From Saccharibacillus kuerlensis DSM 22868 (lineage in GTDB: Bacteria > Bacillota > Bacilli > Paenibacillales > Paenibacillaceae): 54,160 nt of DNA. The notes beneath the pieces were generated by a model, which was not told the DNA's origin, did not search any database, and saw only the letters and a program-made list of their open reading frames with translations. Below, piece by piece: positions 1 to 54,160 of the stretch. The stretch covers positions 1-54,160 of the forward strand of contig NZ_KB899302.1 of the NCBI RefSeq assembly GCF_000378145.1, written 5' to 3'. Each line of letters starts with the position of its first letter. Within the stretch, counting starts at the first letter, position 1. Made by a program: the position numbers and the translations under genes.

Positions 1-23
1 GGGAGAGTAGGAAGCTGCCAAGC
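1..23 (+). rRNA. rrf: 5S ribosomal RNA, 3' end (partial)
   Basis: The first 23 bases, GGGAGAGTAGGAAGCTGCCA plus AGC, match the conserved 3' end of Bacillota 5S rRNA (consensus GGGAGAGTAGGACGCTGCCA then AGC). A strong terminator follows at once, as expected at the end of an rRNA operon. Only the tail of the gene is inside the window. Confidence 0.85.
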
Positions 24-34
24 CGATGAAAAAA

Positions 35-74
35 AGCCTCTACCGTGTATACGGTAAAGGCTCTTTTTGTTTTT
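35..74 (+). terminator. rRNA operon terminator
   Basis: The arms AGCCTCTACCGT and ACGGTAAAGGCT pair around a GTAT loop and are followed by CTTTTTGTTTTT. This is an intrinsic terminator about 10 bases past the 5S end. Confidence 0.9.
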
Positions 75-615
75 ATGTTTGTTTTTGTATTTATATATAC
101 AAATATTGCCCTTGGTATTATTATGAATTTTGTGTGATTGTGATCTGCCCCGCCCTTCCACCCCGCAGCCGGCAAAGCCGCTGCCTCTTTCCCGGCTAGA
201 ATCCAGCCGTATCTTTAGTCCCTAAACTCTCAAGCTTCTGACTGCTTGAGAGGCCTTCCACCCCACGCCGAGAGCGGGCCTTTTTCGAACCGGAGCGCCT
301 TTGCCCTTTCCCCTTTTCTTCCAGATGGTGTTCGTTCAATCAGAAAGGGGAAAGGACAACGAAGCGCAGGTCGAAAAAGGCCCGCGGCCCCTAAGTAACA
401 GTTTTGTAACCGTTCATTATAGTGGAGTCGGTATAATGGAGAAATGGGTTAAATAGCTTTTCTAGCTAATTAATCTGGGGAAAAGTCAAAGTCTGCACAA
501 CAATCGCCGGTTTTTCTAGGGGACTCCAGGTTTAAACAAGGAAGTTAGAACCGGGAGAGAAGAACTATATGGGGGTTCAAAGCATTGCGCAGAACGATGT
601 AAGGGGGAATTGAAT
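75..615. other. Intergenic region after the rRNA operon
   Basis: No convincing gene lies here. It holds an AT-rich stretch (75-150), a small hairpin with CTCTCAAGC and GCTTGAGAG arms (227-252), two copies of a CCTTCCACCCC motif (near 155 and 254), and the large palindrome at 274-385. A TATAAT at 432-437 could be the -10 box of the following lipoprotein gene, but no good -35 box is seen at the right distance. Confidence 0.6.
274..385. repeat. Long imperfect inverted repeat
   Basis: The left arm (274-319) and right arm (342-385) are reverse complements over most of their length. The outer 15 bases, GCGGGCCTTTTTCGA, are perfect. The inner blocks CCTTTCCCC and TTTCT also pair, and only the middle third is diverged. 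The loop is 22 bases. Such a stem would fold strongly as RNA or as a DNA cruciform. No transposase or target-site duplication is visible beside it. Confidence 0.8.
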
Positions 616-1014
616 ATGAAGCGGAAGGTGTCCTTATTTGCCTTTTGCCTATTCTGCAGTTCACTTCTTCTTCTAACGGGATGCACTTCGGAAGAGCCTT
701 CGTCCTGGGCGGTTTACGATGGTGCGACGGTGGAAGAAAGTTTTCCCGTGCCTCAAGAAGCAAGTAAAACTGAGGTAACAGCCAATAACACGAAAATAAG
801 TTACGTGCGCTATTCAGTGCCGGGGCTGGACAGCCTTGATAGAATTCCACAAGCTTATCTCGATGCCATCCAAGCATGGGGCTGGACGGAACAAACGGAT
901 CAAGAGAACTTGGACGATCCGAATCCGCTCCTTATTTTCTCCAAAGGTGAAACTACGGTTCACTTATCGCTCGAAGGCAGTTATTTGACAGTGCTGGTTC
1001 CGAAAGAGAATTGA
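616..1014 (+). CDS. Small predicted lipoprotein, unknown function
   Basis: A 132-residue protein with a classic lipoprotein signal: positively charged MKRK, a hydrophobic core, then the lipobox LLTGC with the acylated cysteine at residue 23. It should be tethered to the outer face of the cell membrane. The remaining ~110 residues are soluble and acidic, with no domain I recognise. The ATG at 616 is preferred over an in-frame TTG six bases earlier because AAGGGGG at 601-607 sits eight bases before the ATG. The gene converges on the membrane-protein gene at 1157-1687 and shares a terminator with it. The coding call is well supported; no function can be assigned. Confidence 0.8.
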   Translation: MKRKVSLFAFCLFCSSLLLLTGCTSEEPSSWAVYDGATVEESFPVPQEASKTEVTANNTKISYVRYSVPGLDSLDRIPQAYLDAIQAWGWTEQTDQENLDDPNPLLIFSKGETTVHLSLEGSYLTVLVPKEN

Positions 1015-1061
1015 AGATCGCAGAAACGTAGGAAAAAGAGAAAAGATGGAAAGTCGTATAA

Positions 1062-1106
1062 AAAGACCGGTGCATCCGACGCAAAGTCGGGCCCGGTCTT
1101 TCTTTG
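1062..1106. terminator. Bidirectional terminator between converging genes
   Basis: AAAGACCGG and CCGGTCTTT form the stem. The plus strand continues CTTT and the minus strand ends in TTTTTATAC, so the hairpin can stop both the lipoprotein gene and the opposite-strand membrane-protein gene. Confidence 0.8.
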
Positions 1107-1156
1107 GCTGCAGGGAAAGTACAAGTAATGCATACAGCGTTATTATGGAGTTGCAA

Positions 1157-1687
1157 TTATTGAATGTAGTAAGAAACATCTTGTGGATTAAGCTTGATCA
1201 TGACATCTTTTCGCTGCCCGCGCATGCTGAGCAGTACAGATAGGCGCGGAGCCATAAACCAGAAATGCCAGAACAGCAAAGCCAGCGTAAAAGGAAGCGG
1301 AACCCAAGCAATTATAATGCCGATAAAGACGAATCCAATCCACAGCGTTTGCTGAAGCACTTGCTGCAGGATGGAATAACCGGTATGTTGATCGGGCAGG
1401 AATCCAAACCACATACCGGAAAAGCGTAGACGCCACTTTTTGCGATAGATGGGGCCGCGAATCAGCAGGACGGAATGCGACACGACGAAATGAATCCACA
1501 GTACAAGTAACAAAGCGGCTAACATGTAAACAAGGGCATGCCAGGAAAACCAAAGGGTTCCGACAAGTAAGGCAGGGATAGGAAAGAATAAATAAAGTAG
1601 CAGTAAAAGACGTGGAATATGAAACTTGCGAATAAGCTGGTATTGATAAATGGTGGCATTTCCATTTTCGCGCTGTTGTTCCAGCAT
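1157..1687 (-). CDS. Integral membrane protein, unknown function
   Basis: A 176-residue protein with about four hydrophobic segments: two near residues 24-70, then a long Trp/Phe-rich pair near 115-150. Short charged ends presumably face the cytoplasm. I recognise no family. The start at 1687 (MLEQQREN) is chosen because AAGGAAGG lies seven bases upstream on the minus strand; a longer reading frame to 1771 has no comparable site. Its terminator is the hairpin at 1062-1106. The upstream DNA (1688-1885) is shared with the divergent yaaO promoter region. Confidence 0.75.
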   Translation of the reverse strand: MLEQQRENGNATIYQYQLIRKFHIPRLLLLLYLFFPIPALLVGTLWFSWHALVYMLAALLLVLWIHFVVSHSVLLIRGPIYRKKWRLRFSGMWFGFLPDQHTGYSILQQVLQQTLWIGFVFIGIIIAWVPLPFTLALLFWHFWFMAPRLSVLLSMRGQRKDVMIKLNPQDVSYYIQ

Positions 1688-1885
1688 GTCGGACCTTCCT
1701 TCCTTTTCCTGATCAAGCATTCCCGAGCCGGGAAATCGAACTGACTTTATCATAACGCATAGCGGCGGCAATCGGAAGATTGAAAATCGTTTCCTCTCCG
1801 GTATTGACTTATAAAATTGGATGCCGTGTAGGCGTTAAATCAGGTACAATAAACAAGGAAAAATGCAGATTGCGGGAGGCTGGGC

Positions 1886-3538
1886 ATGAACGGATGGGAT
1901 CCTAATGACGCACCGCTTTATGCGGAGCTGCTTCGTTACGCTGCACGTAAAGAAGCTTCTTTTCACGTACCCGGTCATAAAGATGGGAACTTTTATCGAG
2001 ATATAAGAAAAAACATACCGAGCGGATTTAAGGAAGTACTGGGAATCGATGTTACGGAGATTGAAGGAACAGACGATTTGCACGATCCTGAGGGTGTAAT
2101 TAAGGAAGCGCAGGAGAAAGCTGCTGCCTTTTTCGGAGCGGAAGAAACCTTTTTTCTCATTGGAGGAAGCACGGCCGGGAATTTGGCATTGATCTTGACC
2201 GTATGCCGGGAGCCGGGGGATCTGCTGATCGTTCAGCGGAATGTACACAAATCCGTATTGAACGGTCTGATGCTTGCCGGGGCTCGAGCGGTGTTTGTCG
2301 CACCTGATCCTGATCCGGAAAGCGGCTTGGCCGTGCTGCCGGGCGATCCAACACTGGAAGAAGCGCTGCAGCGGTATCCGGAAGCGCGCGGTGTGCTGCT
2401 AACCCGGCCCAATTATTACGGGATGGGCCGCAGCATCCGGAAAACTGCCGACATCTGTCATCGGCATGGGGTTCCGCTGCTTGTCGACGAAGCCCATGGT
2501 GCCCATTATGGACTTCATACGGCTTTCCCGATCTCGGCTTTAGCGGAAGGCGCAGACGGTGTCGTACAGTCGACACATAAGATGCTGGCGGCAATGACGA
2601 TGGGAGCCATGCTGCATGTACAGGGCGGACGTCTTGACCGGAGCCTGCTGCGCAGGCGGCTGGCCATGGTCCAGAGCTCAAGCCCGTCCTATCCGATTAT
2701 GGCTTCGCTGGATCTGGCGCGAAGCATAGCGCAGAGCCGGGGCGAAGATGCCTGGACCGGAGCGCTGGAAGCCGCGGCTTATATCCGCCGCGAGCTGGAG
2801 CGGCTGCCCCGGTTCGGATACGTCCGGCCGAAGCTGCCGGACGGCTGCAGTGACAGCGCGGCGGCTTTCGAATGCTGCGCAGCTGAGCCTGCGGCCGCTG
2901 AGGAGGGCCGCGGTGAGCCGTTCGGCGGCGGCGCTGTCAGCGCCTACGCTGAACAGGATCCGCTCAAGATCGCCGTCTACGACAGACGGCGAGTCTTGAG
3001 CGGCTACGCAATGCAGCAGCGGCTGGCGGCCGCAGGCTGCATTGCGGAGATGAGCGATGAGCGCCGCACGGTGCTGGCGCTCGGGCCCGGTTCCGGCATG
3101 AATGATGCCGAACGGCTGATCTCCGCGCTGCGAGAGCTGCAGTGTGAACTAGACATCAACACCAAAGCCGAAAGTGTTGAATTCGGCTCTGGACAACATG
3201 AAGCCCTCGAATCGCGCGATGCAGTATTCCGGACAGCTCCGCTTATTTCCGACCCGGTACCTTTTGATCTGCGACCACCGCGCTCGTCAGAGCCCCTGCA
3301 GGTTGAAGAAGCCGCCGGAAGGATTGCGGCAGAAATGATCGTGCCTTATCCGCCGGGCATTCCACTGATTTACGCAGGCGAACGGATTACAAAATCCGCC
3401 GCAGACCATCTAATCCGGCTTCGGAAAGCAGGAGCCCGGTTTCAAGGGGCGGCCGATGGGGAGCTTACGACGATACAGGTGCGTAGGAAAGAGGAGAACG
3501 ACGGCAGTATACACAATATTCCTGCCGATTTGGCATAA
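1886..3538 (+). CDS. yaaO: Orn/Lys/Arg decarboxylase family protein (YaaO)
   Basis: A 550-residue PLP-dependent enzyme of the amino-acid decarboxylase (aspartate aminotransferase fold) family. It shows HVPGHKDG at 27-34, FFLIGGSTAGN near 89-99, DEAHGAHYG at 201-209 and the PLP-binding lysine in STHK (K232). B. subtilis YaaO sits at the same place, just before tmk; its substrate is not obvious from sequence. The protein is about 70 residues longer than usual, partly because of a GC-rich Ala/Glu/Gly insert near residues 318-358, which falls between the large domain and the C-terminal domain. The start follows GGGAGG at 1874-1879. A TACAAT at 1845-1850 may be its -10 box. It likely heads an operon with tmk and darA. 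Confidence 0.9.
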   Translation: MNGWDPNDAPLYAELLRYAARKEASFHVPGHKDGNFYRDIRKNIPSGFKEVLGIDVTEIEGTDDLHDPEGVIKEAQEKAAAFFGAEETFFLIGGSTAGNLALILTVCREPGDLLIVQRNVHKSVLNGLMLAGARAVFVAPDPDPESGLAVLPGDPTLEEALQRYPEARGVLLTRPNYYGMGRSIRKTADICHRHGVPLLVDEAHGAHYGLHTAFPISALAEGADGVVQSTHKMLAAMTMGAMLHVQGGRLDRSLLRRRLAMVQSSSPSYPIMASLDLARSIAQSRGEDAWTGALEAAAYIRRELERLPRFGYVRPKLPDGCSDSAAAFECCAAEPAAAEEGRGEPFGGGAVSAYAEQDPLKIAVYDRRRVLSGYAMQQRLAAAGCIAEMSDERRTVLALGPGSGMNDAERLISALRELQCELDINTKAESVEFGSGQHEALESRDAVFRTAPLISDPVPFDLRPPRSSEPLQVEEAAGRIAAEMIVPYPPGIPLIYAGERITKSAADHLIRLRKAGARFQGAADGELTTIQVRRKEENDGSIHNIPADLA

Positions 3539-3562
3539 AATTATAGAGGACGGTAACTAAAC

Positions 3563-4228
3563 ATGAAGCATTCGGGTAAATTTATAGTGTTGGAAGGTCC
3601 GGACGGCAGCGGCAAAACGACACAGATCGGCCGGATTGAAGCTTATCTGCGCGAACAAGGAGCCGATTTCATTTCCACACGGGAGCCGGGCGGCGTCCTT
3701 GTGGCGGAGAAAATCCGCAGTGTCATCCTGGACGTGGACCATGCAATGAGCGGATTGACCGAATGTCTGCTGTATGCGGCGGCCCGTCGGGAACATCTGC
3801 TGCAAAAGGTCATTCCAGCATTGGAACAGGGAAAGATCGTGATTTGTGACCGCTATGTTATGTCTTCACTCAGCTATCAGGGGTATGGACGTGAACTGGG
3901 GGAAGCAGTACTTGATATTAACAAGCGGGCGATCAATGTGGACGGGACGGAATATTGGCCGGATTTGAACATCTATTTGGACGTTACGCCGGAAGTAGGG
4001 CTGCAGCGTATTCACGCTAAAGATGCCGGACGGGAGATTAATCGTCTTGATTTGGAGAAGGAAGACTTTCATCGGAAAGTTCGCGAAGGGTATTTGCGTC
4101 TAAGCCGCGAATATCAAGAAAGTTTTGCAACAATCGATGCTTCGCAAAACGAAGCAGAGGTATTTGCCGATATAAAAAGAGTGCTTGAACGTCTTCTTTT
4201 CGAAGGTCCGCAGCAGGAATTTTCCTGA
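3563..4228 (+). CDS. tmk: Thymidylate kinase
   Basis: Phosphorylates dTMP to dTDP in the cytoplasm, an essential step in dTTP supply. The 221-residue protein has the P-loop GPDGSGKTT at 12-20, the TREPGG substrate motif near 39-44, and DRYVMSSLSYQG at 96-107. The LID region near residues 150-160 carries the expected arginines. It is slightly longer than the typical 205-212 residues because of a C-terminal tail. It lies 24 bases after yaaO and 75 bases before darA, so it is probably cotranscribed with both. The ATG at 3563 follows a GAGGACGGTAAC stretch. Confidence 0.97.
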   Translation: MKHSGKFIVLEGPDGSGKTTQIGRIEAYLREQGADFISTREPGGVLVAEKIRSVILDVDHAMSGLTECLLYAAARREHLLQKVIPALEQGKIVICDRYVMSSLSYQGYGRELGEAVLDINKRAINVDGTEYWPDLNIYLDVTPEVGLQRIHAKDAGREINRLDLEKEDFHRKVREGYLRLSREYQESFATIDASQNEAEVFADIKRVLERLLFEGPQQEFS

Positions 4229-4246
4229 ATCGTGTCGAATAGGTAA

Positions 4247-4633
<387 letters not shown>

Positions 4634-4688
4634 ACTAAGCGCTTTGTAAGGAGCGACGGAAGTTGGAAGATACGTGCTGTCCCGCCGG

Positions 4689-4793
4689 ATGTCGGACAAC
4701 AAGCCCAATAAGACGTGTACGCTATTTACGGACATGTCCGGATACGGAAGCAACCGTTTGAACGACCATTTTACCGGCGGACAGCCGGCCTGA
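4689..4793 (+). CDS. Possible 34-residue small protein
   Basis: An ATG at 4689 opens a 34-codon frame ending at 4793 in the darA-yaaR gap. The peptide contains GYGSNRLNDHFTGGQPA, and its codon choice resembles neighbouring genes. No clear ribosome site precedes the ATG. A good AAGGAG at ~4648 instead points to a TTG in another frame that gives 32 cysteine-rich residues with poorer codons. Either frame could be chance. I recognise neither. Confidence 0.25.
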   Translation: MSDNKPNKTCTLFTDMSGYGSNRLNDHFTGGQPA

Positions 4794-4856
4794 AGGGGTT
4801 CTGGTCTCCTTATGGAGGCCGCTCGTCTTCATGGATACAAAAGGCAGGGATAAGCG

Positions 4857-5300
4857 ATGAAGATTAACCCGGGGTTTCGCCCCTTGAATAATATACCGAT
4901 TACGCCGGATACCGGTACGCGTCCGATTGAACAGCGGAGCTTCGCCGATGCGATTCGTCATCAGGAAGCACAGTCGACCCAGGACGAGCTCGGCCGTCGC
5001 ATGCAGGAGATCAACCGACAGGGCGACCGTCTGGCACGTTCGATGACGATCCGCGAGCTGAAGTCTTACCGTACTATGGTCAAGCGCTTCCTTGAAGATA
5101 CCGTTCGCCGCGGCGTCGGCATGAAAGAAACCAAAGGTTGGGATCGTCTCGGCCGAACGAAGCGTTATAAGCTGATTGACGAGATTGACAGCAGTTTACT
5201 GTCGATGGCGGACGAATTGTTGGCCAGCGAAGAAGGTCGTCTGGAACTGCTTCAACGCATCGGCGAGGTACGCGGACTACTGATAAATTTGTTGTTCTAA
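4857..5300 (+). CDS. yaaR: YaaR family protein (DUF327)
   Basis: A 147-residue cytoplasmic protein matching the YaaR family by position and sequence: N-terminal basic and Gln-rich helices, then the central SYRTMVKRFLEDTV segment (~77-90) and a helical C-terminus ending in GEVRGLLINLLF. Its function is unknown; the gene always sits near tmk, darA and holB. The ATG at 4857 is preceded by GGCAGGGATAAG. A 224-base gap separates it from darA, much longer than the other spacings in this cluster. Confidence 0.88.
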   Translation: MKINPGFRPLNNIPITPDTGTRPIEQRSFADAIRHQEAQSTQDELGRRMQEINRQGDRLARSMTIRELKSYRTMVKRFLEDTVRRGVGMKETKGWDRLGRTKRYKLIDEIDSSLLSMADELLASEEGRLELLQRIGEVRGLLINLLF

Positions 5301-5337
5301 CCCTGCATCCAGTCTTATTACAATTGGGCAAAAAAGA

Positions 5338-5367
5338 AAGCCGGGGGCCGCTATAGGCTCCCGGCTT
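5338..5367 (-). terminator. Minus-strand terminator with no annotated gene
   Basis: AAGCCGGG-GCC pairs with GGC-CCCGGCTT around GCTATA. The plus strand has no T-run after it, but on the minus strand the stem is followed by TCTTTTTTG, so it is an intrinsic terminator for leftward transcription. The only DNA it could serve is the structured segment at 5368-5510. Confidence 0.7.
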
Positions 5368-5395
5368 CCGTTCAGTAAGCGGGTAATGAAGAACC

Positions 5396-5510
5396 CGGTA
5401 GCTTGTCTCAATCAGATGAACGGTTTTGTTTGGCGGAATCGCACTTAAACCGTGTACGTTTCCGCCAAACAAAATCCTACTATTTAAGTGAAACAAGCTG
5501 CTAGTCCCGT
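5396..5510 (-). ncRNA. Structured element, candidate leftward small RNA
   Basis: Three nested complementarities are visible. AGCTTGT (5400-5406) pairs with ACAAGCT (5493-5499). The 15-base arms TTTTGTTTGGCGGAA (5424-5438) and TTCCGCCAAACAAAA (5460-5474) are a perfect stem. The loop of that stem holds CACTTAAA (5442-5449), a perfect complement of TTTAAGTG (5483-5490), which would make a pseudoknot. The element ends just before the holB ribosome site and is followed leftward by the minus-strand terminator. I assign the minus strand because of that terminator. A plus-strand role as a holB leader is the alternative. No clear promoter was found. Confidence 0.4.
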
Positions 5511-5537
5511 TAAATTCATTAAAGGAGTCTCACCCTT

Positions 5538-6527
5538 ATGTCCTTACAAACGATCAGAGGCCAAGAGATTGCCAAACGGATGCTGGGCAGCGGTTTGCGC
5601 AGCGGACGAATCTCGCATGCCTATCTGTTCAGCGGTCCCGGCGGAAGCGCACGGCGCAGGGCTGCCGATGCGTTCGCCAAGGCGCTGCTTTGCGAACAGG
5701 CTCCGGAACTGGGCGATGCCTGCGGCAAATGTCTAAGCTGCCGCAAAGTCGAGCATGGGAATCATCCCGATCTGCAGGCGATCGGACCGGACGGTGCCTC
5801 GATCAAGATCGAGCAGATTCGCGAGCTGCAGAAGATGTTCTCTTACCGCTCAGGTTCGAGCGGCCGCAAAATATACATTATTGACGAAGCTGACAAGATG
5901 ACTGTACAGGCATCGAACAGTCTGCTCAAATTTCTTGAAGAACCTCCGGCTCCGGCCGTGGCTATTCTGCTTGCGGAGAACGGTCAAGCACTGCTGCCGA
6001 CCATCCGCTCGCGCACGCAGCTGGTTCCGTTCACTTCAATGGGAGCGGAAGATATCCTGGGCGAGCTTGCGGCTGAGGGTTTGGCAACCCCTGCTGCGCG
6101 CTGTGCGGCTTACTTAACGCCGGGGCCGGAAGAATGCAAAGCGCTTGCGGCAGAGAATTGGTTTGCAGAAACAAGAAATGTAGTGATACAATTAGGGAAG
6201 GAGTCGAGCAGCAGAAGTGGCGCCAGCCTCGTTACCGCCCAACAGCAAGTATTCAAGGCGGGACTTGGCGAACACCTGGACAGTCTGTTCGATCTTTTCC
6301 ATTTGTGGTTCAGAGATATGATTTATGTTCAATCCGAACGGCGCGAGCATATCGTTTTCATAGATCAATTGGAGTTTATCTCCCAAGTGGCAGGTTCCCG
6401 AAGTGCGGAAGATTGGATATCCTGTATGTCCATTGCCGCCGAGAGCAAAAAGAAGCTCAAATCCAACATGAACAACCAGCTCTGTCTTGAGCAATTTTTG
6501 GTAGGCCTGGAGCAACCGGGACGGTAA
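5538..6527 (+). CDS. holB: DNA polymerase III delta' subunit
   Basis: Clamp-loader subunit that, with delta and tau, opens the sliding clamp onto primed DNA. The 329-residue protein has an AAA+ domain with a degenerate P-loop (SGPGGSARRR at 32-41, lacking the Lys-Thr pair, as is usual for delta') and a four-cysteine zinc module (C52, C62, C65, C68). The motif IDEADKMT (~115-122) and the SRTQ sensor segment (~159) are also present. The ATG at 5538 has AAAGGAG 12 bases upstream. It starts a tight run holB-ricT-yabA. Confidence 0.95.
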   Translation: MSLQTIRGQEIAKRMLGSGLRSGRISHAYLFSGPGGSARRRAADAFAKALLCEQAPELGDACGKCLSCRKVEHGNHPDLQAIGPDGASIKIEQIRELQKMFSYRSGSSGRKIYIIDEADKMTVQASNSLLKFLEEPPAPAVAILLAENGQALLPTIRSRTQLVPFTSMGAEDILGELAAEGLATPAARCAAYLTPGPEECKALAAENWFAETRNVVIQLGKESSSRSGASLVTAQQQVFKAGLGEHLDSLFDLFHLWFRDMIYVQSERREHIVFIDQLEFISQVAGSRSAEDWISCMSIAAESKKKLKSNMNNQLCLEQFLVGLEQPGR

Positions 6528-6588
6528 CATGAGGTCCAGCGAGCATCCGGGGCCGAATGTTTTGAATGCGCGCAAGGGAGGTTTAGCT

Positions 6589-7389
6589 TTGTATAGTGTA
6601 GTCGGAGTCCGTTTCAAGAAAGCGGGCAAAGTGTATTACTTCGATCCTTTAGAATTTCCCGTTGAGCAGGAACAATGCGTAATCGTGGAAACAGCTCGAG
6701 GGGTCGAATACGGCAAAGTCGTTGTTGGGAAGAAGCAGGTGCAGGAGAGTGACGTCGTGCTTCCGCTGAAGCGGGTTATCCGCATCGCCGGAGATACGGA
6801 CGCGCGCGTAGTGGAAGAGAACAAGGATGCCGCACGCAAAGCTTTTGCAACCTGTCTAAATAAAATTAAGGACCACGGTCTGAAAATGAAGCTGGTCGAC
6901 GTGGAATATACGTTTGACCGCAACAAAATCATTTTTTATTTTACGGCCGAGGGACGCGTCGATTTTCGTGAACTCGTCAAAGATTTGGCCAGCATTTTCC
7001 GGACACGGATTGAGCTGAGACAGATTGGGGTACGCGACGAAGCGAAGATGTTGGGAGGAATCGGACCATGCGGACGAGTACTGTGCTGTTCGTCATGGCT
7101 GGGTGATTTCGAACCGGTATCCATCAAGATGGCCAAAGATCAGAATCTTTCGCTTAATCCGACCAAGATTTCGGGACTCTGCGGAAGGCTGATGTGCTGC
7201 CTGAAGTTTGAACACGACAACTACGAAAGCAGCAAGGAAGAGCTTCCCGCGGTTGGCAAGATGGTCGTCACTTCGCTCGGAGAAGGCAAAGTCGTCGGCA
7301 TCAATGCCGGTAAGCGGATGGTACATGTACAGTTGTTTGAGATCGGTAAGGTTAAAGAACTGCCTATGGACGACATTGTCGTCAAGTAA
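6589..7389 (+). CDS. ricT: RicT / YaaT PSP1-domain protein
   Basis: A 266-residue subunit of the Fe-S-containing RicAFT (Y) complex, which in B. subtilis stimulates RNase Y-dependent mRNA processing and influences competence, biofilm formation and Spo0A phosphorylation. The PSP1 C-terminal domain covers ~60-145. Two cysteine clusters, C161-C166-C167 and C198-C203-C204, fit the known Fe-S ligand region. The TTG at 6589 is chosen because AAGGGAGG lies seven bases upstream and the protein then begins [14 protein letters not shown], like the family; an earlier ATG at 6529 would add 20 atypical residues. Confidence 0.93.
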
Positions 7390-7421
7390 GTCAATCGGAA
7401 TCGCTCTGGGGTGGAGTTTAC

Positions 7422-7802
7422 TTGGAGAAGAAAAATGTTTTCGCACAAATAGACGAGATGGAAACGCAAGTTGAAAGCTTCAAAAATGAACTCAGCACGA
7501 TGAAGCAGGCGGTTAAAGAGCTAATGGAAGAAAATCAGCGGCTGCTTACCGAAAATGAACGTCTGCGGATCATTTTGAAAAGGGAAGCCCAGGGAGAAGC
7601 AAGTTCCGGTGCACATCCTCAGCCTTACAATGTCCTCAGCGAACCGAAAAAGAAAAACGAAGAAGCGAGCGACACAGTTGGCGAAGGTTATGACAATTTG
7701 GCCCGTCTGTATCATGAAGGATTTCATATCTGCAACGTATACTATGGGCATCTGCGTACGGAAGGCGATTGCTTGTTCTGCCTGTCTTTTTTGAATAAAT
7801 AA
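7422..7802 (+). CDS. yabA: Replication initiation control protein YabA
   Basis: A 126-residue protein that bridges DnaA and the sliding clamp DnaN and restrains initiation at oriC. The N-terminal half (residues ~8-55) is a leucine-rich coiled coil for tetramer formation. The C-terminal zinc motif is complete, with H102, C104, C117 and C120. It starts with TTG after GGTGGAG, 32 bases past ricT. In context it couples replisome genes (holB) to initiation control. Confidence 0.93.
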
Positions 7803-7923
7803 TCCGGAATTATCGCGTTGATTATGTTCGAATCAAGGTTACCGTCGAACCAAGCCCTTGTTATTGGGGGGAGGGATCACCGGATTACAGTCAAGATTCG
7901 GTTATATCAACGTATCAGTCTGA

Positions 7924-7957
7924 AAGCCGCGGCGTTTTTTGCCAGCGGCTTTTTTTT
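7924..7957 (+). terminator. Terminator after yabA
   Basis: AAGCCGC and GCGGCTT form the stem and are followed by a run of seven T. It separates the holB-ricT-yabA group from yabB. Confidence 0.85.
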
Positions 7958-7974
7958 GAAAGAGGAGCCTAGTC

Positions 7975-8739
7975 ATGGAAAAACAATATGATACTCCCCT
8001 GCATAAGGGAGAACGTATCGACGATTTGCTGACACAAAATTTGCATATTATCCAAAGCCCCGAAGTATTCAGTTTCTCGATGGATGCCGTTCTGCTGGGC
8101 CGTTTCGCTTCGGTTCCCGCCCGAGGACGGGTGCTAGACCTTTGCACAGGCAACGGAGTCATTCCGCTGCTGCTGTCGACCCGGACCAAGGCGAAGATCG
8201 AAGGCGTAGAGATCCAGGAGCGGCTGGCCGATATGGCAGAACGCAGCATAACGATGAATGGGCTGCAGGAGCAAATTACGATCCATCATATGGATCTTAA
8301 GCATTTCCACGAAATAGCAGGACATGGTATGTACGATGCGGTAACCGTCAATCCTCCCTATACTCCGCTTACTGGCAGCGATATCAAAGCCAACCCTCAT
8401 GAAGCGATTGCACGGCACGAGATCCACTGTACGCTGGAAGATGTGGTGCAGGCCTGTTCGAGATTGGTCAAGCAGGGCGGAAAAGTCTCGATGGTACACC
8501 GGCCGCATCGGCTGGCGGACATTTTAACATTAATGCGGCAGTACCGGATCGAACCGAAACGGATTCGCTTTGTTCATCCACGTGCCGGAATGGAAGCCAA
8601 TATGGTACTGGTAGAAGGACTGCGCGACGGTAAGCCGGAAATGCGCGTTCTGCCTCCGCTGATCGTATATAACGAGCAGGGAGAATACTGCAGCGAGATT
8701 ATGACCATTTATTACGGGCAACCGGGCGAGGAGCACTAA
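7975..8739 (+). CDS. yabB: tRNA1(Val) (adenine37-N6)-methyltransferase-like protein (YabB)
   Basis: A 254-residue SAM-dependent methyltransferase of the TrmN6/YfiC family. The SAM-binding motif VLDLCTGNG is at 53-61 and the amino-methyl-transfer motif NPPY at 126-129. Related enzymes methylate N6 of A37 in tRNA1(Val); substrate here is by homology only. The start follows AAAGAGGAG. It overlaps functionally with rsmI, whose ATG lies two bases after this gene's stop. In Bacillus the GIY-YIG gene yazA lies between them; it is absent here. Confidence 0.88.
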
Positions 8740-8740
8740 T

Positions 8741-9622
8741 ATGCAGATTCAAAAAAGCTTTGAAAAGAAGGAAGCTGAGGTCGGGACGCTGTATTTGGTA
8801 GCAACACCGATCGGTAACCTGGAAGACATGACGTATCGAGCTGTACGTATGCTGCGCGAATGCGAATTGATTGCCGCGGAAGATACCCGACAGACACGCA
8901 AGCTGCTGACTCACTTTGAGATTGTACCCCAAAAGCTGTTCAGCTACCACGAGCATAATAAGGCTGCCAGCGGCCCCGAATTGATACGTTATATAATAGA
9001 AGGAAAAAATCTAGCGCTTGTCAGCGACGCCGGTCTGCCGGCTGTTTCCGACCCCGGATCCGATCTTGTCAAGCTTGCTATAGAGGCCGGAATTCCGGTT
9101 GTGCCTGTACCAGGAGCCAATGCCGCCTTGTCCGCGCTGATCGTCTCAGGGCTGTCTACAGAGCGCTTTACTTTTGCTGGCTTCTTGTCTCGAGAAAACA
9201 AAGATCGCCGAATTGCCCTGGAATCGCTGGGGCGTCTGGAAGGCACACTGCTGTTCTACGAGTCGCCGCACCGAGTCATCAAAACGCTGGAAGCCATGCT
9301 CGAATCATGGGGGCCGAGAAAGGCAGTATTGGCGCGTGAGCTAACCAAACGGCATGAGGAAATTGCCCGCGGGACGCTGGCCGAGCTGTTGGCATTCTTG
9401 AACGAACATCCGCCGATTGGCGAATACTGTATCGCAGTTGAAGGAGAAAGCGCCGAGCAGGCACAAGAACGCAAAGATGCTTGGTGGCAGGAACTGGATC
9501 TGGAGAAACATGTGGTTTACTACGAAGAACAGAAGATGCTTTCTCGGAAAGAGGCTATGAAAAAAGTAGCGGCAGATCGCGGACTGTCCAAGCGGGACGT
9601 TTACAACGCCCTTTTGGATTAA
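8741..9622 (+). CDS. rsmI: 16S rRNA (cytidine1402-2'-O)-methyltransferase
   Basis: A 293-residue tetrapyrrole-methylase-fold enzyme that methylates the ribose of C1402 in the decoding centre of 16S rRNA. The hallmark ATPIGNLED is at 21-29, with AEDTRQTRKLL near 47-57 and VPGANAALSALI near 121-132. The start after GAGGAG at 8741 adds about 15 residues before the conserved GTLYLVATP. It is translationally adjacent to yabB, forming a two-gene RNA-modification unit that ends at a gap shared with the converging abrB gene. Confidence 0.95.
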   Translation: MQIQKSFEKKEAEVGTLYLVATPIGNLEDMTYRAVRMLRECELIAAEDTRQTRKLLTHFEIVPQKLFSYHEHNKAASGPELIRYIIEGKNLALVSDAGLPAVSDPGSDLVKLAIEAGIPVVPVPGANAALSALIVSGLSTERFTFAGFLSRENKDRRIALESLGRLEGTLLFYESPHRVIKTLEAMLESWGPRKAVLARELTKRHEEIARGTLAELLAFLNEHPPIGEYCIAVEGESAEQAQERKDAWWQELDLEKHVVYYEEQKMLSRKEAMKKVAADRGLSKRDVYNALLD

Positions 9623-9634
9623 AACAAAAAAAGG

Positions 9635-9668
9635 CCCCTATGTACCGAAGTCGGACACACAGGGGTGC
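9635..9668 (-). terminator. abrB terminator (minus strand)
   Basis: CCCCTATGT pairs with ACACAGGGG (one mismatch). Read leftward, the stem is followed by CCTTTTTTTG, so it stops abrB transcription. The plus strand has no T-run after the stem. Confidence 0.75.
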
Positions 9669-9789
9669 AAGGAGATATAAAAAAGGTTAGAATTAACATC
9701 GTTAGGCTGCTTGTTGATCCCAGACTGGATCGTTTTTTCTATAATTTCCATTATACCTGATACAGCCTATTTTGCAAAAACAAATTGAT

Positions 9790-10044
9790 TTATTTTGCAA
9801 CCGGAGCAGGAATTTCGGAAACACAATCATAGCAAACAATTTTGCCTTTGAAATAGGTAACGTTATCCGCATTGCCACAGAAAATGCAGGCCGGCTCGTA
9901 TTTTTTCAGCATAATGCGCTCACCATCGACGTAGATTTCCAGTGCATCCTTCTCGCCGATTCCCAATGTACGGCGCAGCTCGATCGGAATAACGACCCGT
10001 CCCAGCTCATCTACTTTTCTTACAATGCCAGTCGATTTCATCAT
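9790..10044 (-). CDS. abrB: AbrB-type transition-state regulator with a four-cysteine tail
   Basis: An 84-residue DNA-binding protein. The N-terminal half (MKSTGIVRKVDELGRVVIP) is the swapped-hairpin SpoVT/AbrB fold and is nearly identical to B. subtilis AbrB, which represses stationary-phase genes. The C-terminal half differs: it carries CIFC and CYDC, a CxxC pair spaced by ~14 residues, a likely zinc knuckle, instead of the B. subtilis dimerisation segment. The start at 10044 is chosen because AGGAGG lies nine bases upstream. Transcription starts from a sigma-A promoter at 10196-10224, leaving a ~145-base leader. Confidence 0.92.
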   Translation of the reverse strand: MMKSTGIVRKVDELGRVVIPIELRRTLGIGEKDALEIYVDGERIMLKKYEPACIFCGNADNVTYFKGKIVCYDCVSEIPAPVAK

Positions 10045-10091
10045 GATAGTATGCCTCCTGAAAATGATCATTATTTAAAAGGTTAGTGGAT

Positions 10092-10116
10092 GTTTGTACA
10101 AACGACAGGACGTCCT
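10092..10116. promoter_or_regulatory. Two adjacent perfect palindromes in the abrB leader
   Basis: GTTTGTACAAAC (10092-10103) and AGGACGTCCT (10107-10116) are both perfect palindromes, three bases apart, between the abrB promoter and its start codon. They could be operators for a dimeric repressor or RNA hairpins. Confidence 0.4.
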
Positions 10117-10195
10117 ATCATTTAGGAAGGAACGACTTGGCTTGGCCATGCATCCATTGTCATTATTCGACATTGTTCTAGCTTTTATGATCCTC

Positions 10196-10224
10196 ATAAT
10201 AACAATGTTTCCCAGAACAGTCAA
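10196..10224 (-). promoter_or_regulatory. abrB sigma-A promoter
   Basis: On the minus strand TTGACT and TATTAT are separated by 17 bases, an excellent sigma-A match, pointing toward abrB. Confidence 0.7.
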
Positions 10225-10360
10225 CCCAGGAAGTCTAAAGATTGCATTAAATTTTGATAAAAAATGAAAAATGTCCGAAATATGTATGGAGAAAACGGTC
10301 AAATACCGTTGAAAACAAAGAATTTAATGAAAAAAAAGACTGAAAAGGATAAATGACTGC

Positions 10361-10389
10361 TTCGACAAAAAAAGACAAAGCTCTAATAT
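10361..10389 (+). promoter_or_regulatory. Candidate promoter for the HD-domain gene
   Basis: TTCGAC, 17 bases, TAATAT, ending 31 bases before the start codon at 10421. The -35 box is imperfect. Confidence 0.5.
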
Positions 10390-10420
10390 AGTTCTATTTC
10401 CGTTTAAAGGAGTGAAATCG

Positions 10421-11722
10421 ATGCCGAATTACATCAAGCCGCTGCGTGAAGAAAAAGTGTTTAAAGACCCGGTGCATAATTATATTCATGTACAGGATCG
10501 TACCATTTGGTCGCTGATCAATACGGTGGAGTTCCAGCGTCTGCGCCGAATCCGGCAGTTGGGCACGACTTATCTGACTTTCCACGGGGCAGAGCACAGC
10601 CGCTTCTCACACTCGCTAGGGGTATACGAAATTACCCGGCGTATCATCTCCCAATTCGAACGCAACAATTACCCGGATTGGCCGGTCGAAGAAAATCTGG
10701 TCGCCATGTGTGCTGCTCTTTTACATGACTTGGGGCACGGACCTTTTTCACACTCCATTGAAGAAGCTTTCCATATGGATCACGAAGAGTGGACCTGTAA
10801 GATCATCTTAGGTGATACCGATGTTAATCGAGTATTGAGCGAGGTGTCAGCAGACCTGCCTGAGCGGGTGGCTTCTGTCATCCGAAAGGACTATGAAAAA
10901 AAGATTGTCGTCAATCTTATTACCAGCCCGCTCGATGCGGACCGAATGGACTATTTACTTCGGGATGCCTATTTTACCGGAGTAGATTACGGGAAAATCG
11001 ATATCGATCGTATTTTGCGAATGCTGCGTCCCTATAATGGAAGAATTGTAGTGAAGGAGTCGGGGATGCACGCAGTCGAAGACTATTTGATGTCCCGCTA
11101 CCAAATGTACTGGCAGGTTTATTTCCATCCGGTTACCCGCAGTTCGGAAATCATTTTAAGACAGATTTTCCGCCGGGCAGGCGAGCTTCACCGTGAAGGT
11201 TATACCTTCGCTTTTCTGCCTCAGCCGCTGCCGGGATTGTTTGAAAATAATCTGACCGTCAAAGAATATCTGAAACTTGACGAATCACTGATCCAAACAA
11301 CGTTTATGCAGTGGAGTGACGAGAAAGATCCGATTCTGAGTGAACTCTGCTGCAGATTCCTGCATCGCAGACTGTATAAGTATGTAGAAGTTGATTCTAT
11401 CGATATAGAGACGATTGATGAGATTCGCAGCAGCTTCGCCAAAGTGGGATTAGATCCGGAATACGATTTTGAAATCGACTTTCCAACCGATTTGCCTTAC
11501 GACGTTTTCCGACCGGACGACCTAAACAGAGGAAGCCGTATTCTCCTGCTGGGAAAACAGGATAAACTGAGAGAAATTTCCGAAGTTTCTGATATCATAA
11601 GGTCGATCAGTGGGCTGCATCGAGGGAAATATCATTTATACTATCCTCATCATAAATTAGCTGCTGTCGCTGCGCAGCTTCCGCCTGAAATTGCTGAAAT
11701 TTTCCCGATTTCGGCGGATTAA
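10421..11722 (+). CDS. HD-domain phosphohydrolase (YwfO-like)
   Basis: A 433-residue metal-dependent phosphohydrolase, the same length as B. subtilis YwfO and with the same opening (EEKVFKDPVHNYIHV, residues 10-24). The HD motif is complete: RFSHSLG (H64), LHDLGHGP (H102, D103), and the distal Asp in SPLDADRMDY. The family includes dNTP triphosphohydrolases and enzymes acting on other phosphorylated nucleotides; substrate is uncertain. The ATG at 10421 has AAAGGAG eight bases upstream; a GTG nine bases earlier overlaps that site and is rejected. In B. subtilis ywfO is elsewhere; here it occupies the slot where metS lies between abrB and tatD. Confidence 0.9.
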   Translation: MPNYIKPLREEKVFKDPVHNYIHVQDRTIWSLINTVEFQRLRRIRQLGTTYLTFHGAEHSRFSHSLGVYEITRRIISQFERNNYPDWPVEENLVAMCAALLHDLGHGPFSHSIEEAFHMDHEEWTCKIILGDTDVNRVLSEVSADLPERVASVIRKDYEKKIVVNLITSPLDADRMDYLLRDAYFTGVDYGKIDIDRILRMLRPYNGRIVVKESGMHAVEDYLMSRYQMYWQVYFHPVTRSSEIILRQIFRRAGELHREGYTFAFLPQPLPGLFENNLTVKEYLKLDESLIQTTFMQWSDEKDPILSELCCRFLHRRLYKYVEVDSIDIETIDEIRSSFAKVGLDPEYDFEIDFPTDLPYDVFRPDDLNRGSRILLLGKQDKLREISEVSDIIRSISGLHRGKYHLYYPHHKLAAVAAQLPPEIAEIFPISAD

Positions 11723-11861
11723 GGACATTTTCAGCGTATTTTAGTCCATTTTGAGAAGCTGTTTTTTGAATAATACAACTTTGGAAAACAGTCAGAAAAA
11801 TGATGAAACCAAGCACACAGCCCTGTGCATAGTTTGATTTTATAAATAGGAGATGGTCAGC

Positions 11862-12629
11862 ATGTTATTCGATACTCATACACATATGGATGCGCCCGAA
11901 TTCGAAGAAGATCGGGATGCGGCGATTGCTCGTGCGGTTGAAGCGGGAGTCGGACGAATGGTCAATATCGGCTTCAACCGGGAAACCATTCCTACAACGT
12001 TGGCATTAGCCGAAAAGTATCCGTTTGTCTACGCGGCAATCGGCTGGCATCCGGTGGATGCAATCGATATGCAGGATGGCGATCTAGAATGGATTGAATC
12101 ACTGTGCAGTCATGAGAAAGTGGTGGCGATCGGCGAAATCGGACTTGATTATCATTGGGATAAATCGCCCAAAGAAATTCAACATCGTGTACTGAGGGAG
12201 CAGATTGCGTTGGCGAAACGGGTCAAGCTGCCTATCGTAATCCATAATCGCGAAGCGCATGAAGATACGATCCGCATCCTCAAGGAAGAGAATGCATCGG
12301 AAGTGGGCGGTATTATGCATGCATTTTCGGGCAGCTGGGAAACGGCTAAAATTTGCCTCGATATGGGCTTCCATCTTTCCTTCGGTGGGCCGGTTACTTT
12401 CAAAAATGCCAAACAGCCCAAAGAAGTGCTCGAGAAGACACCGATGGATCGGCTGTTGATCGAAACAGACTCCCCTTATTTAACGCCGCATCCTTACCGA
12501 GGGAAGAGAAATGAGACCGCTTATGTACGACTCGTGGCTGAGGCCGCTGCCCAACTAAAAGGCGTTTCTTTGGAAGAAATTACCGAATGCACGACGAAAA
12601 ACGCAAATAAACTTTTTGGTATCAGTTAA
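11862..12629 (+). CDS. dcrA: TatD family metal-dependent DNase (YabD/DcrA)
   Basis: A 255-residue TIM-barrel hydrolase, the same length as B. subtilis YabD. Metal ligands are visible: HTH at residues 6-8, the glutamate in AIGEIGLDYHW, His in IVIHNRE and HAFSGS, and the terminal Asp in ETDSPYLTP. TatD proteins degrade DNA from 3' ends and may act in repair. The ATG at 11862 has AGGAG nine bases upstream; an ATG at 11853 directly abuts that site and is rejected. Confidence 0.93.
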   Translation: MLFDTHTHMDAPEFEEDRDAAIARAVEAGVGRMVNIGFNRETIPTTLALAEKYPFVYAAIGWHPVDAIDMQDGDLEWIESLCSHEKVVAIGEIGLDYHWDKSPKEIQHRVLREQIALAKRVKLPIVIHNREAHEDTIRILKEENASEVGGIMHAFSGSWETAKICLDMGFHLSFGGPVTFKNAKQPKEVLEKTPMDRLLIETDSPYLTPHPYRGKRNETAYVRLVAEAAAQLKGVSLEEITECTTKNANKLFGIS

Positions 12630-12751
12630 AAACGGGAGTAAAACCGCCGAAAAAGAGAGTATTTACGAGATATTAACCCCTTTGTTACAAAAAAGAATAG
12701 AAGATTACAAAGTTTTAACCTTTTAGGCTGGAAAACGTGAAAACTGTCGAC

Positions 12752-12781
12752 TTTACAAAGTCCTCTTAAAAAAGCTATTAT
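12752..12781 (+). promoter_or_regulatory. Promoter of the riboswitch-controlled yabE-like gene
   Basis: TTTACA, 18 bases, TATTAT: a good sigma-A promoter that would start transcription about 50 bases before the riboswitch. Confidence 0.6.
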
Positions 12782-12837
12782 CTTGTCAGTGATTAATCCG
12801 GCCGTATGTTCGGTTAATCCGATCAATCATGTACCGT

Positions 12838-13047
12838 CTCGCTGAATCTCCGCCCACCATAACGGAGAACGGGGGAACCCGAAGCGGCATGCCCAACGAA
12901 ATTCGGACCGAGTCCGAAAGAGCTGCCGTGGTCGATTCCTTTCAATTGGGTCTACGGGGTGAATTGAAGGTCTTCTCGCCATGAGCGTAAGAACCGACAT
13001 AGGACGACTCTCTTCGTCCGAACCCGACAGCTAACCTCGTAAGCGTA
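12838..13047 (+). promoter_or_regulatory. Cyclic-di-AMP (ydaO-yuaA) riboswitch
   Basis: The conserved ydaO blocks appear in order: CGCTGAATC (12840-12848), ACGGGGGAACCCGAAG (~12870), GGGGTGAATTGAAGGTCTTC (~12956-12975), and CGAACCCGACAGCTAACCTC plus GTAAGCG (13019-13045). CGCT and AGCG close the P1 stem. This class binds c-di-AMP and usually turns genes off when the ligand is high. It precedes a YabE-like cell-wall protein, a known type of target for this riboswitch, and is followed by a clear terminator (13118-13180), the probable expression platform. Confidence 0.93.
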
Positions 13048-13117
13048 AAATAAGAGAGAGGCAGCCACGCGCCTTATGTTTTCCTCAAATCGTCAACATG
13101 TCGATTTTTTCTAGAGG

Positions 13118-13180
13118 GAAGCCGCGGAAAAGTCCTCTTAAGTTTGCTTAAGTTGATCTTTTCCAGGCTTCTTTTGTTTT
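13118..13180 (+). terminator. Riboswitch expression-platform terminator
   Basis: Nested arms GAAGCC / GGCTTC, GGAAAAG / CTTTTCC and CTTAAG / CTTAAG form a long stem followed by TTTTGTTTT. It lies between the c-di-AMP aptamer and the coding region and is the likely switch between read-through and termination. Confidence 0.85.
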
Positions 13181-13385
13181 AGGCACATATGCCGAGGGAA
13201 CAGCATACATAAGAGTGATTCACGGGCTGGGCTTTAGAACGGGATGAACGTAAAACGACGCAGCCGCAGTGGAATATGTGGAAACATAATCTTTGCACTG
13301 CTCGTTTTACGGAAAAATAGCAAGTAGTCGCGTCAATTTTTCTATGTACGTACTTGACGGCGGGGCTATGGAGGAGGACGGAAGA

Positions 13386-14867
13386 GTGGGAATTTTCACC
13401 AAAGAAGACACCCATGGTTCACGATCATCCAGCATGACTTACGCTTTGCGTTGGAAGCGCCAGAATGGGCTTCAAATTTTGGGTGTCGCATTGTTTGTCG
13501 TCGCACTTGTGACGATGGTGCTGCTCGGGCTGTATGCGCAGGCTGAAAAGCAAATCGTGCTGGTTGTCGACGGAAAAGAACAAGCGCTGAGTACGCACAA
13601 GGGAAGCCTCCAGGAATTCCTGGATGAGCACTCGATCAGCGTTAAGCCTCAAGACGATTTGTCGGTGTCTCTTGGAGCTTCGATTCAGGACGGCGACCGC
13701 ATTGCCATTACAACGGCTCTGCCGGTAACGCTGACAATCGATGAGAAGAGCGAAAAGCGGTTCACAACTGCAAGGACGGTTGGAGCTGCGCTTGAAGGAT
13801 GGAATGTTAAATTAGGTCAATTCGACAAAATCTCTAAGCCTGTCAGCTCGGAACTTCAGAGCGGCGCGGAAGTTGCAATCACGAAGGCCGTTCCGGTTAC
13901 TCTGTCGATCGATGGCAACAGCAAAAAGGCATATACCGCCGAGAAGACGGTTGCCGCTGCGCTTGAAGGATGGGATATTGAATTTGGCGATCACGATAAA
14001 ATTTCGACACCGTTGAACTCGGCAATTGAACCGGACAGCAAGATTATTATCAAGACAGCTATTCCGGTTAAGCTGAAAGTCGGCGAAGAAACGAAGGAAG
14101 CTTATACGACTGCAAGAACGGTAGAGGATGTTCTGGCCGATCAAGGAATCACACTCGGAGAACATGATAAAGTGTATCCGGGAGGATCGAATCCGCTGAC
14201 AGAAAACATGAGTGTGGCGGTACACCGGATCAACAAGTTCACTGTCGATCAGGAAGTTAAGATTCCATACCAGACGATTAAAAAAGAAGACTCGTCCCTG
14301 CTTAAAGGCAAGACCAAAACGATTCAGTCCGGCGTCGAAGGCGTCGTGGTACAAACAATCGAGAAGGTCTACCGAAATGGCGAGTACGTTACGAAATATA
14401 TGGTCGACAAGAAAGTCAAAACCGAAAAACGTGATGAAATCATTGCGGTCGGTACGAAAGAGCCAGTAGTCGAGAAGACCTTTGCACCAGCTGCGGCTGC
14501 CAAAAAGTCTGCACCGGCTACAAAAGCGACTTCGTCGAGTTCATCCAGCAGCAAAGGATTCGAATACAAGACCGTATTGACCGGCGTGTCTGCCACGGCT
14601 TATTCTTCGGAACAGCCAGGGATCGGAACGCGTACAGCAACGGGTACAACGGTAACCGAAGGTCGTACAATTGCTGTCGATCCGAACGTGATTCCGCTCG
14701 GATGGTGGGTCTATATTGAAGGATACGGCTACCGCAAAGCGGAAGACACAGGCGGCGCCATCAAAGGCAAGAAGATCGATATGTATTACAATAAGCTCAG
14801 CACGGCACTCAATTTCGGCCGTAAATCCGGTTTGACTATTTATGTGATCGGACCGAATAAGCCATAA
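13386..14867 (+). CDS. yabE: YabE-like cell-wall protein (DUF348 repeats, G5, 3D domain)
   Basis: A 493-residue secreted or membrane-anchored protein related to resuscitation-promoting factors. A cytoplasmic tail is followed by one membrane segment (~31-50), four DUF348-type repeats (~55-98, 115-155, 171-213, 227-265), a G5 domain (~283-360), a Lys/Ala/Ser linker (~367-390), and a 3D domain with its three aspartates (D432, D454, D465), a probable peptidoglycan-cleaving module. The GTG at 13386 is preferred because GGAGGA lies about nine bases upstream; an ATG at 13368 is possible. Expression is under the c-di-AMP riboswitch, tying wall remodelling to c-di-AMP level. Confidence 0.9.
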   Translation: MGIFTKEDTHGSRSSSMTYALRWKRQNGLQILGVALFVVALVTMVLLGLYAQAEKQIVLVVDGKEQALSTHKGSLQEFLDEHSISVKPQDDLSVSLGASIQDGDRIAITTALPVTLTIDEKSEKRFTTARTVGAALEGWNVKLGQFDKISKPVSSELQSGAEVAITKAVPVTLSIDGNSKKAYTAEKTVAAALEGWDIEFGDHDKISTPLNSAIEPDSKIIIKTAIPVKLKVGEETKEAYTTARTVEDVLADQGITLGEHDKVYPGGSNPLTENMSVAVHRINKFTVDQEVKIPYQTIKKEDSSLLKGKTKTIQSGVEGVVVQTIEKVYRNGEYVTKYMVDKKVKTEKRDEIIAVGTKEPVVEKTFAPAAAAKKSAPATKATSSSSSSSKGFEYKTVLTGVSATAYSSEQPGIGTRTATGTTVTEGRTIAVDPNVIPLGWWVYIEGYGYRKAEDTGGAIKGKKIDMYYNKLSTALNFGRKSGLTIYVIGPNKP

Positions 14868-14879
14868 ATTTATTCTTGC

Positions 14880-14922
14880 AAAAGGGCTGGACAGACCTTA
14901 AAGGGATGTCCGGCCCTTTCTT
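14880..14922 (+). terminator. Terminator after the yabE-like gene
   Basis: AAAGGGCTGGACA and TGTCCGGCCCTTT form a long stem followed by CTTTCG. Confidence 0.85.
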
Positions 14923-14937
14923 TCGTCGAAGCGGACG

Positions 14938-14967
14938 TTTACGCTGGCGGCCGCAGGGTGGTATACT
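14938..14967 (+). promoter_or_regulatory. Candidate rnmV promoter
   Basis: TTTACG, 18 bases, TATACT; transcription would begin near 14974, just ahead of the hairpin at 14989. Confidence 0.5.
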
Positions 14968-14988
14968 CAACAATATAGGAACACAATC

Positions 14989-15020
14989 AAAGAAGAGGAG
15001 GTTCTCCTCTTCTTTTTGTT
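14989..15020 (+). terminator. Terminator-like hairpin in the rnmV leader
   Basis: AAAGAAGAGGAG pairs perfectly with CTCCTCTTCTTT across a GTT loop and is followed by TTGTT. It lies between the predicted rnmV promoter and the rnmV start codon, so it may act as an attenuator rather than a gene-end terminator. Confidence 0.65.
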
Positions 15021-15043
15021 ATGAGAGGCGAGGGAGAAGAATC

Positions 15044-16479
<1,436 letters not shown>

Positions 16480-16509
16480 AACGCAGCCTTTTCCCAAAAA
16501 AATCCCCCG

Positions 16510-16539
16510 TTGACAAGGCTGAAATGGTATTGATATAAT
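16510..16539 (+). promoter_or_regulatory. veg promoter, upstream copy
   Basis: TTGACA, 18 bases, TATAAT: both hexamers are perfect sigma-A consensus. Confidence 0.85.
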
Positions 16540-16551
16540 GATTAATTCAAC

Positions 16552-16580
16552 TTGACAAGAACCTCTCAAAATGTTACAAT
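16552..16580 (+). promoter_or_regulatory. veg promoter, downstream copy
   Basis: TTGACA, 17 bases, TACAAT, starting 13 bases after the first promoter; the layout resembles the strong tandem veg promoters of B. subtilis. Confidence 0.9.
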
Positions 16581-16609
16581 TGAGTGTATGAGAGAGGTGG
16601 TTGAGAAGA

Positions 16610-16888
16610 ATGGCAAATCAAACGCTATCGGATATCAAACGCAGTCTCGACGCTCATGTAGGACATCGTATCATGCTCCGTGCCAATGGAGGCCGGCGCA
16701 AGACGGTTGAGCAAACCGGAGTCCTCGAAGGAACTTACCCGGCGGTATTTACCGTCATGTTGGAAGAAGAGGCCGAACATGCTTCAGGCCGTGTATCGTA
16801 TAGTTATGCTGATGTTTTGACCGAGACGGTTGAGCTTTCGCTTGTAGAAGACGATTCGGCAACCCCGATCGCCTATGCCAGCGTCTGA
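16610..16888 (+). CDS. veg: Veg protein
   Basis: A 92-residue cytoplasmic protein; in B. subtilis Veg promotes biofilm matrix gene expression through the SinR system. The family core SDIKRSLD (~6-13), ANGGRRKT (~27-34) and SYSYADVLTETVEL are intact. The ATG at 16610 (MANQTL) is chosen because GAGAGGTGG lies nine bases upstream. It is driven by two consensus promoters and closed by a hairpin, so it is a monocistronic, highly expressed unit. The small spore protein gene sspF that follows veg in Bacillus is absent. Confidence 0.95.
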   Translation: MANQTLSDIKRSLDAHVGHRIMLRANGGRRKTVEQTGVLEGTYPAVFTVMLEEEAEHASGRVSYSYADVLTETVELSLVEDDSATPIAYASV

Positions 16889-16904
16889 TCAGCACGTTTT
16901 CTAA

Positions 16905-16940
16905 GAAGGCGGTTTTCGCTTACGCGAAGGCCGCCTTTGT
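16905..16940 (+). terminator. veg terminator
   Basis: AAGGCGG and CCGCCTT, with TTCGC / GCGAA inside, form a strong stem; the tail TTTGTTCGTTCTT is only moderately T-rich. Confidence 0.75.
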
Positions 16941-17065
16941 TCGTTCTTCTGGAGACTGTTCAACAGCATGGAAATAGACTTCGTATCGGATTTTGCATAT
17001 AATAGCAGAAGTCATTTAGAGAGGGCAGCCGGAATTCCGGCCAGAATGCAGGGGCGGTGGAAAGC

Positions 17066-17920
17066 TTGTACATTTACGAAAAAGCGCCAGCGAAGATCAA
17101 TTTGATGCTGGACGTTTTACATAAACGCAATGATGGATTTCACGAAGTGGAAATGATCATGACGATGGTCGATCTGGCAGATCGACTGACACTTAGCAAT
17201 TCCGGTACCGGCCGGATTTCATTATCAAGTCAATCGGGATATATTCCGCTGGATGATAAAAACTTGGCAGTAAAAGCGGCTCGTTTGCTTAAGCAGCGCT
17301 TTGGTGTCAACCGCGGTGTGCATATGCATCTGGAAAAGCGTATTCCGGTAGCAGCTGGCCTGGCAGGCGGAAGCAGTGATGCCGCTGCCGCTCTGCGCGG
17401 CTTGAACCGGCTGTGGGAGCTTGGGCTGTCTATGACGGAGCTGGAGGAGCTGGGAGCGGAGCTCGGTTCTGACGTTCCGTTCTGTGTACGCGGAGGAACC
17501 GCGCTGGCCACAGGCCGGGGCGAGAAGCTGGAAACGATCCCGAATCCGCCGCGCTGCTGGGTAGTCCTGGCGAAGCCGCCAATTAACGTGTCGACAGCGG
17601 ACGTATACGGCGGTCTGAAGGCGGCAGAGATCGCGGTACATCCTTCAGCTTCGGGCATGAGAGAAGCGCTGGAGCAGGGGTCGTTCAACCGCGTCTGCGC
17701 CGGTCTCGGGAATGTCCTGGAGGATGTGACCTTGAATCTGTATCCGGATGTGCGGAGGCTCAAAGAAATCATGGAGCAACTGGGCTCGGACGGTGTATTA
17801 ATGTCCGGGAGCGGCCCGACAGTATTCGGACTTGTGGCGAAGGAAGAGAAAGCCAAAAGAATCTGTAACGGGCTTAGAGGCTTCTGCGAAGAAGTATATG
17901 CGGTAAGAACGCTGGGATAG
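17066..17920 (+). CDS. ispE: 4-(cytidine 5'-diphospho)-2-C-methyl-D-erythritol kinase
   Basis: GHMP kinase of the MEP isoprenoid pathway, phosphorylating CDP-methylerythritol. The 284-residue protein has the ATP-binding loop [15 protein letters not shown] (~93-107) and the C-terminal [10 protein letters not shown]. The TTG at 17066 is chosen: the protein then begins (M)[12 protein letters not shown], aligning with B. subtilis IspE, and GGGGCGGTG lies seven bases upstream. A GTG at 17057 sits inside that site. It presumably has its own promoter in the 125 bases after the veg terminator. Confidence 0.95.
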
Positions 17921-18016
17921 AGGCGGCATAGGCAAAATCAGCGCTCCACCGAAAATCGTATTCGATGTTTGATAAAATAGATCAGAAGCGTTTAAGAATT
18001 TTAGGGAAAGAAAACC

Positions 18017-18046
18017 AGCCGGTGGAATAACTCCGGCTTATTTTTC
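18017..18046 (+). terminator. ispE terminator
   Basis: AGCCGG and CCGGCT around a 10-base loop, followed by TATTTTTCTT. Confidence 0.8.
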
Positions 18047-18051
18047 TTGAT

Positions 18052-18138
18052 TTTGTTCGCTTTTGGGATATTTTATCAAACATTCACATATACAAATACG
18101 TACAAAAGTGATATATTTTTTATAAAATATTCGGATTT
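18052..18138 (+). promoter_or_regulatory. purR control region with candidate PurBoxes
   Basis: ATATTCGGATTT (18127-18138) is the reverse of a CCGAA-type PurBox, and TTGTTCGCTTTT (18053-18064) is a weaker similar box. In B. subtilis PurR represses its own gene through such boxes. The AT-rich DNA between holds no clear -35/-10 pair. Confidence 0.4.
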
Positions 18139-18153
18139 AGCGAGGAAACCCTA

Positions 18154-18981
18154 GTGAAAAAATTAAAACGTAGTGCACGTTTAGTAGAGTTAACCCAGTT
18201 TCTGCTGGCTAGACCGCATTCTCTTATTCCGCTGACGACGTTTGCGGAACGATACGGAGCGGCGAAATCTTCGATCAGTGAGGATCTGGCTATTATCAAG
18301 GAAGTGTTCGAAGAAGAAGGTATGGGCGAGCTGCAGACTCTGGCAGGAGCCGCAGGCGGAGTGAAATATATTCCGCGCGTATCCAACGAGAGAGCGCTTG
18401 GGATCATCAATGACCTTTGTGTCAAGCTGGAGGAACCGGGACGCATTCTGCCGGGCGGTTACTTGTACATGTCCGACCTGCTCGGAAAGCCGCATCTCGT
18501 TAATGAGATCGGAGATATTTTCGCGACCATTTTCGGCGGGCAAAATATCGATGTCGTGATGACGGTCGAAACGAAAGGGATTCCGATTGCCTACGCGACA
18601 GGAGCCAAGCTGAATCTGCCGGTCGTGCTTGTACGTCGGGATCATCAAGTTACGGAAGGGTCTGCGGTGAGTATCAATTACGTTTCCGGTTCGAACAAAA
18701 GTCTTCATACCATGACCTTGTCGCGGCGGGCGATGAAGGAAAAGTCTCGCGTGCTGATCGTAGATGACTTCATGAAAGCGGGCGGAACGGTGCGCGGCAT
18801 GATCGATCTGCTTGCCGAATTCGATGCCGAAGTTGCTGGCGTTGGCGTACTGCTGGATTCGGGTACGGTAGACTCTGAAGAGCGGCTGTTCGAAGACTAT
18901 GTGTCGCTCGTTACACTGGAAACGGTGGACCCGAAAAGCCGCGCTATCGGCGTCAAGCCCGGCAATTATTTCGAAAAATAA
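18154..18981 (+). CDS. purR: Purine operon repressor PurR
   Basis: A 275-residue repressor of purine synthesis genes. The N-terminal ~70 residues form a winged helix; the rest is a phosphoribosyltransferase-like domain that senses PRPP and ppGpp rather than catalysing. The PRPP-binding motif VLIVDDFMKAGGT is present at ~203-215. It starts with GTG after GAGGAAA. B. subtilis has ridA (yabJ) directly after purR; here the gap to spoVG has no such gene. Confidence 0.95.
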   Translation: MKKLKRSARLVELTQFLLARPHSLIPLTTFAERYGAAKSSISEDLAIIKEVFEEEGMGELQTLAGAAGGVKYIPRVSNERALGIINDLCVKLEEPGRILPGGYLYMSDLLGKPHLVNEIGDIFATIFGGQNIDVVMTVETKGIPIAYATGAKLNLPVVLVRRDHQVTEGSAVSINYVSGSNKSLHTMTLSRRAMKEKSRVLIVDDFMKAGGTVRGMIDLLAEFDAEVAGVGVLLDSGTVDSEERLFEDYVSLVTLETVDPKSRAIGVKPGNYFEK

Positions 18982-19007
18982 AAATGAAGTATACGCTTTA
19001 CTCTTCG

Positions 19008-19043
19008 AGAAGACGCTTTCCTACCGGGAAGGCGTCTTCTATT
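19008..19043 (+). terminator. purR terminator
   Basis: AGAAGACGC pairs perfectly with GCGTCTTCT; the tail ATTACG is weak in T. Confidence 0.65.
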
Positions 19044-19108
19044 ACGTTATGGCGATCTGCTGCCGAATATATATATGAGGAAAATTCTGTTCAAAAGGAA
19101 ACCAAGTG

Positions 19109-19183
19109 AGGAGGTCTCTTATAAAATTGATGCTTGAACTGAAACCTTTTCGGAAATAGTCCGTATTGAAAACGAGTTTCAGT
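19109..19183 (+). other. Strong ribosome site with a ten-codon frame before spoVG
   Basis: AGGAGGT (19109-19115) is a near-perfect ribosome site but the frame that follows (TTG 19127 or ATG 19130) stops at 19159 after MLELKPFRK. An inverted repeat ACTGAAAC / GTTTCAGT (19138-19145, 19176-19183) spans it. It could be a leader peptide or a remnant of a lost gene. Confidence 0.3.
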
Positions 19184-19262
19184 GGAAAATGGCGCTATCT
19201 GTCGTTTCCGTTAATAAAAGCAAAAAAAATCCGAAATTCTGATATTTGCGTCAGTAAAAAGA

Positions 19263-19287
19263 AGGATTTCGAACACCGGTGTGGAAT
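19263..19287 (+). promoter_or_regulatory. spoVG sigma-H-type promoter
   Basis: AGGATTT, 14 bases, GAAT: this fits the sigma-H consensus and closely resembles the B. subtilis spoVG promoter (AGGATTT ... GGAAT). Confidence 0.75.
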
Positions 19288-19327
19288 AATACACCAAGTC
19301 TTCTAATGATAAAGGTGGTGAACTTAA

Positions 19328-19624
<297 letters not shown>

Positions 19625-19647
19625 GTCACACATAATTAGGTGGAACA

Positions 19648-19680
19648 GGGAGCCGGAGGATTCGGCTCCCTTTTCTTTTT
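19648..19680 (+). terminator. spoVG terminator
   Basis: GGGAGCCG and CGGCTCCC followed by TTTTCTTTTT. Confidence 0.9.
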
Positions 19681-19712
19681 GCCTGGAATGCGATATATTC
19701 AGTATAGTAAAT

Positions 19713-19736
19713 ACTTATCGCGAACTTTCGAGATAA
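19713..19736 (+). repeat. Hairpin at the start of the glmU leader
   Basis: CTTATC-CGAA and TTCG-GATAAG pair across a short loop with one mismatched base, upstream of the small frame at 19769. Confidence 0.5.
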
Positions 19737-19768
19737 GGATAAATTCGCATTTGTGAAGGTCGCGGATA

Positions 19769-19843
19769 TGCTTCGCGGTCGGATGAATGACATAGACGCA
19801 GCAGCAGACGCAGAAATAGCGGCCGAAGGGCCCAACCCATAAT
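19769..19843 (+). CDS. Possible 24-residue leader peptide upstream of glmU
   Basis: ATG at 19769 opens MLRGRMNDIDAAADAEIAAE and ends GPNP at 19843. GAAGGT lies about nine bases before the ATG. The frame stays open further left to an in-frame TAA just before 19710. Its stop codon overlaps a nine-base-pair hairpin (19842-19872) located just before the glmU ribosome site, the layout expected of a translation-coupled leader. It could also be chance. Confidence 0.3.
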
Positions 19844-19872
19844 AACCGTCGCCTCCGCAGGCAACGGTTATT
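19842..19872 (+). promoter_or_regulatory. Hairpin overlapping the leader-frame stop, before glmU
   Basis: AATAACCGT pairs perfectly with ACGGTTATT around a 13-base loop. The T-run after it is short, so it may be a regulatory stem rather than a terminator. Confidence 0.5.
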
Positions 19873-19900
19873 TCCGGGTAAATAAAGAGGAGGCAGAGCA

Positions 19901-21301
19901 TTGAAAAGGATGGCGATTGTTCTTGCCGCCGGCAAGGGCAAACGGATGAAGTCGAAGCTGTATAAGGTCCTGCACCCGGTGTGCGGCAAGCCGATGGTAG
20001 GTCATGTCGTGGATACGGTACGTCGTACAAACAGCGAGCGTACAGTAGTTATTGTGGGTCATGGAGCCGAAGAAGTGCAGGCTTATCTGGGCGAGCAGGC
20101 GGAATATGCGCTGCAGGAGCAGCAGCTTGGTACAGGACATGCGGTTAAACAAGCGGAAGAACTGCTGGGCAAAGAAGAAGGAACGACCATCTTGATCTGC
20201 GGCGATACACCGCTTGTACGTGCCGAGACAATCGAAGCAATGATCGCGCTGCATGAAAGCGAAGGCGCAGCGGCGACGATACTGACGGCGATTCCCGAAG
20301 ATCCGACAGGTCTTGGTCGCATCATCCGCGGCGAAGACGGGGGCGTACTGCGTATCGTGGAGCAGAAGGACTGCACGCCGGAGGAAGATGCCGTTAAGGA
20401 AATCAATACGGGCACATACTGCTTCGATAATCGCAAACTGTTCGATGCGCTGTCCAAAGTAACCAATGAAAATGCTCAAGGCGAGTATTATATTACTGAT
20501 GTCATCGGCATTCTGCGCGGCGGAGGCGAGAAGATCGCCGCTTATGTGACAGAGGACCTTACCGAATCGATCGGCGTTAATGATCGCGTTGTATTATCCC
20601 AAGCCGAAGCGGCGATGCGCGCGCGTATCGTTCGCGAGCATATGCTTGGCGGTGTTACGGTCATCGATCCGGCTTCGACGTATATCGGCGCAGATGTGAA
20701 GATCGGTGCGGACACAGTGCTTTACCCGGGTAGCGTGATCACGGGTCGTACGATCATTGGAGAAGATTGCAAAATCGGACCGAACAGCGAGATCGAGAAC
20801 GCCGAAATCGGCAGCGGATCGACTGTGTCACACTCCGTAATCCGCGAATCAAAAGTCGGCGAACAAGTGGTAATCGGACCGTTTGCACATCTTCGTCCGG
20901 GAACAAGCTTGGCTGAAGGCGTAAAAATCGGCAATTTCGTCGAAGTGAAAAATGCCGAGATCGGACAAGATTCCAAAGTGTCCCATTTGAGTTATGTCGG
21001 CGACGCCAAAGTCGGTGATCGCGTTAATATCGGCTGCGGTGCTATTACAGTCAATTACGACGGCTTCAACAAATCGCTGACCGAGATCGAAGACGATGCG
21101 TTCGTCGGCAGCAACGTAAATCTGATTGCTCCGGTTCATGTCGGTAAGGGTGCTTATGTCGTGGCAGGATCTACCATCACGAAGCAGGTGCCAGATGGCG
21201 ACTTGGCGATTGCAAGAGCACGTCAAGAGAACAAGGCGGGCTACGCCGACAAGATCAAGGCTCGTGCCAAGGCGAAAAAAGAAGCGGGCAAAAGCAAGTG
21301 A
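19901..21301 (+). CDS. glmU: Bifunctional UDP-GlcNAc pyrophosphorylase / GlcN-1-P acetyltransferase
   Basis: A 466-residue enzyme that acetylates glucosamine-1-phosphate and then makes UDP-GlcNAc, the precursor of peptidoglycan and teichoic acids. The uridylyltransferase domain opens with [19 protein letters not shown] (~8-26) and spans ~230 residues. The rest is a left-handed beta-helix with hexapeptide repeats ([19 protein letters not shown]) and the acetyl-transfer motif [10 protein letters not shown]. The TTG at 19901 is used because AGAGGAGG lies about eight bases upstream. It is usually paired with prs, 170 bases downstream here. Confidence 0.97.
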
Positions 21302-21471
21302 AAAAGCGAACCGGAGGCCGGACGCAGGGTCTAGGCTTTCGATTCGCAGTTTTTGAGACGGCGGAAATTCTGAAGCTCCATAATCGATAGGAGCATTATC
21401 TCTATACCCAGAGCCAGGACGCTTCCGGCGTGCCTGACCACTAATGACCAGCACGGAGGGTTTACACTACT

Positions 21472-22422
21472 ATGACTTATTGCGATTCAAAGCTGAAAAT
21501 ATTCACGTGCAATTCGAACCCGAAACTGGCGAATCAAATCGCCGATTATATCGGTATCCCGATGGGCGAATCGCACACGACGAGCTTTAGTGACGGAGAG
21601 ATCCAGGTCAAATTGTCGGAGAGTGTGCGCGGCAGTCACGTATACATCATCCAGTCGACCTGTCTGCCTGTTAACGACAACCTGATGGAACTGCTGGTCA
21701 TGGTCGATGCGCTGAAGCGCGCTTCTGCAAAAAGCATTAACGTCGTCATTCCGTATTATGGCTATGCACGTCAGGATCGCAAAGCCCGTTCCCGCGACCC
21801 GATCACAGCCAAGCTCGTTGCGGATCTGATCGAGAAGGCCGGCGCGCACCGCGTCATCGCTATGGATCTGCACGCTATGCAGATCCAAGGTTTCTTCGAC
21901 ATCCCGGTCGATCACCTGCTGGGAGTGCCGATTTTGGCGCAGTATTTCCGCTCAAAGCAGATCGAGAACCCAATCGTCGTATCGCCGGACCACGGCGGCG
22001 TTGTACGGGCACGCAAATTGGCGGACCTGCTTAACGCTCCGTTGGCGATTATCGACAAACGTCGTCCGGAACCGAACGTCAGCGAAGTGATGAATATCAT
22101 TGGGAATATCGAAGGCAAGACAGCGATCCTGATCGATGACATCATTGATACGGCCGGAACAATCGTACTCGGTGCAAATGCATTGGTAGAAGGCGGAGCA
22201 AAAGAAGTGTACGCCTGCTGCACACATCCGGTTTTGTCCGGACCGGCTATGGACCGTCTGGAAAACTCGCCGCTGAAGGAAGTGATCGTGACCGATACGA
22301 TTCCGATCACGCATCCTAATCCAACGAATAAGCTCAAAGTACTGTCCGTAGCTCCACTGCTGGGCGAAGCGATTATTCGCGTCCATGAAGAATTGTCGAT
22401 CAGCAAGCTGTTTGAAATCTAA
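21472..22422 (+). CDS. prs: Ribose-phosphate pyrophosphokinase
   Basis: Makes PRPP from ribose-5-phosphate and ATP for nucleotide, His and Trp synthesis. The 316-residue protein has the [10 protein letters not shown] segment (~39-48), the flexible-loop motif [10 protein letters not shown] (~95-104), and the PRPP-binding loop [12 protein letters not shown] (~220-231). The ATG follows GGAGGG at ~21455. The ctc/L25 gene that follows prs in Bacillus is not present; instead the strand switches to a small gene. Confidence 0.97.
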
Positions 22423-22450
22423 GATTTCTTAGCGCGATAAAGCCTACCGC

Positions 22451-22484
22451 GGGTTACGCCTCCTTCCCGTAAGGAGCGTAACCC
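22451..22484. terminator. Hairpin after prs
   Basis: GGGTTACGC-TCCTT pairs with AAGGA-GCGTAACCC, a 14-bp stem, followed by TTCTC. A second small hairpin (CCTCTC / GAGAGG) follows near 22501-22520. It probably ends prs transcription and may also face the converging small gene. Confidence 0.6.
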
Positions 22485-22535
22485 TTCTCGGCGTGAACGC
22501 CTCCTCTCGATTGGAGAGGGAAAAGAAAGCGGCGC

Positions 22536-22736
22536 TCAATACCCGGGGCGAGAAAGAAAGACGTATCTGCCGCGGTGATAGAGGGAGTGTCCAATTTCGA
22601 TAAAACTGTCGTGAATGCCGGTAACCAATCCGATGTCGACGGGCACGTCCTGCTGATAGACTTCTACGGGAACCTTGGCATTCATGTGATCGTGAAAATG
22701 ACGGTTATCTTTGAGTGTGGCTCCAAATTCGTACAT
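22536..22736 (-). CDS. Small conserved-looking hypothetical protein
   Basis: A 66-residue protein on the strand opposite its neighbours, in the prs-pth gap. AAAGGAG lies 12 bases before the ATG at 22736, and its codon usage is like that of surrounding genes. It contains VPVDIGLVTGIHDSFIEIG and ends with a basic, aromatic tail. I recognise no domain; it could be a small beta-rich protein. No strong promoter was found on its strand. It replaces the ctc gene found here in Bacillus. Confidence 0.6.
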   Translation of the reverse strand: MYEFGATLKDNRHFHDHMNAKVPVEVYQQDVPVDIGLVTGIHDSFIEIGHSLYHRGRYVFLSRPGY

Positions 22737-22788
22737 GTCGTTCTACAGCTCCTTTGCTGAACTAACTGGCAGGGGAATCGTAACAAAA

Positions 22789-22817
22789 TTGCGTACCCTG
22801 TGCTTTATCCCTATATT
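22789..22817 (+). promoter_or_regulatory. Candidate pth promoter
   Basis: TTGCGT, 17 bases, TATATT, about 55 bases before the pth start. Confidence 0.55.
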
Positions 22818-22871
22818 GTAACAAAAATACGCGTCAGAACCATAAAGATTGCGGGTAAGGAGTCGTAACGA

Positions 22872-23432
22872 ATGAAATGGATCGTAGGGCTGGGGAATCC
22901 CGGCAAAAATTATGAGCACACACGTCATAATGTCGGCTTTATGGCTTTGGATCATCTTGCAGAGAAACACGGCATTTCAATTACCCAAAACAAGTGCAAA
23001 GCGCTGATCGGCGAAGGCATGATCGGACGTGAAAAGGTTGTATTAATCAAACCGATGACATTTATGAATCTGTCGGGCGAATCCGTTCGTGCTTATATGG
23101 ACTATTATAAGGTCGAATTGAAAGATCTTATTGTCGTTTACGACGATTTGGATACAGAGATCGGCCGTATCCGGCTTCGTTATCAGGGAAGTGCCGGCGG
23201 TCACAATGGAATCAAGTCAATTATTCAACATACGGGTACGCAGACCTTTGATCGTATACGTATGGGCATTTCCCGTCCGCAAAACGGTATGGCCGTTGTC
23301 GATTATGTGCTGGCCCCTTTTGCTAAAAAAGAGCAGGATCTTTTGAAAGAAATGATCGAAAAAACATGCGATGCGCTCGAACACAGTCTGGACCATACGT
23401 TTGAACAGACGATGGCCCGGTTCAATGGATAA
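22872..23432 (+). CDS. pth: Peptidyl-tRNA hydrolase
   Basis: Releases peptides from stalled peptidyl-tRNA so the tRNA can be reused. The 186-residue protein has GLGNPGKNYEHTRHNVGF (~6-23) with the catalytic His in TRHNVG, the FMNLSGESV segment (~64-72), and the YDDLD and GSAGGHNG motifs. A GTAAGGAG ribosome site precedes the ATG. The fin (anti-sigma-F) gene usually found between pth and mfd in spore formers is absent; the gap is only 92 bases. Confidence 0.96.
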   Translation: MKWIVGLGNPGKNYEHTRHNVGFMALDHLAEKHGISITQNKCKALIGEGMIGREKVVLIKPMTFMNLSGESVRAYMDYYKVELKDLIVVYDDLDTEIGRIRLRYQGSAGGHNGIKSIIQHTGTQTFDRIRMGISRPQNGMAVVDYVLAPFAKKEQDLLKEMIEKTCDALEHSLDHTFEQTMARFNG

Positions 23433-23524
23433 TAACGAAGGCCTTTGTCGCCGTACGTCGAGGCGCACCGTAAGGACTTTGTTCGGTATCTTTTTAATTT
23501 ACAAGCATAAGAGAGGTGCCCCTT

Positions 23525-26500
23525 TTGTTAAACGCGCTTATCAAGGAAGTTGCCCGGGATCACGACTTCGTCTCCATCAAGGACGCCGTCTTAGCAGGGA
23601 TGAAGGAGCAGCTGATCGCGGGCTTGTCGGGTTCGGCACGTCAATTAATGATGGCGGGTCTGCATCAGGAGTTGGAACGTCCGCTGCTTGTCGTTACGCA
23701 TAATATTTTTTCCGCACAAAAGATTGCGGATGATCTTCAGGAAGCGCTTCCCGAAGGTCAGGTACTATTTTATCCCGCCAATGAATTGGTAGCGGCGGAA
23801 TCCGCAATATCCAGCCCTGAAACGATCGCCCAGCGAATCGAAGTGCTGACTCGCTGTGCAGACGGTTTCAAGGGCGTTCTTGTCGTTCCGTTCTCCGGAC
23901 TGCGCAGATTCGTGCCCGATCCGGATGCTATCCGATCGGCTCAGTTTACGCTGGAAGAGGGCGGAACGCTGGATCTGGAATCGTTCCTGCTTCGTATGAT
24001 CGAGCTCGGTTACACGCGCGTTGAACGTGTAGAGACGCGGGGTGAGATGAGCGTTCGCGGCGGAATCATCGACTTTTTCCCAATGACTTCCTCGCTTGCT
24101 TATCGGGTAGAGCTGTTCGACGATGAGGTCGACTCAATCCGTACATTCGATCCGGAAGATCAGCGTTCGATCGATAAAGTCAAAAGCGTTCGCATTCTGC
24201 CGAGCCGTGAGCTTGTAGCCAGCGGTGAACGGATGCAAAAAGCAGCCGATGATGCAGCGGCGCTATTAGAAAAACAATTAGAACGTATGACCGACCGCAA
24301 AGCGAAGGCAGCCATGCAGCAGGAAATCGGCCGGGAGATCGAGATGCTGCGTCAGCAGATCCATTTCCCGGAAATGTACAAGTACGTGTCGCTGATTTAT
24401 CCTGAGCGTCGCACGCTGTATGACTATATGCCGGAGAACACGCTGCTGCTGATGGACGAGCCTGCTCGCCTGCTCGATACGGCTGCTCAGCTCGAACGCG
24501 ACGAAGCGGAGTGGAATATTCATCTGCTGCAGAGCGGAAAAAGCCTGCCGGATCTGCCGCTTGCGCTCGAAGGGGATTCGGCGGTATACCAACGTCCGTT
24601 CCAGACGTTGTTCCTGTCGCTGTTCGTGCGCCAGATTCCTCGCACGCATCCGGGGCAGGTAGTCAATGTCGTCAGCCGGACCATGCAGGATTTCCACGGT
24701 CAAATGAATGTGCTGAAAGCCGAGATGGAGCGCTGGAAAAAATCCAACATGCGCGTAATTATGCTGGCCGGCGACAATGAACGGGCTGATCGCATCCGTC
24801 AGGTATTGGAAGACTACGAGATTGAAACGCCAGAAATTATGCACGGTCATCTGCAGGGAGGCTTCGAGCTTCCTTCTGCGCATCTCGTCGTCATTACGGA
24901 AGGCGAACTGTTTGCCCAGAAGCAGCGCAAGGTACGCAAAAGCAGCTCTACCAAGCAGATCGACAATGCCGAACGTATTAAAAGTTATACCGAGCTGAAG
25001 GTCGGCGATTATGTCGTGCATCAAAATCACGGCATCGGTAAATACTTGGGTATCGGTACGCTCGAAGTCGGCGGCATCCACAAAGATTACATGCATATCA
25101 TGTACGCCGGCGGAGACAAGCTGTCCGTACCAATTGAACAGATCGATTTGATTCAGAAATATGTCGGCGCCGAAGACAAAGAGCCAAAAGTATACAAGCT
25201 GGGCGGCAACGAGTGGACGAGAGTCAAAACCAAAGTCCGGTCTTCTGTGCAGGATATCGCCGATGACCTGATCAAGCTGTATGCGGAGCGGCAAGCTTCC
25301 GCAGGTTACAGCTTCGACAAAGATACGCCGGAGCAGAACGAATTTGAAAATACGTTCCCTTACGAAGAAACCCGCGACCAGCTGCGAGCAATCGAAGAGA
25401 TCAAGGGCGACATGGAAATGACCCGCCCAATGGATCGGCTGCTGTGTGGAGACGTTGGCTACGGCAAAACGGAAGTTGCAATCCGTGCGGCGTTCAAGGC
25501 GGCGATTGAAGGTAAACAGGTCGCTATTCTCGTACCGACAACGATTCTGGCGCAGCAGCACTACGAGACATTCAAAGAGCGTTTTGAAGGTTATCCGTTC
25601 AATATTGGTGTTCTCAGCCGTTTCCGCTCGCGCAAGGAACAGAACGAAACGATCAAGGGTGTTAAGCAGGGTACAATCGACGTCATTATCGGTACGCATC
25701 GCATCCTGTCACAGGATCTGGTATTCAAAGATCTGGGTCTGCTGATCGTCGATGAAGAGCAGCGGTTTGGCGTGACGCATAAGGAAAAGCTGAAGCGTCT
25801 TAAGACCAATGTGGACGTGCTGACGCTGACTGCGACTCCGATTCCGCGTACGCTGCACATGTCCATGTTGGGCGTTCGTGACTTGTCGGTTATCGAGACA
25901 CCGCCGGAAAATCGCTTTCCGGTACAGACTTATGTTGTCGAATACAGCCCGACACTTGTTCGCGAAGCGATCGAGCGCGAGCTGGCGCGCGGCGGACAGG
26001 TATATTACCTGTACAACCGTGTGCAGGGCATTCACGAGAAAGCGGCGGAAATTGCGGATCTTGTGCCGGATGCACGCGTCAGCGTAGGACACGGTCAGAT
26101 GAGCGAGCAGGAGCTCGAGCGCACCATTCTCGATTTCCTGGAAGGCGAATCGGACGTACTGGTTAGCACGAGCATCATCGAGACGGGCGTAGACATTCCG
26201 AACGTTAACACCTTGATTGTGCATGACGCGGACAAGATGGGCCTGTCGCAGCTGTATCAGATGCGTGGTCGCGTTGGCCGTTCCAACCGGATCGCTTACG
26301 CTTATTTCTCTTACCAAAAAGACAAAGTGCTGACCGAAGTTGCCGAGAAGCGCCTTCAGTCGATCAAAGAGTTCACGGAACTCGGTTCCGGCTTCAAGAT
26401 CGCAATGAGAGACTTGTCGATCCGCGGGGCGGGCAATTTGCTCGGAGCGGAACAATCCGGCTTCATTGCTTCGGTCGGCTTCGATCTGTATTCGCAAATG

Positions 26501-27058
26501 TTGGCCGAAGAAATTCAGAAGCGCAAAATTTCGATGCTGGGCGAAGCGCCGGCGGAAGACAAGCACTGGAGCACAATGATCGACCTGTCGATTGATGCTT
26601 ATCTGCCTTCGGATTATATCTACGACAGCATTCAGAAGATCGAGATTTATAAAAAGGTTGCGGCAGCGACTGTATTCGAAGAAGTCCTCGAATTGGAAGA
26701 CGAACTGCTGGATCGGTTCGGCGAACTGCCGGAAGCGGTTGTGCGTCTGATGCAGGTCGCGCGTTTCAAAATTTACGGCCGACACTGCGGAATTGAGAGC
26801 ATTTCCAGAAAGGGAGACGACTTCGTCGTTACTTTCTACGAAGGTCAGGAAAACGCGGCAGAACCGGCCAAACTTGCGCAAATTGGAAATCGATTCGAAA
26901 GCAGTGTACAATTTAAGCAGGGCACGCCTCTTGCGTTTACGATTAAGGGTAAGAGTCTGCCGGAATCCGAGCGTCTCGAGATGCTCGAGCGGGTTCTGGA
27001 AGCCCTCCAAGAAGCGTTCAAATCGAAGGGAGAACTTCATGATGCAGTTAAATCATAA
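23525..27058 (+). CDS. mfd: Transcription-repair coupling factor
   Basis: A 1177-residue DNA translocase that removes RNA polymerase stalled at DNA lesions and recruits UvrA. Order of parts: a UvrB-like N-terminal region (to ~400), the RNA-polymerase-interaction domain around VGDYVVHQNHGIGKYLG (~496-512), then helicase motors with Walker A GDVGYGKTE (~645), the DEEQ box in LIVDEEQRFG (~745), and TATPIPRTLHMS, followed by the TRCF C-terminal domain. The TTG at 23525 (MLNALIKEV) is chosen with AGAGGTG upstream; a GTG at 23516 lies in that site. The 3' end overlaps the next gene by 20 bases. Confidence 0.96.
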   Translation: MLNALIKEVARDHDFVSIKDAVLAGMKEQLIAGLSGSARQLMMAGLHQELERPLLVVTHNIFSAQKIADDLQEALPEGQVLFYPANELVAAESAISSPETIAQRIEVLTRCADGFKGVLVVPFSGLRRFVPDPDAIRSAQFTLEEGGTLDLESFLLRMIELGYTRVERVETRGEMSVRGGIIDFFPMTSSLAYRVELFDDEVDSIRTFDPEDQRSIDKVKSVRILPSRELVASGERMQKAADDAAALLEKQLERMTDRKAKAAMQQEIGREIEMLRQQIHFPEMYKYVSLIYPERRTLYDYMPENTLLLMDEPARLLDTAAQLERDEAEWNIHLLQSGKSLPDLPLALEGDSAVYQRPFQTLFLSLFVRQIPRTHPGQVVNVVSRTMQDFHGQMNVLKAEMERWKKSNMRVIMLAGDNERADRIRQVLEDYEIETPEIMHGHLQGGFELPSAHLVVITEGELFAQKQRKVRKSSSTKQIDNAERIKSYTELKVGDYVVHQNHGIGKYLGIGTLEVGGIHKDYMHIMYAGGDKLSVPIEQIDLIQKYVGAEDKEPKVYKLGGNEWTRVKTKVRSSVQDIADDLIKLYAERQASAGYSFDKDTPEQNEFENTFPYEETRDQLRAIEEIKGDMEMTRPMDRLLCGDVGYGKTEVAIRAAFKAAIEGKQVAILVPTTILAQQHYETFKERFEGYPFNIGVLSRFRSRKEQNETIKGVKQGTIDVIIGTHRILSQDLVFKDLGLLIVDEEQRFGVTHKEKLKRLKTNVDVLTLTATPIPRTLHMSMLGVRDLSVIETPPENRFPVQTYVVEYSPTLVREAIERELARGGQVYYLYNRVQGIHEKAAEIADLVPDARVSVGHGQMSEQELERTILDFLEGESDVLVSTSIIETGVDIPNVNTLIVHDADKMGLSQLYQMRGRVGRSNRIAYAYFSYQKDKVLTEVAEKRLQSIKEFTELGSGFKIAMRDLSIRGAGNLLGAEQSGFIASVGFDLYSQMLAEEIQKRKISMLGEAPAEDKHWSTMIDLSIDAYLPSDYIYDSIQKIEIYKKVAAATVFEEVLELEDELLDRFGELPEAVVRLMQVARFKIYGRHCGIESISRKGDDFVVTFYEGQENAAEPAKLAQIGNRFESSVQFKQGTPLAFTIKGKSLPESERLEMLERVLEALQEAFKSKGELHDAVKS

Positions 27059-28217
27059 AAAATGGGGAAAATTGGCATCGCTCGGCGCAGTTGCGGTATT
27101 GTCTTTTTCCGTGCTGGCCGCCTGCGGCGACAAAGCCGATAATCAAGCGGTGAATACCGACGAGCCGGCAGTAACCGATAACACTGCAGTGACCGACAAC
27201 AGCAAGGTATTGGCCACATATGACGGGGGAACGATTACAGAGGATCAATTCAATACCGAATTGAACGTTATGAAATTCCTGCAGCCTGCTTATGCGTCGT
27301 TGATGGACTCGAGCGATATCAAGAATTCCATGCTGGACCAGCAGATCGCTTACAGCTACCTGCAGGGCAAAGCAACGGATGAAGAGAAGAAGGAAGGCGC
27401 CAGCATGGCGGACGAGCAGATTAGTCAGCTGAAGGCTCAGGTCGATCAAGCCCAACTGGACGAGCTGCTGAAGGCGCAAAATATTACTGAGGCGGATCTG
27501 AAGGCTTACATGACCCAGGTTATGACCGCTGTACACTATATGTCCAATCAAGTAGCGGATGAAGACGTGCAGGAGGAATACGATACGAATAAAGAATCGT
27601 ATATCACTGCGGACGTTCGTCATATTTTGATCAACTTCACCGATCCGGAAGGCAACGAACGGACCGACGCCGAAACGCTGAAGCTGGCTAAAGAAGCCAA
27701 GGCCAGAGTTGATGGCGGCGAAGATTTTGCTAAAGTTGCCGAGGAAGTTTCGGAAGATCCGGGTTCGGCTTCGAACGGCGGACTGTACGAAAATGCTTCG
27801 GTCAATCAATGGGTTGAAGCTTTCAAAAAAGCAGCCTTGGAACAGGAAATTGGTGTAGTGAGCGATCCGGTTAAAACGGAATATGGTTACCACATCATCA
27901 AGGTTGAGGACAGAGCAGACACGCTGACGGATGAAGTGAAAGAGTCGGTTCGCCAGACTCTTGCGTCCAACAAGCTGAACGATTTCATGGAGAATGAACT
28001 GGAAGGTATCACGAAGAGCAAGGAAGAGTTTGCCGCTGATGAAGAGCCGGCAGCTGAAGGCACGGAAACTGCACCGACTGAAGGCACAGAAACCGTACCA
28101 GCCGAAGGAACTGAAGATGCTCCGGCTGAAGGAACAGACGGAGCCGATCAAGGCGCGGCACCTGACGCATCTGGTGATGCAGGCACGTCGACCGACACGA
28201 CAACAGACGGCAAGTAA
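27039..28217 (+). CDS. PrsA-like foldase lipoprotein (parvulin peptidyl-prolyl isomerase)
   Basis: A 392-residue membrane-anchored chaperone expected to help fold secreted proteins outside the cell. The signal ends in the lipobox VLAAC (Cys ~29). A SurA-type N-terminal helical region spans ~45-185, the parvulin PPIase domain ~188-291 (DVRHILINF to YGYHIIKVED), and the tail (~325-392) is acidic, built of repeats like EGTETAPT / EGTEDAPA. AAGGGAG lies six bases before ATG 27039; ATG 27042 is equally possible. Its start overlaps mfd, implying translational coupling. In B. subtilis a foldase gene (yacD) sits after hslO, where none is found here. Confidence 0.9.
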   Translation: MMQLNHKKWGKLASLGAVAVLSFSVLAACGDKADNQAVNTDEPAVTDNTAVTDNSKVLATYDGGTITEDQFNTELNVMKFLQPAYASLMDSSDIKNSMLDQQIAYSYLQGKATDEEKKEGASMADEQISQLKAQVDQAQLDELLKAQNITEADLKAYMTQVMTAVHYMSNQVADEDVQEEYDTNKESYITADVRHILINFTDPEGNERTDAETLKLAKEAKARVDGGEDFAKVAEEVSEDPGSASNGGLYENASVNQWVEAFKKAALEQEIGVVSDPVKTEYGYHIIKVEDRADTLTDEVKESVRQTLASNKLNDFMENELEGITKSKEEFAADEEPAAEGTETAPTEGTETVPAEGTEDAPAEGTDGADQGAAPDASGDAGTSTDTTTDGK

Positions 28218-28238
28218 GCCAAGAATATCCGACAGAAG

Positions 28239-28292
28239 CAAAAACGGCCGGTTTGTTTCGTGTGCATATGCACCGGACGAGCCGGCCATTTC
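28239..28292 (+). terminator. Stem-loop after the foldase gene
   Basis: ACGGCCGG and CCGGCC, with GTGCATATGCAC inside, form a long stem without a T-run. Confidence 0.45.
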
Positions 28293-28332
28293 TGGAATTC
28301 TGAGCGCCCGGCATTTATTATAGACGGATAGG

Positions 28333-28363
28333 AAATAGCGCGGATTTCACGCGCTATTTTTTT
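28333..28363 (+). terminator. Intrinsic terminator before yabM
   Basis: AAATAGCGCG pairs perfectly with CGCGCTATTT and is followed by TTTT. It closes the mfd-foldase unit. The spoVT gene expected in this gap is absent. Confidence 0.85.
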
Positions 28364-28396
28364 GGGTCCAAAAGGGTAGGGAAAGGAGGACGCGGT

Positions 28397-30052
28397 TTGA
28401 AAACGTCCGCTTCATCGGGATTGTTGAGAGGTGCTTTTATTCTCGGATTTGCAGCGATCTTATCCAAGTTGATCGGTACGCTGCAGAAAATCCCGCTGCA
28501 AAATATCGGTGGAGACAGCGTGTTTGGTATCTACACGACTGTTTACTCGTTCTATACGTTTCTAGCGGTATTTGTAACGACCGCCCTTCCGGTTGCGATC
28601 TCAAAATATGTAGCTGAACGTACTGCCGGTGCGGACGAGAAAGGCGTACGTACCGTACTGTGGGCAGGAATGTTGACCGCATGCGGCGCTGGTCTTCTGA
28701 TGGCGCTGGGCATGTGGTTCTGCGCACCGCTGTTGTCTGACTGGATCGGCAGTGAGCACACGCTGCTGCCGATCCGAGCCGTGTCGCTCGCCCTGCTCGT
28801 CGTTCCGCCTATGGCTGCGCTAAGAGGTTTCTTTCAAGGTCTGCAGCAGGCACTGCCTACGGCCGTATCGCAAATATCGGAACAGGTGCTTCGAGTAGGC
28901 CTCATGGTAGCGCTGCTGCTGACATTGAACGCGACAGGCGCATCGGATGAACGCATCGCGGCCGGAGCGGCGCTCGGTTCCTTAGGCGGTGGTCTGGCCG
29001 GTCTGAGTGTCATGCTGCTGTTCTGGCGGCGCTACAATCGTATCCGTAAGGCGAAAAAGTTCGGTTTTGCGGATGAAGTTCGAGCGAGCGCTGAAGCGGT
29101 ATCGGGGCCGCAGGTTCGTACTGTGGGCGTTTGGGTTAAACGGCTGTTGATCTATGCCCTGCCTGTATTCGTCGGTTCATTGTCTCAACCCCTGCTGGGA
29201 TTGGTCGATACGCTGACTGTACCGCGGCTTCTTCAAGATGCAGGTTGGAATGACTTGGCTTCGATGGAGCAGTTCGGTGTCTATAACCGAGGTATTCCGC
29301 TCGTGCAAATCGTGTTCATGCTGGCAACCTCATTGTCTATGCTGCTGCTGCCGGCAATAGCTGATGCGAAGGCACGCGGTGAAGAAGAAAGAATTGCTGT
29401 GTCGACAAGTGTTGCGCTGCGCTGGCTCTGGATGCTTGGACTGACAGCCGCTGCCGGACTGGCTGTTCTGGCTGCTCCGGTCAATATTATGCTGTATGCG
29501 GACACCGAAGGAACAACTGCGCTGCGTTGGACCGCCTTTTCCGCTGTAGGCGGCACGCTGGGCATCGTCTCAGCCTCGCTTCTTCAAGGAATGGGCGCGG
29601 TCCGGGCCCCCGCCTTGTTCCTGCTTGTCTCAGCCTTATTGAAGCTGTTGCTTAATCTACTGCTGATTCCGCATATGGGCATTTCTGGCGCTGCGCTGGC
29701 CGGCGCCGTATCTTACCTGGCCGCCGCACTGTTCGGCGTCCTGCTGCTCGCCCGTCTGACGGGGCTGCGCGGCCGTGTCAGCCGTACGATTCTTCAGCCC
29801 CTGCTGCTGGCTGGGCTGACGGCGCTGGCTGCTTATGCAGCCAGCCTGCTGTGCAGCGGGCTGCTGTCCGCTGCCGGGCTCAGCGGCCGTATAGGTGCGC
29901 TGCTGACGAGCGTTACCGGCGTAGCTGCGGGTGTCATTGCCTTTGCCGTCGCGCTCGTCTATACCCGTGCGGTCTCGGATGCGGAGCTGTCCGCACTTCC
30001 CGGCGGTGCGAAACTCACTGCCCTGGCACGGCGTATGCGGCGCGAAGTCTAG
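28397..30052 (+). CDS. yabM: MurJ/SpoVB-type polysaccharide flippase (YabM)
   Basis: A 551-residue multi-pass membrane protein of the MATE/MurJ-like (MVF) superfamily, predicted to move lipid-linked wall or polysaccharide precursors across the membrane. It opens with GAFILGFAAILSKLIGTLQK and has about 14 hydrophobic segments. B. subtilis YabM (ShoA) is the counterpart at this position and SpoVB is a relative; the substrate is unknown. TTG 28397 follows AAAGGAGG. Base composition of the last 400 bases is richer in G+C than its neighbours. Confidence 0.87.
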   Translation: MKTSASSGLLRGAFILGFAAILSKLIGTLQKIPLQNIGGDSVFGIYTTVYSFYTFLAVFVTTALPVAISKYVAERTAGADEKGVRTVLWAGMLTACGAGLLMALGMWFCAPLLSDWIGSEHTLLPIRAVSLALLVVPPMAALRGFFQGLQQALPTAVSQISEQVLRVGLMVALLLTLNATGASDERIAAGAALGSLGGGLAGLSVMLLFWRRYNRIRKAKKFGFADEVRASAEAVSGPQVRTVGVWVKRLLIYALPVFVGSLSQPLLGLVDTLTVPRLLQDAGWNDLASMEQFGVYNRGIPLVQIVFMLATSLSMLLLPAIADAKARGEEERIAVSTSVALRWLWMLGLTAAAGLAVLAAPVNIMLYADTEGTTALRWTAFSAVGGTLGIVSASLLQGMGAVRAPALFLLVSALLKLLLNLLLIPHMGISGAALAGAVSYLAAALFGVLLLARLTGLRGRVSRTILQPLLLAGLTALAAYAASLLCSGLLSAAGLSGRIGALLTSVTGVAAGVIAFAVALVYTRAVSDAELSALPGGAKLTALARRMRREV

Positions 30053-30117
30053 GCTGCGGTGCCTACGCCGAACAGCTGTTTCAGGCTTGTCGTTTGTAGC
30101 GCGAAGAAACTCGGCAA

Positions 30118-30168
30118 GTATCCTGCGGACCGATCATGTTTTTCGATCGGGCTGAGCTTGCAGGATCA
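30118..30168. repeat. Nested inverted repeat between yabM and mazG
   Basis: The outer arms ATCCTGC (30120-30126) and GCAGGAT (30160-30166) enclose the inner arms CCGATC and GATCGG. No T-run follows; it may be a weak terminator or a cruciform. The rest of the 240-base gap shows nothing else. Confidence 0.5.
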
Positions 30169-30292
30169 AGAAGAGGTTTGAATTTCTTTTTTTGAATGCG
30201 GGAACGTATGTGCGTGTTTGGGATTCGCAATTCACCGAAACCCGTGATATAGTGGTAAAATGCGAGGTGCAGCGGAAGGAGAGGAATCGGCA

Positions 30293-31771
30293 ATGAGTAC
30301 AGGAATTACGGTTGTCGGGCTTGGTTCGGGAGATCCCGATCAGCTGACGTTGGGCATATGGAAAATTCTTCAGGGAGCGAGCCGGATTTATGTGCGAACG
30401 CAGGAACATCCGGTTATGAAACGCATCGCCGAAGAGGGAATATCTTTTGAATCGTTCGACTCCGTGTACGAAGATAACGGTTCATTCGGCGATGTATACG
30501 AGAGTATCGCCCGCAGGCTGATCGAGCTGGCGGCCGGAAGCGAACTTATCTATGCTCTGCCGGGTCATCCGATGGTGGCTGAGAAGACAGTGCTTCTGCT
30601 GCGCGAGTATGCAGCAGAAGCAGGAGTTCCTCTGAAGGTGCTGGGCGGGGAGAGTTTCCTGGATCAGGCGTTTGTTCGACTCGGTTTCGATCCGATTGAA
30701 GGGTTCCAGCTTTTGGATTCTTCGGACGTCAATGCGGAAAGTCTTCGCCCTTCCCTGCATACGCTGATCGGTCAAGTGTACGATTCGCTGACCGCTTCCG
30801 AGGTTAAACTCGGATTGATGGAAGTCTATCCCGACGATCATCCAGTTATTGTAGGCCATGCGCTTGGAGTAGAGGGAGAAGAGCAAATTGTGAAGGTTCC
30901 TCTATACGAGATTGATCGGCTGGAAGGCTACGGCAATCTGTCGCTGGTCTACATACCGCGGAGCGAAGAAGATTCTCTGCGAGCCGGCAGCTTTGCGAGG
31001 CTGCACGAGATCGTCGGAATTCTGCGCAGTCCAGGCGGCTGTCCATGGGACATGGAGCAGACACACGCTTCGATTCGCAAAAATTTGATCGAAGAAACGT
31101 ATGAAGTGCTGGAGACGATCGATGAAGACGATCCCGACCATATGCGCGAAGAGCTGGGCGACCTGCTGCTGCAGATCATGCTGCATTCCCGTATGGAAGA
31201 GGAGGTCGGCACGTTCAATGTCTACGACGTAATTCGCGGGTTGAACGAGAAGCTGATTTTCCGTCATCCGCACGTCTTCGGCGACAAGTCTGCGGACAAC
31301 GCCGAGGAAGCGCTGAAGAGTTGGGACGCCATGAAGTCCGAAGAGAAAAAGCTCAAGGGAGAGTCCAAGTCCGAAGCTTCTCTGTTGGACGGCGTTCCAA
31401 AAGATCTGCCTGCCCTTATGAAGGCGTACAAGCTGCAGAAGAAGGCAGCGAAAGCCGGCTTCGACTGGGATAAGATTGAAGATGTGCTGGCTAAAATCGA
31501 GGAAGAGCTGGAAGAGATCCGTGCCGGATTGGCCGAGGGGGATGACTCCGAGGCACTTAAGCTCGAACTGGGCGATCTTCTGTTTTCCGCAGTCAATGCG
31601 GCCCGATTCTTGAATGCCGATCCGGAAGAAGCGCTGTCTCTTGTCAATGACAAGTTCCGCCGCCGTTTCCGCTACATCGAAGACAGGCTGCGCGAAAAAG
31701 GAAGCTCGCCGCAAACCAGCACGCTTGCGGAAATGGATGCCCTTTGGAACGAAGCCAAGGCGGCAGAATAA
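30293..31771 (+). CDS. yabN: YabN: tetrapyrrole-methylase domain fused to MazG nucleotide pyrophosphohydrolase
   Basis: A 492-residue fusion. The N-terminal ~220 residues form a tetrapyrrole methylase-like domain (VVGLGSGDPDQLTLG at ~6-20; LPGHPMVAE near 90). The C-terminal half carries two MazG modules; the first has PGGCPWDMEQTH (~247-258) and the metal-binding EETYE ... EELGDLLLQ pattern. MazG cleaves NTPs to NMP and PPi, cleaning damaged or excess nucleotides. The ATG at 30293 follows GGAAGGAGAGG; an in-frame ATG at 30260 lies upstream of that site. Confidence 0.93.
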   Translation: MSTGITVVGLGSGDPDQLTLGIWKILQGASRIYVRTQEHPVMKRIAEEGISFESFDSVYEDNGSFGDVYESIARRLIELAAGSELIYALPGHPMVAEKTVLLLREYAAEAGVPLKVLGGESFLDQAFVRLGFDPIEGFQLLDSSDVNAESLRPSLHTLIGQVYDSLTASEVKLGLMEVYPDDHPVIVGHALGVEGEEQIVKVPLYEIDRLEGYGNLSLVYIPRSEEDSLRAGSFARLHEIVGILRSPGGCPWDMEQTHASIRKNLIEETYEVLETIDEDDPDHMREELGDLLLQIMLHSRMEEEVGTFNVYDVIRGLNEKLIFRHPHVFGDKSADNAEEALKSWDAMKSEEKKLKGESKSEASLLDGVPKDLPALMKAYKLQKKAAKAGFDWDKIEDVLAKIEEELEEIRAGLAEGDDSEALKLELGDLLFSAVNAARFLNADPEEALSLVNDKFRRRFRYIEDRLREKGSSPQTSTLAEMDALWNEAKAAE

Positions 31772-32175
31772 ACAGCCGATTGTTCCGAAACCAAACGCGC
31801 AGCAAAAGACCAGGTCGGGCCGATATTTGCGATCATGGCGTACTGCATGAGCACACAAAATTTGCCATACGTTCGTTCGCGAAAGAGGAATCTGCGTTAT
31901 TATCCAGAATATGAGAATACAGCGCAGGTTGACGTACGAGCTATAAGCAGCCGACTTCGAATAAGCGGCAAGCCCGGACATTTCGGTCCTGCCGGAGCCT
32001 TGATTTCGAAGAAGGATTCCAATTACGGATAACCGCGGCAGCACAGACAATTTCGTGCTCTGCTTATCATTATTATTCAGCGTCTCGCTTTCGGTGAGGC
32101 CTGCTCGGATTTTACCCGGCAGCCGGAGCCGAAGCAAGAAAACGCGATTTTAAAATCCCGGGAGGAATGAAACTA
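31772..32175. other. Intergenic region before hup
   Basis: About 400 bases with no convincing gene. A weak 65-codon frame (31835-32032) lacks a ribosome site and has no family resemblance. A bulged hairpin (GCAGCAC / GTGCTCTGC, ~32038-32065) and a CGTCTCGC / GTGAGGC stem (~32080-32100) lie upstream of hup. A hup promoter probably lies here, but no confident -35/-10 pair is visible. Confidence 0.5.
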
Positions 32176-32448
32176 ATGAATAAAACCGAACTGATCAACA
32201 GCATTGCAGAAAAAAGTGGAGTAGGCAAAAAAGAAGTTGAAGCCGTATTGAACGGTTTCATGGACGGCGTAACCGAAGCTCTGGCAAGCGGAGATAAGGT
32301 TCAGCTGATCGGTTTCGGTACGTTCGAAACTCGTAAGCGTGCTGGCCGCACTGGTCGTAACCCGCAAACCGGCGAGCCAATCACTATTGCCGAGTCTAGC
32401 GTTCCTGCATTCAAAGCGGGCAACAAACTCAAAGACGCGGTTAAGTAA
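32176..32448 (+). CDS. hup: HU family DNA-binding protein
   Basis: A 90-residue histone-like protein that bends and compacts DNA as a homodimer. MNKTELINSIAEKSG opens the family; the signature IGFGTFETRKRAGRTGRNPQ (~42-61) and the terminal PAFKAGNKLKDAVK are intact. The ATG at 32176 is chosen because it matches known HU N-termini and GGGAGGA lies nine bases upstream; an ATG at 32167 directly abuts that site. rqcP follows two bases after the stop. In Bacillus hbs is elsewhere. Confidence 0.97.
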   Translation: MNKTELINSIAEKSGVGKKEVEAVLNGFMDGVTEALASGDKVQLIGFGTFETRKRAGRTGRNPQTGEPITIAESSVPAFKAGNKLKDAVK

Positions 32449-32450
32449 TC

Positions 32451-32729
32451 ATGCGTGTCGATAAATTCCTGAAAGTGTCCAGGCTTATCAAGCGGCGTAC
32501 TGTAGCGAAGGACGTGTCCGAGCAGGGCCGTGTTCTGATCAACGGCCGCGAAGCCAAGCCAAGCGCTTCGGTGAAAGTCGGCGACGAAATTACTGTACAG
32601 TTCGGCCAGAAGCTTGTTACCGTTCGGGTCGAACGAATCGCCGACACGACCCGCAAAGACGAGGCTGCAGGCATGTATACCGTTGTGAAGGAAGAACCTC
32701 TTCCGAGAGAAGATGGGTTTAATTTCTAA
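32451..32729 (+). CDS. rqcP: RqcP (YabO) S4-domain ribosome quality-control factor
   Basis: A 92-residue S4 RNA-binding protein (MRVDKFLKVSRLIKRRTVAK). RqcP binds stalled 50S-peptidyl-tRNA complexes together with RqcH and supports poly-alanine tailing. It starts two bases after the hup stop, without an obvious ribosome site of its own, so it is probably translationally coupled to hup. The yabP and yabQ sporulation genes that follow in spore formers are missing. Confidence 0.93.
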   Translation: MRVDKFLKVSRLIKRRTVAKDVSEQGRVLINGREAKPSASVKVGDEITVQFGQKLVTVRVERIADTTRKDEAAGMYTVVKEEPLPREDGFNF

Positions 32730-32767
32730 CGTCCGATTGGCTGTAAGACTCGCATCAGCCGAATTAT

Positions 32768-32799
32768 GGTGTTTCCGTTTCGACGGAAGCGCCTTTTTT
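32768..32799 (+). terminator. Terminator after rqcP
   Basis: GGTGTTTCCGT and ACGGAAGCGCC form the stem, followed by TTTTTT. Confidence 0.85.
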
Positions 32800-32880
32800 G
32801 TCATAAATTTAATTTTTTCGCGTCATAATGCCTTTTTTTGTGTTAATGTTTAAGATAGCTGAACAAGTTAGGTAAGAGAG

Positions 32881-32914
32881 ACTATTGACTGTGTCCCTAC
32901 ACGTCAATAATAGT
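32881..32914. promoter_or_regulatory. Palindrome / candidate promoter upstream of divIC
   Basis: ACTATTGAC (32881-32889) mirrors GTCAATAATAGT (32903-32914). The same DNA holds TTGACT, 17 bases, TAATAG, a possible sigma-A promoter overlapping the palindrome. The rest of the 318-base gap is AT-rich without a gene. Confidence 0.4.
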
Positions 32915-33047
32915 TCCGATGCTCTATTTATCTTGTCGGCCTGCTTACCGATAAAGAGTTGAAGCGTCTACAGATTTCGTTTTCAAGGGGAGTTTGTCCC
33001 TGCATACTTACATAACAGCCGGCAGCAGGCCGGAGAAGGAGGGTTCC

Positions 33048-33440
33048 ATGAGAGCGACTTCCGCAGCAACCAAACCGAATAGGCAGCATCCTGATCAATC
33101 ACCTAAGACTACCCGGACCGAGGTTCGGCGCACTTCTTCGAATCGGCAGCAAAGCGGCAAGAAGCGTCTCCGTTTATGGGCCGTCCTCATGATTTCTCTG
33201 TTCGGGTGGGCCGGATATACGTTAATCGGCCAATCTTCGGCTATTGCAGAAAAAACCGCACGTTTGGAAGAAGTGCAAGCGGTCAAAGCGGGAAGCGAAA
33301 CGAAGTTAAATGAAATTCAAGCAGAGATCAAGCGTCTACAGGATCCTGAATATATTCAGCAAATCGCTCGTAAAGAGTACAATATGTTCAAACCGGAAGA
33401 GATCCCGATCCGGGTTACCGGAGAAGGTGGAGGACAGTAG
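33048..33440 (+). CDS. divIC: Septum formation initiator DivIC
   Basis: A 130-residue bitopic division protein that works with DivIB and FtsL at the septum. A basic cytoplasmic tail of ~42 residues precedes one membrane segment (LWAVLMISLFGWAGYTLIG, ~43-61) and an external coiled coil (~66-100) ending in the conserved YIQQIARKEYNMFKPEEIP. The ATG at 33048 follows AAGGAGG. The cytoplasmic tail is unusually rich in Gln, Thr, Arg and Ser. Confidence 0.93.
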   Translation: MRATSAATKPNRQHPDQSPKTTRTEVRRTSSNRQQSGKKRLRLWAVLMISLFGWAGYTLIGQSSAIAEKTARLEEVQAVKAGSETKLNEIQAEIKRLQDPEYIQQIARKEYNMFKPEEIPIRVTGEGGGQ

Positions 33441-33566
33441 CTTTTATGCAGTTTTGCGCGGTTTTGTTTGTTGACCGCGGATTGCGCTTCCGTTATAATC
33501 AAATCACCGCAGACCCGAATTTGACTGATTCGGCTGTATATTTTTAAGGGAGGATCATTTTATTCT

Positions 33567-34127
33567 ATGGCAATTGAAGTGGGCACCAAATTAGAGGGCA
33601 AAGTGACAGGCATCACGCATTTTGGAGCATTTGTGGATTTGTCCGGAGGTGTCACGGGTCTCGTTCACATTTCGGAAATCGCTGACAACTATGTAAAAGA
33701 TGTGAATGATCACCTGAAGATTGGCGATATGGTGACAGTTAAAGTCATTAACGTCGACAAAGACGGCAAGATCGGATTGTCCATCAAGCAAACGGTGGAT
33801 CGGCCTGCCGGCTCTGCTCCTGCGCCATCTTCCCGTCCACCAAGACAAGACCGCGGTCCTAGCAGCGGCGGTAGTGGCGGCGGCGAACGGTTTAGTGGCG
33901 GTGGCGGTAGCGGCGGCGGTGGTGGATTCAACCGCGGCGGTAGCGGCGGTGGCAGACCTTCGAGACCCCCTGGCGGCGGTAAACCTGCATTCGGCAAGCC
34001 CGCATTCGGTAAGCCTACGTTCGATGATAAATTGTCCCGTTTCCTTAAGGACAGCGAAGAAAGAATTTCTTCGATCAAGAAAAACACGGAATCCAAGCGT
34101 GGAGGCCGTGGCGCCAAAAGATCGTAA
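33567..34127 (+). CDS. yabR: YabR S1-domain RNA-binding protein with glycine-rich tail
   Basis: A 186-residue protein. Residues 1-75 are one S1 domain (GTKLEGKVTGITHFGAFVDL ... GLSIKQTV), the general-stress YugI/YabR type that contacts RNA or the ribosome. Residues ~85-150 are a low-complexity Gly/Ser/Arg/Pro segment with GGSGGG blocks and PAFGKPAFGKPTF repeats. The C-terminal ~35 residues are charged, ending in RGGRGAKRS. B. subtilis YabR (128 residues) lacks such a long glycine tract. GGGAGGA lies about 14 bases before the ATG, a long spacing, but no better start exists. Confidence 0.9.
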   Translation: MAIEVGTKLEGKVTGITHFGAFVDLSGGVTGLVHISEIADNYVKDVNDHLKIGDMVTVKVINVDKDGKIGLSIKQTVDRPAGSAPAPSSRPPRQDRGPSSGGSGGGERFSGGGGSGGGGGFNRGGSGGGRPSRPPGGGKPAFGKPAFGKPTFDDKLSRFLKDSEERISSIKKNTESKRGGRGAKRS

Positions 34128-34141
34128 TTATAGCCTCAAAC

Positions 34142-34178
34142 ACCGCGAATGGCTCAGCTCAGCTGCTCGCGGTTTTTT
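34142..34178 (+). terminator. yabR terminator
   Basis: ACCGCGA and TCGCGGT followed by TTTTTT. Confidence 0.85.
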
Positions 34179-34232
34179 GCTTTGTACGTGAAGCCTTCAG
34201 CAAACGGCCTGCATCCTCCGATAAATACAAAG

Positions 34233-34280
34233 AACATCCTCGACCGAACTTCGCAAGAATGATGTTCGGTCAGGGACGTT
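34233..34280. repeat. Imperfect 17-base inverted repeat at the spoIIE-less junction
   Basis: The left arm 34233-34249 (ending GACCGAAC) and right arm 34264-34280 (starting GTTCGGTC) match in 14 of 17 positions across a 14-base loop. No T-run follows in either direction. It occupies the gap where spoIIE lies in related spore formers. Confidence 0.55.
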
Positions 34281-34350
34281 GTGATACACTGGTTGCGAAT
34301 GACGGATTTGGAATTTCGTCGGAATTGCACCGGAAAGGACGGGATGGCAG

Positions 34351-35274
34351 GTGGCTGCACCAGATTTACCCGGATTTACGCCGGGCACGGTTGTAACCGG
34401 AGCTTCCCAGGGCGGGCAATACAAAATTCAATCACTGATTGGTCGGGGGGCAAATGGGAACGTATATCTTGTCCGAACCGCCAACGGACAGCAGGCTGCG
34501 CTGAAAGCAGGACCGGAAAAGCCCGAGCTTAAAGCGGAAGTTGAAATGCTGGTGGAGCTGAAGAAGCGCGAATTGGAGAATGGGATTCGCCGTTCATTCC
34601 TGCTTGATGCCGATCGATTCGTAACGAATGGACGATCGATTCCTTTTTACGTGATGAAATTTGTTCGCGGCATACCGATTGATGCTTATATCCGCAAATA
34701 CGGTTATCGTCAGGTCGGCCCTGCAGGTCTTGAACTGCTGGATAAGCTGTCGGGACTGCACCGTGCGGGTTTTATATTTGGTGATCTCAAGCCCTGCCAC
34801 GTGCTGGTTGAAGAAAGCGGCGAAGTGGAGTTGGTCGATTACGGGGGAGCCAGTCCGGTCGGAAGCAGCGTTAAACAGTACAGCGGCTGGTATGATCGCA
34901 AGTATTGGAATGCGGGCAGTCGGACGGCTGATCCCGGTTACGATTTATTTGCATTTGCCGTACTCTGCCTGCACGTCTTTGACGAACGCAGTCTGCGTCG
35001 GCTCGACGCTTCTCTGCTGCCGCAGACACGCAGTGCGGAAGACCTTGTACAGCTGGCGGGAAAGATCCCTGCGCTGCAAACGTTTGAGCCTTGGTTCAAG
35101 CGTGCACTGTATGGCGGCTTCACTACGTCCAAAGAGGCGTACATGCAGTGGCAGGCGCTCTGCAGGCGTTACCCAGCCGATAGACGTAAAGGAGCCTCAA
35201 AGCTGCTCATAGCTGCATTTTGCAGCTCACTGCTGCTGCTCGGAGCCGTACTGTATGCGGCGTTCTCGCTGTAA
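34351..35274 (+). CDS. yabT: YabT-type membrane Ser/Thr protein kinase
   Basis: A 307-residue bacterial Hanks-type kinase. The glycine loop GRGANGNV is at 31-38, the ATP lysine is K52, the catalytic loop GDLKP is at 144-148 (D145, K147; the usual HRD is replaced by FGD), and DYG (163-165) stands for DFG. A C-terminal hydrophobic segment (~284-306) anchors it to the membrane with the kinase inside. B. subtilis YabT is DNA-activated, phosphorylates RecA and AbrB, and acts during spore development. It begins with GTG about ten bases after AAAGGAC. Here it survives without spoIIE. Confidence 0.88.
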   Translation: MAAPDLPGFTPGTVVTGASQGGQYKIQSLIGRGANGNVYLVRTANGQQAALKAGPEKPELKAEVEMLVELKKRELENGIRRSFLLDADRFVTNGRSIPFYVMKFVRGIPIDAYIRKYGYRQVGPAGLELLDKLSGLHRAGFIFGDLKPCHVLVEESGEVELVDYGGASPVGSSVKQYSGWYDRKYWNAGSRTADPGYDLFAFAVLCLHVFDERSLRRLDASLLPQTRSAEDLVQLAGKIPALQTFEPWFKRALYGGFTTSKEAYMQWQALCRRYPADRRKGASKLLIAAFCSSLLLLGAVLYAAFSL

Positions 35275-35312
35275 GGGCGAAGAGGCGGCGGTGAGACGAA
35301 TGGAGGCCTGGG

Positions 35313-36740
35313 ATGAACAGCGATGGATTGATGAACAGAATAAGCGAAGAAGTTCTTGAATATGGAATGTGGACGGTGGAGGAAACCGTAGTTGCAGCGG
35401 TATCCGGTGGCCCAGATTCCATGGCAATGCTGCATCTGCTGCACGGGTTGGCGGAACGACAGGGATTCCGCCTTGTCTGTGCGCACGTGAACCATGGCCT
35501 GCGTCCGCAGGAGTCTGCGGAGGAGGCGAAGTTGGTACAAGAGGCCGCGCAGCGCTTGGGACTTCCTTTCGAGCTTGGAGAACCCGATGTTCGAGGCCAC
35601 AAGCGGGAGACCGGACTCGGTACGCAGGCGGCGGCCCGGGAACTCCGATATCGCTTTTTGCTTGATACCGCACGACGTCATAACGCTTCGGCAGTTGCGC
35701 TGGCGCATCATGCTGGAGATCAGGCAGAGACAGTCATGATGCACCTGCTGCGCGGCAGCGGGATCGGTGGGCTGACCGGTATGCGCCGCGTGCGAGAATG
35801 GGAAGGCATTCGGATTGTTCGTCCGCTGCTGAGTTTCAGCAAAGAAGAATTGATTACATTTTGTCAGAATAATGCTGTAAGTTATGCAACAGACAGCAGC
35901 AATACGCATACCGATTACACCCGTAACCGGTTGAGGTTAGAAACTTTCCCTCATTTGGAGAGCTATAATGGGAGGTTGAGCGCCGCGTTGAATCGTTTGG
36001 CCGATACGCTTGGACCGGAAGACGATTATTTGCACGAGCAGACCCTTATTGCTCTGAAGCAAACCTGTCGAATTAGCCAAAGAGAGACTGAGCTTGATAC
36101 AGAGCAGTTCTCTCTGCTTCCCTTCGCTTTACAACGCAGGCTCGTTAAATTAATATTAAATTACCTGTCGGAGCCGGGAGAGGAAACGGATTTCGCCAAG
36201 GTGGACCTTGTCCGTCATCGTCTGCTTTCCCGAGGCGATTCGACATGGACACTGGATCTTGGATACGGCCGAACGTGTACGCGCGAATACGATCGTGCGT
36301 TTTTCCGTCTCGGCAGACCAAATCCCGGTGTTCTCCGTACCGAGACGATCGACAGGGAGCCGGGGATCCGTACACTGCAGTTCGGAGGTCTCGAAATGAT
36401 CTTTAGGGAAGAGCGGGAAGTCCCAGATCCGAAGGTGCTAATGACCTTGGGCCGCGGAGAGGCCGCTTTTGACGCCGATCTGATCGAGTATCCGCTGACT
36501 GTTCGTTCTCGTCTTCCGGGAGACCGGATCGAGCTTCCGCGCGGAGCCGGCACGAAGAAAGTCAAAGATCTGCTGATCGACGAAAAGATCGCTCCGTCAG
36601 AGCGTGGCCTTGTGCCGGTCGTATGTGACGCGCAGGGACGTATCCTGTGGGTGGCAGGCCTTCGACGCTCTGGTCATGCCTGGGCAGACCGTCGGAGCGA
36701 GAAGATTCTATATATTCGGATAGATCGGGCTCTTTGTTGA
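35313..36740 (+). CDS. tilS: tRNA(Ile)-lysidine synthase
   Basis: A 475-residue PP-loop ATPase that converts C34 of tRNA-Ile(CAU) to lysidine so AUA is read as Ile; essential. The SGGPDS motif is at 31-36 and VNHGLRPQESAEEA follows at ~58-71. A C-terminal TilS domain (~400-475) contains VRSRLPGDRIELP. It is 38 bases after yabT and 62 before hpt, giving the familiar tilS-hpt-ftsH run. Confidence 0.96.
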   Translation: MNSDGLMNRISEEVLEYGMWTVEETVVAAVSGGPDSMAMLHLLHGLAERQGFRLVCAHVNHGLRPQESAEEAKLVQEAAQRLGLPFELGEPDVRGHKRETGLGTQAAARELRYRFLLDTARRHNASAVALAHHAGDQAETVMMHLLRGSGIGGLTGMRRVREWEGIRIVRPLLSFSKEELITFCQNNAVSYATDSSNTHTDYTRNRLRLETFPHLESYNGRLSAALNRLADTLGPEDDYLHEQTLIALKQTCRISQRETELDTEQFSLLPFALQRRLVKLILNYLSEPGEETDFAKVDLVRHRLLSRGDSTWTLDLGYGRTCTREYDRAFFRLGRPNPGVLRTETIDREPGIRTLQFGGLEMIFREEREVPDPKVLMTLGRGEAAFDADLIEYPLTVRSRLPGDRIELPRGAGTKKVKDLLIDEKIAPSERGLVPVVCDAQGRILWVAGLRRSGHAWADRRSEKILYIRIDRALC

Positions 36741-36802
36741 CGGTTTTGGTTTATAAGATAGAGAGAAGATTAAGATCATAATTAGTGGGAGGGTCATGCA
36801 CG

Positions 36803-37342
36803 TTGCAAAATGACATTCAAGAAGTCCTCATTAGCGAAGAAGAATTACAGGCCAAGATCAAGGAACTGGGGGCGCAGCTCAGCACCGAGTATGCAGATCG
36901 CAATCCGCTTGTAATCTGCGTACTGAAAGGTGCATTTATTTTCATGGCGGATCTGGTTAAACGCATTACCGTACCGATCGAACTCGACTTTATGGCGGTA
37001 TCGAGTTACGGTGCGGCAACCAAATCTTCCGGTGTCGTTAAGATCATTAAGGACTTGGATACGACGGTAGAAGGGCGCGATGTACTGATCGTAGAAGATA
37101 TCATTGACAGCGGACTGACACTCAGTCATCTGATTGAGCTGCTCAAAAATCGTAATGCCAACAGCGTGAAGGTTGTCACACTGTTTGACAAGCCTTCGGG
37201 CCGTTCGGTAAAGATGGAAGCGGATTACACGGGCTTTGTGCTGCCGGACGCTTTCGTTGTCGGTTATGGGCTGGATTACGCCGAACATTACCGCAACCTG
37301 CCGTATATCGGAGTTCTAAAGCCTGAGATCTACACGACTTAA
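36803..37342 (+). CDS. hpt: Hypoxanthine-guanine phosphoribosyltransferase
   Basis: Salvages hypoxanthine and guanine using PRPP. The 179-residue protein has the PRPP loop [14 protein letters not shown] (~94-107) and the active-site segment [12 protein letters not shown] (~39-50). In B. subtilis HprT also binds FtsH's neighbour region and tilS is coupled to it. The TTG at 36803 is chosen because GGGAGGG lies nine bases upstream and the resulting N-terminus ([14 protein letters not shown]) matches the family; a GTG at 36785 precedes that site. Confidence 0.95.
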
Positions 37343-37443
37343 GACTCCATTCGTATCTGTTCTGCTGCTTGAGCGACGATCCTCCGGAAAGTCAGAACGA
37401 CAGTGGCAGACGAGCGGAGCATGCGGCATAGTGGATAGACCCC

Positions 37444-37484
37444 AGACACGGACTTTTGGTTCCGGAGTCCGCTTCATGTCTGAA
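37444..37484 (+). repeat. Hairpin between hpt and ftsH
   Basis: CAGACA-GGACT pairs with AGTCC-TGTCTG, leaving small bulges. No T-run follows. It ends just before the ftsH promoter candidate and may end hpt transcription weakly. Confidence 0.45.
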
Positions 37485-37485
37485 T

Positions 37486-37515
37486 TTGTGATGTGCGAAC
37501 CGACTATGGTAAAAT
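37486..37515 (+). promoter_or_regulatory. Candidate ftsH promoter
   Basis: TTGTGA, 18 bases, TAAAAT, about 30 bases before the start codon. Confidence 0.5.
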
Positions 37516-37544
37516 AAATTCAGTGTCTTGAGAGGAGGTTGGGG

Positions 37545-39572
37545 ATGAATCGGTTCATCCGGAATTCTGGCTTTTATTTAATCCTTTTTCTTGTCGTGGT
37601 AGGCATCATTCAGTTTTTGAACGGCGGCCGGGATACGGCCCAAGCTCCAAGATACGACGAACTGGTCCAACAGGTTGAGAGCAATAACGTGGAGAAAGTC
37701 ACGTTTCAGTTCGAAAACTATTCTTACTTAGTGACCGGTACGTATAAGGAGCCGTTGGAGGAAGACGGCCCGAAGACGTTCTCGACGTATATTCCATCCA
37801 CCGAAGAGGTGGTTAACAATCTTACGGATACCATGCGAGCGAACCAAGTACAGGTGACATGGGAACCGATGCGGGGCCCGAGCATTTGGGTTACGCTGTT
37901 CACTTCGTTCATTCCTCTGATCCTCATGTTCGTACTGTTCTTCTTCCTATTTAATCAGGCTCAGGGTGGCGGCGGCAAAGTGATGAACTTTGGCAAGAGC
38001 AAAGCCAAACTGTACAGTGAAGAGAAGAAGAAAGTCACCTTCAACGATGTTGCGGGAGCGGACGAAGAGAAGCAAGAATTGGTCGAAGTGGTCGAGTTCC
38101 TCAAAGATTCGCGTAAGTTCTCCGCACTCGGTGCAAGAATTCCTAAAGGCGTACTGCTTGTAGGTCCTCCGGGTACCGGTAAAACATTGCTTGCTCGTGC
38201 AGTAGCCGGTGAAGCAGGTGTAGCGTTCTTCAGTATCTCGGGTTCCGACTTCGTTGAAATGTTCGTCGGTGTCGGCGCTTCGCGAGTTCGCGATTTGTTC
38301 GAGAATGCGAAGAAAAGCGCTCCTTGTATCATCTTTATCGACGAAATCGACGCCGTAGGACGTCAGCGGGGCGCAGGCCTCGGCGGCGGACACGACGAAC
38401 GCGAGCAGACGCTCAACCAGCTGCTCGTCGAAATGGACGGTTTCGGCGAAAACGAAGGTATCATCATTATTGCGGCAACGAACCGTGCGGATGTGCTTGA
38501 CCCGGCTCTGCTGCGTCCGGGACGTTTTGACCGTCAGATTACGGTGGATCGTCCGGATGTTAAGGGACGCGAAGCGGTTCTGCACGTTCACGCACGTAAC
38601 AAGCCTCTGACGAAGGATGTTCAGCTCGACAAGATCGCCAAACGCACCACCGGCTTTTCCGGTGCGGATCTGCAGAACCTTCTGAATGAGGCGGCCTTGA
38701 TCGCGGCTCGCCGCGACCGCAAAGATATCTCGATGAATGAAATCGATGAAGCGATCGACCGTGTAATTGTCGGTACGGAGAAGAAGAGCCGTGTTATCAG
38801 CGAACGTGAGAAACGGATCGTGGCTTACCACGAGGCGGGTCATACGATCGTCGGCTATTTCCTCGAACATGCCGATACGGTACACAAAGTTACGATCATT
38901 CCGCGTGGACGCGCAGGCGGATACGTCATTATGATGCCGAAGGAAGACCGTATGCTTGTGACTAAGCAGGAACTGCTTGACCGCGTAACCGGCCTTCTCG
39001 GCGGACGCGTATCGGAGGAACTGTTTATCGGAGAAATCGGTACAGGCGCGTACAGCGACTTCCAGCAGGCGACCGGTATTGTTCGCAGCATGATTATGGA
39101 ATACGGCATGAGCGAGAAGCTCGGTCCAATGCAGTTCGGCACTGGTCAAGGTCAGGTCTTCCTGGGACGCGATCTTGGACACGAGCCAAATTACAGTGAT
39201 GCCGTAGCGCATGAGATCGATCAGGAAATGCAGCGTTTCATCAACGAATCGTATGAGAGAGCGCGTCAAGTTCTGACCGATCATGCGAAAGAAGTACATC
39301 TGATCGCGAACACACTGCTCGAAGTCGAGACCCTGGAACTCGATCAGATCCGCAACTTGATCGAATACGGTACGCTTGTAGCTCCGGAAGGCGCCATCAC
39401 AAACAGTGACGCAAGCTCCGAGCCAACAGTAGAGCCGACATTCGACAGCATTGGCGAAACGAATGTACGTCTGAAAGAGTCCGATCCCGTAGATCTGGGC
39501 AAAGACGGCGATATTCCAAACGATCCGATGAACAAACGCGGAGATGAAGGTAATGATCCGACACGATCGTAA
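37545..39572 (+). CDS. ftsH: ATP-dependent zinc metalloprotease FtsH
   Basis: A 675-residue membrane AAA+ protease that degrades misfolded and regulatory proteins. Two membrane segments (~8-26 and ~110-132) flank an external domain; the AAA module has Walker A GPPGTGKT (~207-214) and Walker [12 protein letters not shown]; the zinc site is HEAGH (~429-433). The C-terminal ~60 residues are acidic and variable, ending in a DP-rich tail. AGAGGAGGT lies just before the ATG at 37545. Confidence 0.97.
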
Positions 39573-39640
39573 TTTCGATCGTTAAGAACTGCCGGCTGCT
39601 ATCGTAACAGGTTTCTTTTCAAGCCAGCTTCGACACAGCC

Positions 39641-39676
39641 AAGACCGGAAAACGAGAACTCGTTTTCCGGTCTTTT
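39641..39676 (+). terminator. ftsH terminator
   Basis: AAGACCGGAAAACGA pairs perfectly with TCGTTTTCCGGTCTT and ends in TTTTCG. Confidence 0.9.
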
Positions 39677-39832
39677 CGTATGTAGGGGTTGGATAGTGCT
39701 CACTTCGGTGGATAGTGGTACAATGCAGAAGACGGTCAGGCGGTCAGGCCGCCTCTTATTCGGTCGGCCGATTTGTTCGGCACATCGCAGTCGTAACCGG
39801 CCCGAACGAACGCAAAGGAGGGTAACAACCTC

Positions 39833-40609
39833 GTGATTCTTGTAGTGGACATCGGCAACAGTAATATCGTACTCGGCGTGTATAAAGGAACGGATCTGCT
39901 GCATCATTTTCGGATTAGTACCAGTCGGCAGGCGACAAGCGACGAGTATGGGGTAATGATTTATAATCTGTTCCGAATGTCGAAAGTAGATGCGGACAAG
40001 ATTGAAGGAGTCATGATTTCTTCTGTCGTACCGCCAATTGTCAGCGTCATTGAACAAATGTGCCGCGCCTATTTGAAAAAAATACCGCTGATTGTTGGCC
40101 CGGGAATCAAAACAGGGCTGAATCTGCGTTATGAAAATCCGAGAGAGATCGGAGCCGATCGAATCGTTAATGCTGTGGCAGCAGTCGAGCTGTATGGCGG
40201 ACCGCTTGTTGTCGTCGATTTTGGTACGGCTACGACTTTTGACTGTATCGACGGTCAAGGCAACTATCTGGGAGGAGCCATTGTGCCGGGAATCGGTATC
40301 TCTACTGAGGCGCTGTATCAGCGGGCTTCCAAACTGCCGAGAATTGAACTTGAGAAGCCTAAAAAGGTTATTGGACGAAATACCGTACATGCTATGCAGG
40401 CCGGGATCATCTACGGATATGCCGGACAGGTAGACGGGATCGTCAAGCGCATTCGGCAGGAGATGAATACGGAGCTTAAGGTTGTGGCAACCGGAGGTAT
40501 GGCTCCGTTAATCTGTGCAGAGACCGAATCGGTCCGTGAGGTCAATCCGATGCTGACGCTCGAAGGACTGCGTTTGATTTACGAACGCAACCGATTGGCC
40601 AGAACGTAA
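39833..40609 (+). CDS. coaX: Type III pantothenate kinase
   Basis: First step of coenzyme A synthesis. The 258-residue ASKHA-fold protein shows DIGNSN at 6-11, GADRIVNAVAA near 104-114, and VVDFGTATTFD near 125-135. It starts with GTG after AAAGGAGGG. It is followed by hslO, as in Bacillus, and sits between two terminators, so it may be cotranscribed only with hslO. Confidence 0.96.
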   Translation: MILVVDIGNSNIVLGVYKGTDLLHHFRISTSRQATSDEYGVMIYNLFRMSKVDADKIEGVMISSVVPPIVSVIEQMCRAYLKKIPLIVGPGIKTGLNLRYENPREIGADRIVNAVAAVELYGGPLVVVDFGTATTFDCIDGQGNYLGGAIVPGIGISTEALYQRASKLPRIELEKPKKVIGRNTVHAMQAGIIYGYAGQVDGIVKRIRQEMNTELKVVATGGMAPLICAETESVREVNPMLTLEGLRLIYERNRLART

Positions 40610-40730
40610 GGACAAAACGGATTTGAATATGCATCGGCTCCGCATTGCGCGGGCCGAAGCTTTTTTGCGAAGTGAAAGATAGACCAAAAACATCTACTGC
40701 CAACGGCAGATAGAATGGAGGAAACGACTG

Positions 40731-41654
40731 ATGGAAAATTTGGAGAATATGAACAATGGCGATTCCGAAAATACAGAGGAACGCGATTACCTTGTTAGAG
40801 GTACGGCGCTGAAAGGCAAAGTCCGTGCATTTTCGGTACGCAGCACGAAGTTGGTCGAGGAGCTGCGCCGTCGGCATGATACGTACCCGACCGCAACGGC
40901 CGCATTGGGCCGGACCTTGACAACAGCCGCTATGATGGGGGCCATGTTGAAGGGCGAAGAGAAACTGACCATTCAAGTGAAAGGCAGTGGACCATTGGGT
41001 CAGATCGTCGCCGATGCCAATGCCAAGGGTGAAGTTCGCGGTTATGTTGATCATCCGCATGTCCACCTGCCAAGCAATGCAATGGGTAAGCTGGATGTAG
41101 CAGGTGCGGTAGGTACGGAAGGGTTCCTATATGTGACTAAAGATTTGGGCATGAAAGAGCCGTATCGCGGCAGCGTACCGATCGTTTCGGGCGAGTTGGG
41201 CGAAGACTTTACTTACTATTTTGCAGCATCGGAACAGACGCCTTCGGCAGTCGGTATTGGCGTGCTCGTCTCGCCGGATAATTCCGTTATAAGTGCCGGC
41301 GGTCTTATCGTACAGCTGCTGCCGGGTCTGTCGGACGACGAAATCGACGCGATCGAGCAGGCTATTTCATCGCTTCCGCCTGTTTCCGCACTGATCGATC
41401 AGGGCTTGTCGCCGGAAGAGTTGATCAAGTGGGTACTGCCGGACGTGGATATTCAGGAATCGTTGGATATTGTATTCCGCTGTGAATGTTCTAGGGAACG
41501 TGTTGAACGTACACTGATCAGTCTAGGTTCCGAAGAGATCGAAGCGATTATTGAAGAGCAGGGTGTAGCGGAAGTCGTCTGCCATTTCTGCAATGAAGCT
41601 TACCAGTTCGAACGCGAAGATCTGGAACAGATTTTGGAACAGACTCGCGGCTAA
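40731..41654 (+). CDS. hslO: Redox-regulated chaperone Hsp33
   Basis: A 307-residue chaperone activated by oxidation; it prevents aggregation under oxidative stress. The zinc/disulfide switch is complete, with CEC (~249-251) and CHFC (~284-287). The N-terminus is ~18 acidic residues longer than in B. subtilis before DYLVRGTALKGKVRAF; the ATG at 40731 follows a GGAGG site so the extension is probably real. The foldase gene (yacD) found next in Bacillus is absent. Confidence 0.95.
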   Translation: MENLENMNNGDSENTEERDYLVRGTALKGKVRAFSVRSTKLVEELRRRHDTYPTATAALGRTLTTAAMMGAMLKGEEKLTIQVKGSGPLGQIVADANAKGEVRGYVDHPHVHLPSNAMGKLDVAGAVGTEGFLYVTKDLGMKEPYRGSVPIVSGELGEDFTYYFAASEQTPSAVGIGVLVSPDNSVISAGGLIVQLLPGLSDDEIDAIEQAISSLPPVSALIDQGLSPEELIKWVLPDVDIQESLDIVFRCECSRERVERTLISLGSEEIEAIIEEQGVAEVVCHFCNEAYQFEREDLEQILEQTRG

Positions 41655-41697
41655 TAAGCTGAGAAGACAACGGTTTGAAAGTCTGATATACAGCAGC

Positions 41698-41732
41698 AAA
41701 AAGCCGTTTCCTCATAGGGGAACGGCTTTTTT
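41698..41732. terminator. Bidirectional terminator after hslO
   Basis: AAAAAGCCGTT and AACGGCTTTTTT form a stem with T-runs on both strands. It can end hslO and the small opposite-strand gene at 41767-41916. Confidence 0.9.
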
Positions 41733-41766
41733 AAAAATTCATTTCTATATCATGTTTGTTTATTCA

Positions 41767-41916
41767 TCAAATCACGGTGCTGTTGCTTATTTTGTCTTCC
41801 TTGCGCCCCATCGATTGAATCTGACTCATTAACTTGCTGCGAGAATCTTTGTTGCGAAGCAGATAGGCAGCTCCCAGACCGACAGCGACTCCAAGCAGTG
41901 TGTTTTTCCGTATCAT
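41767..41916 (-). CDS. Tiny 49-residue protein (DUF3918-like)
   Basis: A 49-codon frame on the minus strand with an excellent ribosome site, AAAGGAGGATGACAAC directly before the ATG at 41916. The protein opens MIRKNTLLGVAVGLGAAYLL, a short hydrophobic helix that may enter the membrane, followed by RNKDSRSKLMSQIQSMGRK, a basic amphipathic stretch. This layout recalls small Bacillota proteins such as the DUF3918/YtxH-like group; family membership is tentative. It ends 34 bases from a terminator with a T-run on its strand. Confidence 0.75.
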   Translation of the reverse strand: MIRKNTLLGVAVGLGAAYLLRNKDSRSKLMSQIQSMGRKEDKISNSTVI

Positions 41917-42088
41917 GTTGTCATCCTCCTTTAGAAGTGTACGGATAAAGTTCCTATTCTTCTTAGCTTACTCAAAATTACCCTCTGTTTTGGATCCGAA
42001 ACGAATTCGATAGCAGGGAACAGGCAGGAGAAGAAAGAAGCACGCAAAGAAGCATACAAAGTGTGATTTGCCAATGGCCCGGTGTTCG

Positions 42089-42118
42089 TTGACAGCCGGC
42101 CTACGGATTTGCTAAGAT
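42089..42118 (+). promoter_or_regulatory. cysK promoter
   Basis: TTGACA, 18 bases, TAAGAT; transcription would start ~130 bases before cysK. Confidence 0.65.
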
Positions 42119-42166
42119 AAAGGAAGTTAAAACCCTACTTTTCTACTCGGATTAAGTCTCGGCAGT

Positions 42167-42220
42167 ATCGGCTTGTTGTGCGGCGGTTTATGCGGCATAC
42201 AGAGTCGGAGCCGATTTTTG
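42167..42220 (+). terminator. Terminator-like hairpin in the cysK leader
   Basis: ATCGGCT (42167-42173) pairs with AGCCGAT (42209-42215), followed by TTTTG. It lies between the promoter and start codon of cysK, so it could be an attenuator. No T-box or S-box signature is visible. Confidence 0.5.
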
Positions 42221-42253
42221 TAAAAGTTTACCCATTCCGAAGGAGGATTTACC

Positions 42254-43192
42254 ATGGCCAAAGTCGTTAACAGCATCACGGATCTGATCGGAGATACACC
42301 GCTTGTTCGCTTGAACCGGATTGTTCCGGAAGACAGTGCAGAAATTTATGTAAAACTGGAATATCAGAACCCGGGAGCCAGCGTCAAAGACCGTATTGCC
42401 ATCAGTATGGTGGAGACCGCCGAAGCTGACGGACGTCTGAAGCCGGGCGGCACGATCATTGAAGCGACAAGCGGCAACACAGGAATCGGTCTGGCCATGG
42501 TAGCGGCAGCGAAAGGGTACAAAGCCGTAATCGTCATGCCGGAAACGATGAGTGTAGAACGCCGCAACTTACTGCGTGCCTATGGAGCGGAACTGGTGCT
42601 GACACCGGGAGCGGAAGGCATGAACGGGGCAGTACGCAAAGCGGAAGAGCTGCTGAAGGAAAACCCGGATTTCTTCATGGCGGAGCAATTCAAGAATGAA
42701 GCGAACGTGAAAATTCACCGTGAAACGACAGGACCGGAAATTGTTGAAGCCATTCAGTCGGTCGGTGGTTCGTTGGATGCATTTGTTGCAGGGATTGGTA
42801 CGGGCGGAACGATCTCCGGTGCTGGCGAAGTGCTCAAAACAAGTTTCCCGGAAGTGAAAATTTATGCGGTTGAACCTGCGGCGTCTCCAATTCTCGCCGG
42901 CGGTAAGCCGGGCCCGCACAAAATCCAGGGGATTGGTGCAAACTTCGTGCCGGATATCCTGAACCAGAATATCTACGATGAAATCATCCACGTGGAGAAC
43001 GATGAAGCATTCGAAACAGCGCGCAATGTAGCGAAGCAGGAAGGCATTCTGTCCGGTATTTCGTCGGGTGCCGCTATCTTTGCAGCACTTAAGGTAGCCA
43101 AGGAACTTGGCAAAGGCAAACGAGTCGTTGTAGTCGTACCGAGCAACGGCGAACGCTACCTGAGCACGCCGCTGTACAACTTCGAAGCATAA
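42254..43192 (+). CDS. cysK: Cysteine synthase A
   Basis: A 312-residue O-acetylserine sulfhydrylase that makes cysteine from O-acetylserine and sulfide using PLP. The PLP lysine is K45 in GASVKDR, the substrate loop is TSGNTG (72-77), and the phosphate-binding loop is GIGTGGT near 178. GAAGGAGGATTTACC precedes the ATG. It stands between its own promoter and terminator, separate from pabB, as in Bacillus. Confidence 0.97.
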
Positions 43193-43213
43193 TTGTCTAA
43201 ATCTTTTTTCCGC

Positions 43214-43256
43214 AAGCCCCCGTCCTGTGCAATTGCATTGGCTGGGGGCTTTTTTT
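43214..43256 (+). terminator. cysK terminator
   Basis: AAGCCCCC and GGGGGCTT followed by TTTTTT. Confidence 0.9.
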
Positions 43257-43394
43257 GGAGTCATTAAAAATCCGGTTATCCTTTGAAAGGAAGACGATTT
43301 GTTTTCCTGCTACCGTAATCCGTACCTTCATCGTATAATGGACGAAAATCGAACCCGGTATGTTTGAACATGGACCTGAAGGAGTGCGTACAGC

Positions 43395-45002
43395 TTGAGC
43401 GAGATCATGACATCCCTTATACAGTGGACGGATTGGGCGAAGCAGGGATATACCCGCTTCCCTTATATATTGCGCAGTAAATTGAAAAATCGACCTGAAT
43501 CATGGTTGAAAGCTTGGAGCGAGGCATCGCCTTATGCTTTTGTGTTGGAGAGCGGAAAAGAAGGGCGCTATACCTTTCTTGGACTGGACGCCGAATCGGT
43601 AATCCGGGGAAGAGGCGAAGAAGCAGTCATTACCGATTTTGGGCAGCGGACGGAGAATGTATCCGGACAGACGAATCAGGGGGATTCGCAGCACAAAGGA
43701 GGCTCGCCGCTTGAAGTTCTTCGCAGCTGGATGGAGCCGCATTTGTCGCCCAAGGTGCCAGGTACACTCAAGTTCTGCGGAGGAGCGGTCGGTTTCCTTG
43801 CGTACGATGTAGCGCGTTCGCTGGAAAAGCTGCCGGAAATGGCTGACGATGATCTAGCCCGCTCAGGGCTGCCGGATTATGCATTTATGCGGCTGCGGCA
43901 GCTGTGGATTCTGGATCATGAAGAACAAGCGGTATATGCTTCAGTGTCGGTTCCGGCCGGCGAGCTGCCGGATTCTGATACAGAATCGGAATGGAGCGCA
44001 GCTTACCAACGTGCAGCGGAAGAAGCCGAGCAGATGCTGAAGCACTGGCATATGTTCGAAAGCGCAGAGCTTCCATGGAACGCAGCACGCAGACAGATGA
44101 TTGTAGAAGAGGCGGAGCGGCATATGGATGGACGCAGCGATGTAGATGGCTTCGAGACGTCATTCGGACAGGAGGCTTTCCAGGAAGCGGTGCTTCGCAT
44201 CCAGGAATATATCCGCAGCGGGGACGTATTTCAAGTCAATCTGTCGCTGCGCAAAGAGCGAAAGCTTAAAGCTTCGCCTGAGCATATCTACGAATGGATG
44301 AGGCTGGTGAATCCATCACCATATATGGGACTGCTGCGCTTTCCGGAGTTTCAGCTCGTATCGGGTTCGCCTGAACTGTTGGTGCGACTGGAAGACGGAC
44401 GCTTGGCCGCAAGACCAATTGCCGGAACACGGCGGCGAGGTTCTTCTGCCGAAGAAGATCAGCGTATGGCGGAGGAACTGACCGGCAGCGAAAAAGAACA
44501 GGCCGAGCATATTATGCTCGTTGATCTTCAGCGCAATGATTTGGGGCGGGTTGCTTCTTACGGTTCCGTGGTCGTACCCGAACTGATGACGATCGAGCGC
44601 TATGCGCACGTTATGCACCTGGTTTCCCAGGTGGAAGCCGATCTTGCGCCGGGCAGGACAGCATATGACGTTATTGCCGGCGTATTCCCTGGCGGCACGA
44701 TCACCGGTGCGCCGAAAGTACGTACCATGCAGATCGTCGAGGAACTGGAGCCGGTCAGACGCGGGCCTTATACCGGCTCCATGGGCTGGATTGACTACAA
44801 TGGGAATATGGAATTAAATATTATTATTCGTACTCTCGTTGTCCAGAATGGCTTGGGACATATGCAGGCCGGAGCTGGAATTGTGATTGATTCCGATCCA
44901 TATCGGGAGTATCGCGAGTGCCATAACAAGGCAAGATCCGTAGGCCGCGCCGTATGGTGCGCAGAATTTGCCGCCGAAGCCGAGGAGGGAATTTCCCATT
45001 GA
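43395..45002 (+). CDS. pabB: Aminodeoxychorismate synthase component I
   Basis: A 535-residue chorismate-binding enzyme that, with the PabA glutamine amidotransferase, makes 4-amino-4-deoxychorismate for folate. The C-terminal catalytic part has [12 protein letters not shown] (~274-285), the active-site segment [10 protein letters not shown] (~341-350), and [15 protein letters not shown] (~428-442). It starts with TTG about nine bases after AAGGAG. It heads a compact folate operon with 4-base overlaps at the next three junctions. Confidence 0.95.
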
Positions 45003-45586
45003 TTCTGGTTATCGACAACTATGATTCGTTCACTTACAACTTGGTACAGTATCTCGGAGAACTCGGAGAAGAAGTAATTGTGCGCCGCAATGACGAGATT
45101 GATCCGGCGGGAATACGCGAGCTTGCACCCGACCACATTTTATTATCTCCTGGCCCCTGCACACCGAATGAAGCGGGAATTACACTTGATGTCATCCGTA
45201 CATTTGCAGGGGAAATTCCTATTCTCGGTGTCTGCCTCGGCCATCAGGCAATCGGACAAGCGTTCGGAGGTCGTGTCGTTCGGGCAGAGCGTCTGATGCA
45301 CGGTAAGACATCGTCGGTACTCCATAACGGTACTTCCGTGTTCGAAGAGCTTTCTTCACCGCTGACGGCGGCACGTTATCATTCGCTTGTGGTGGAAGCC
45401 GAGAGCCTGCCCGATTGCCTGGAAGTAACGGCTTGGACAGCGGAAGGCGAAATTATGGGGCTTCGGCATCGAGAATATTCTATCGAAGGCGTTCAATTCC
45501 ATCCTGAATCGATCGTGACGGAGCATGGGCATCTGATGCTTGCCCGTTTTCTGAATCGCAGTCGTGAAGCGGCTGTTCATCCATGA
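44999..45586 (+). CDS. pabA: Glutamine amidotransferase (PabA / TrpG)
   Basis: A 195-residue class I glutamine amidotransferase feeding ammonia to PabB; in Bacillus the same protein also serves anthranilate synthase. It has [11 protein letters not shown] (~47-57), the nucleophile in [11 protein letters not shown] (Cys ~80), and the catalytic His-Glu in QFHPES (~172). The TTG at 44999 is used since GAGGAGG lies ~12 bases upstream and the protein then starts [15 protein letters not shown]; it overlaps the pabB stop by four bases. Confidence 0.95.
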
Positions 45587-46479
45587 GCAGCTATATCGGA
45601 TTAAACGGCGTCATTGTGGAAGCGGCCGCAGCAGCGGTGTCCGTTATGGATCACGGCTTAATGTACGGCATGGGATTGTTTGAGACGTTCCGGACTTACA
45701 ATGGAAAGCCATTTCTGTTTGAGCGCCATCTGGAGCGGATGCAGCGGGGAGCCGCCCAATTGGGCATCAGATGGAATATTGATGCTGCCGCACTGCGCTC
45801 GGAAATTGCTGCCCTGCTGGAAGCTAACGGACTCTCGGATGCTTATATTCGTTTGACGCTGACGGCAGGCGAGGATGAACTGGGTCTGCCGTCAGCACCG
45901 CTCTACGAGCAGCCTTGTCGAATTATCTATGTCAAATCGCTGCCGGAGACTCCGGCAGCCTGGTATAATGAAGGACGTATGCTGCAAATCCTTCGTACCC
46001 GCCGCAATACGCCGGAAGGGACAGAGCGGCTGAAATCACTCCATTATATGAATGGCATTTTGGGCCGCCGTGAACTTGCCGGCATTTCCGGAGCGCAGGG
46101 TGCGGAAGGGCTAATGCTGACTCGGGAAGGTTACGCGGCTGAGGGTATTGTCAGCAATCTATTTTTTATTACCGAAAACAAGCTGTTCACGCCTGCTGTA
46201 GGTACAGGTATCTTACCCGGAATCACAAGGGCTTTTGTACTTGAATTGGCCGCGGAAGCAGGTATTCCTACGGAAGAAGGCTTTTATCTTTCGGAAGAGC
46301 TCGACAGAGCGGACGAAGTTTTTCTTACTGGTTCGGTTCAGGGAATTGTCCCGGTCCGTTCCATTCGATATCCGGACGGTTTGGAAATCGCTGTCGGCAG
46401 AAACCGACCGGGTCCTCTGACCGTTCAGCTGATGGAGAAGTATGGCCACTATACGAAAGAAACGGGGAACGCAACATGA
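45583..46479 (+). CDS. pabC: Aminodeoxychorismate lyase
   Basis: A 298-residue class IV PLP enzyme that releases pyruvate from aminodeoxychorismate to give p-aminobenzoate. It has [14 protein letters not shown] (~24-37), the PLP lysine in ERLKSLHYM (~147), and EGIVSNLFF (~187-195) typical of the fold. The start ATGA overlaps the pabA stop. D-amino-acid or branched-chain aminotransferases share the fold, but the operon fixes the function. Confidence 0.93.
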
Positions 46480-47342
46480 AGCCAACCCTTCATATCCGGC
46501 ATTATTCTTGGGACAGCGTTCGGCTGGACCTCGGTCGTGCCACTCGCATTATGGGGATTTTGAATACAACGCCCGATTCTTTCTCGGATGGAGGCCGCTA
46601 TGTCGATGTGAAGGCAGCAGTCGCTCACGCTCGCGAGATGGTGCTGGCCGGAGCCGATCTAATCGACATTGGAGGCGAATCGACCCGCCCGGGCGCCGAT
46701 CCTGTCTCGCTGGATGAAGAGCTATCACGCATACTGCCTGTGATTGAGGCGCTGCGGCAGGAACTGCCGGATACTCCATTGTCCGTCGATACATATAAAG
46801 CCGAAGTTGCCCGTCAGTCATTGGCGGCCGGCGCACATATCATTAACGATGTTTGGGGCTGCAAAGCGGATACACGCATGGCGCAGGTTGCTGCGGAAGC
46901 CGGATGCCCGGTTATCTTGACGCACAATCGGCCAGACTCGAACTATACCGACCTGCTTGCCGATGTGGCTTCCGACCTGATGGAGAGCGTGCAGATTGCC
47001 CGAGCGGCAGGTGTATTGGATTCGAATATTATTCTTGATCCCGGAATCGGCTTCGCCAAGAACGGCGAAGAAAATCTGCGGATGATGACTCAGCTTGGCC
47101 GTCTGGTCGAACTGGGCTTCCCGGTTCTGCTCGGTACATCGCGTAAACGATTTATCCGTGATGTACTTGATCTACCGGTAGACGATGTTCTGGAAGGTAC
47201 TGCGGCTACCGTTGCATTTGGTATTGCGGAAGGCTGTCAGATTGTACGAGTGCATGATGTTGCTTCGATCAAGCGTACTGTAACAATGTGCGACGCAATG
47301 CTGTATATGGAGCCAGGTCGTTCCTACGAAGCTCTTGCATAA
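46476..47342 (+). CDS. folP: Dihydropteroate synthase
   Basis: Joins p-aminobenzoate to the pterin pyrophosphate; the sulfonamide target. The 288-residue TIM barrel has MGILNTTPDSFSDGG (~26-40) and IDIGGESTRPGA (~64-75), as well as LGTSRKRFI near 223. It overlaps pabC by four bases (ATGA), so pabB-pabA-pabC-folP is one translationally linked set. A 135-base gap without a clear terminator follows before folB. Confidence 0.96.
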   Translation: MKPTLHIRHYSWDSVRLDLGRATRIMGILNTTPDSFSDGGRYVDVKAAVAHAREMVLAGADLIDIGGESTRPGADPVSLDEELSRILPVIEALRQELPDTPLSVDTYKAEVARQSLAAGAHIINDVWGCKADTRMAQVAAEAGCPVILTHNRPDSNYTDLLADVASDLMESVQIARAAGVLDSNIILDPGIGFAKNGEENLRMMTQLGRLVELGFPVLLGTSRKRFIRDVLDLPVDDVLEGTAATVAFGIAEGCQIVRVHDVASIKRTVTMCDAMLYMEPGRSYEALA

Positions 47343-47477
47343 GCTGATTTTGCTAGGATCATGAGCCGGAAAAATCTTTCCAGCCTCAGAACTGTCATTT
47401 TATAAGCGGCGGTTCTAACGCTGGGAAGTACCGGTTCACGCTCATGAAGAACAATTTTTAAAAAAGGCGGTGCGCTG

Positions 47478-47885
47478 ATGGATAAAATGATTATTTCCCG
47501 TATGGAGTATTATGGCCGGCATGGGGTATTTGAAGAAGAACGCCGTCTTGGCCAACGATTCTATGTAGGATTGGAATTGGAACTTGATCTTTCGGCCGCT
47601 GGATTGACAGACGATCTGGAACAAGCCGTCAATTATGCGGAAGTGCATGAAACGGTTAAAAATGTAGTAGAAGGCGAGTCGGTCAAATTGATTGAAACGC
47701 TCGCCGAACGTATTGCATCGGCAGTGCTCCGCACGTATACTAGGGTGGAAGCGGCGACAGTTAAGGTTACCAAGCCGCATCCTCCGTTTGATATCCATTT
47801 TGAGGGCGTTACGGTAGAGATTCGCCGGAGCCGAAAGAGAGACCACAACCATGAAAAAGGACACAACCCGGAATTTAACCTCTGA
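47478..47885 (+). CDS. folB: Dihydroneopterin aldolase
   Basis: A 135-residue enzyme of the T-fold family that cleaves dihydroneopterin to hydroxymethyl-dihydropterin. It has YYGRHGVFEEERRLGQRF (~11-28) and the conserved Lys in VTKPHPPF. The last ~15 residues (RSRKRDHNHEKGHNPEFNL region) extend past the usual end because the gene runs 35 bases into folK. AAAAAGGCGGTG precedes the ATG. Confidence 0.95.
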   Translation: MDKMIISRMEYYGRHGVFEEERRLGQRFYVGLELELDLSAAGLTDDLEQAVNYAEVHETVKNVVEGESVKLIETLAERIASAVLRTYTRVEAATVKVTKPHPPFDIHFEGVTVEIRRSRKRDHNHEKGHNPEFNL

Positions 47886-48387
47886 GCGATCAGAGGCTTA
47901 TATTGCATTGGGGGCCAATCTTGGCCGACGCGAGGAGACGCTGCGTGAAGCGCTGCGGATGCTAAATGAGCATCCGGAGATCGAGGTGCTGCGCGCCTCG
48001 GATCTGTACGAGACGGATCCGGTCGGATATGCCGATCAACCGCCTTTTCTGAATATGGCCGCGGCATTGCGTACAGCGCTTCCGCCGGACAAACTGCTTA
48101 GCGTCATGCAGAATGTCGAGAATCGTCTTGGCCGGGTAAGAGATATTCGCTTTGGTCCGCGTACCGCCGATTTGGATCTTCTATGGATGGACGGACTGGC
48201 GATTTCCAGTGAAGAACTGACGCTTCCGCATCCGCGAATGCATGAACGGTTTTTCGTGCTGATTCCGTTGGATGATGTAGTACCGCAGGACGAACCATCG
48301 GGTCTGCGTCTGCTGGTGGACAATTCATTGATTGAACTGGGCGAAGCTTCGGGTATCGTTCGTTACGGCGGTCCGCTTTTCCCATAA
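47851..48387 (+). CDS. folK: 6-hydroxymethyl-7,8-dihydropterin pyrophosphokinase
   Basis: A 178-residue kinase that activates the pterin for FolP. It has YIALGANLGRREETL (~17-31), the loop ETDPVGYADQPPFLN (~54-68), and the signature FGPRTADLDLL (~110-120). The ATG at 47851 follows AAAGAGAGACC inside folB, a 35-base overlap. In Bacillus a small XRE regulator gene (yazB) follows; here a terminator does. Confidence 0.95.
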   Translation: MKKDTTRNLTSERSEAYIALGANLGRREETLREALRMLNEHPEIEVLRASDLYETDPVGYADQPPFLNMAAALRTALPPDKLLSVMQNVENRLGRVRDIRFGPRTADLDLLWMDGLAISSEELTLPHPRMHERFFVLIPLDDVVPQDEPSGLRLLVDNSLIELGEASGIVRYGGPLFP

Positions 48388-48390
48388 ATA

Positions 48391-48440
48391 TTTCCCGCCG
48401 GGCATGGCTTACGGTTCTGCCGGCGGGAAAAGTTGTTTTT
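48391..48440 (+). terminator. Folate operon terminator
   Basis: TTTCCCGCCGG and CCGGCGGGAAA with a T-rich tail AGTTGTTTTT. Confidence 0.85.
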
Positions 48441-48487
48441 AGCCCTGTCAAATGTATTTATTTTTCCTATCATTGAGGTGATCTCTT

Positions 48488-49480
48488 ATGCTGAAGATCG
48501 GCAATATTGAACTGAAGAATCGTGTCGTATTGGCCCCAATGGCTGGTGTCTGCAATCCCGCTTTCCGTCTGATCGCTAAAGAATTTGGTACAGGTTTGGT
48601 ATGCGCGGAAATGGTTAGCGACAAAGCGATTCTTAACGGCAACAAGCGTACGCGCGAAATGCTGTTCGTCGACGAGCGAGAAAAGCCGCTCAGTCTGCAA
48701 ATTTTCGGCGGCGACCGAAAGACGCTTGTTGAAGCGGCCAAGGTAGTCGATCAGGACACGAATGCAGACATTATCGACATTAACATGGGATGCCCGGTAC
48801 CTAAGGTGACCAAGTGTGATGCCGGTGCCCGTTGGCTGCTGAATCCCGAGAAAATTTACGAAATGGTCTCCGCTGTTACCGCAGCCGTTCAAAAGCCGGT
48901 AACGGTCAAAATGCGGATTGGCTGGGACAGCGAGCACATCTTTATCGAAGAGAACGCTAAGGCGGCCGAAGCGGCCGGCGCCAGTGCCATCAGTGTTCAT
49001 GGACGTACGCGTGAACAGCTGTATACCGGCCATGCTGATTGGAGCTGGATCAAGCTGGCGAAAGAATCCGTCAAGATTCCGGTTATCGGCAATGGTGACG
49101 TCCTTACCCCGGAAGACGCCAAGCGTATGTTGGAAACAGCCGGATGCGACGGAGTCATGATTGGACGCGGAGCACTGGGCAATCCTTGGATGCTGTACAG
49201 CACTATTCATTATCTGGAGACTGGCGAACTTCTCGCAGATCCGGCACCCGAAGAAAAGATCCGTATTGCGGTTCTTCATATGGATCGACTGATCGCGCTG
49301 AGGGGCGAAGACGTAGCTGTGCGCGAAATGCGCAAACATCTGTCTTGGTACCTTAAAGGATTGAAAGGGTCGGCCAGTATCAAAGATTCGATTATGGAGG
49401 GAACGCGCCGTGACGAAATGGTGCGTATTCTGAACGACTATATCACCAGCCTGCCTGATCTGGTTGCCGTGGAAGCTTAA
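48488..49480 (+). CDS. dusB: tRNA-dihydrouridine synthase
   Basis: A 330-residue FMN enzyme that reduces uridines in tRNA. It has APMAGVCNPAFR (~17-28), the catalytic Cys in NMGCPVPKVTK (~100-110), and the C-terminal FMN phosphate site DGVMIGRGALGNPW (~221-234). The GAGGTGATC ribosome site precedes ATG 48488. Bacillus yacF is the counterpart at this position. It ends at its own small terminator (49515-49536). Confidence 0.95.
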   Translation: MLKIGNIELKNRVVLAPMAGVCNPAFRLIAKEFGTGLVCAEMVSDKAILNGNKRTREMLFVDEREKPLSLQIFGGDRKTLVEAAKVVDQDTNADIIDINMGCPVPKVTKCDAGARWLLNPEKIYEMVSAVTAAVQKPVTVKMRIGWDSEHIFIEENAKAAEAAGASAISVHGRTREQLYTGHADWSWIKLAKESVKIPVIGNGDVLTPEDAKRMLETAGCDGVMIGRGALGNPWMLYSTIHYLETGELLADPAPEEKIRIAVLHMDRLIALRGEDVAVREMRKHLSWYLKGLKGSASIKDSIMEGTRRDEMVRILNDYITSLPDLVAVEA

Positions 49481-49514
49481 TTGATCCCCGTGGAACATTT
49501 AGCCAACATCTGAG

Positions 49515-49536
49515 AGGTCGGAAAACCGCCCTTTTT
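49515..49536 (+). terminator. dusB terminator
   Basis: AGGTCGG and CCGCCCT (one G-T pair) around AAAA, followed by TTTTT. Confidence 0.65.
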
Positions 49537-49576
49537 CTATGTTTATAAAACGGTTACAATTTAGCAGGGAAACACA

Positions 49577-49605
49577 TTGACTTTTCATAAGGCTTCCCCT
49601 ATAAT
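49577..49605 (+). promoter_or_regulatory. greA promoter
   Basis: TTGACT, 17 bases, TATAAT: a strong sigma-A match, about 300 bases before greA. The long leader holds CGGAATATTCCG, a perfect palindrome near 49650, and a stem near 49723-49770, but no convincing gene. Confidence 0.7.
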
Positions 49606-49910
49606 TTGTCAGTATAAAATTCGCCTCAGCAGCATAAATTCCAAAATACGGAATATTCCGCTTTGCCTGGATTCGGCATTTAATAGATACGAACGGTGTA
49701 CAGAACAGGACACTGACGTTCATAAAGATATAACGGCTTCAGCCTTGGCTGCCTGTTATTATATTTCTTAAGCGAGAAGCGGAACACGTTTATTGCTTGA
49801 AGAGCGTGATCGTTTCTATTTTGCCGTTGCCGTCTTTACAGGGATTTCGTAATTAACCGGATGTGAGAGTGCGAAAATCTACTATTCACATGACAGGAGA
49901 ATCGGTACAG

Positions 49911-50387
49911 ATGAGCGATAAAGAGGTCATTCTCACCCAGGACGGGCTTAAGAAGCTGGAAGACGAGCTTGAGAATCTAAAATCCGTGAAGCGCCGTGAA
50001 GTTGCGGAACGGATCAAAGTGGCAATCGGCTACGGAGATATCAGTGAGAACTCCGAGTACGAAGATGCCAAAAATGAACAGGCCTTTATTGAAGGTCGAG
50101 TGATTACGTTGGAGAAAATGCTGCGTAATGCGCGCATTATCAATGCTGACGAAATCGGTACCGACGCGGTAAGCGTAGGTTCGACCGTTCAGGTAAAAGA
50201 TCTGGAATTCGGTGAAGAAATGGAATACACGATTGTTGGTTCGGCAGAATCCAATCCGCTTGAGAACCGCATCTCCAATGAAAGTCCGGTTGGCATGGCA
50301 CTGCTCGGCAAGTCAAGAGGAGCGACGGTCGATGTCAATGTTCCTGCCGGCACCATTCAGTACAAAATCATCGACATCAAAAAATAA
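49911..50387 (+). CDS. greA: Transcription elongation factor GreA
   Basis: A 158-residue factor that rescues backtracked RNA polymerase by stimulating transcript cleavage. The N-terminal coiled coil (~8-75) bears the acidic tip in [13 protein letters not shown]; the C-terminal FKBP-like domain ends in [19 protein letters not shown]. The ATG at 49911 is chosen since ACAGGAGA precedes it; an in-frame GTG/ATG stretch further left starts before that site. In Bacillus greA is elsewhere; the greA-lysS pair is typical of Paenibacillaceae in my recollection. Confidence 0.95.
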
Positions 50388-50426
50388 CCCGATTCCGTAG
50401 ATGCAAGGGAGCATCTGCGGTCTCGT

Positions 50427-50478
50427 AAGCTTCCGCGACCGTTTTGGCTGATGCCGAAGCAGCTGCGGGAGCTTTTTT
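50427..50478 (+). terminator. greA terminator
   Basis: AGCTTCCGC pairs with GCGGGAGCT across a structured loop, followed by TTTTTT. A further hairpin (CCGTAGATGC / GCATCTGCGG, 50396-50421) lies just before it. Confidence 0.75.
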
Positions 50479-50530
50479 GATGAGGTTCTCTCCGACAGCT
50501 TCTTTCTGGGATAGAAAGCGGCTTTCGCGG

Positions 50531-50560
50531 TTGACGAACCGGACGATTTGGAACGATAAT
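50531..50560 (+). promoter_or_regulatory. lysS promoter
   Basis: TTGACG, 18 bases, GATAAT. No T-box leader lies between this promoter and lysS. Confidence 0.55.
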
Positions 50561-50598
50561 ATAGGTTGACGACAAGCGGAGCCAGCACGGCAAGATAA

Positions 50599-52146
<1,548 letters not shown>

Positions 52147-52178
52147 AGCACCTGGAATTTATCATAATGGTTCCATAT

Positions 52179-52212
52179 AAAAAGAGAAGGCGCTTTTGCG
52201 CCTTCTCTTTTT
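52179..52212. terminator. Bidirectional terminator after lysS
   Basis: AAAAAGAGAAGGCGC and GCGCCTTCTCTTTTT are perfect reverse complements around a TTTT loop, with T-runs on both strands. It can stop lysS and the converging TetR gene. Confidence 0.95.
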
Positions 52213-52263
52213 TCTTTCCTCCTTTACGAATGAAGGATTTAACTGCAGGTTTTCGCCGCGTAT

Positions 52264-52863
52264 TTAAGTTTGTTTTTTGCACAGAGAGTCGAGATAGTGA
52301 TCCAGCATCTGCTCCATGGAAGAAGGCGGCATACGATCCGGGTACAGCAGTCCATGTAGGGCCACTCCGTCAACGAACATTTGCATCCGTAGGGCTTCTC
52401 CTTCTACATCCAGTGATTGGGAAGCAAACCCGTAATCCACCAAAGCTTGCACAATACGTGTCATGGTTTCCTTCATTTCTTTATAGACACGATCTGCGTG
52501 ATCGCGAAGCGAAGGCTCCGACATCGATTTGGATGTGAAAGCAAGCCAGACTTCCATCTCTGAACGGGTTTCTTCGTTTAGTGGTACAAGTTCCCGCAGA
52601 ACGTCTCTGGCAACTTCCGGTACGGGGCGTTCAAAAGAAAGCGCAAAGATTCGTTTGTTTACCCGTTCCGACACCAGATTCATGGAAAACGAAAACAACT
52701 CGGCTTGAGTAGAAAAATAATGGCGCATGGATCCTGGTGATATGCCGGTTTCCTGAGCAACATTGCGAACCGAAGCATTCTCAATACCCGAGCGACGAAT
52801 AATCCTCCAAGCCGCTTCGGCAACTTTAATTTTTTGTTGTTCATGATCAACGATTTTTGGCAT
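52264..52863 (-). CDS. TetR family transcriptional regulator
   Basis: A 199-residue repressor-type protein. Residues ~8-54 form the TetR helix-turn-helix (ENASVRNVAQETGISPGSMR), the rest a ligand-binding helical domain. It resembles TetR members such as those with BetI-like C-terminal domains; ligand unknown. No ribosome site precedes the ATG at 52863. Instead a TATAAT lies six T bases before it, so the transcript probably starts at the A of ATG (leaderless). It is divergent from the membrane protein at 52968 and may control it. Confidence 0.88.
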   Translation of the reverse strand: MPKIVDHEQQKIKVAEAAWRIIRRSGIENASVRNVAQETGISPGSMRHYFSTQAELFSFSMNLVSERVNKRIFALSFERPVPEVARDVLRELVPLNEETRSEMEVWLAFTSKSMSEPSLRDHADRVYKEMKETMTRIVQALVDYGFASQSLDVEGEALRMQMFVDGVALHGLLYPDRMPPSSMEQMLDHYLDSLCKKQT

Positions 52864-52869
52864 AAAAAA

Positions 52870-52875
52870 ATTATA
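52870..52875 (-). promoter_or_regulatory. -10 box of the TetR gene
   Basis: TATAAT on the minus strand with six T bases before ATG. The -35 region is poor (TAGTTT or similar). The 104-base divergent gap also holds AACACGACCGTG, with a CACG/CGTG partial dyad that may be an operator. Confidence 0.5.
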
Positions 52876-52967
52876 ACACATTTGTACTTGAAAAAACTAT
52901 TCTTTTTAACACGACCGTGCTATTATAAAAACATATAAACATTGTCTTTTAAAAAAGGAGGGATAAA

Positions 52968-53510
52968 ATGATTGGCTGGTTGATTATAGCGTGTGAAATT
53001 GGATTTTGGATTGTTGTATTTGTCGGACTGATAGCACGTTACATATTAAAGAAGAAACAGCTCGGTGCTTTTTTGCTGCTGCTGACGCCAATAATAGATC
53101 TTGTACTGCTTGCGGCGACAGTCATAGATATCCGGAGAGGAGCAGAAGTCGGTTTCATGCATGGACTAGCGGCAGTATATATCGGGGTAACGGCTGCCTA
53201 TGGGCATCGGATGATCAAGTGGGCGGACGAGCAGTTTGCTTATCGCTTTGCCGGAGGTCCAAAACCCGAGAAAAAACCGAAAACAGGAATGAAGCATGCG
53301 GCTTTGCAGCGGGGAGAGTGGTATCGACATTTGTTGGCCTGGACAGTAGGAAGTACACTGCTCGGCATTATGATTCTGTTAATCGGTGATATGGATAGAG
53401 CGGAGGCTCTAAGATTATGGATTGTACGCTGGGCCATGATATTGGGAATCGACTTCATCATCAGCTTCAGTTACAGTCTTTGGCCAAGGAAAGAAGCTCG
53501 CAGGTTATAA
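52968..53510 (+). CDS. Membrane protein, probably controlled by the divergent TetR regulator
   Basis: A 180-residue protein with about five hydrophobic segments: ~4-26, 33-54, 62-80, then 122-140 and 148-170 after a basic cytoplasmic loop rich in Lys and Pro (~94-112). I recognise no family. AAAGGAGGG lies six bases before the ATG. Head-to-head placement with the TetR gene suggests TetR represses it; a role in transport or envelope stress would be a guess. Confidence 0.8.
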   Translation: MIGWLIIACEIGFWIVVFVGLIARYILKKKQLGAFLLLLTPIIDLVLLAATVIDIRRGAEVGFMHGLAAVYIGVTAAYGHRMIKWADEQFAYRFAGGPKPEKKPKTGMKHAALQRGEWYRHLLAWTVGSTLLGIMILLIGDMDRAEALRLWIVRWAMILGIDFIISFSYSLWPRKEARRL

Positions 53511-53605
53511 AAGGAGAGACTTCCTTTCGAAGAGAGGGATGAGAAGACGAGCAAAATAAGAAGATACCAAGGTATGGGAGTATGAAGGTACGAAGCTCTA
53601 ATAGA

Positions 53606-53645
53606 AGGAACTAATCAGCGTTTCAGTCATTCCTTTGTTTTTTTA
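53606..53645 (+). terminator. Possible terminator after the membrane-protein gene
   Basis: AAGGAA and TTCCTT around a ~20-base loop, followed by TGTTTTTTT. Confidence 0.5.
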
Positions 53646-53654
53646 AAATAATGC

Positions 53655-53683
53655 TTGCATAGCTTGCTTCAGCATGATATATT
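53655..53683 (+). promoter_or_regulatory. rRNA operon promoter P1
   Basis: TTGCAT, 17 bases, TATATT. Confidence 0.65.
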
Positions 53684-53794
53684 CTAGGAACGGCCTTGAG
53701 AGAGCGCCTGAGCGGTTCGGACAAGTGAGCAGGTACAGAATAGAATCGGAATAGACGCTTCGCAAGAAGCTGAAAAAAAGATTTTAAAAAAGAC

Positions 53795-53823
53795 TTGCAA
53801 AACGAAAGCGAACATGCTAATAT
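53795..53823 (+). promoter_or_regulatory. rRNA operon promoter P2
   Basis: TTGCAA, 17 bases, TAATAT, with an A/T-rich UP-like element (53771-53791) just upstream. Tandem P1/P2 promoters are usual for Bacillota rRNA operons. Confidence 0.8.
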
Positions 53824-53877
53824 ATAAGAGTTGCTGCTGCGAGACAATGGTTGACCGGCGGAAACAAGCATTACACA

Positions 53878-54140
53878 GTTTGTTCTTTGAAAACTGAACA
53901 GTGAGTAACGAGAATCACTTAACCCAGCCGGGCATAGTGATTTGAGGAACCGCGACAAGCGAGAAGGCTTTGCCTTTGATCTTGGACGGTTCGAGTGAAT
54001 ATAGGGAATGAAAATTCCCGCCACGTTTTAACGAGCACATGGTGCTTTCTTTAATAGCGAAGATCAAGTAATCGCTTGGTTCATTGCTCTTGCCCGAAGG
54101 GGTCAGGCAATGAAGTCGCGGTTGCGAAAGTATTCGCAAC
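53878..54140 (+). promoter_or_regulatory. rRNA leader with boxA and processing stems
   Basis: TTGTTCTTTGAAAACTGAAC (53880s) is the boxA-like element typical of Bacillota rRNA leaders. TTCATTGC / GCAATGAA (54080-54087, 54107-54114) and GTTGCGAA / TTCGCAAC (54121-54128, 54133-54140) are perfect hairpins just before 16S, probably used in antitermination or pre-rRNA processing. Confidence 0.75.
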
Positions 54141-54160
54141 TTAATGGAGAGTTTGATCCT
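54141..54160 (+). rRNA. rrs: 16S ribosomal RNA, 5' end (partial)
   Basis: TTAATGGAGAGTTTGATCCT matches the universal 16S start; AGAGTTTGATC corresponds to E. coli positions 8-18, placing base 1 at about 54141. The gene continues outside the window. Confidence 0.9.

Follow-up and report, generated by a model that had tools for sequence, protein, structure and literature searches.

Endospore formation appears to have been lost once, in the ancestor that Saccharibacillus shares with the Paenibacillus dauci / P. wulumuqiensis group, through deletion of the sporulation genes locus by locus, with the upstream relay kept, presumably for vegetative control, and the kinase YabT altered; this is the best explanation of the data, with a probability of roughly 0.93. 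Short gaps between intact neighbours are observed both at seven places in the window (the whole stretch of 54,160 nucleotides analysed, confirmed as Saccharibacillus DNA) and at further places on two other contigs, Spo0B and Spo0A are retained, and YabT persists with an Asn-to-His change. Since the spore genes are missing while their neighbours and Spo0A stay, Saccharibacillus and its close relatives are probably unable to make spores.

In agreement with an earlier note made on this DNA, seven sporulation junctions are empty in the window while their flanking genes stand in order. Just before yaaO (1886-3538), where gin (csfB) would be expected, positions 1772-1885 contain no Gin open reading frame; they fall outside the segment covered by that note. 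The yabG place, between rsmA (15586-16479) and veg, is a gap of 121 nt (16480-16600), and the sspF place, between veg and ispE (17057-17920), one of 168 nt (16889-17056). The fin place, between pth (22872-23432) and mfd (23516-27058), spans 83 nt (23433-23515) rather than the 92 given earlier, the value depending on the start codon chosen. Between the end of the foldase gene (28217) and yabM (28397-30052), where spoVT would be expected, lie 179 nt (28218-28396); the earlier description of this gap as holding only terminators has to be corrected to one weak terminator-like match on the reverse strand. Finally, yabP and yabQ are missing from the 264 nt (32730-32993) between rqcP (32451-32729) and divIC (32994-33440), and spoIIE and yabS from the 223 nt (34128-34350) between yabR (33567-34127) and yabT. 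Gene identities in the window were assigned from the best profile match together with position, and the names Veg, foldase, YabM, RqcP (an RqcP-like S4 protein), DivIC and YabT lean on position because their scores are below the curated cut-off of the best NCBIfam model. Veg (16601-16888, forward strand), for instance, matches its profile with 128.4 bits for a cut-off of 135; the score of SpoVG (19328-19624, forward strand) exceeds its cut-off. A short reverse-strand frame between prs and pth was assigned to no family in a Pfam search, and the sole match at the gathering threshold in an Rfam scan of the window is a c-di-AMP riboswitch.

The equivalent places are filled in P. sediminis by Gin (PF10764, 73.2 bits), YabG, an SspF-type SASP, Fin, SpoVT, YabP, YabQ and SpoIIE, with a VWA protein at the place of yabS. 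Gap lengths were compared over 80 named loci, those with a cut-off or unaligned neighbour being dropped from each count, and they separate the clade loci from the others. The ranges do not overlap for pth-mfd (22-192 in seven clade loci versus 398-797 in 56 others), foldase-yabM (108-251, n=7, versus 748-6846, n=57), rqcP-divIC (79-290, n=7, versus 865-6407, n=70) and yabR-yabT (197-317, n=7, versus 3686-6249, n=56). Likewise, rsmA-veg measures 97-178 and veg-ispE 146-211 in five clade contigs including the window, versus 1144-1227 and 539-726, respectively, in three contigs from outside. At the control junctions yabM-yabN, yabN-hu, divIC-yabR, yabT-tilS and tilS-hpt, the clade and non-clade ranges overlap; at the hpt-ftsH control, clade loci have the longer gap (106-228, n=7, versus 24-107, n=36). 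When the open reading frames that occupy these junctions in P. sediminis and in a second genome (G020) were used as tblastn queries against 30 empty junctions (six junctions in five contigs, each extended by 60 nt of flanking sequence), no convincing remnant of a spore gene was detected, no match being better than E 0.03. The best match at a corresponding junction (pth-mfd, E 0.038) traces back to a reverse frame in P. sediminis, 47 codons long and not a known gene, and was discarded.

The colinear comparison extends this picture to places on two other contigs, where spoIVB, spoIIM, the spoIIA-sigF segment and others are missing too. More precisely, spoIIM, the spoIIA segment and spmAB were not found within the 50-kb stretch compared, and spoIVB and spoIVFA/FB are missing at their usual places. 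Clean loss in place, as the earlier note had proposed, is thereby supported at the window junctions and further along the genome. Some non-spore genes are also missing at the same places: a ResA gene and the two genes adjoining it, a RodA-like gene and a few more.

Genome-wide absence was assessed by six-frame searches of whole genomes for eight sporulation families, with B. subtilis as a positive control that was matched for each family. In the 16-genome genus set, SpoIIE is never found over the cut-off (61/63 in the other genomes), nor is any SASP (23/23 in others), and the same holds for SpoVT over its cut-off, Fin, YabG, the YabP/YqfC family and Gpr, each present in 8/8 genomes outside; SpoIVA is absent from all 12 genus genomes searched for it and present in 6/6 outside. 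In the source genome, 26 of the 33 sigma region-4 matches were classified, none of them over the SigE, SigF, SigG or SigK sporulation cut-off; among the seven others, one (L125) resembles an AbrB-type protein. Thus, of the genes whose recovery elsewhere in the genome would speak against loss, the searches returned no spoIIE, spoVT, yabP, yabG or fin; spoIVA and gpr are missing as well, and spo0A is present. Together with the locus comparison, this family absence supports the prediction, made from the window alone, of an asporogenous Paenibacillaceae lineage and its attribution to Saccharibacillus. The relatives outside the clade carry sporulation genes and are putative spore-formers.

The earlier note rightly listed spoVG, abrB, veg and yabT as kept, but missed an alteration in the last of these. 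YabT (34351-35274, forward strand) resembles the PrkT/YabT kinase (NF058632) by its place beside tilS, its kinase domain (Pkinase, 44.2 bits) and its C-terminal hydrophobic segment, but it reaches only 178.1 bits against the PrkT model, whose cut-off is 280. Besides, the clade protein has His instead of Asn in the catalytic loop: His is encoded by a CAC codon (34798-34800, forward strand) in the window and occurs in 7/7 clade loci, while Asn is found in 55/56 others. This Asn position normally binds Mg2+ in protein kinases, and the substitution may affect kinase activity.

The upstream relay is likewise still in place, Spo0B and Spo0A being located at their ancestral loci in the clade. Spo0A (TIGR02875) scores 386-408 bits, for a cut-off of 200, in all 16 genus genomes, and Spo0B, with its SPOB_a domain and phosphotransfer His motif (24/24 genomes), adjoins obg in 16/16 genus genomes and 24/24 overall. 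In the window, abrB (9790-10071, reverse strand, identified from its translation and an AbrB-type match) is preceded by the motif TGTCGAA, which we take to be a Spo0A box, at 10166-10172 (reverse strand) with a second copy at 10361-10367; at least one copy lies upstream of abrB in 8/8 contigs. On these sequence grounds, the relay would be retained for vegetative control, and phosphorylated Spo0A would exert vegetative and transition-state control alone, via abrB and its targets. One could tentatively go further and imagine that Spo0B-Spo0A has been rewired into a purely vegetative circuit, with Spo0A diverged or duplicated and YabT turned into a metal-altered kinase or a pseudokinase, a proposal that is possible but to which we give less than an even chance. 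In such a rewiring, the extra full-length Spo0A copies of the P. dauci group would either have arisen there or have been acquired. Conversely, Spo0A and Spo0B could be functionless relics heading for loss, an idea to which the common changes in the DNA-binding half of Spo0A in the ten Saccharibacillus proper lend some weight. It is rather unlikely, however, in the light of the open Spo0A frames with receiver Asp and DNA-binding motifs in 16/16 genus genomes, of the extra full-length copies in 4/16 (all from the P. dauci group, one being on a 163-kb extra contig), and of a Spo0B phosphotransfer motif retained in 16/16 whereas the tested spore genes are entirely gone.

As to the number of losses, P. 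dauci and P. wulumuqiensis form the sister branch of Saccharibacillus, and the sporulation genes are missing there too, so that one ancestral loss suffices. The tree joins the two groups with a support of 100 and places the loss as one change; the repeated loss formerly suggested thus stands as many separate deletions, but not for the trait, which was lost once on the tree. Separate losses in Saccharibacillus and in the P. dauci group would fit with gap lengths that differ between the subclades and with subclade branches (0.36 and 0.32) longer than the common stem (0.1), features which also mean that deletions could have continued after the split. Nevertheless, this alternative is quite improbable given the full support of the joint clade, the absence of SpoIIE, SASP, SpoVT, Fin, YabG, YabP/YqfC and Gpr from both subclades, and the YabT Asn-to-His change that they have in common.

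A single ancestral loss conflicts with papers calling the genus endospore-forming. Terminal round endospores were reported in S. soli O16 from phase contrast and malachite green staining (PMC13209792), a strain whose genome, given there as NIOB00000000, is outside the panel and the 16/16 genus counts, and Saccharibacillus is termed an endospore-forming genus elsewhere (PMC9867790). These published descriptions are put in doubt by the gene absence, with which they are unreconciled; that the S. soli structures represent genuine resting cells whose formation bypasses the canonical pathway is very improbable. The same claims would favour a rearrangement, in which relocated sporulation genes still allow the strain to sporulate, but this is already refuted for the families searched, all undetected in the genus and found in relatives and B. 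subtilis, and we attach practically no credence to it. Just as little can be granted to an artefact of one incomplete draft, since the source genome, though split over 56 contigs, is 99.91% complete, continuous sequence bridges the junctions, and the 16 genus genomes agree, three of them (G002, G005 and G006) being single-contig.

Sporulation loss is already known as a kind of event. For this clade, no prior report was found in the literature covered, which included few subscription papers; a 2022 sporulation-gene survey in J. Bacteriol. by Galperin and co-workers might cover Saccharibacillus. The words Saccharibacillus, dauci and wulumuqiensis were not found in the main text of a Paenibacillus survey (PMC12826061), nor is Saccharibacillus named in that of Galperin et al. 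2012 (PMC3533761), which counts 30 Spo0A-positive genomes of non-spore-forming Bacillota. As described in that main text, these genomes resemble the present ones in retaining Spo0A while lacking widely conserved sporulation genes, but the loss considered here concerns a whole clade inside a spore-former family, with gene order otherwise conserved and the SASP, SpoIVA, SpoIIE and Gpr genes not found. The clade thus represents a natural clade-wide sporulation knock-out inside Paenibacillaceae, flanked by spore-gene-bearing relatives near-identical in gene order, so that the roles of Spo0A, Spo0B, SpoVG, Veg and YabT without sporulation can be asked. Finally, Mycoplasmatales and related orders are described as having undergone multiple sporulation losses (PMC10868615), likewise in descendants of spore-forming Bacilli; those lineages are host-associated and reduced, whereas the genomes of the present clade measure 4.3-6.3 Mb and retain the Spo0B-Spo0A relay.

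The window can be assigned to the genus Saccharibacillus on the basis of its YabN, which is 84-88% identical to that of S. alkalitolerans, S. endophyticus, S. qingshengii, S. deserti, and Saccharibacillus sp. O23, and 60-70% identical to that of the remaining 75 loci returned, nearly all from Paenibacillus and Cohnella. Profile searches and alignment to seven other contigs indicate the same gene order as in relatives from yaaO to tilS. At the four sporulation junctions within reach of the 80 loci returned by the YabN comparison, gap sizes in the clade formed by Saccharibacillus, Paenibacillus dauci, and P. wulumuqiensis do not overlap those found elsewhere: 22-192 nt versus 398-797 (56 loci) between pth and mfd, 108-251 versus 748-6846 (57) between the foldase gene and yabM, 79-290 versus 865-6407 (70) between rqcP and divIC, and 197-317 versus 3686-6249 (56) between yabR and yabT, the clade being represented each time by seven loci (five from Saccharibacillus, and those of P. 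wulumuqiensis and P. dauci) and the counts leaving out loci whose neighbour is cut off or unaligned. Likewise, among eight contigs, five from the clade and three others, the rsmA-veg gap measures 97-178 nt versus 1144-1227, and the veg-ispE gap 146-211 nt versus 539-726. In the relative P. sediminis, these places are filled by Gin, YabG, an SspF-type SASP, Fin, SpoVT, YabP, YabQ, SpoIIE, and a VWA protein; convincing remnants of the lost genes were looked for in the empty gaps, and none was found. The short gaps of the clade and the filled gaps of its relatives bear out the claim of the earlier note that sporulation genes are absent at their usual places.

Whole-genome six-frame searches further support its view that these genes were lost rather than relocated, since none of SpoIIE, SASP, Fin, YabG, YabP/YqfC, Gpr, SpoVT, and SpoIVA passes its cut-off in the genus genomes searched. 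The 28 genome handles were taken to represent 24 genomes, 16 of the genus and 8 from outside it, because the match coordinates of G079, G080, G081, and G082 are those of G012, G004, G008, and G013, respectively; the database's genus Saccharibacillus takes in P. wulumuqiensis (G012) and P. dauci (G004). Fin, YabG, YabP/YqfC, Gpr, and, above its cut-off, SpoVT were each detected in 0/16 genus genomes versus 8/8 outside, SASP in 0/16 versus 23/23, and SpoIVA in 0/12 versus 6/6, while AbrB-type matches to the first part of SpoVT occur in all genomes searched. SpoIIE exceeds its cut-off (490.8 bits) in none of the 16 genus genomes, where the only match is of phosphatase type and reaches at most 56.3 bits, versus 61 of the 63 genomes outside; the other two, G028 and G071, carry fragments. 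In the source genome (G000; 4.70 Mb, 56 contigs, completeness 99.91%), 26 of the 33 sigma region-4 matches were classified, and none passes the sporulation cut-offs of SigE, SigF, SigG, or SigK; they comprise RpoD and a shorter protein resembling it, a FliA-type factor, a SigB-like protein below its cut-off, sigma factors of the ECF type, response regulators, and some that match nothing strongly. Of the two RpoD-type factors (loci L102 and L103), RpoD itself is 386 aa long; the other, of 312 aa, begins at RpoD model position 83 and scores 544 bits for a cut-off of 572.

Other chromosomal places are affected as well. In G000 and P. wulumuqiensis, spo0A comes after recN, and no SpoIVB match occurs in the vicinity; in genome G023, SpoIVB (523 bits) sits between the two genes. 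Along 50 kb of contig C12 of G000, genes colinear with P. sediminis carry on, and no match was found within this stretch for SpoIIM, SpoIIAA, SpoIIAB, SigF, SpoVAA and neighbours, or for the gene pair whose position suggests spmA and spmB. The M23 and M50 peptidase genes at the SpoIVFA/SpoIVFB place are absent between flanks that are presumably minD and rng. Since these places have also lost other genes, among them a RodA-like gene and a ResA gene with the two genes beside it, the reduction is not confined to spore genes. For the ResA gene and its neighbours, at C1:620634-624111 in P. sediminis (G083), no counterpart was matched in G000 near C12:127980-128072, where the flanks are colinear, which suggests that genes for cytochrome c maturation were lost.

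Two trees were built from seven segment proteins (Mfd, YabN, Pth, Hpt, TilS, RqcP, and HU), with FastTree on 70 rows (the window and the 69 of the 80 loci with enough sequence) and with IQ-TREE on 27 rows hand-picked from these 70. In both, P. dauci and P. wulumuqiensis join Saccharibacillus with a support of 100, and the empty junction state amounts to one change. The proposal of an asporogenous lineage, with Saccharibacillus as candidate, holds and extends to one loss shared by the whole clade. Sporulation loss with retention of Spo0A is a known category according to the available text of PMC3533761, and a literature search found no published report of such a loss in this clade. On the contrary, PMC9867790, in its available part, introduces Saccharibacillus as endospore-forming, and the portion available of PMC13209792 describes S. 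soli O16 with terminal round endospores and a genome of 5.72 Mb in 25 contigs. This genome is also expected to be without the sporulation pathway, because both sides of the clade are. The event is of a type already known; the case is clean, contradicts what is in print, and is testable.

Spo0A is full-length in all 16 genus genomes (386-408 bits), with receiver and DNA-binding motifs present; its DNA-binding half shows common changes in the ten genomes resembling Saccharibacillus proper and is nearly as in relatives in the six P. dauci-type genomes. In 24/24 genomes, Spo0B carries the RHDWMN motif and is no more than 1.5 kb away from obg. The motif TGTCGAA, which we take to be the Spo0A box, is present upstream of abrB in 8/8 contigs. 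In the window, two copies fall in the approximately 340 bases upstream of abrB, where about 0.06 are expected at the shuffled rate, and the window as a whole has no significant enrichment (15 found versus a mean of 10.2 in shuffled sequence). From these sequence features, the Spo0B-Spo0A relay may still control abrB. SpoVG and Veg are also intact in the window. Four of the 16 genus genomes have additional full-length copies of Spo0A (354-359 bits for a cut-off of 200; loci L166, L167, and L237-L240): G001 (C5:181736-182551), P. dauci (C1:523520-524329), P. wulumuqiensis (C1:41810-42625), and G010 (C1:3628037-3628852 and C2:25656-26447), the latter having three copies altogether. One extra copy, on a 163-kb contig, stands beside anti-restriction-type, DNA methyltransferase-type, and further phage-type genes; it has a receiver domain, unlike the phage Spo0A homologues, said in the available text of PMC10294663 to be without one.

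Among the 63 loci with a YabT match, the catalytic-loop residue is His in 7/7 clade loci (GDLKPCH in Saccharibacillus, GDLKAEH in the P. dauci pair) and Asn in 55 of the 56 non-clade loci, the last one being unreadable. This His is a shared derived trait of the clade. In protein kinases, the catalytic-loop Asn binds Mg2+, and its change to His would alter YabT activity; the change fits with a gene released from a sporulation role.

Elsewhere in the window, the prs-pth gap (22423-22871) spans 406-475 nt in five clade contigs versus 95 and 122 in two others, and contains a reverse-strand frame of 66 codons (22536-22736) that looks conserved in the clade and for which Pfam gave no family. A c-di-AMP riboswitch (RF00379; 75.1 bits, gathering score 38) is found at 12830-13060, upstream of a G5/3D-domain gene (13293-14867). 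Finally, a gene encoding an HD-domain protein (10412-11722), divergent from abrB and located between yabC and tatD, was aligned in 7/7 comparison contigs.
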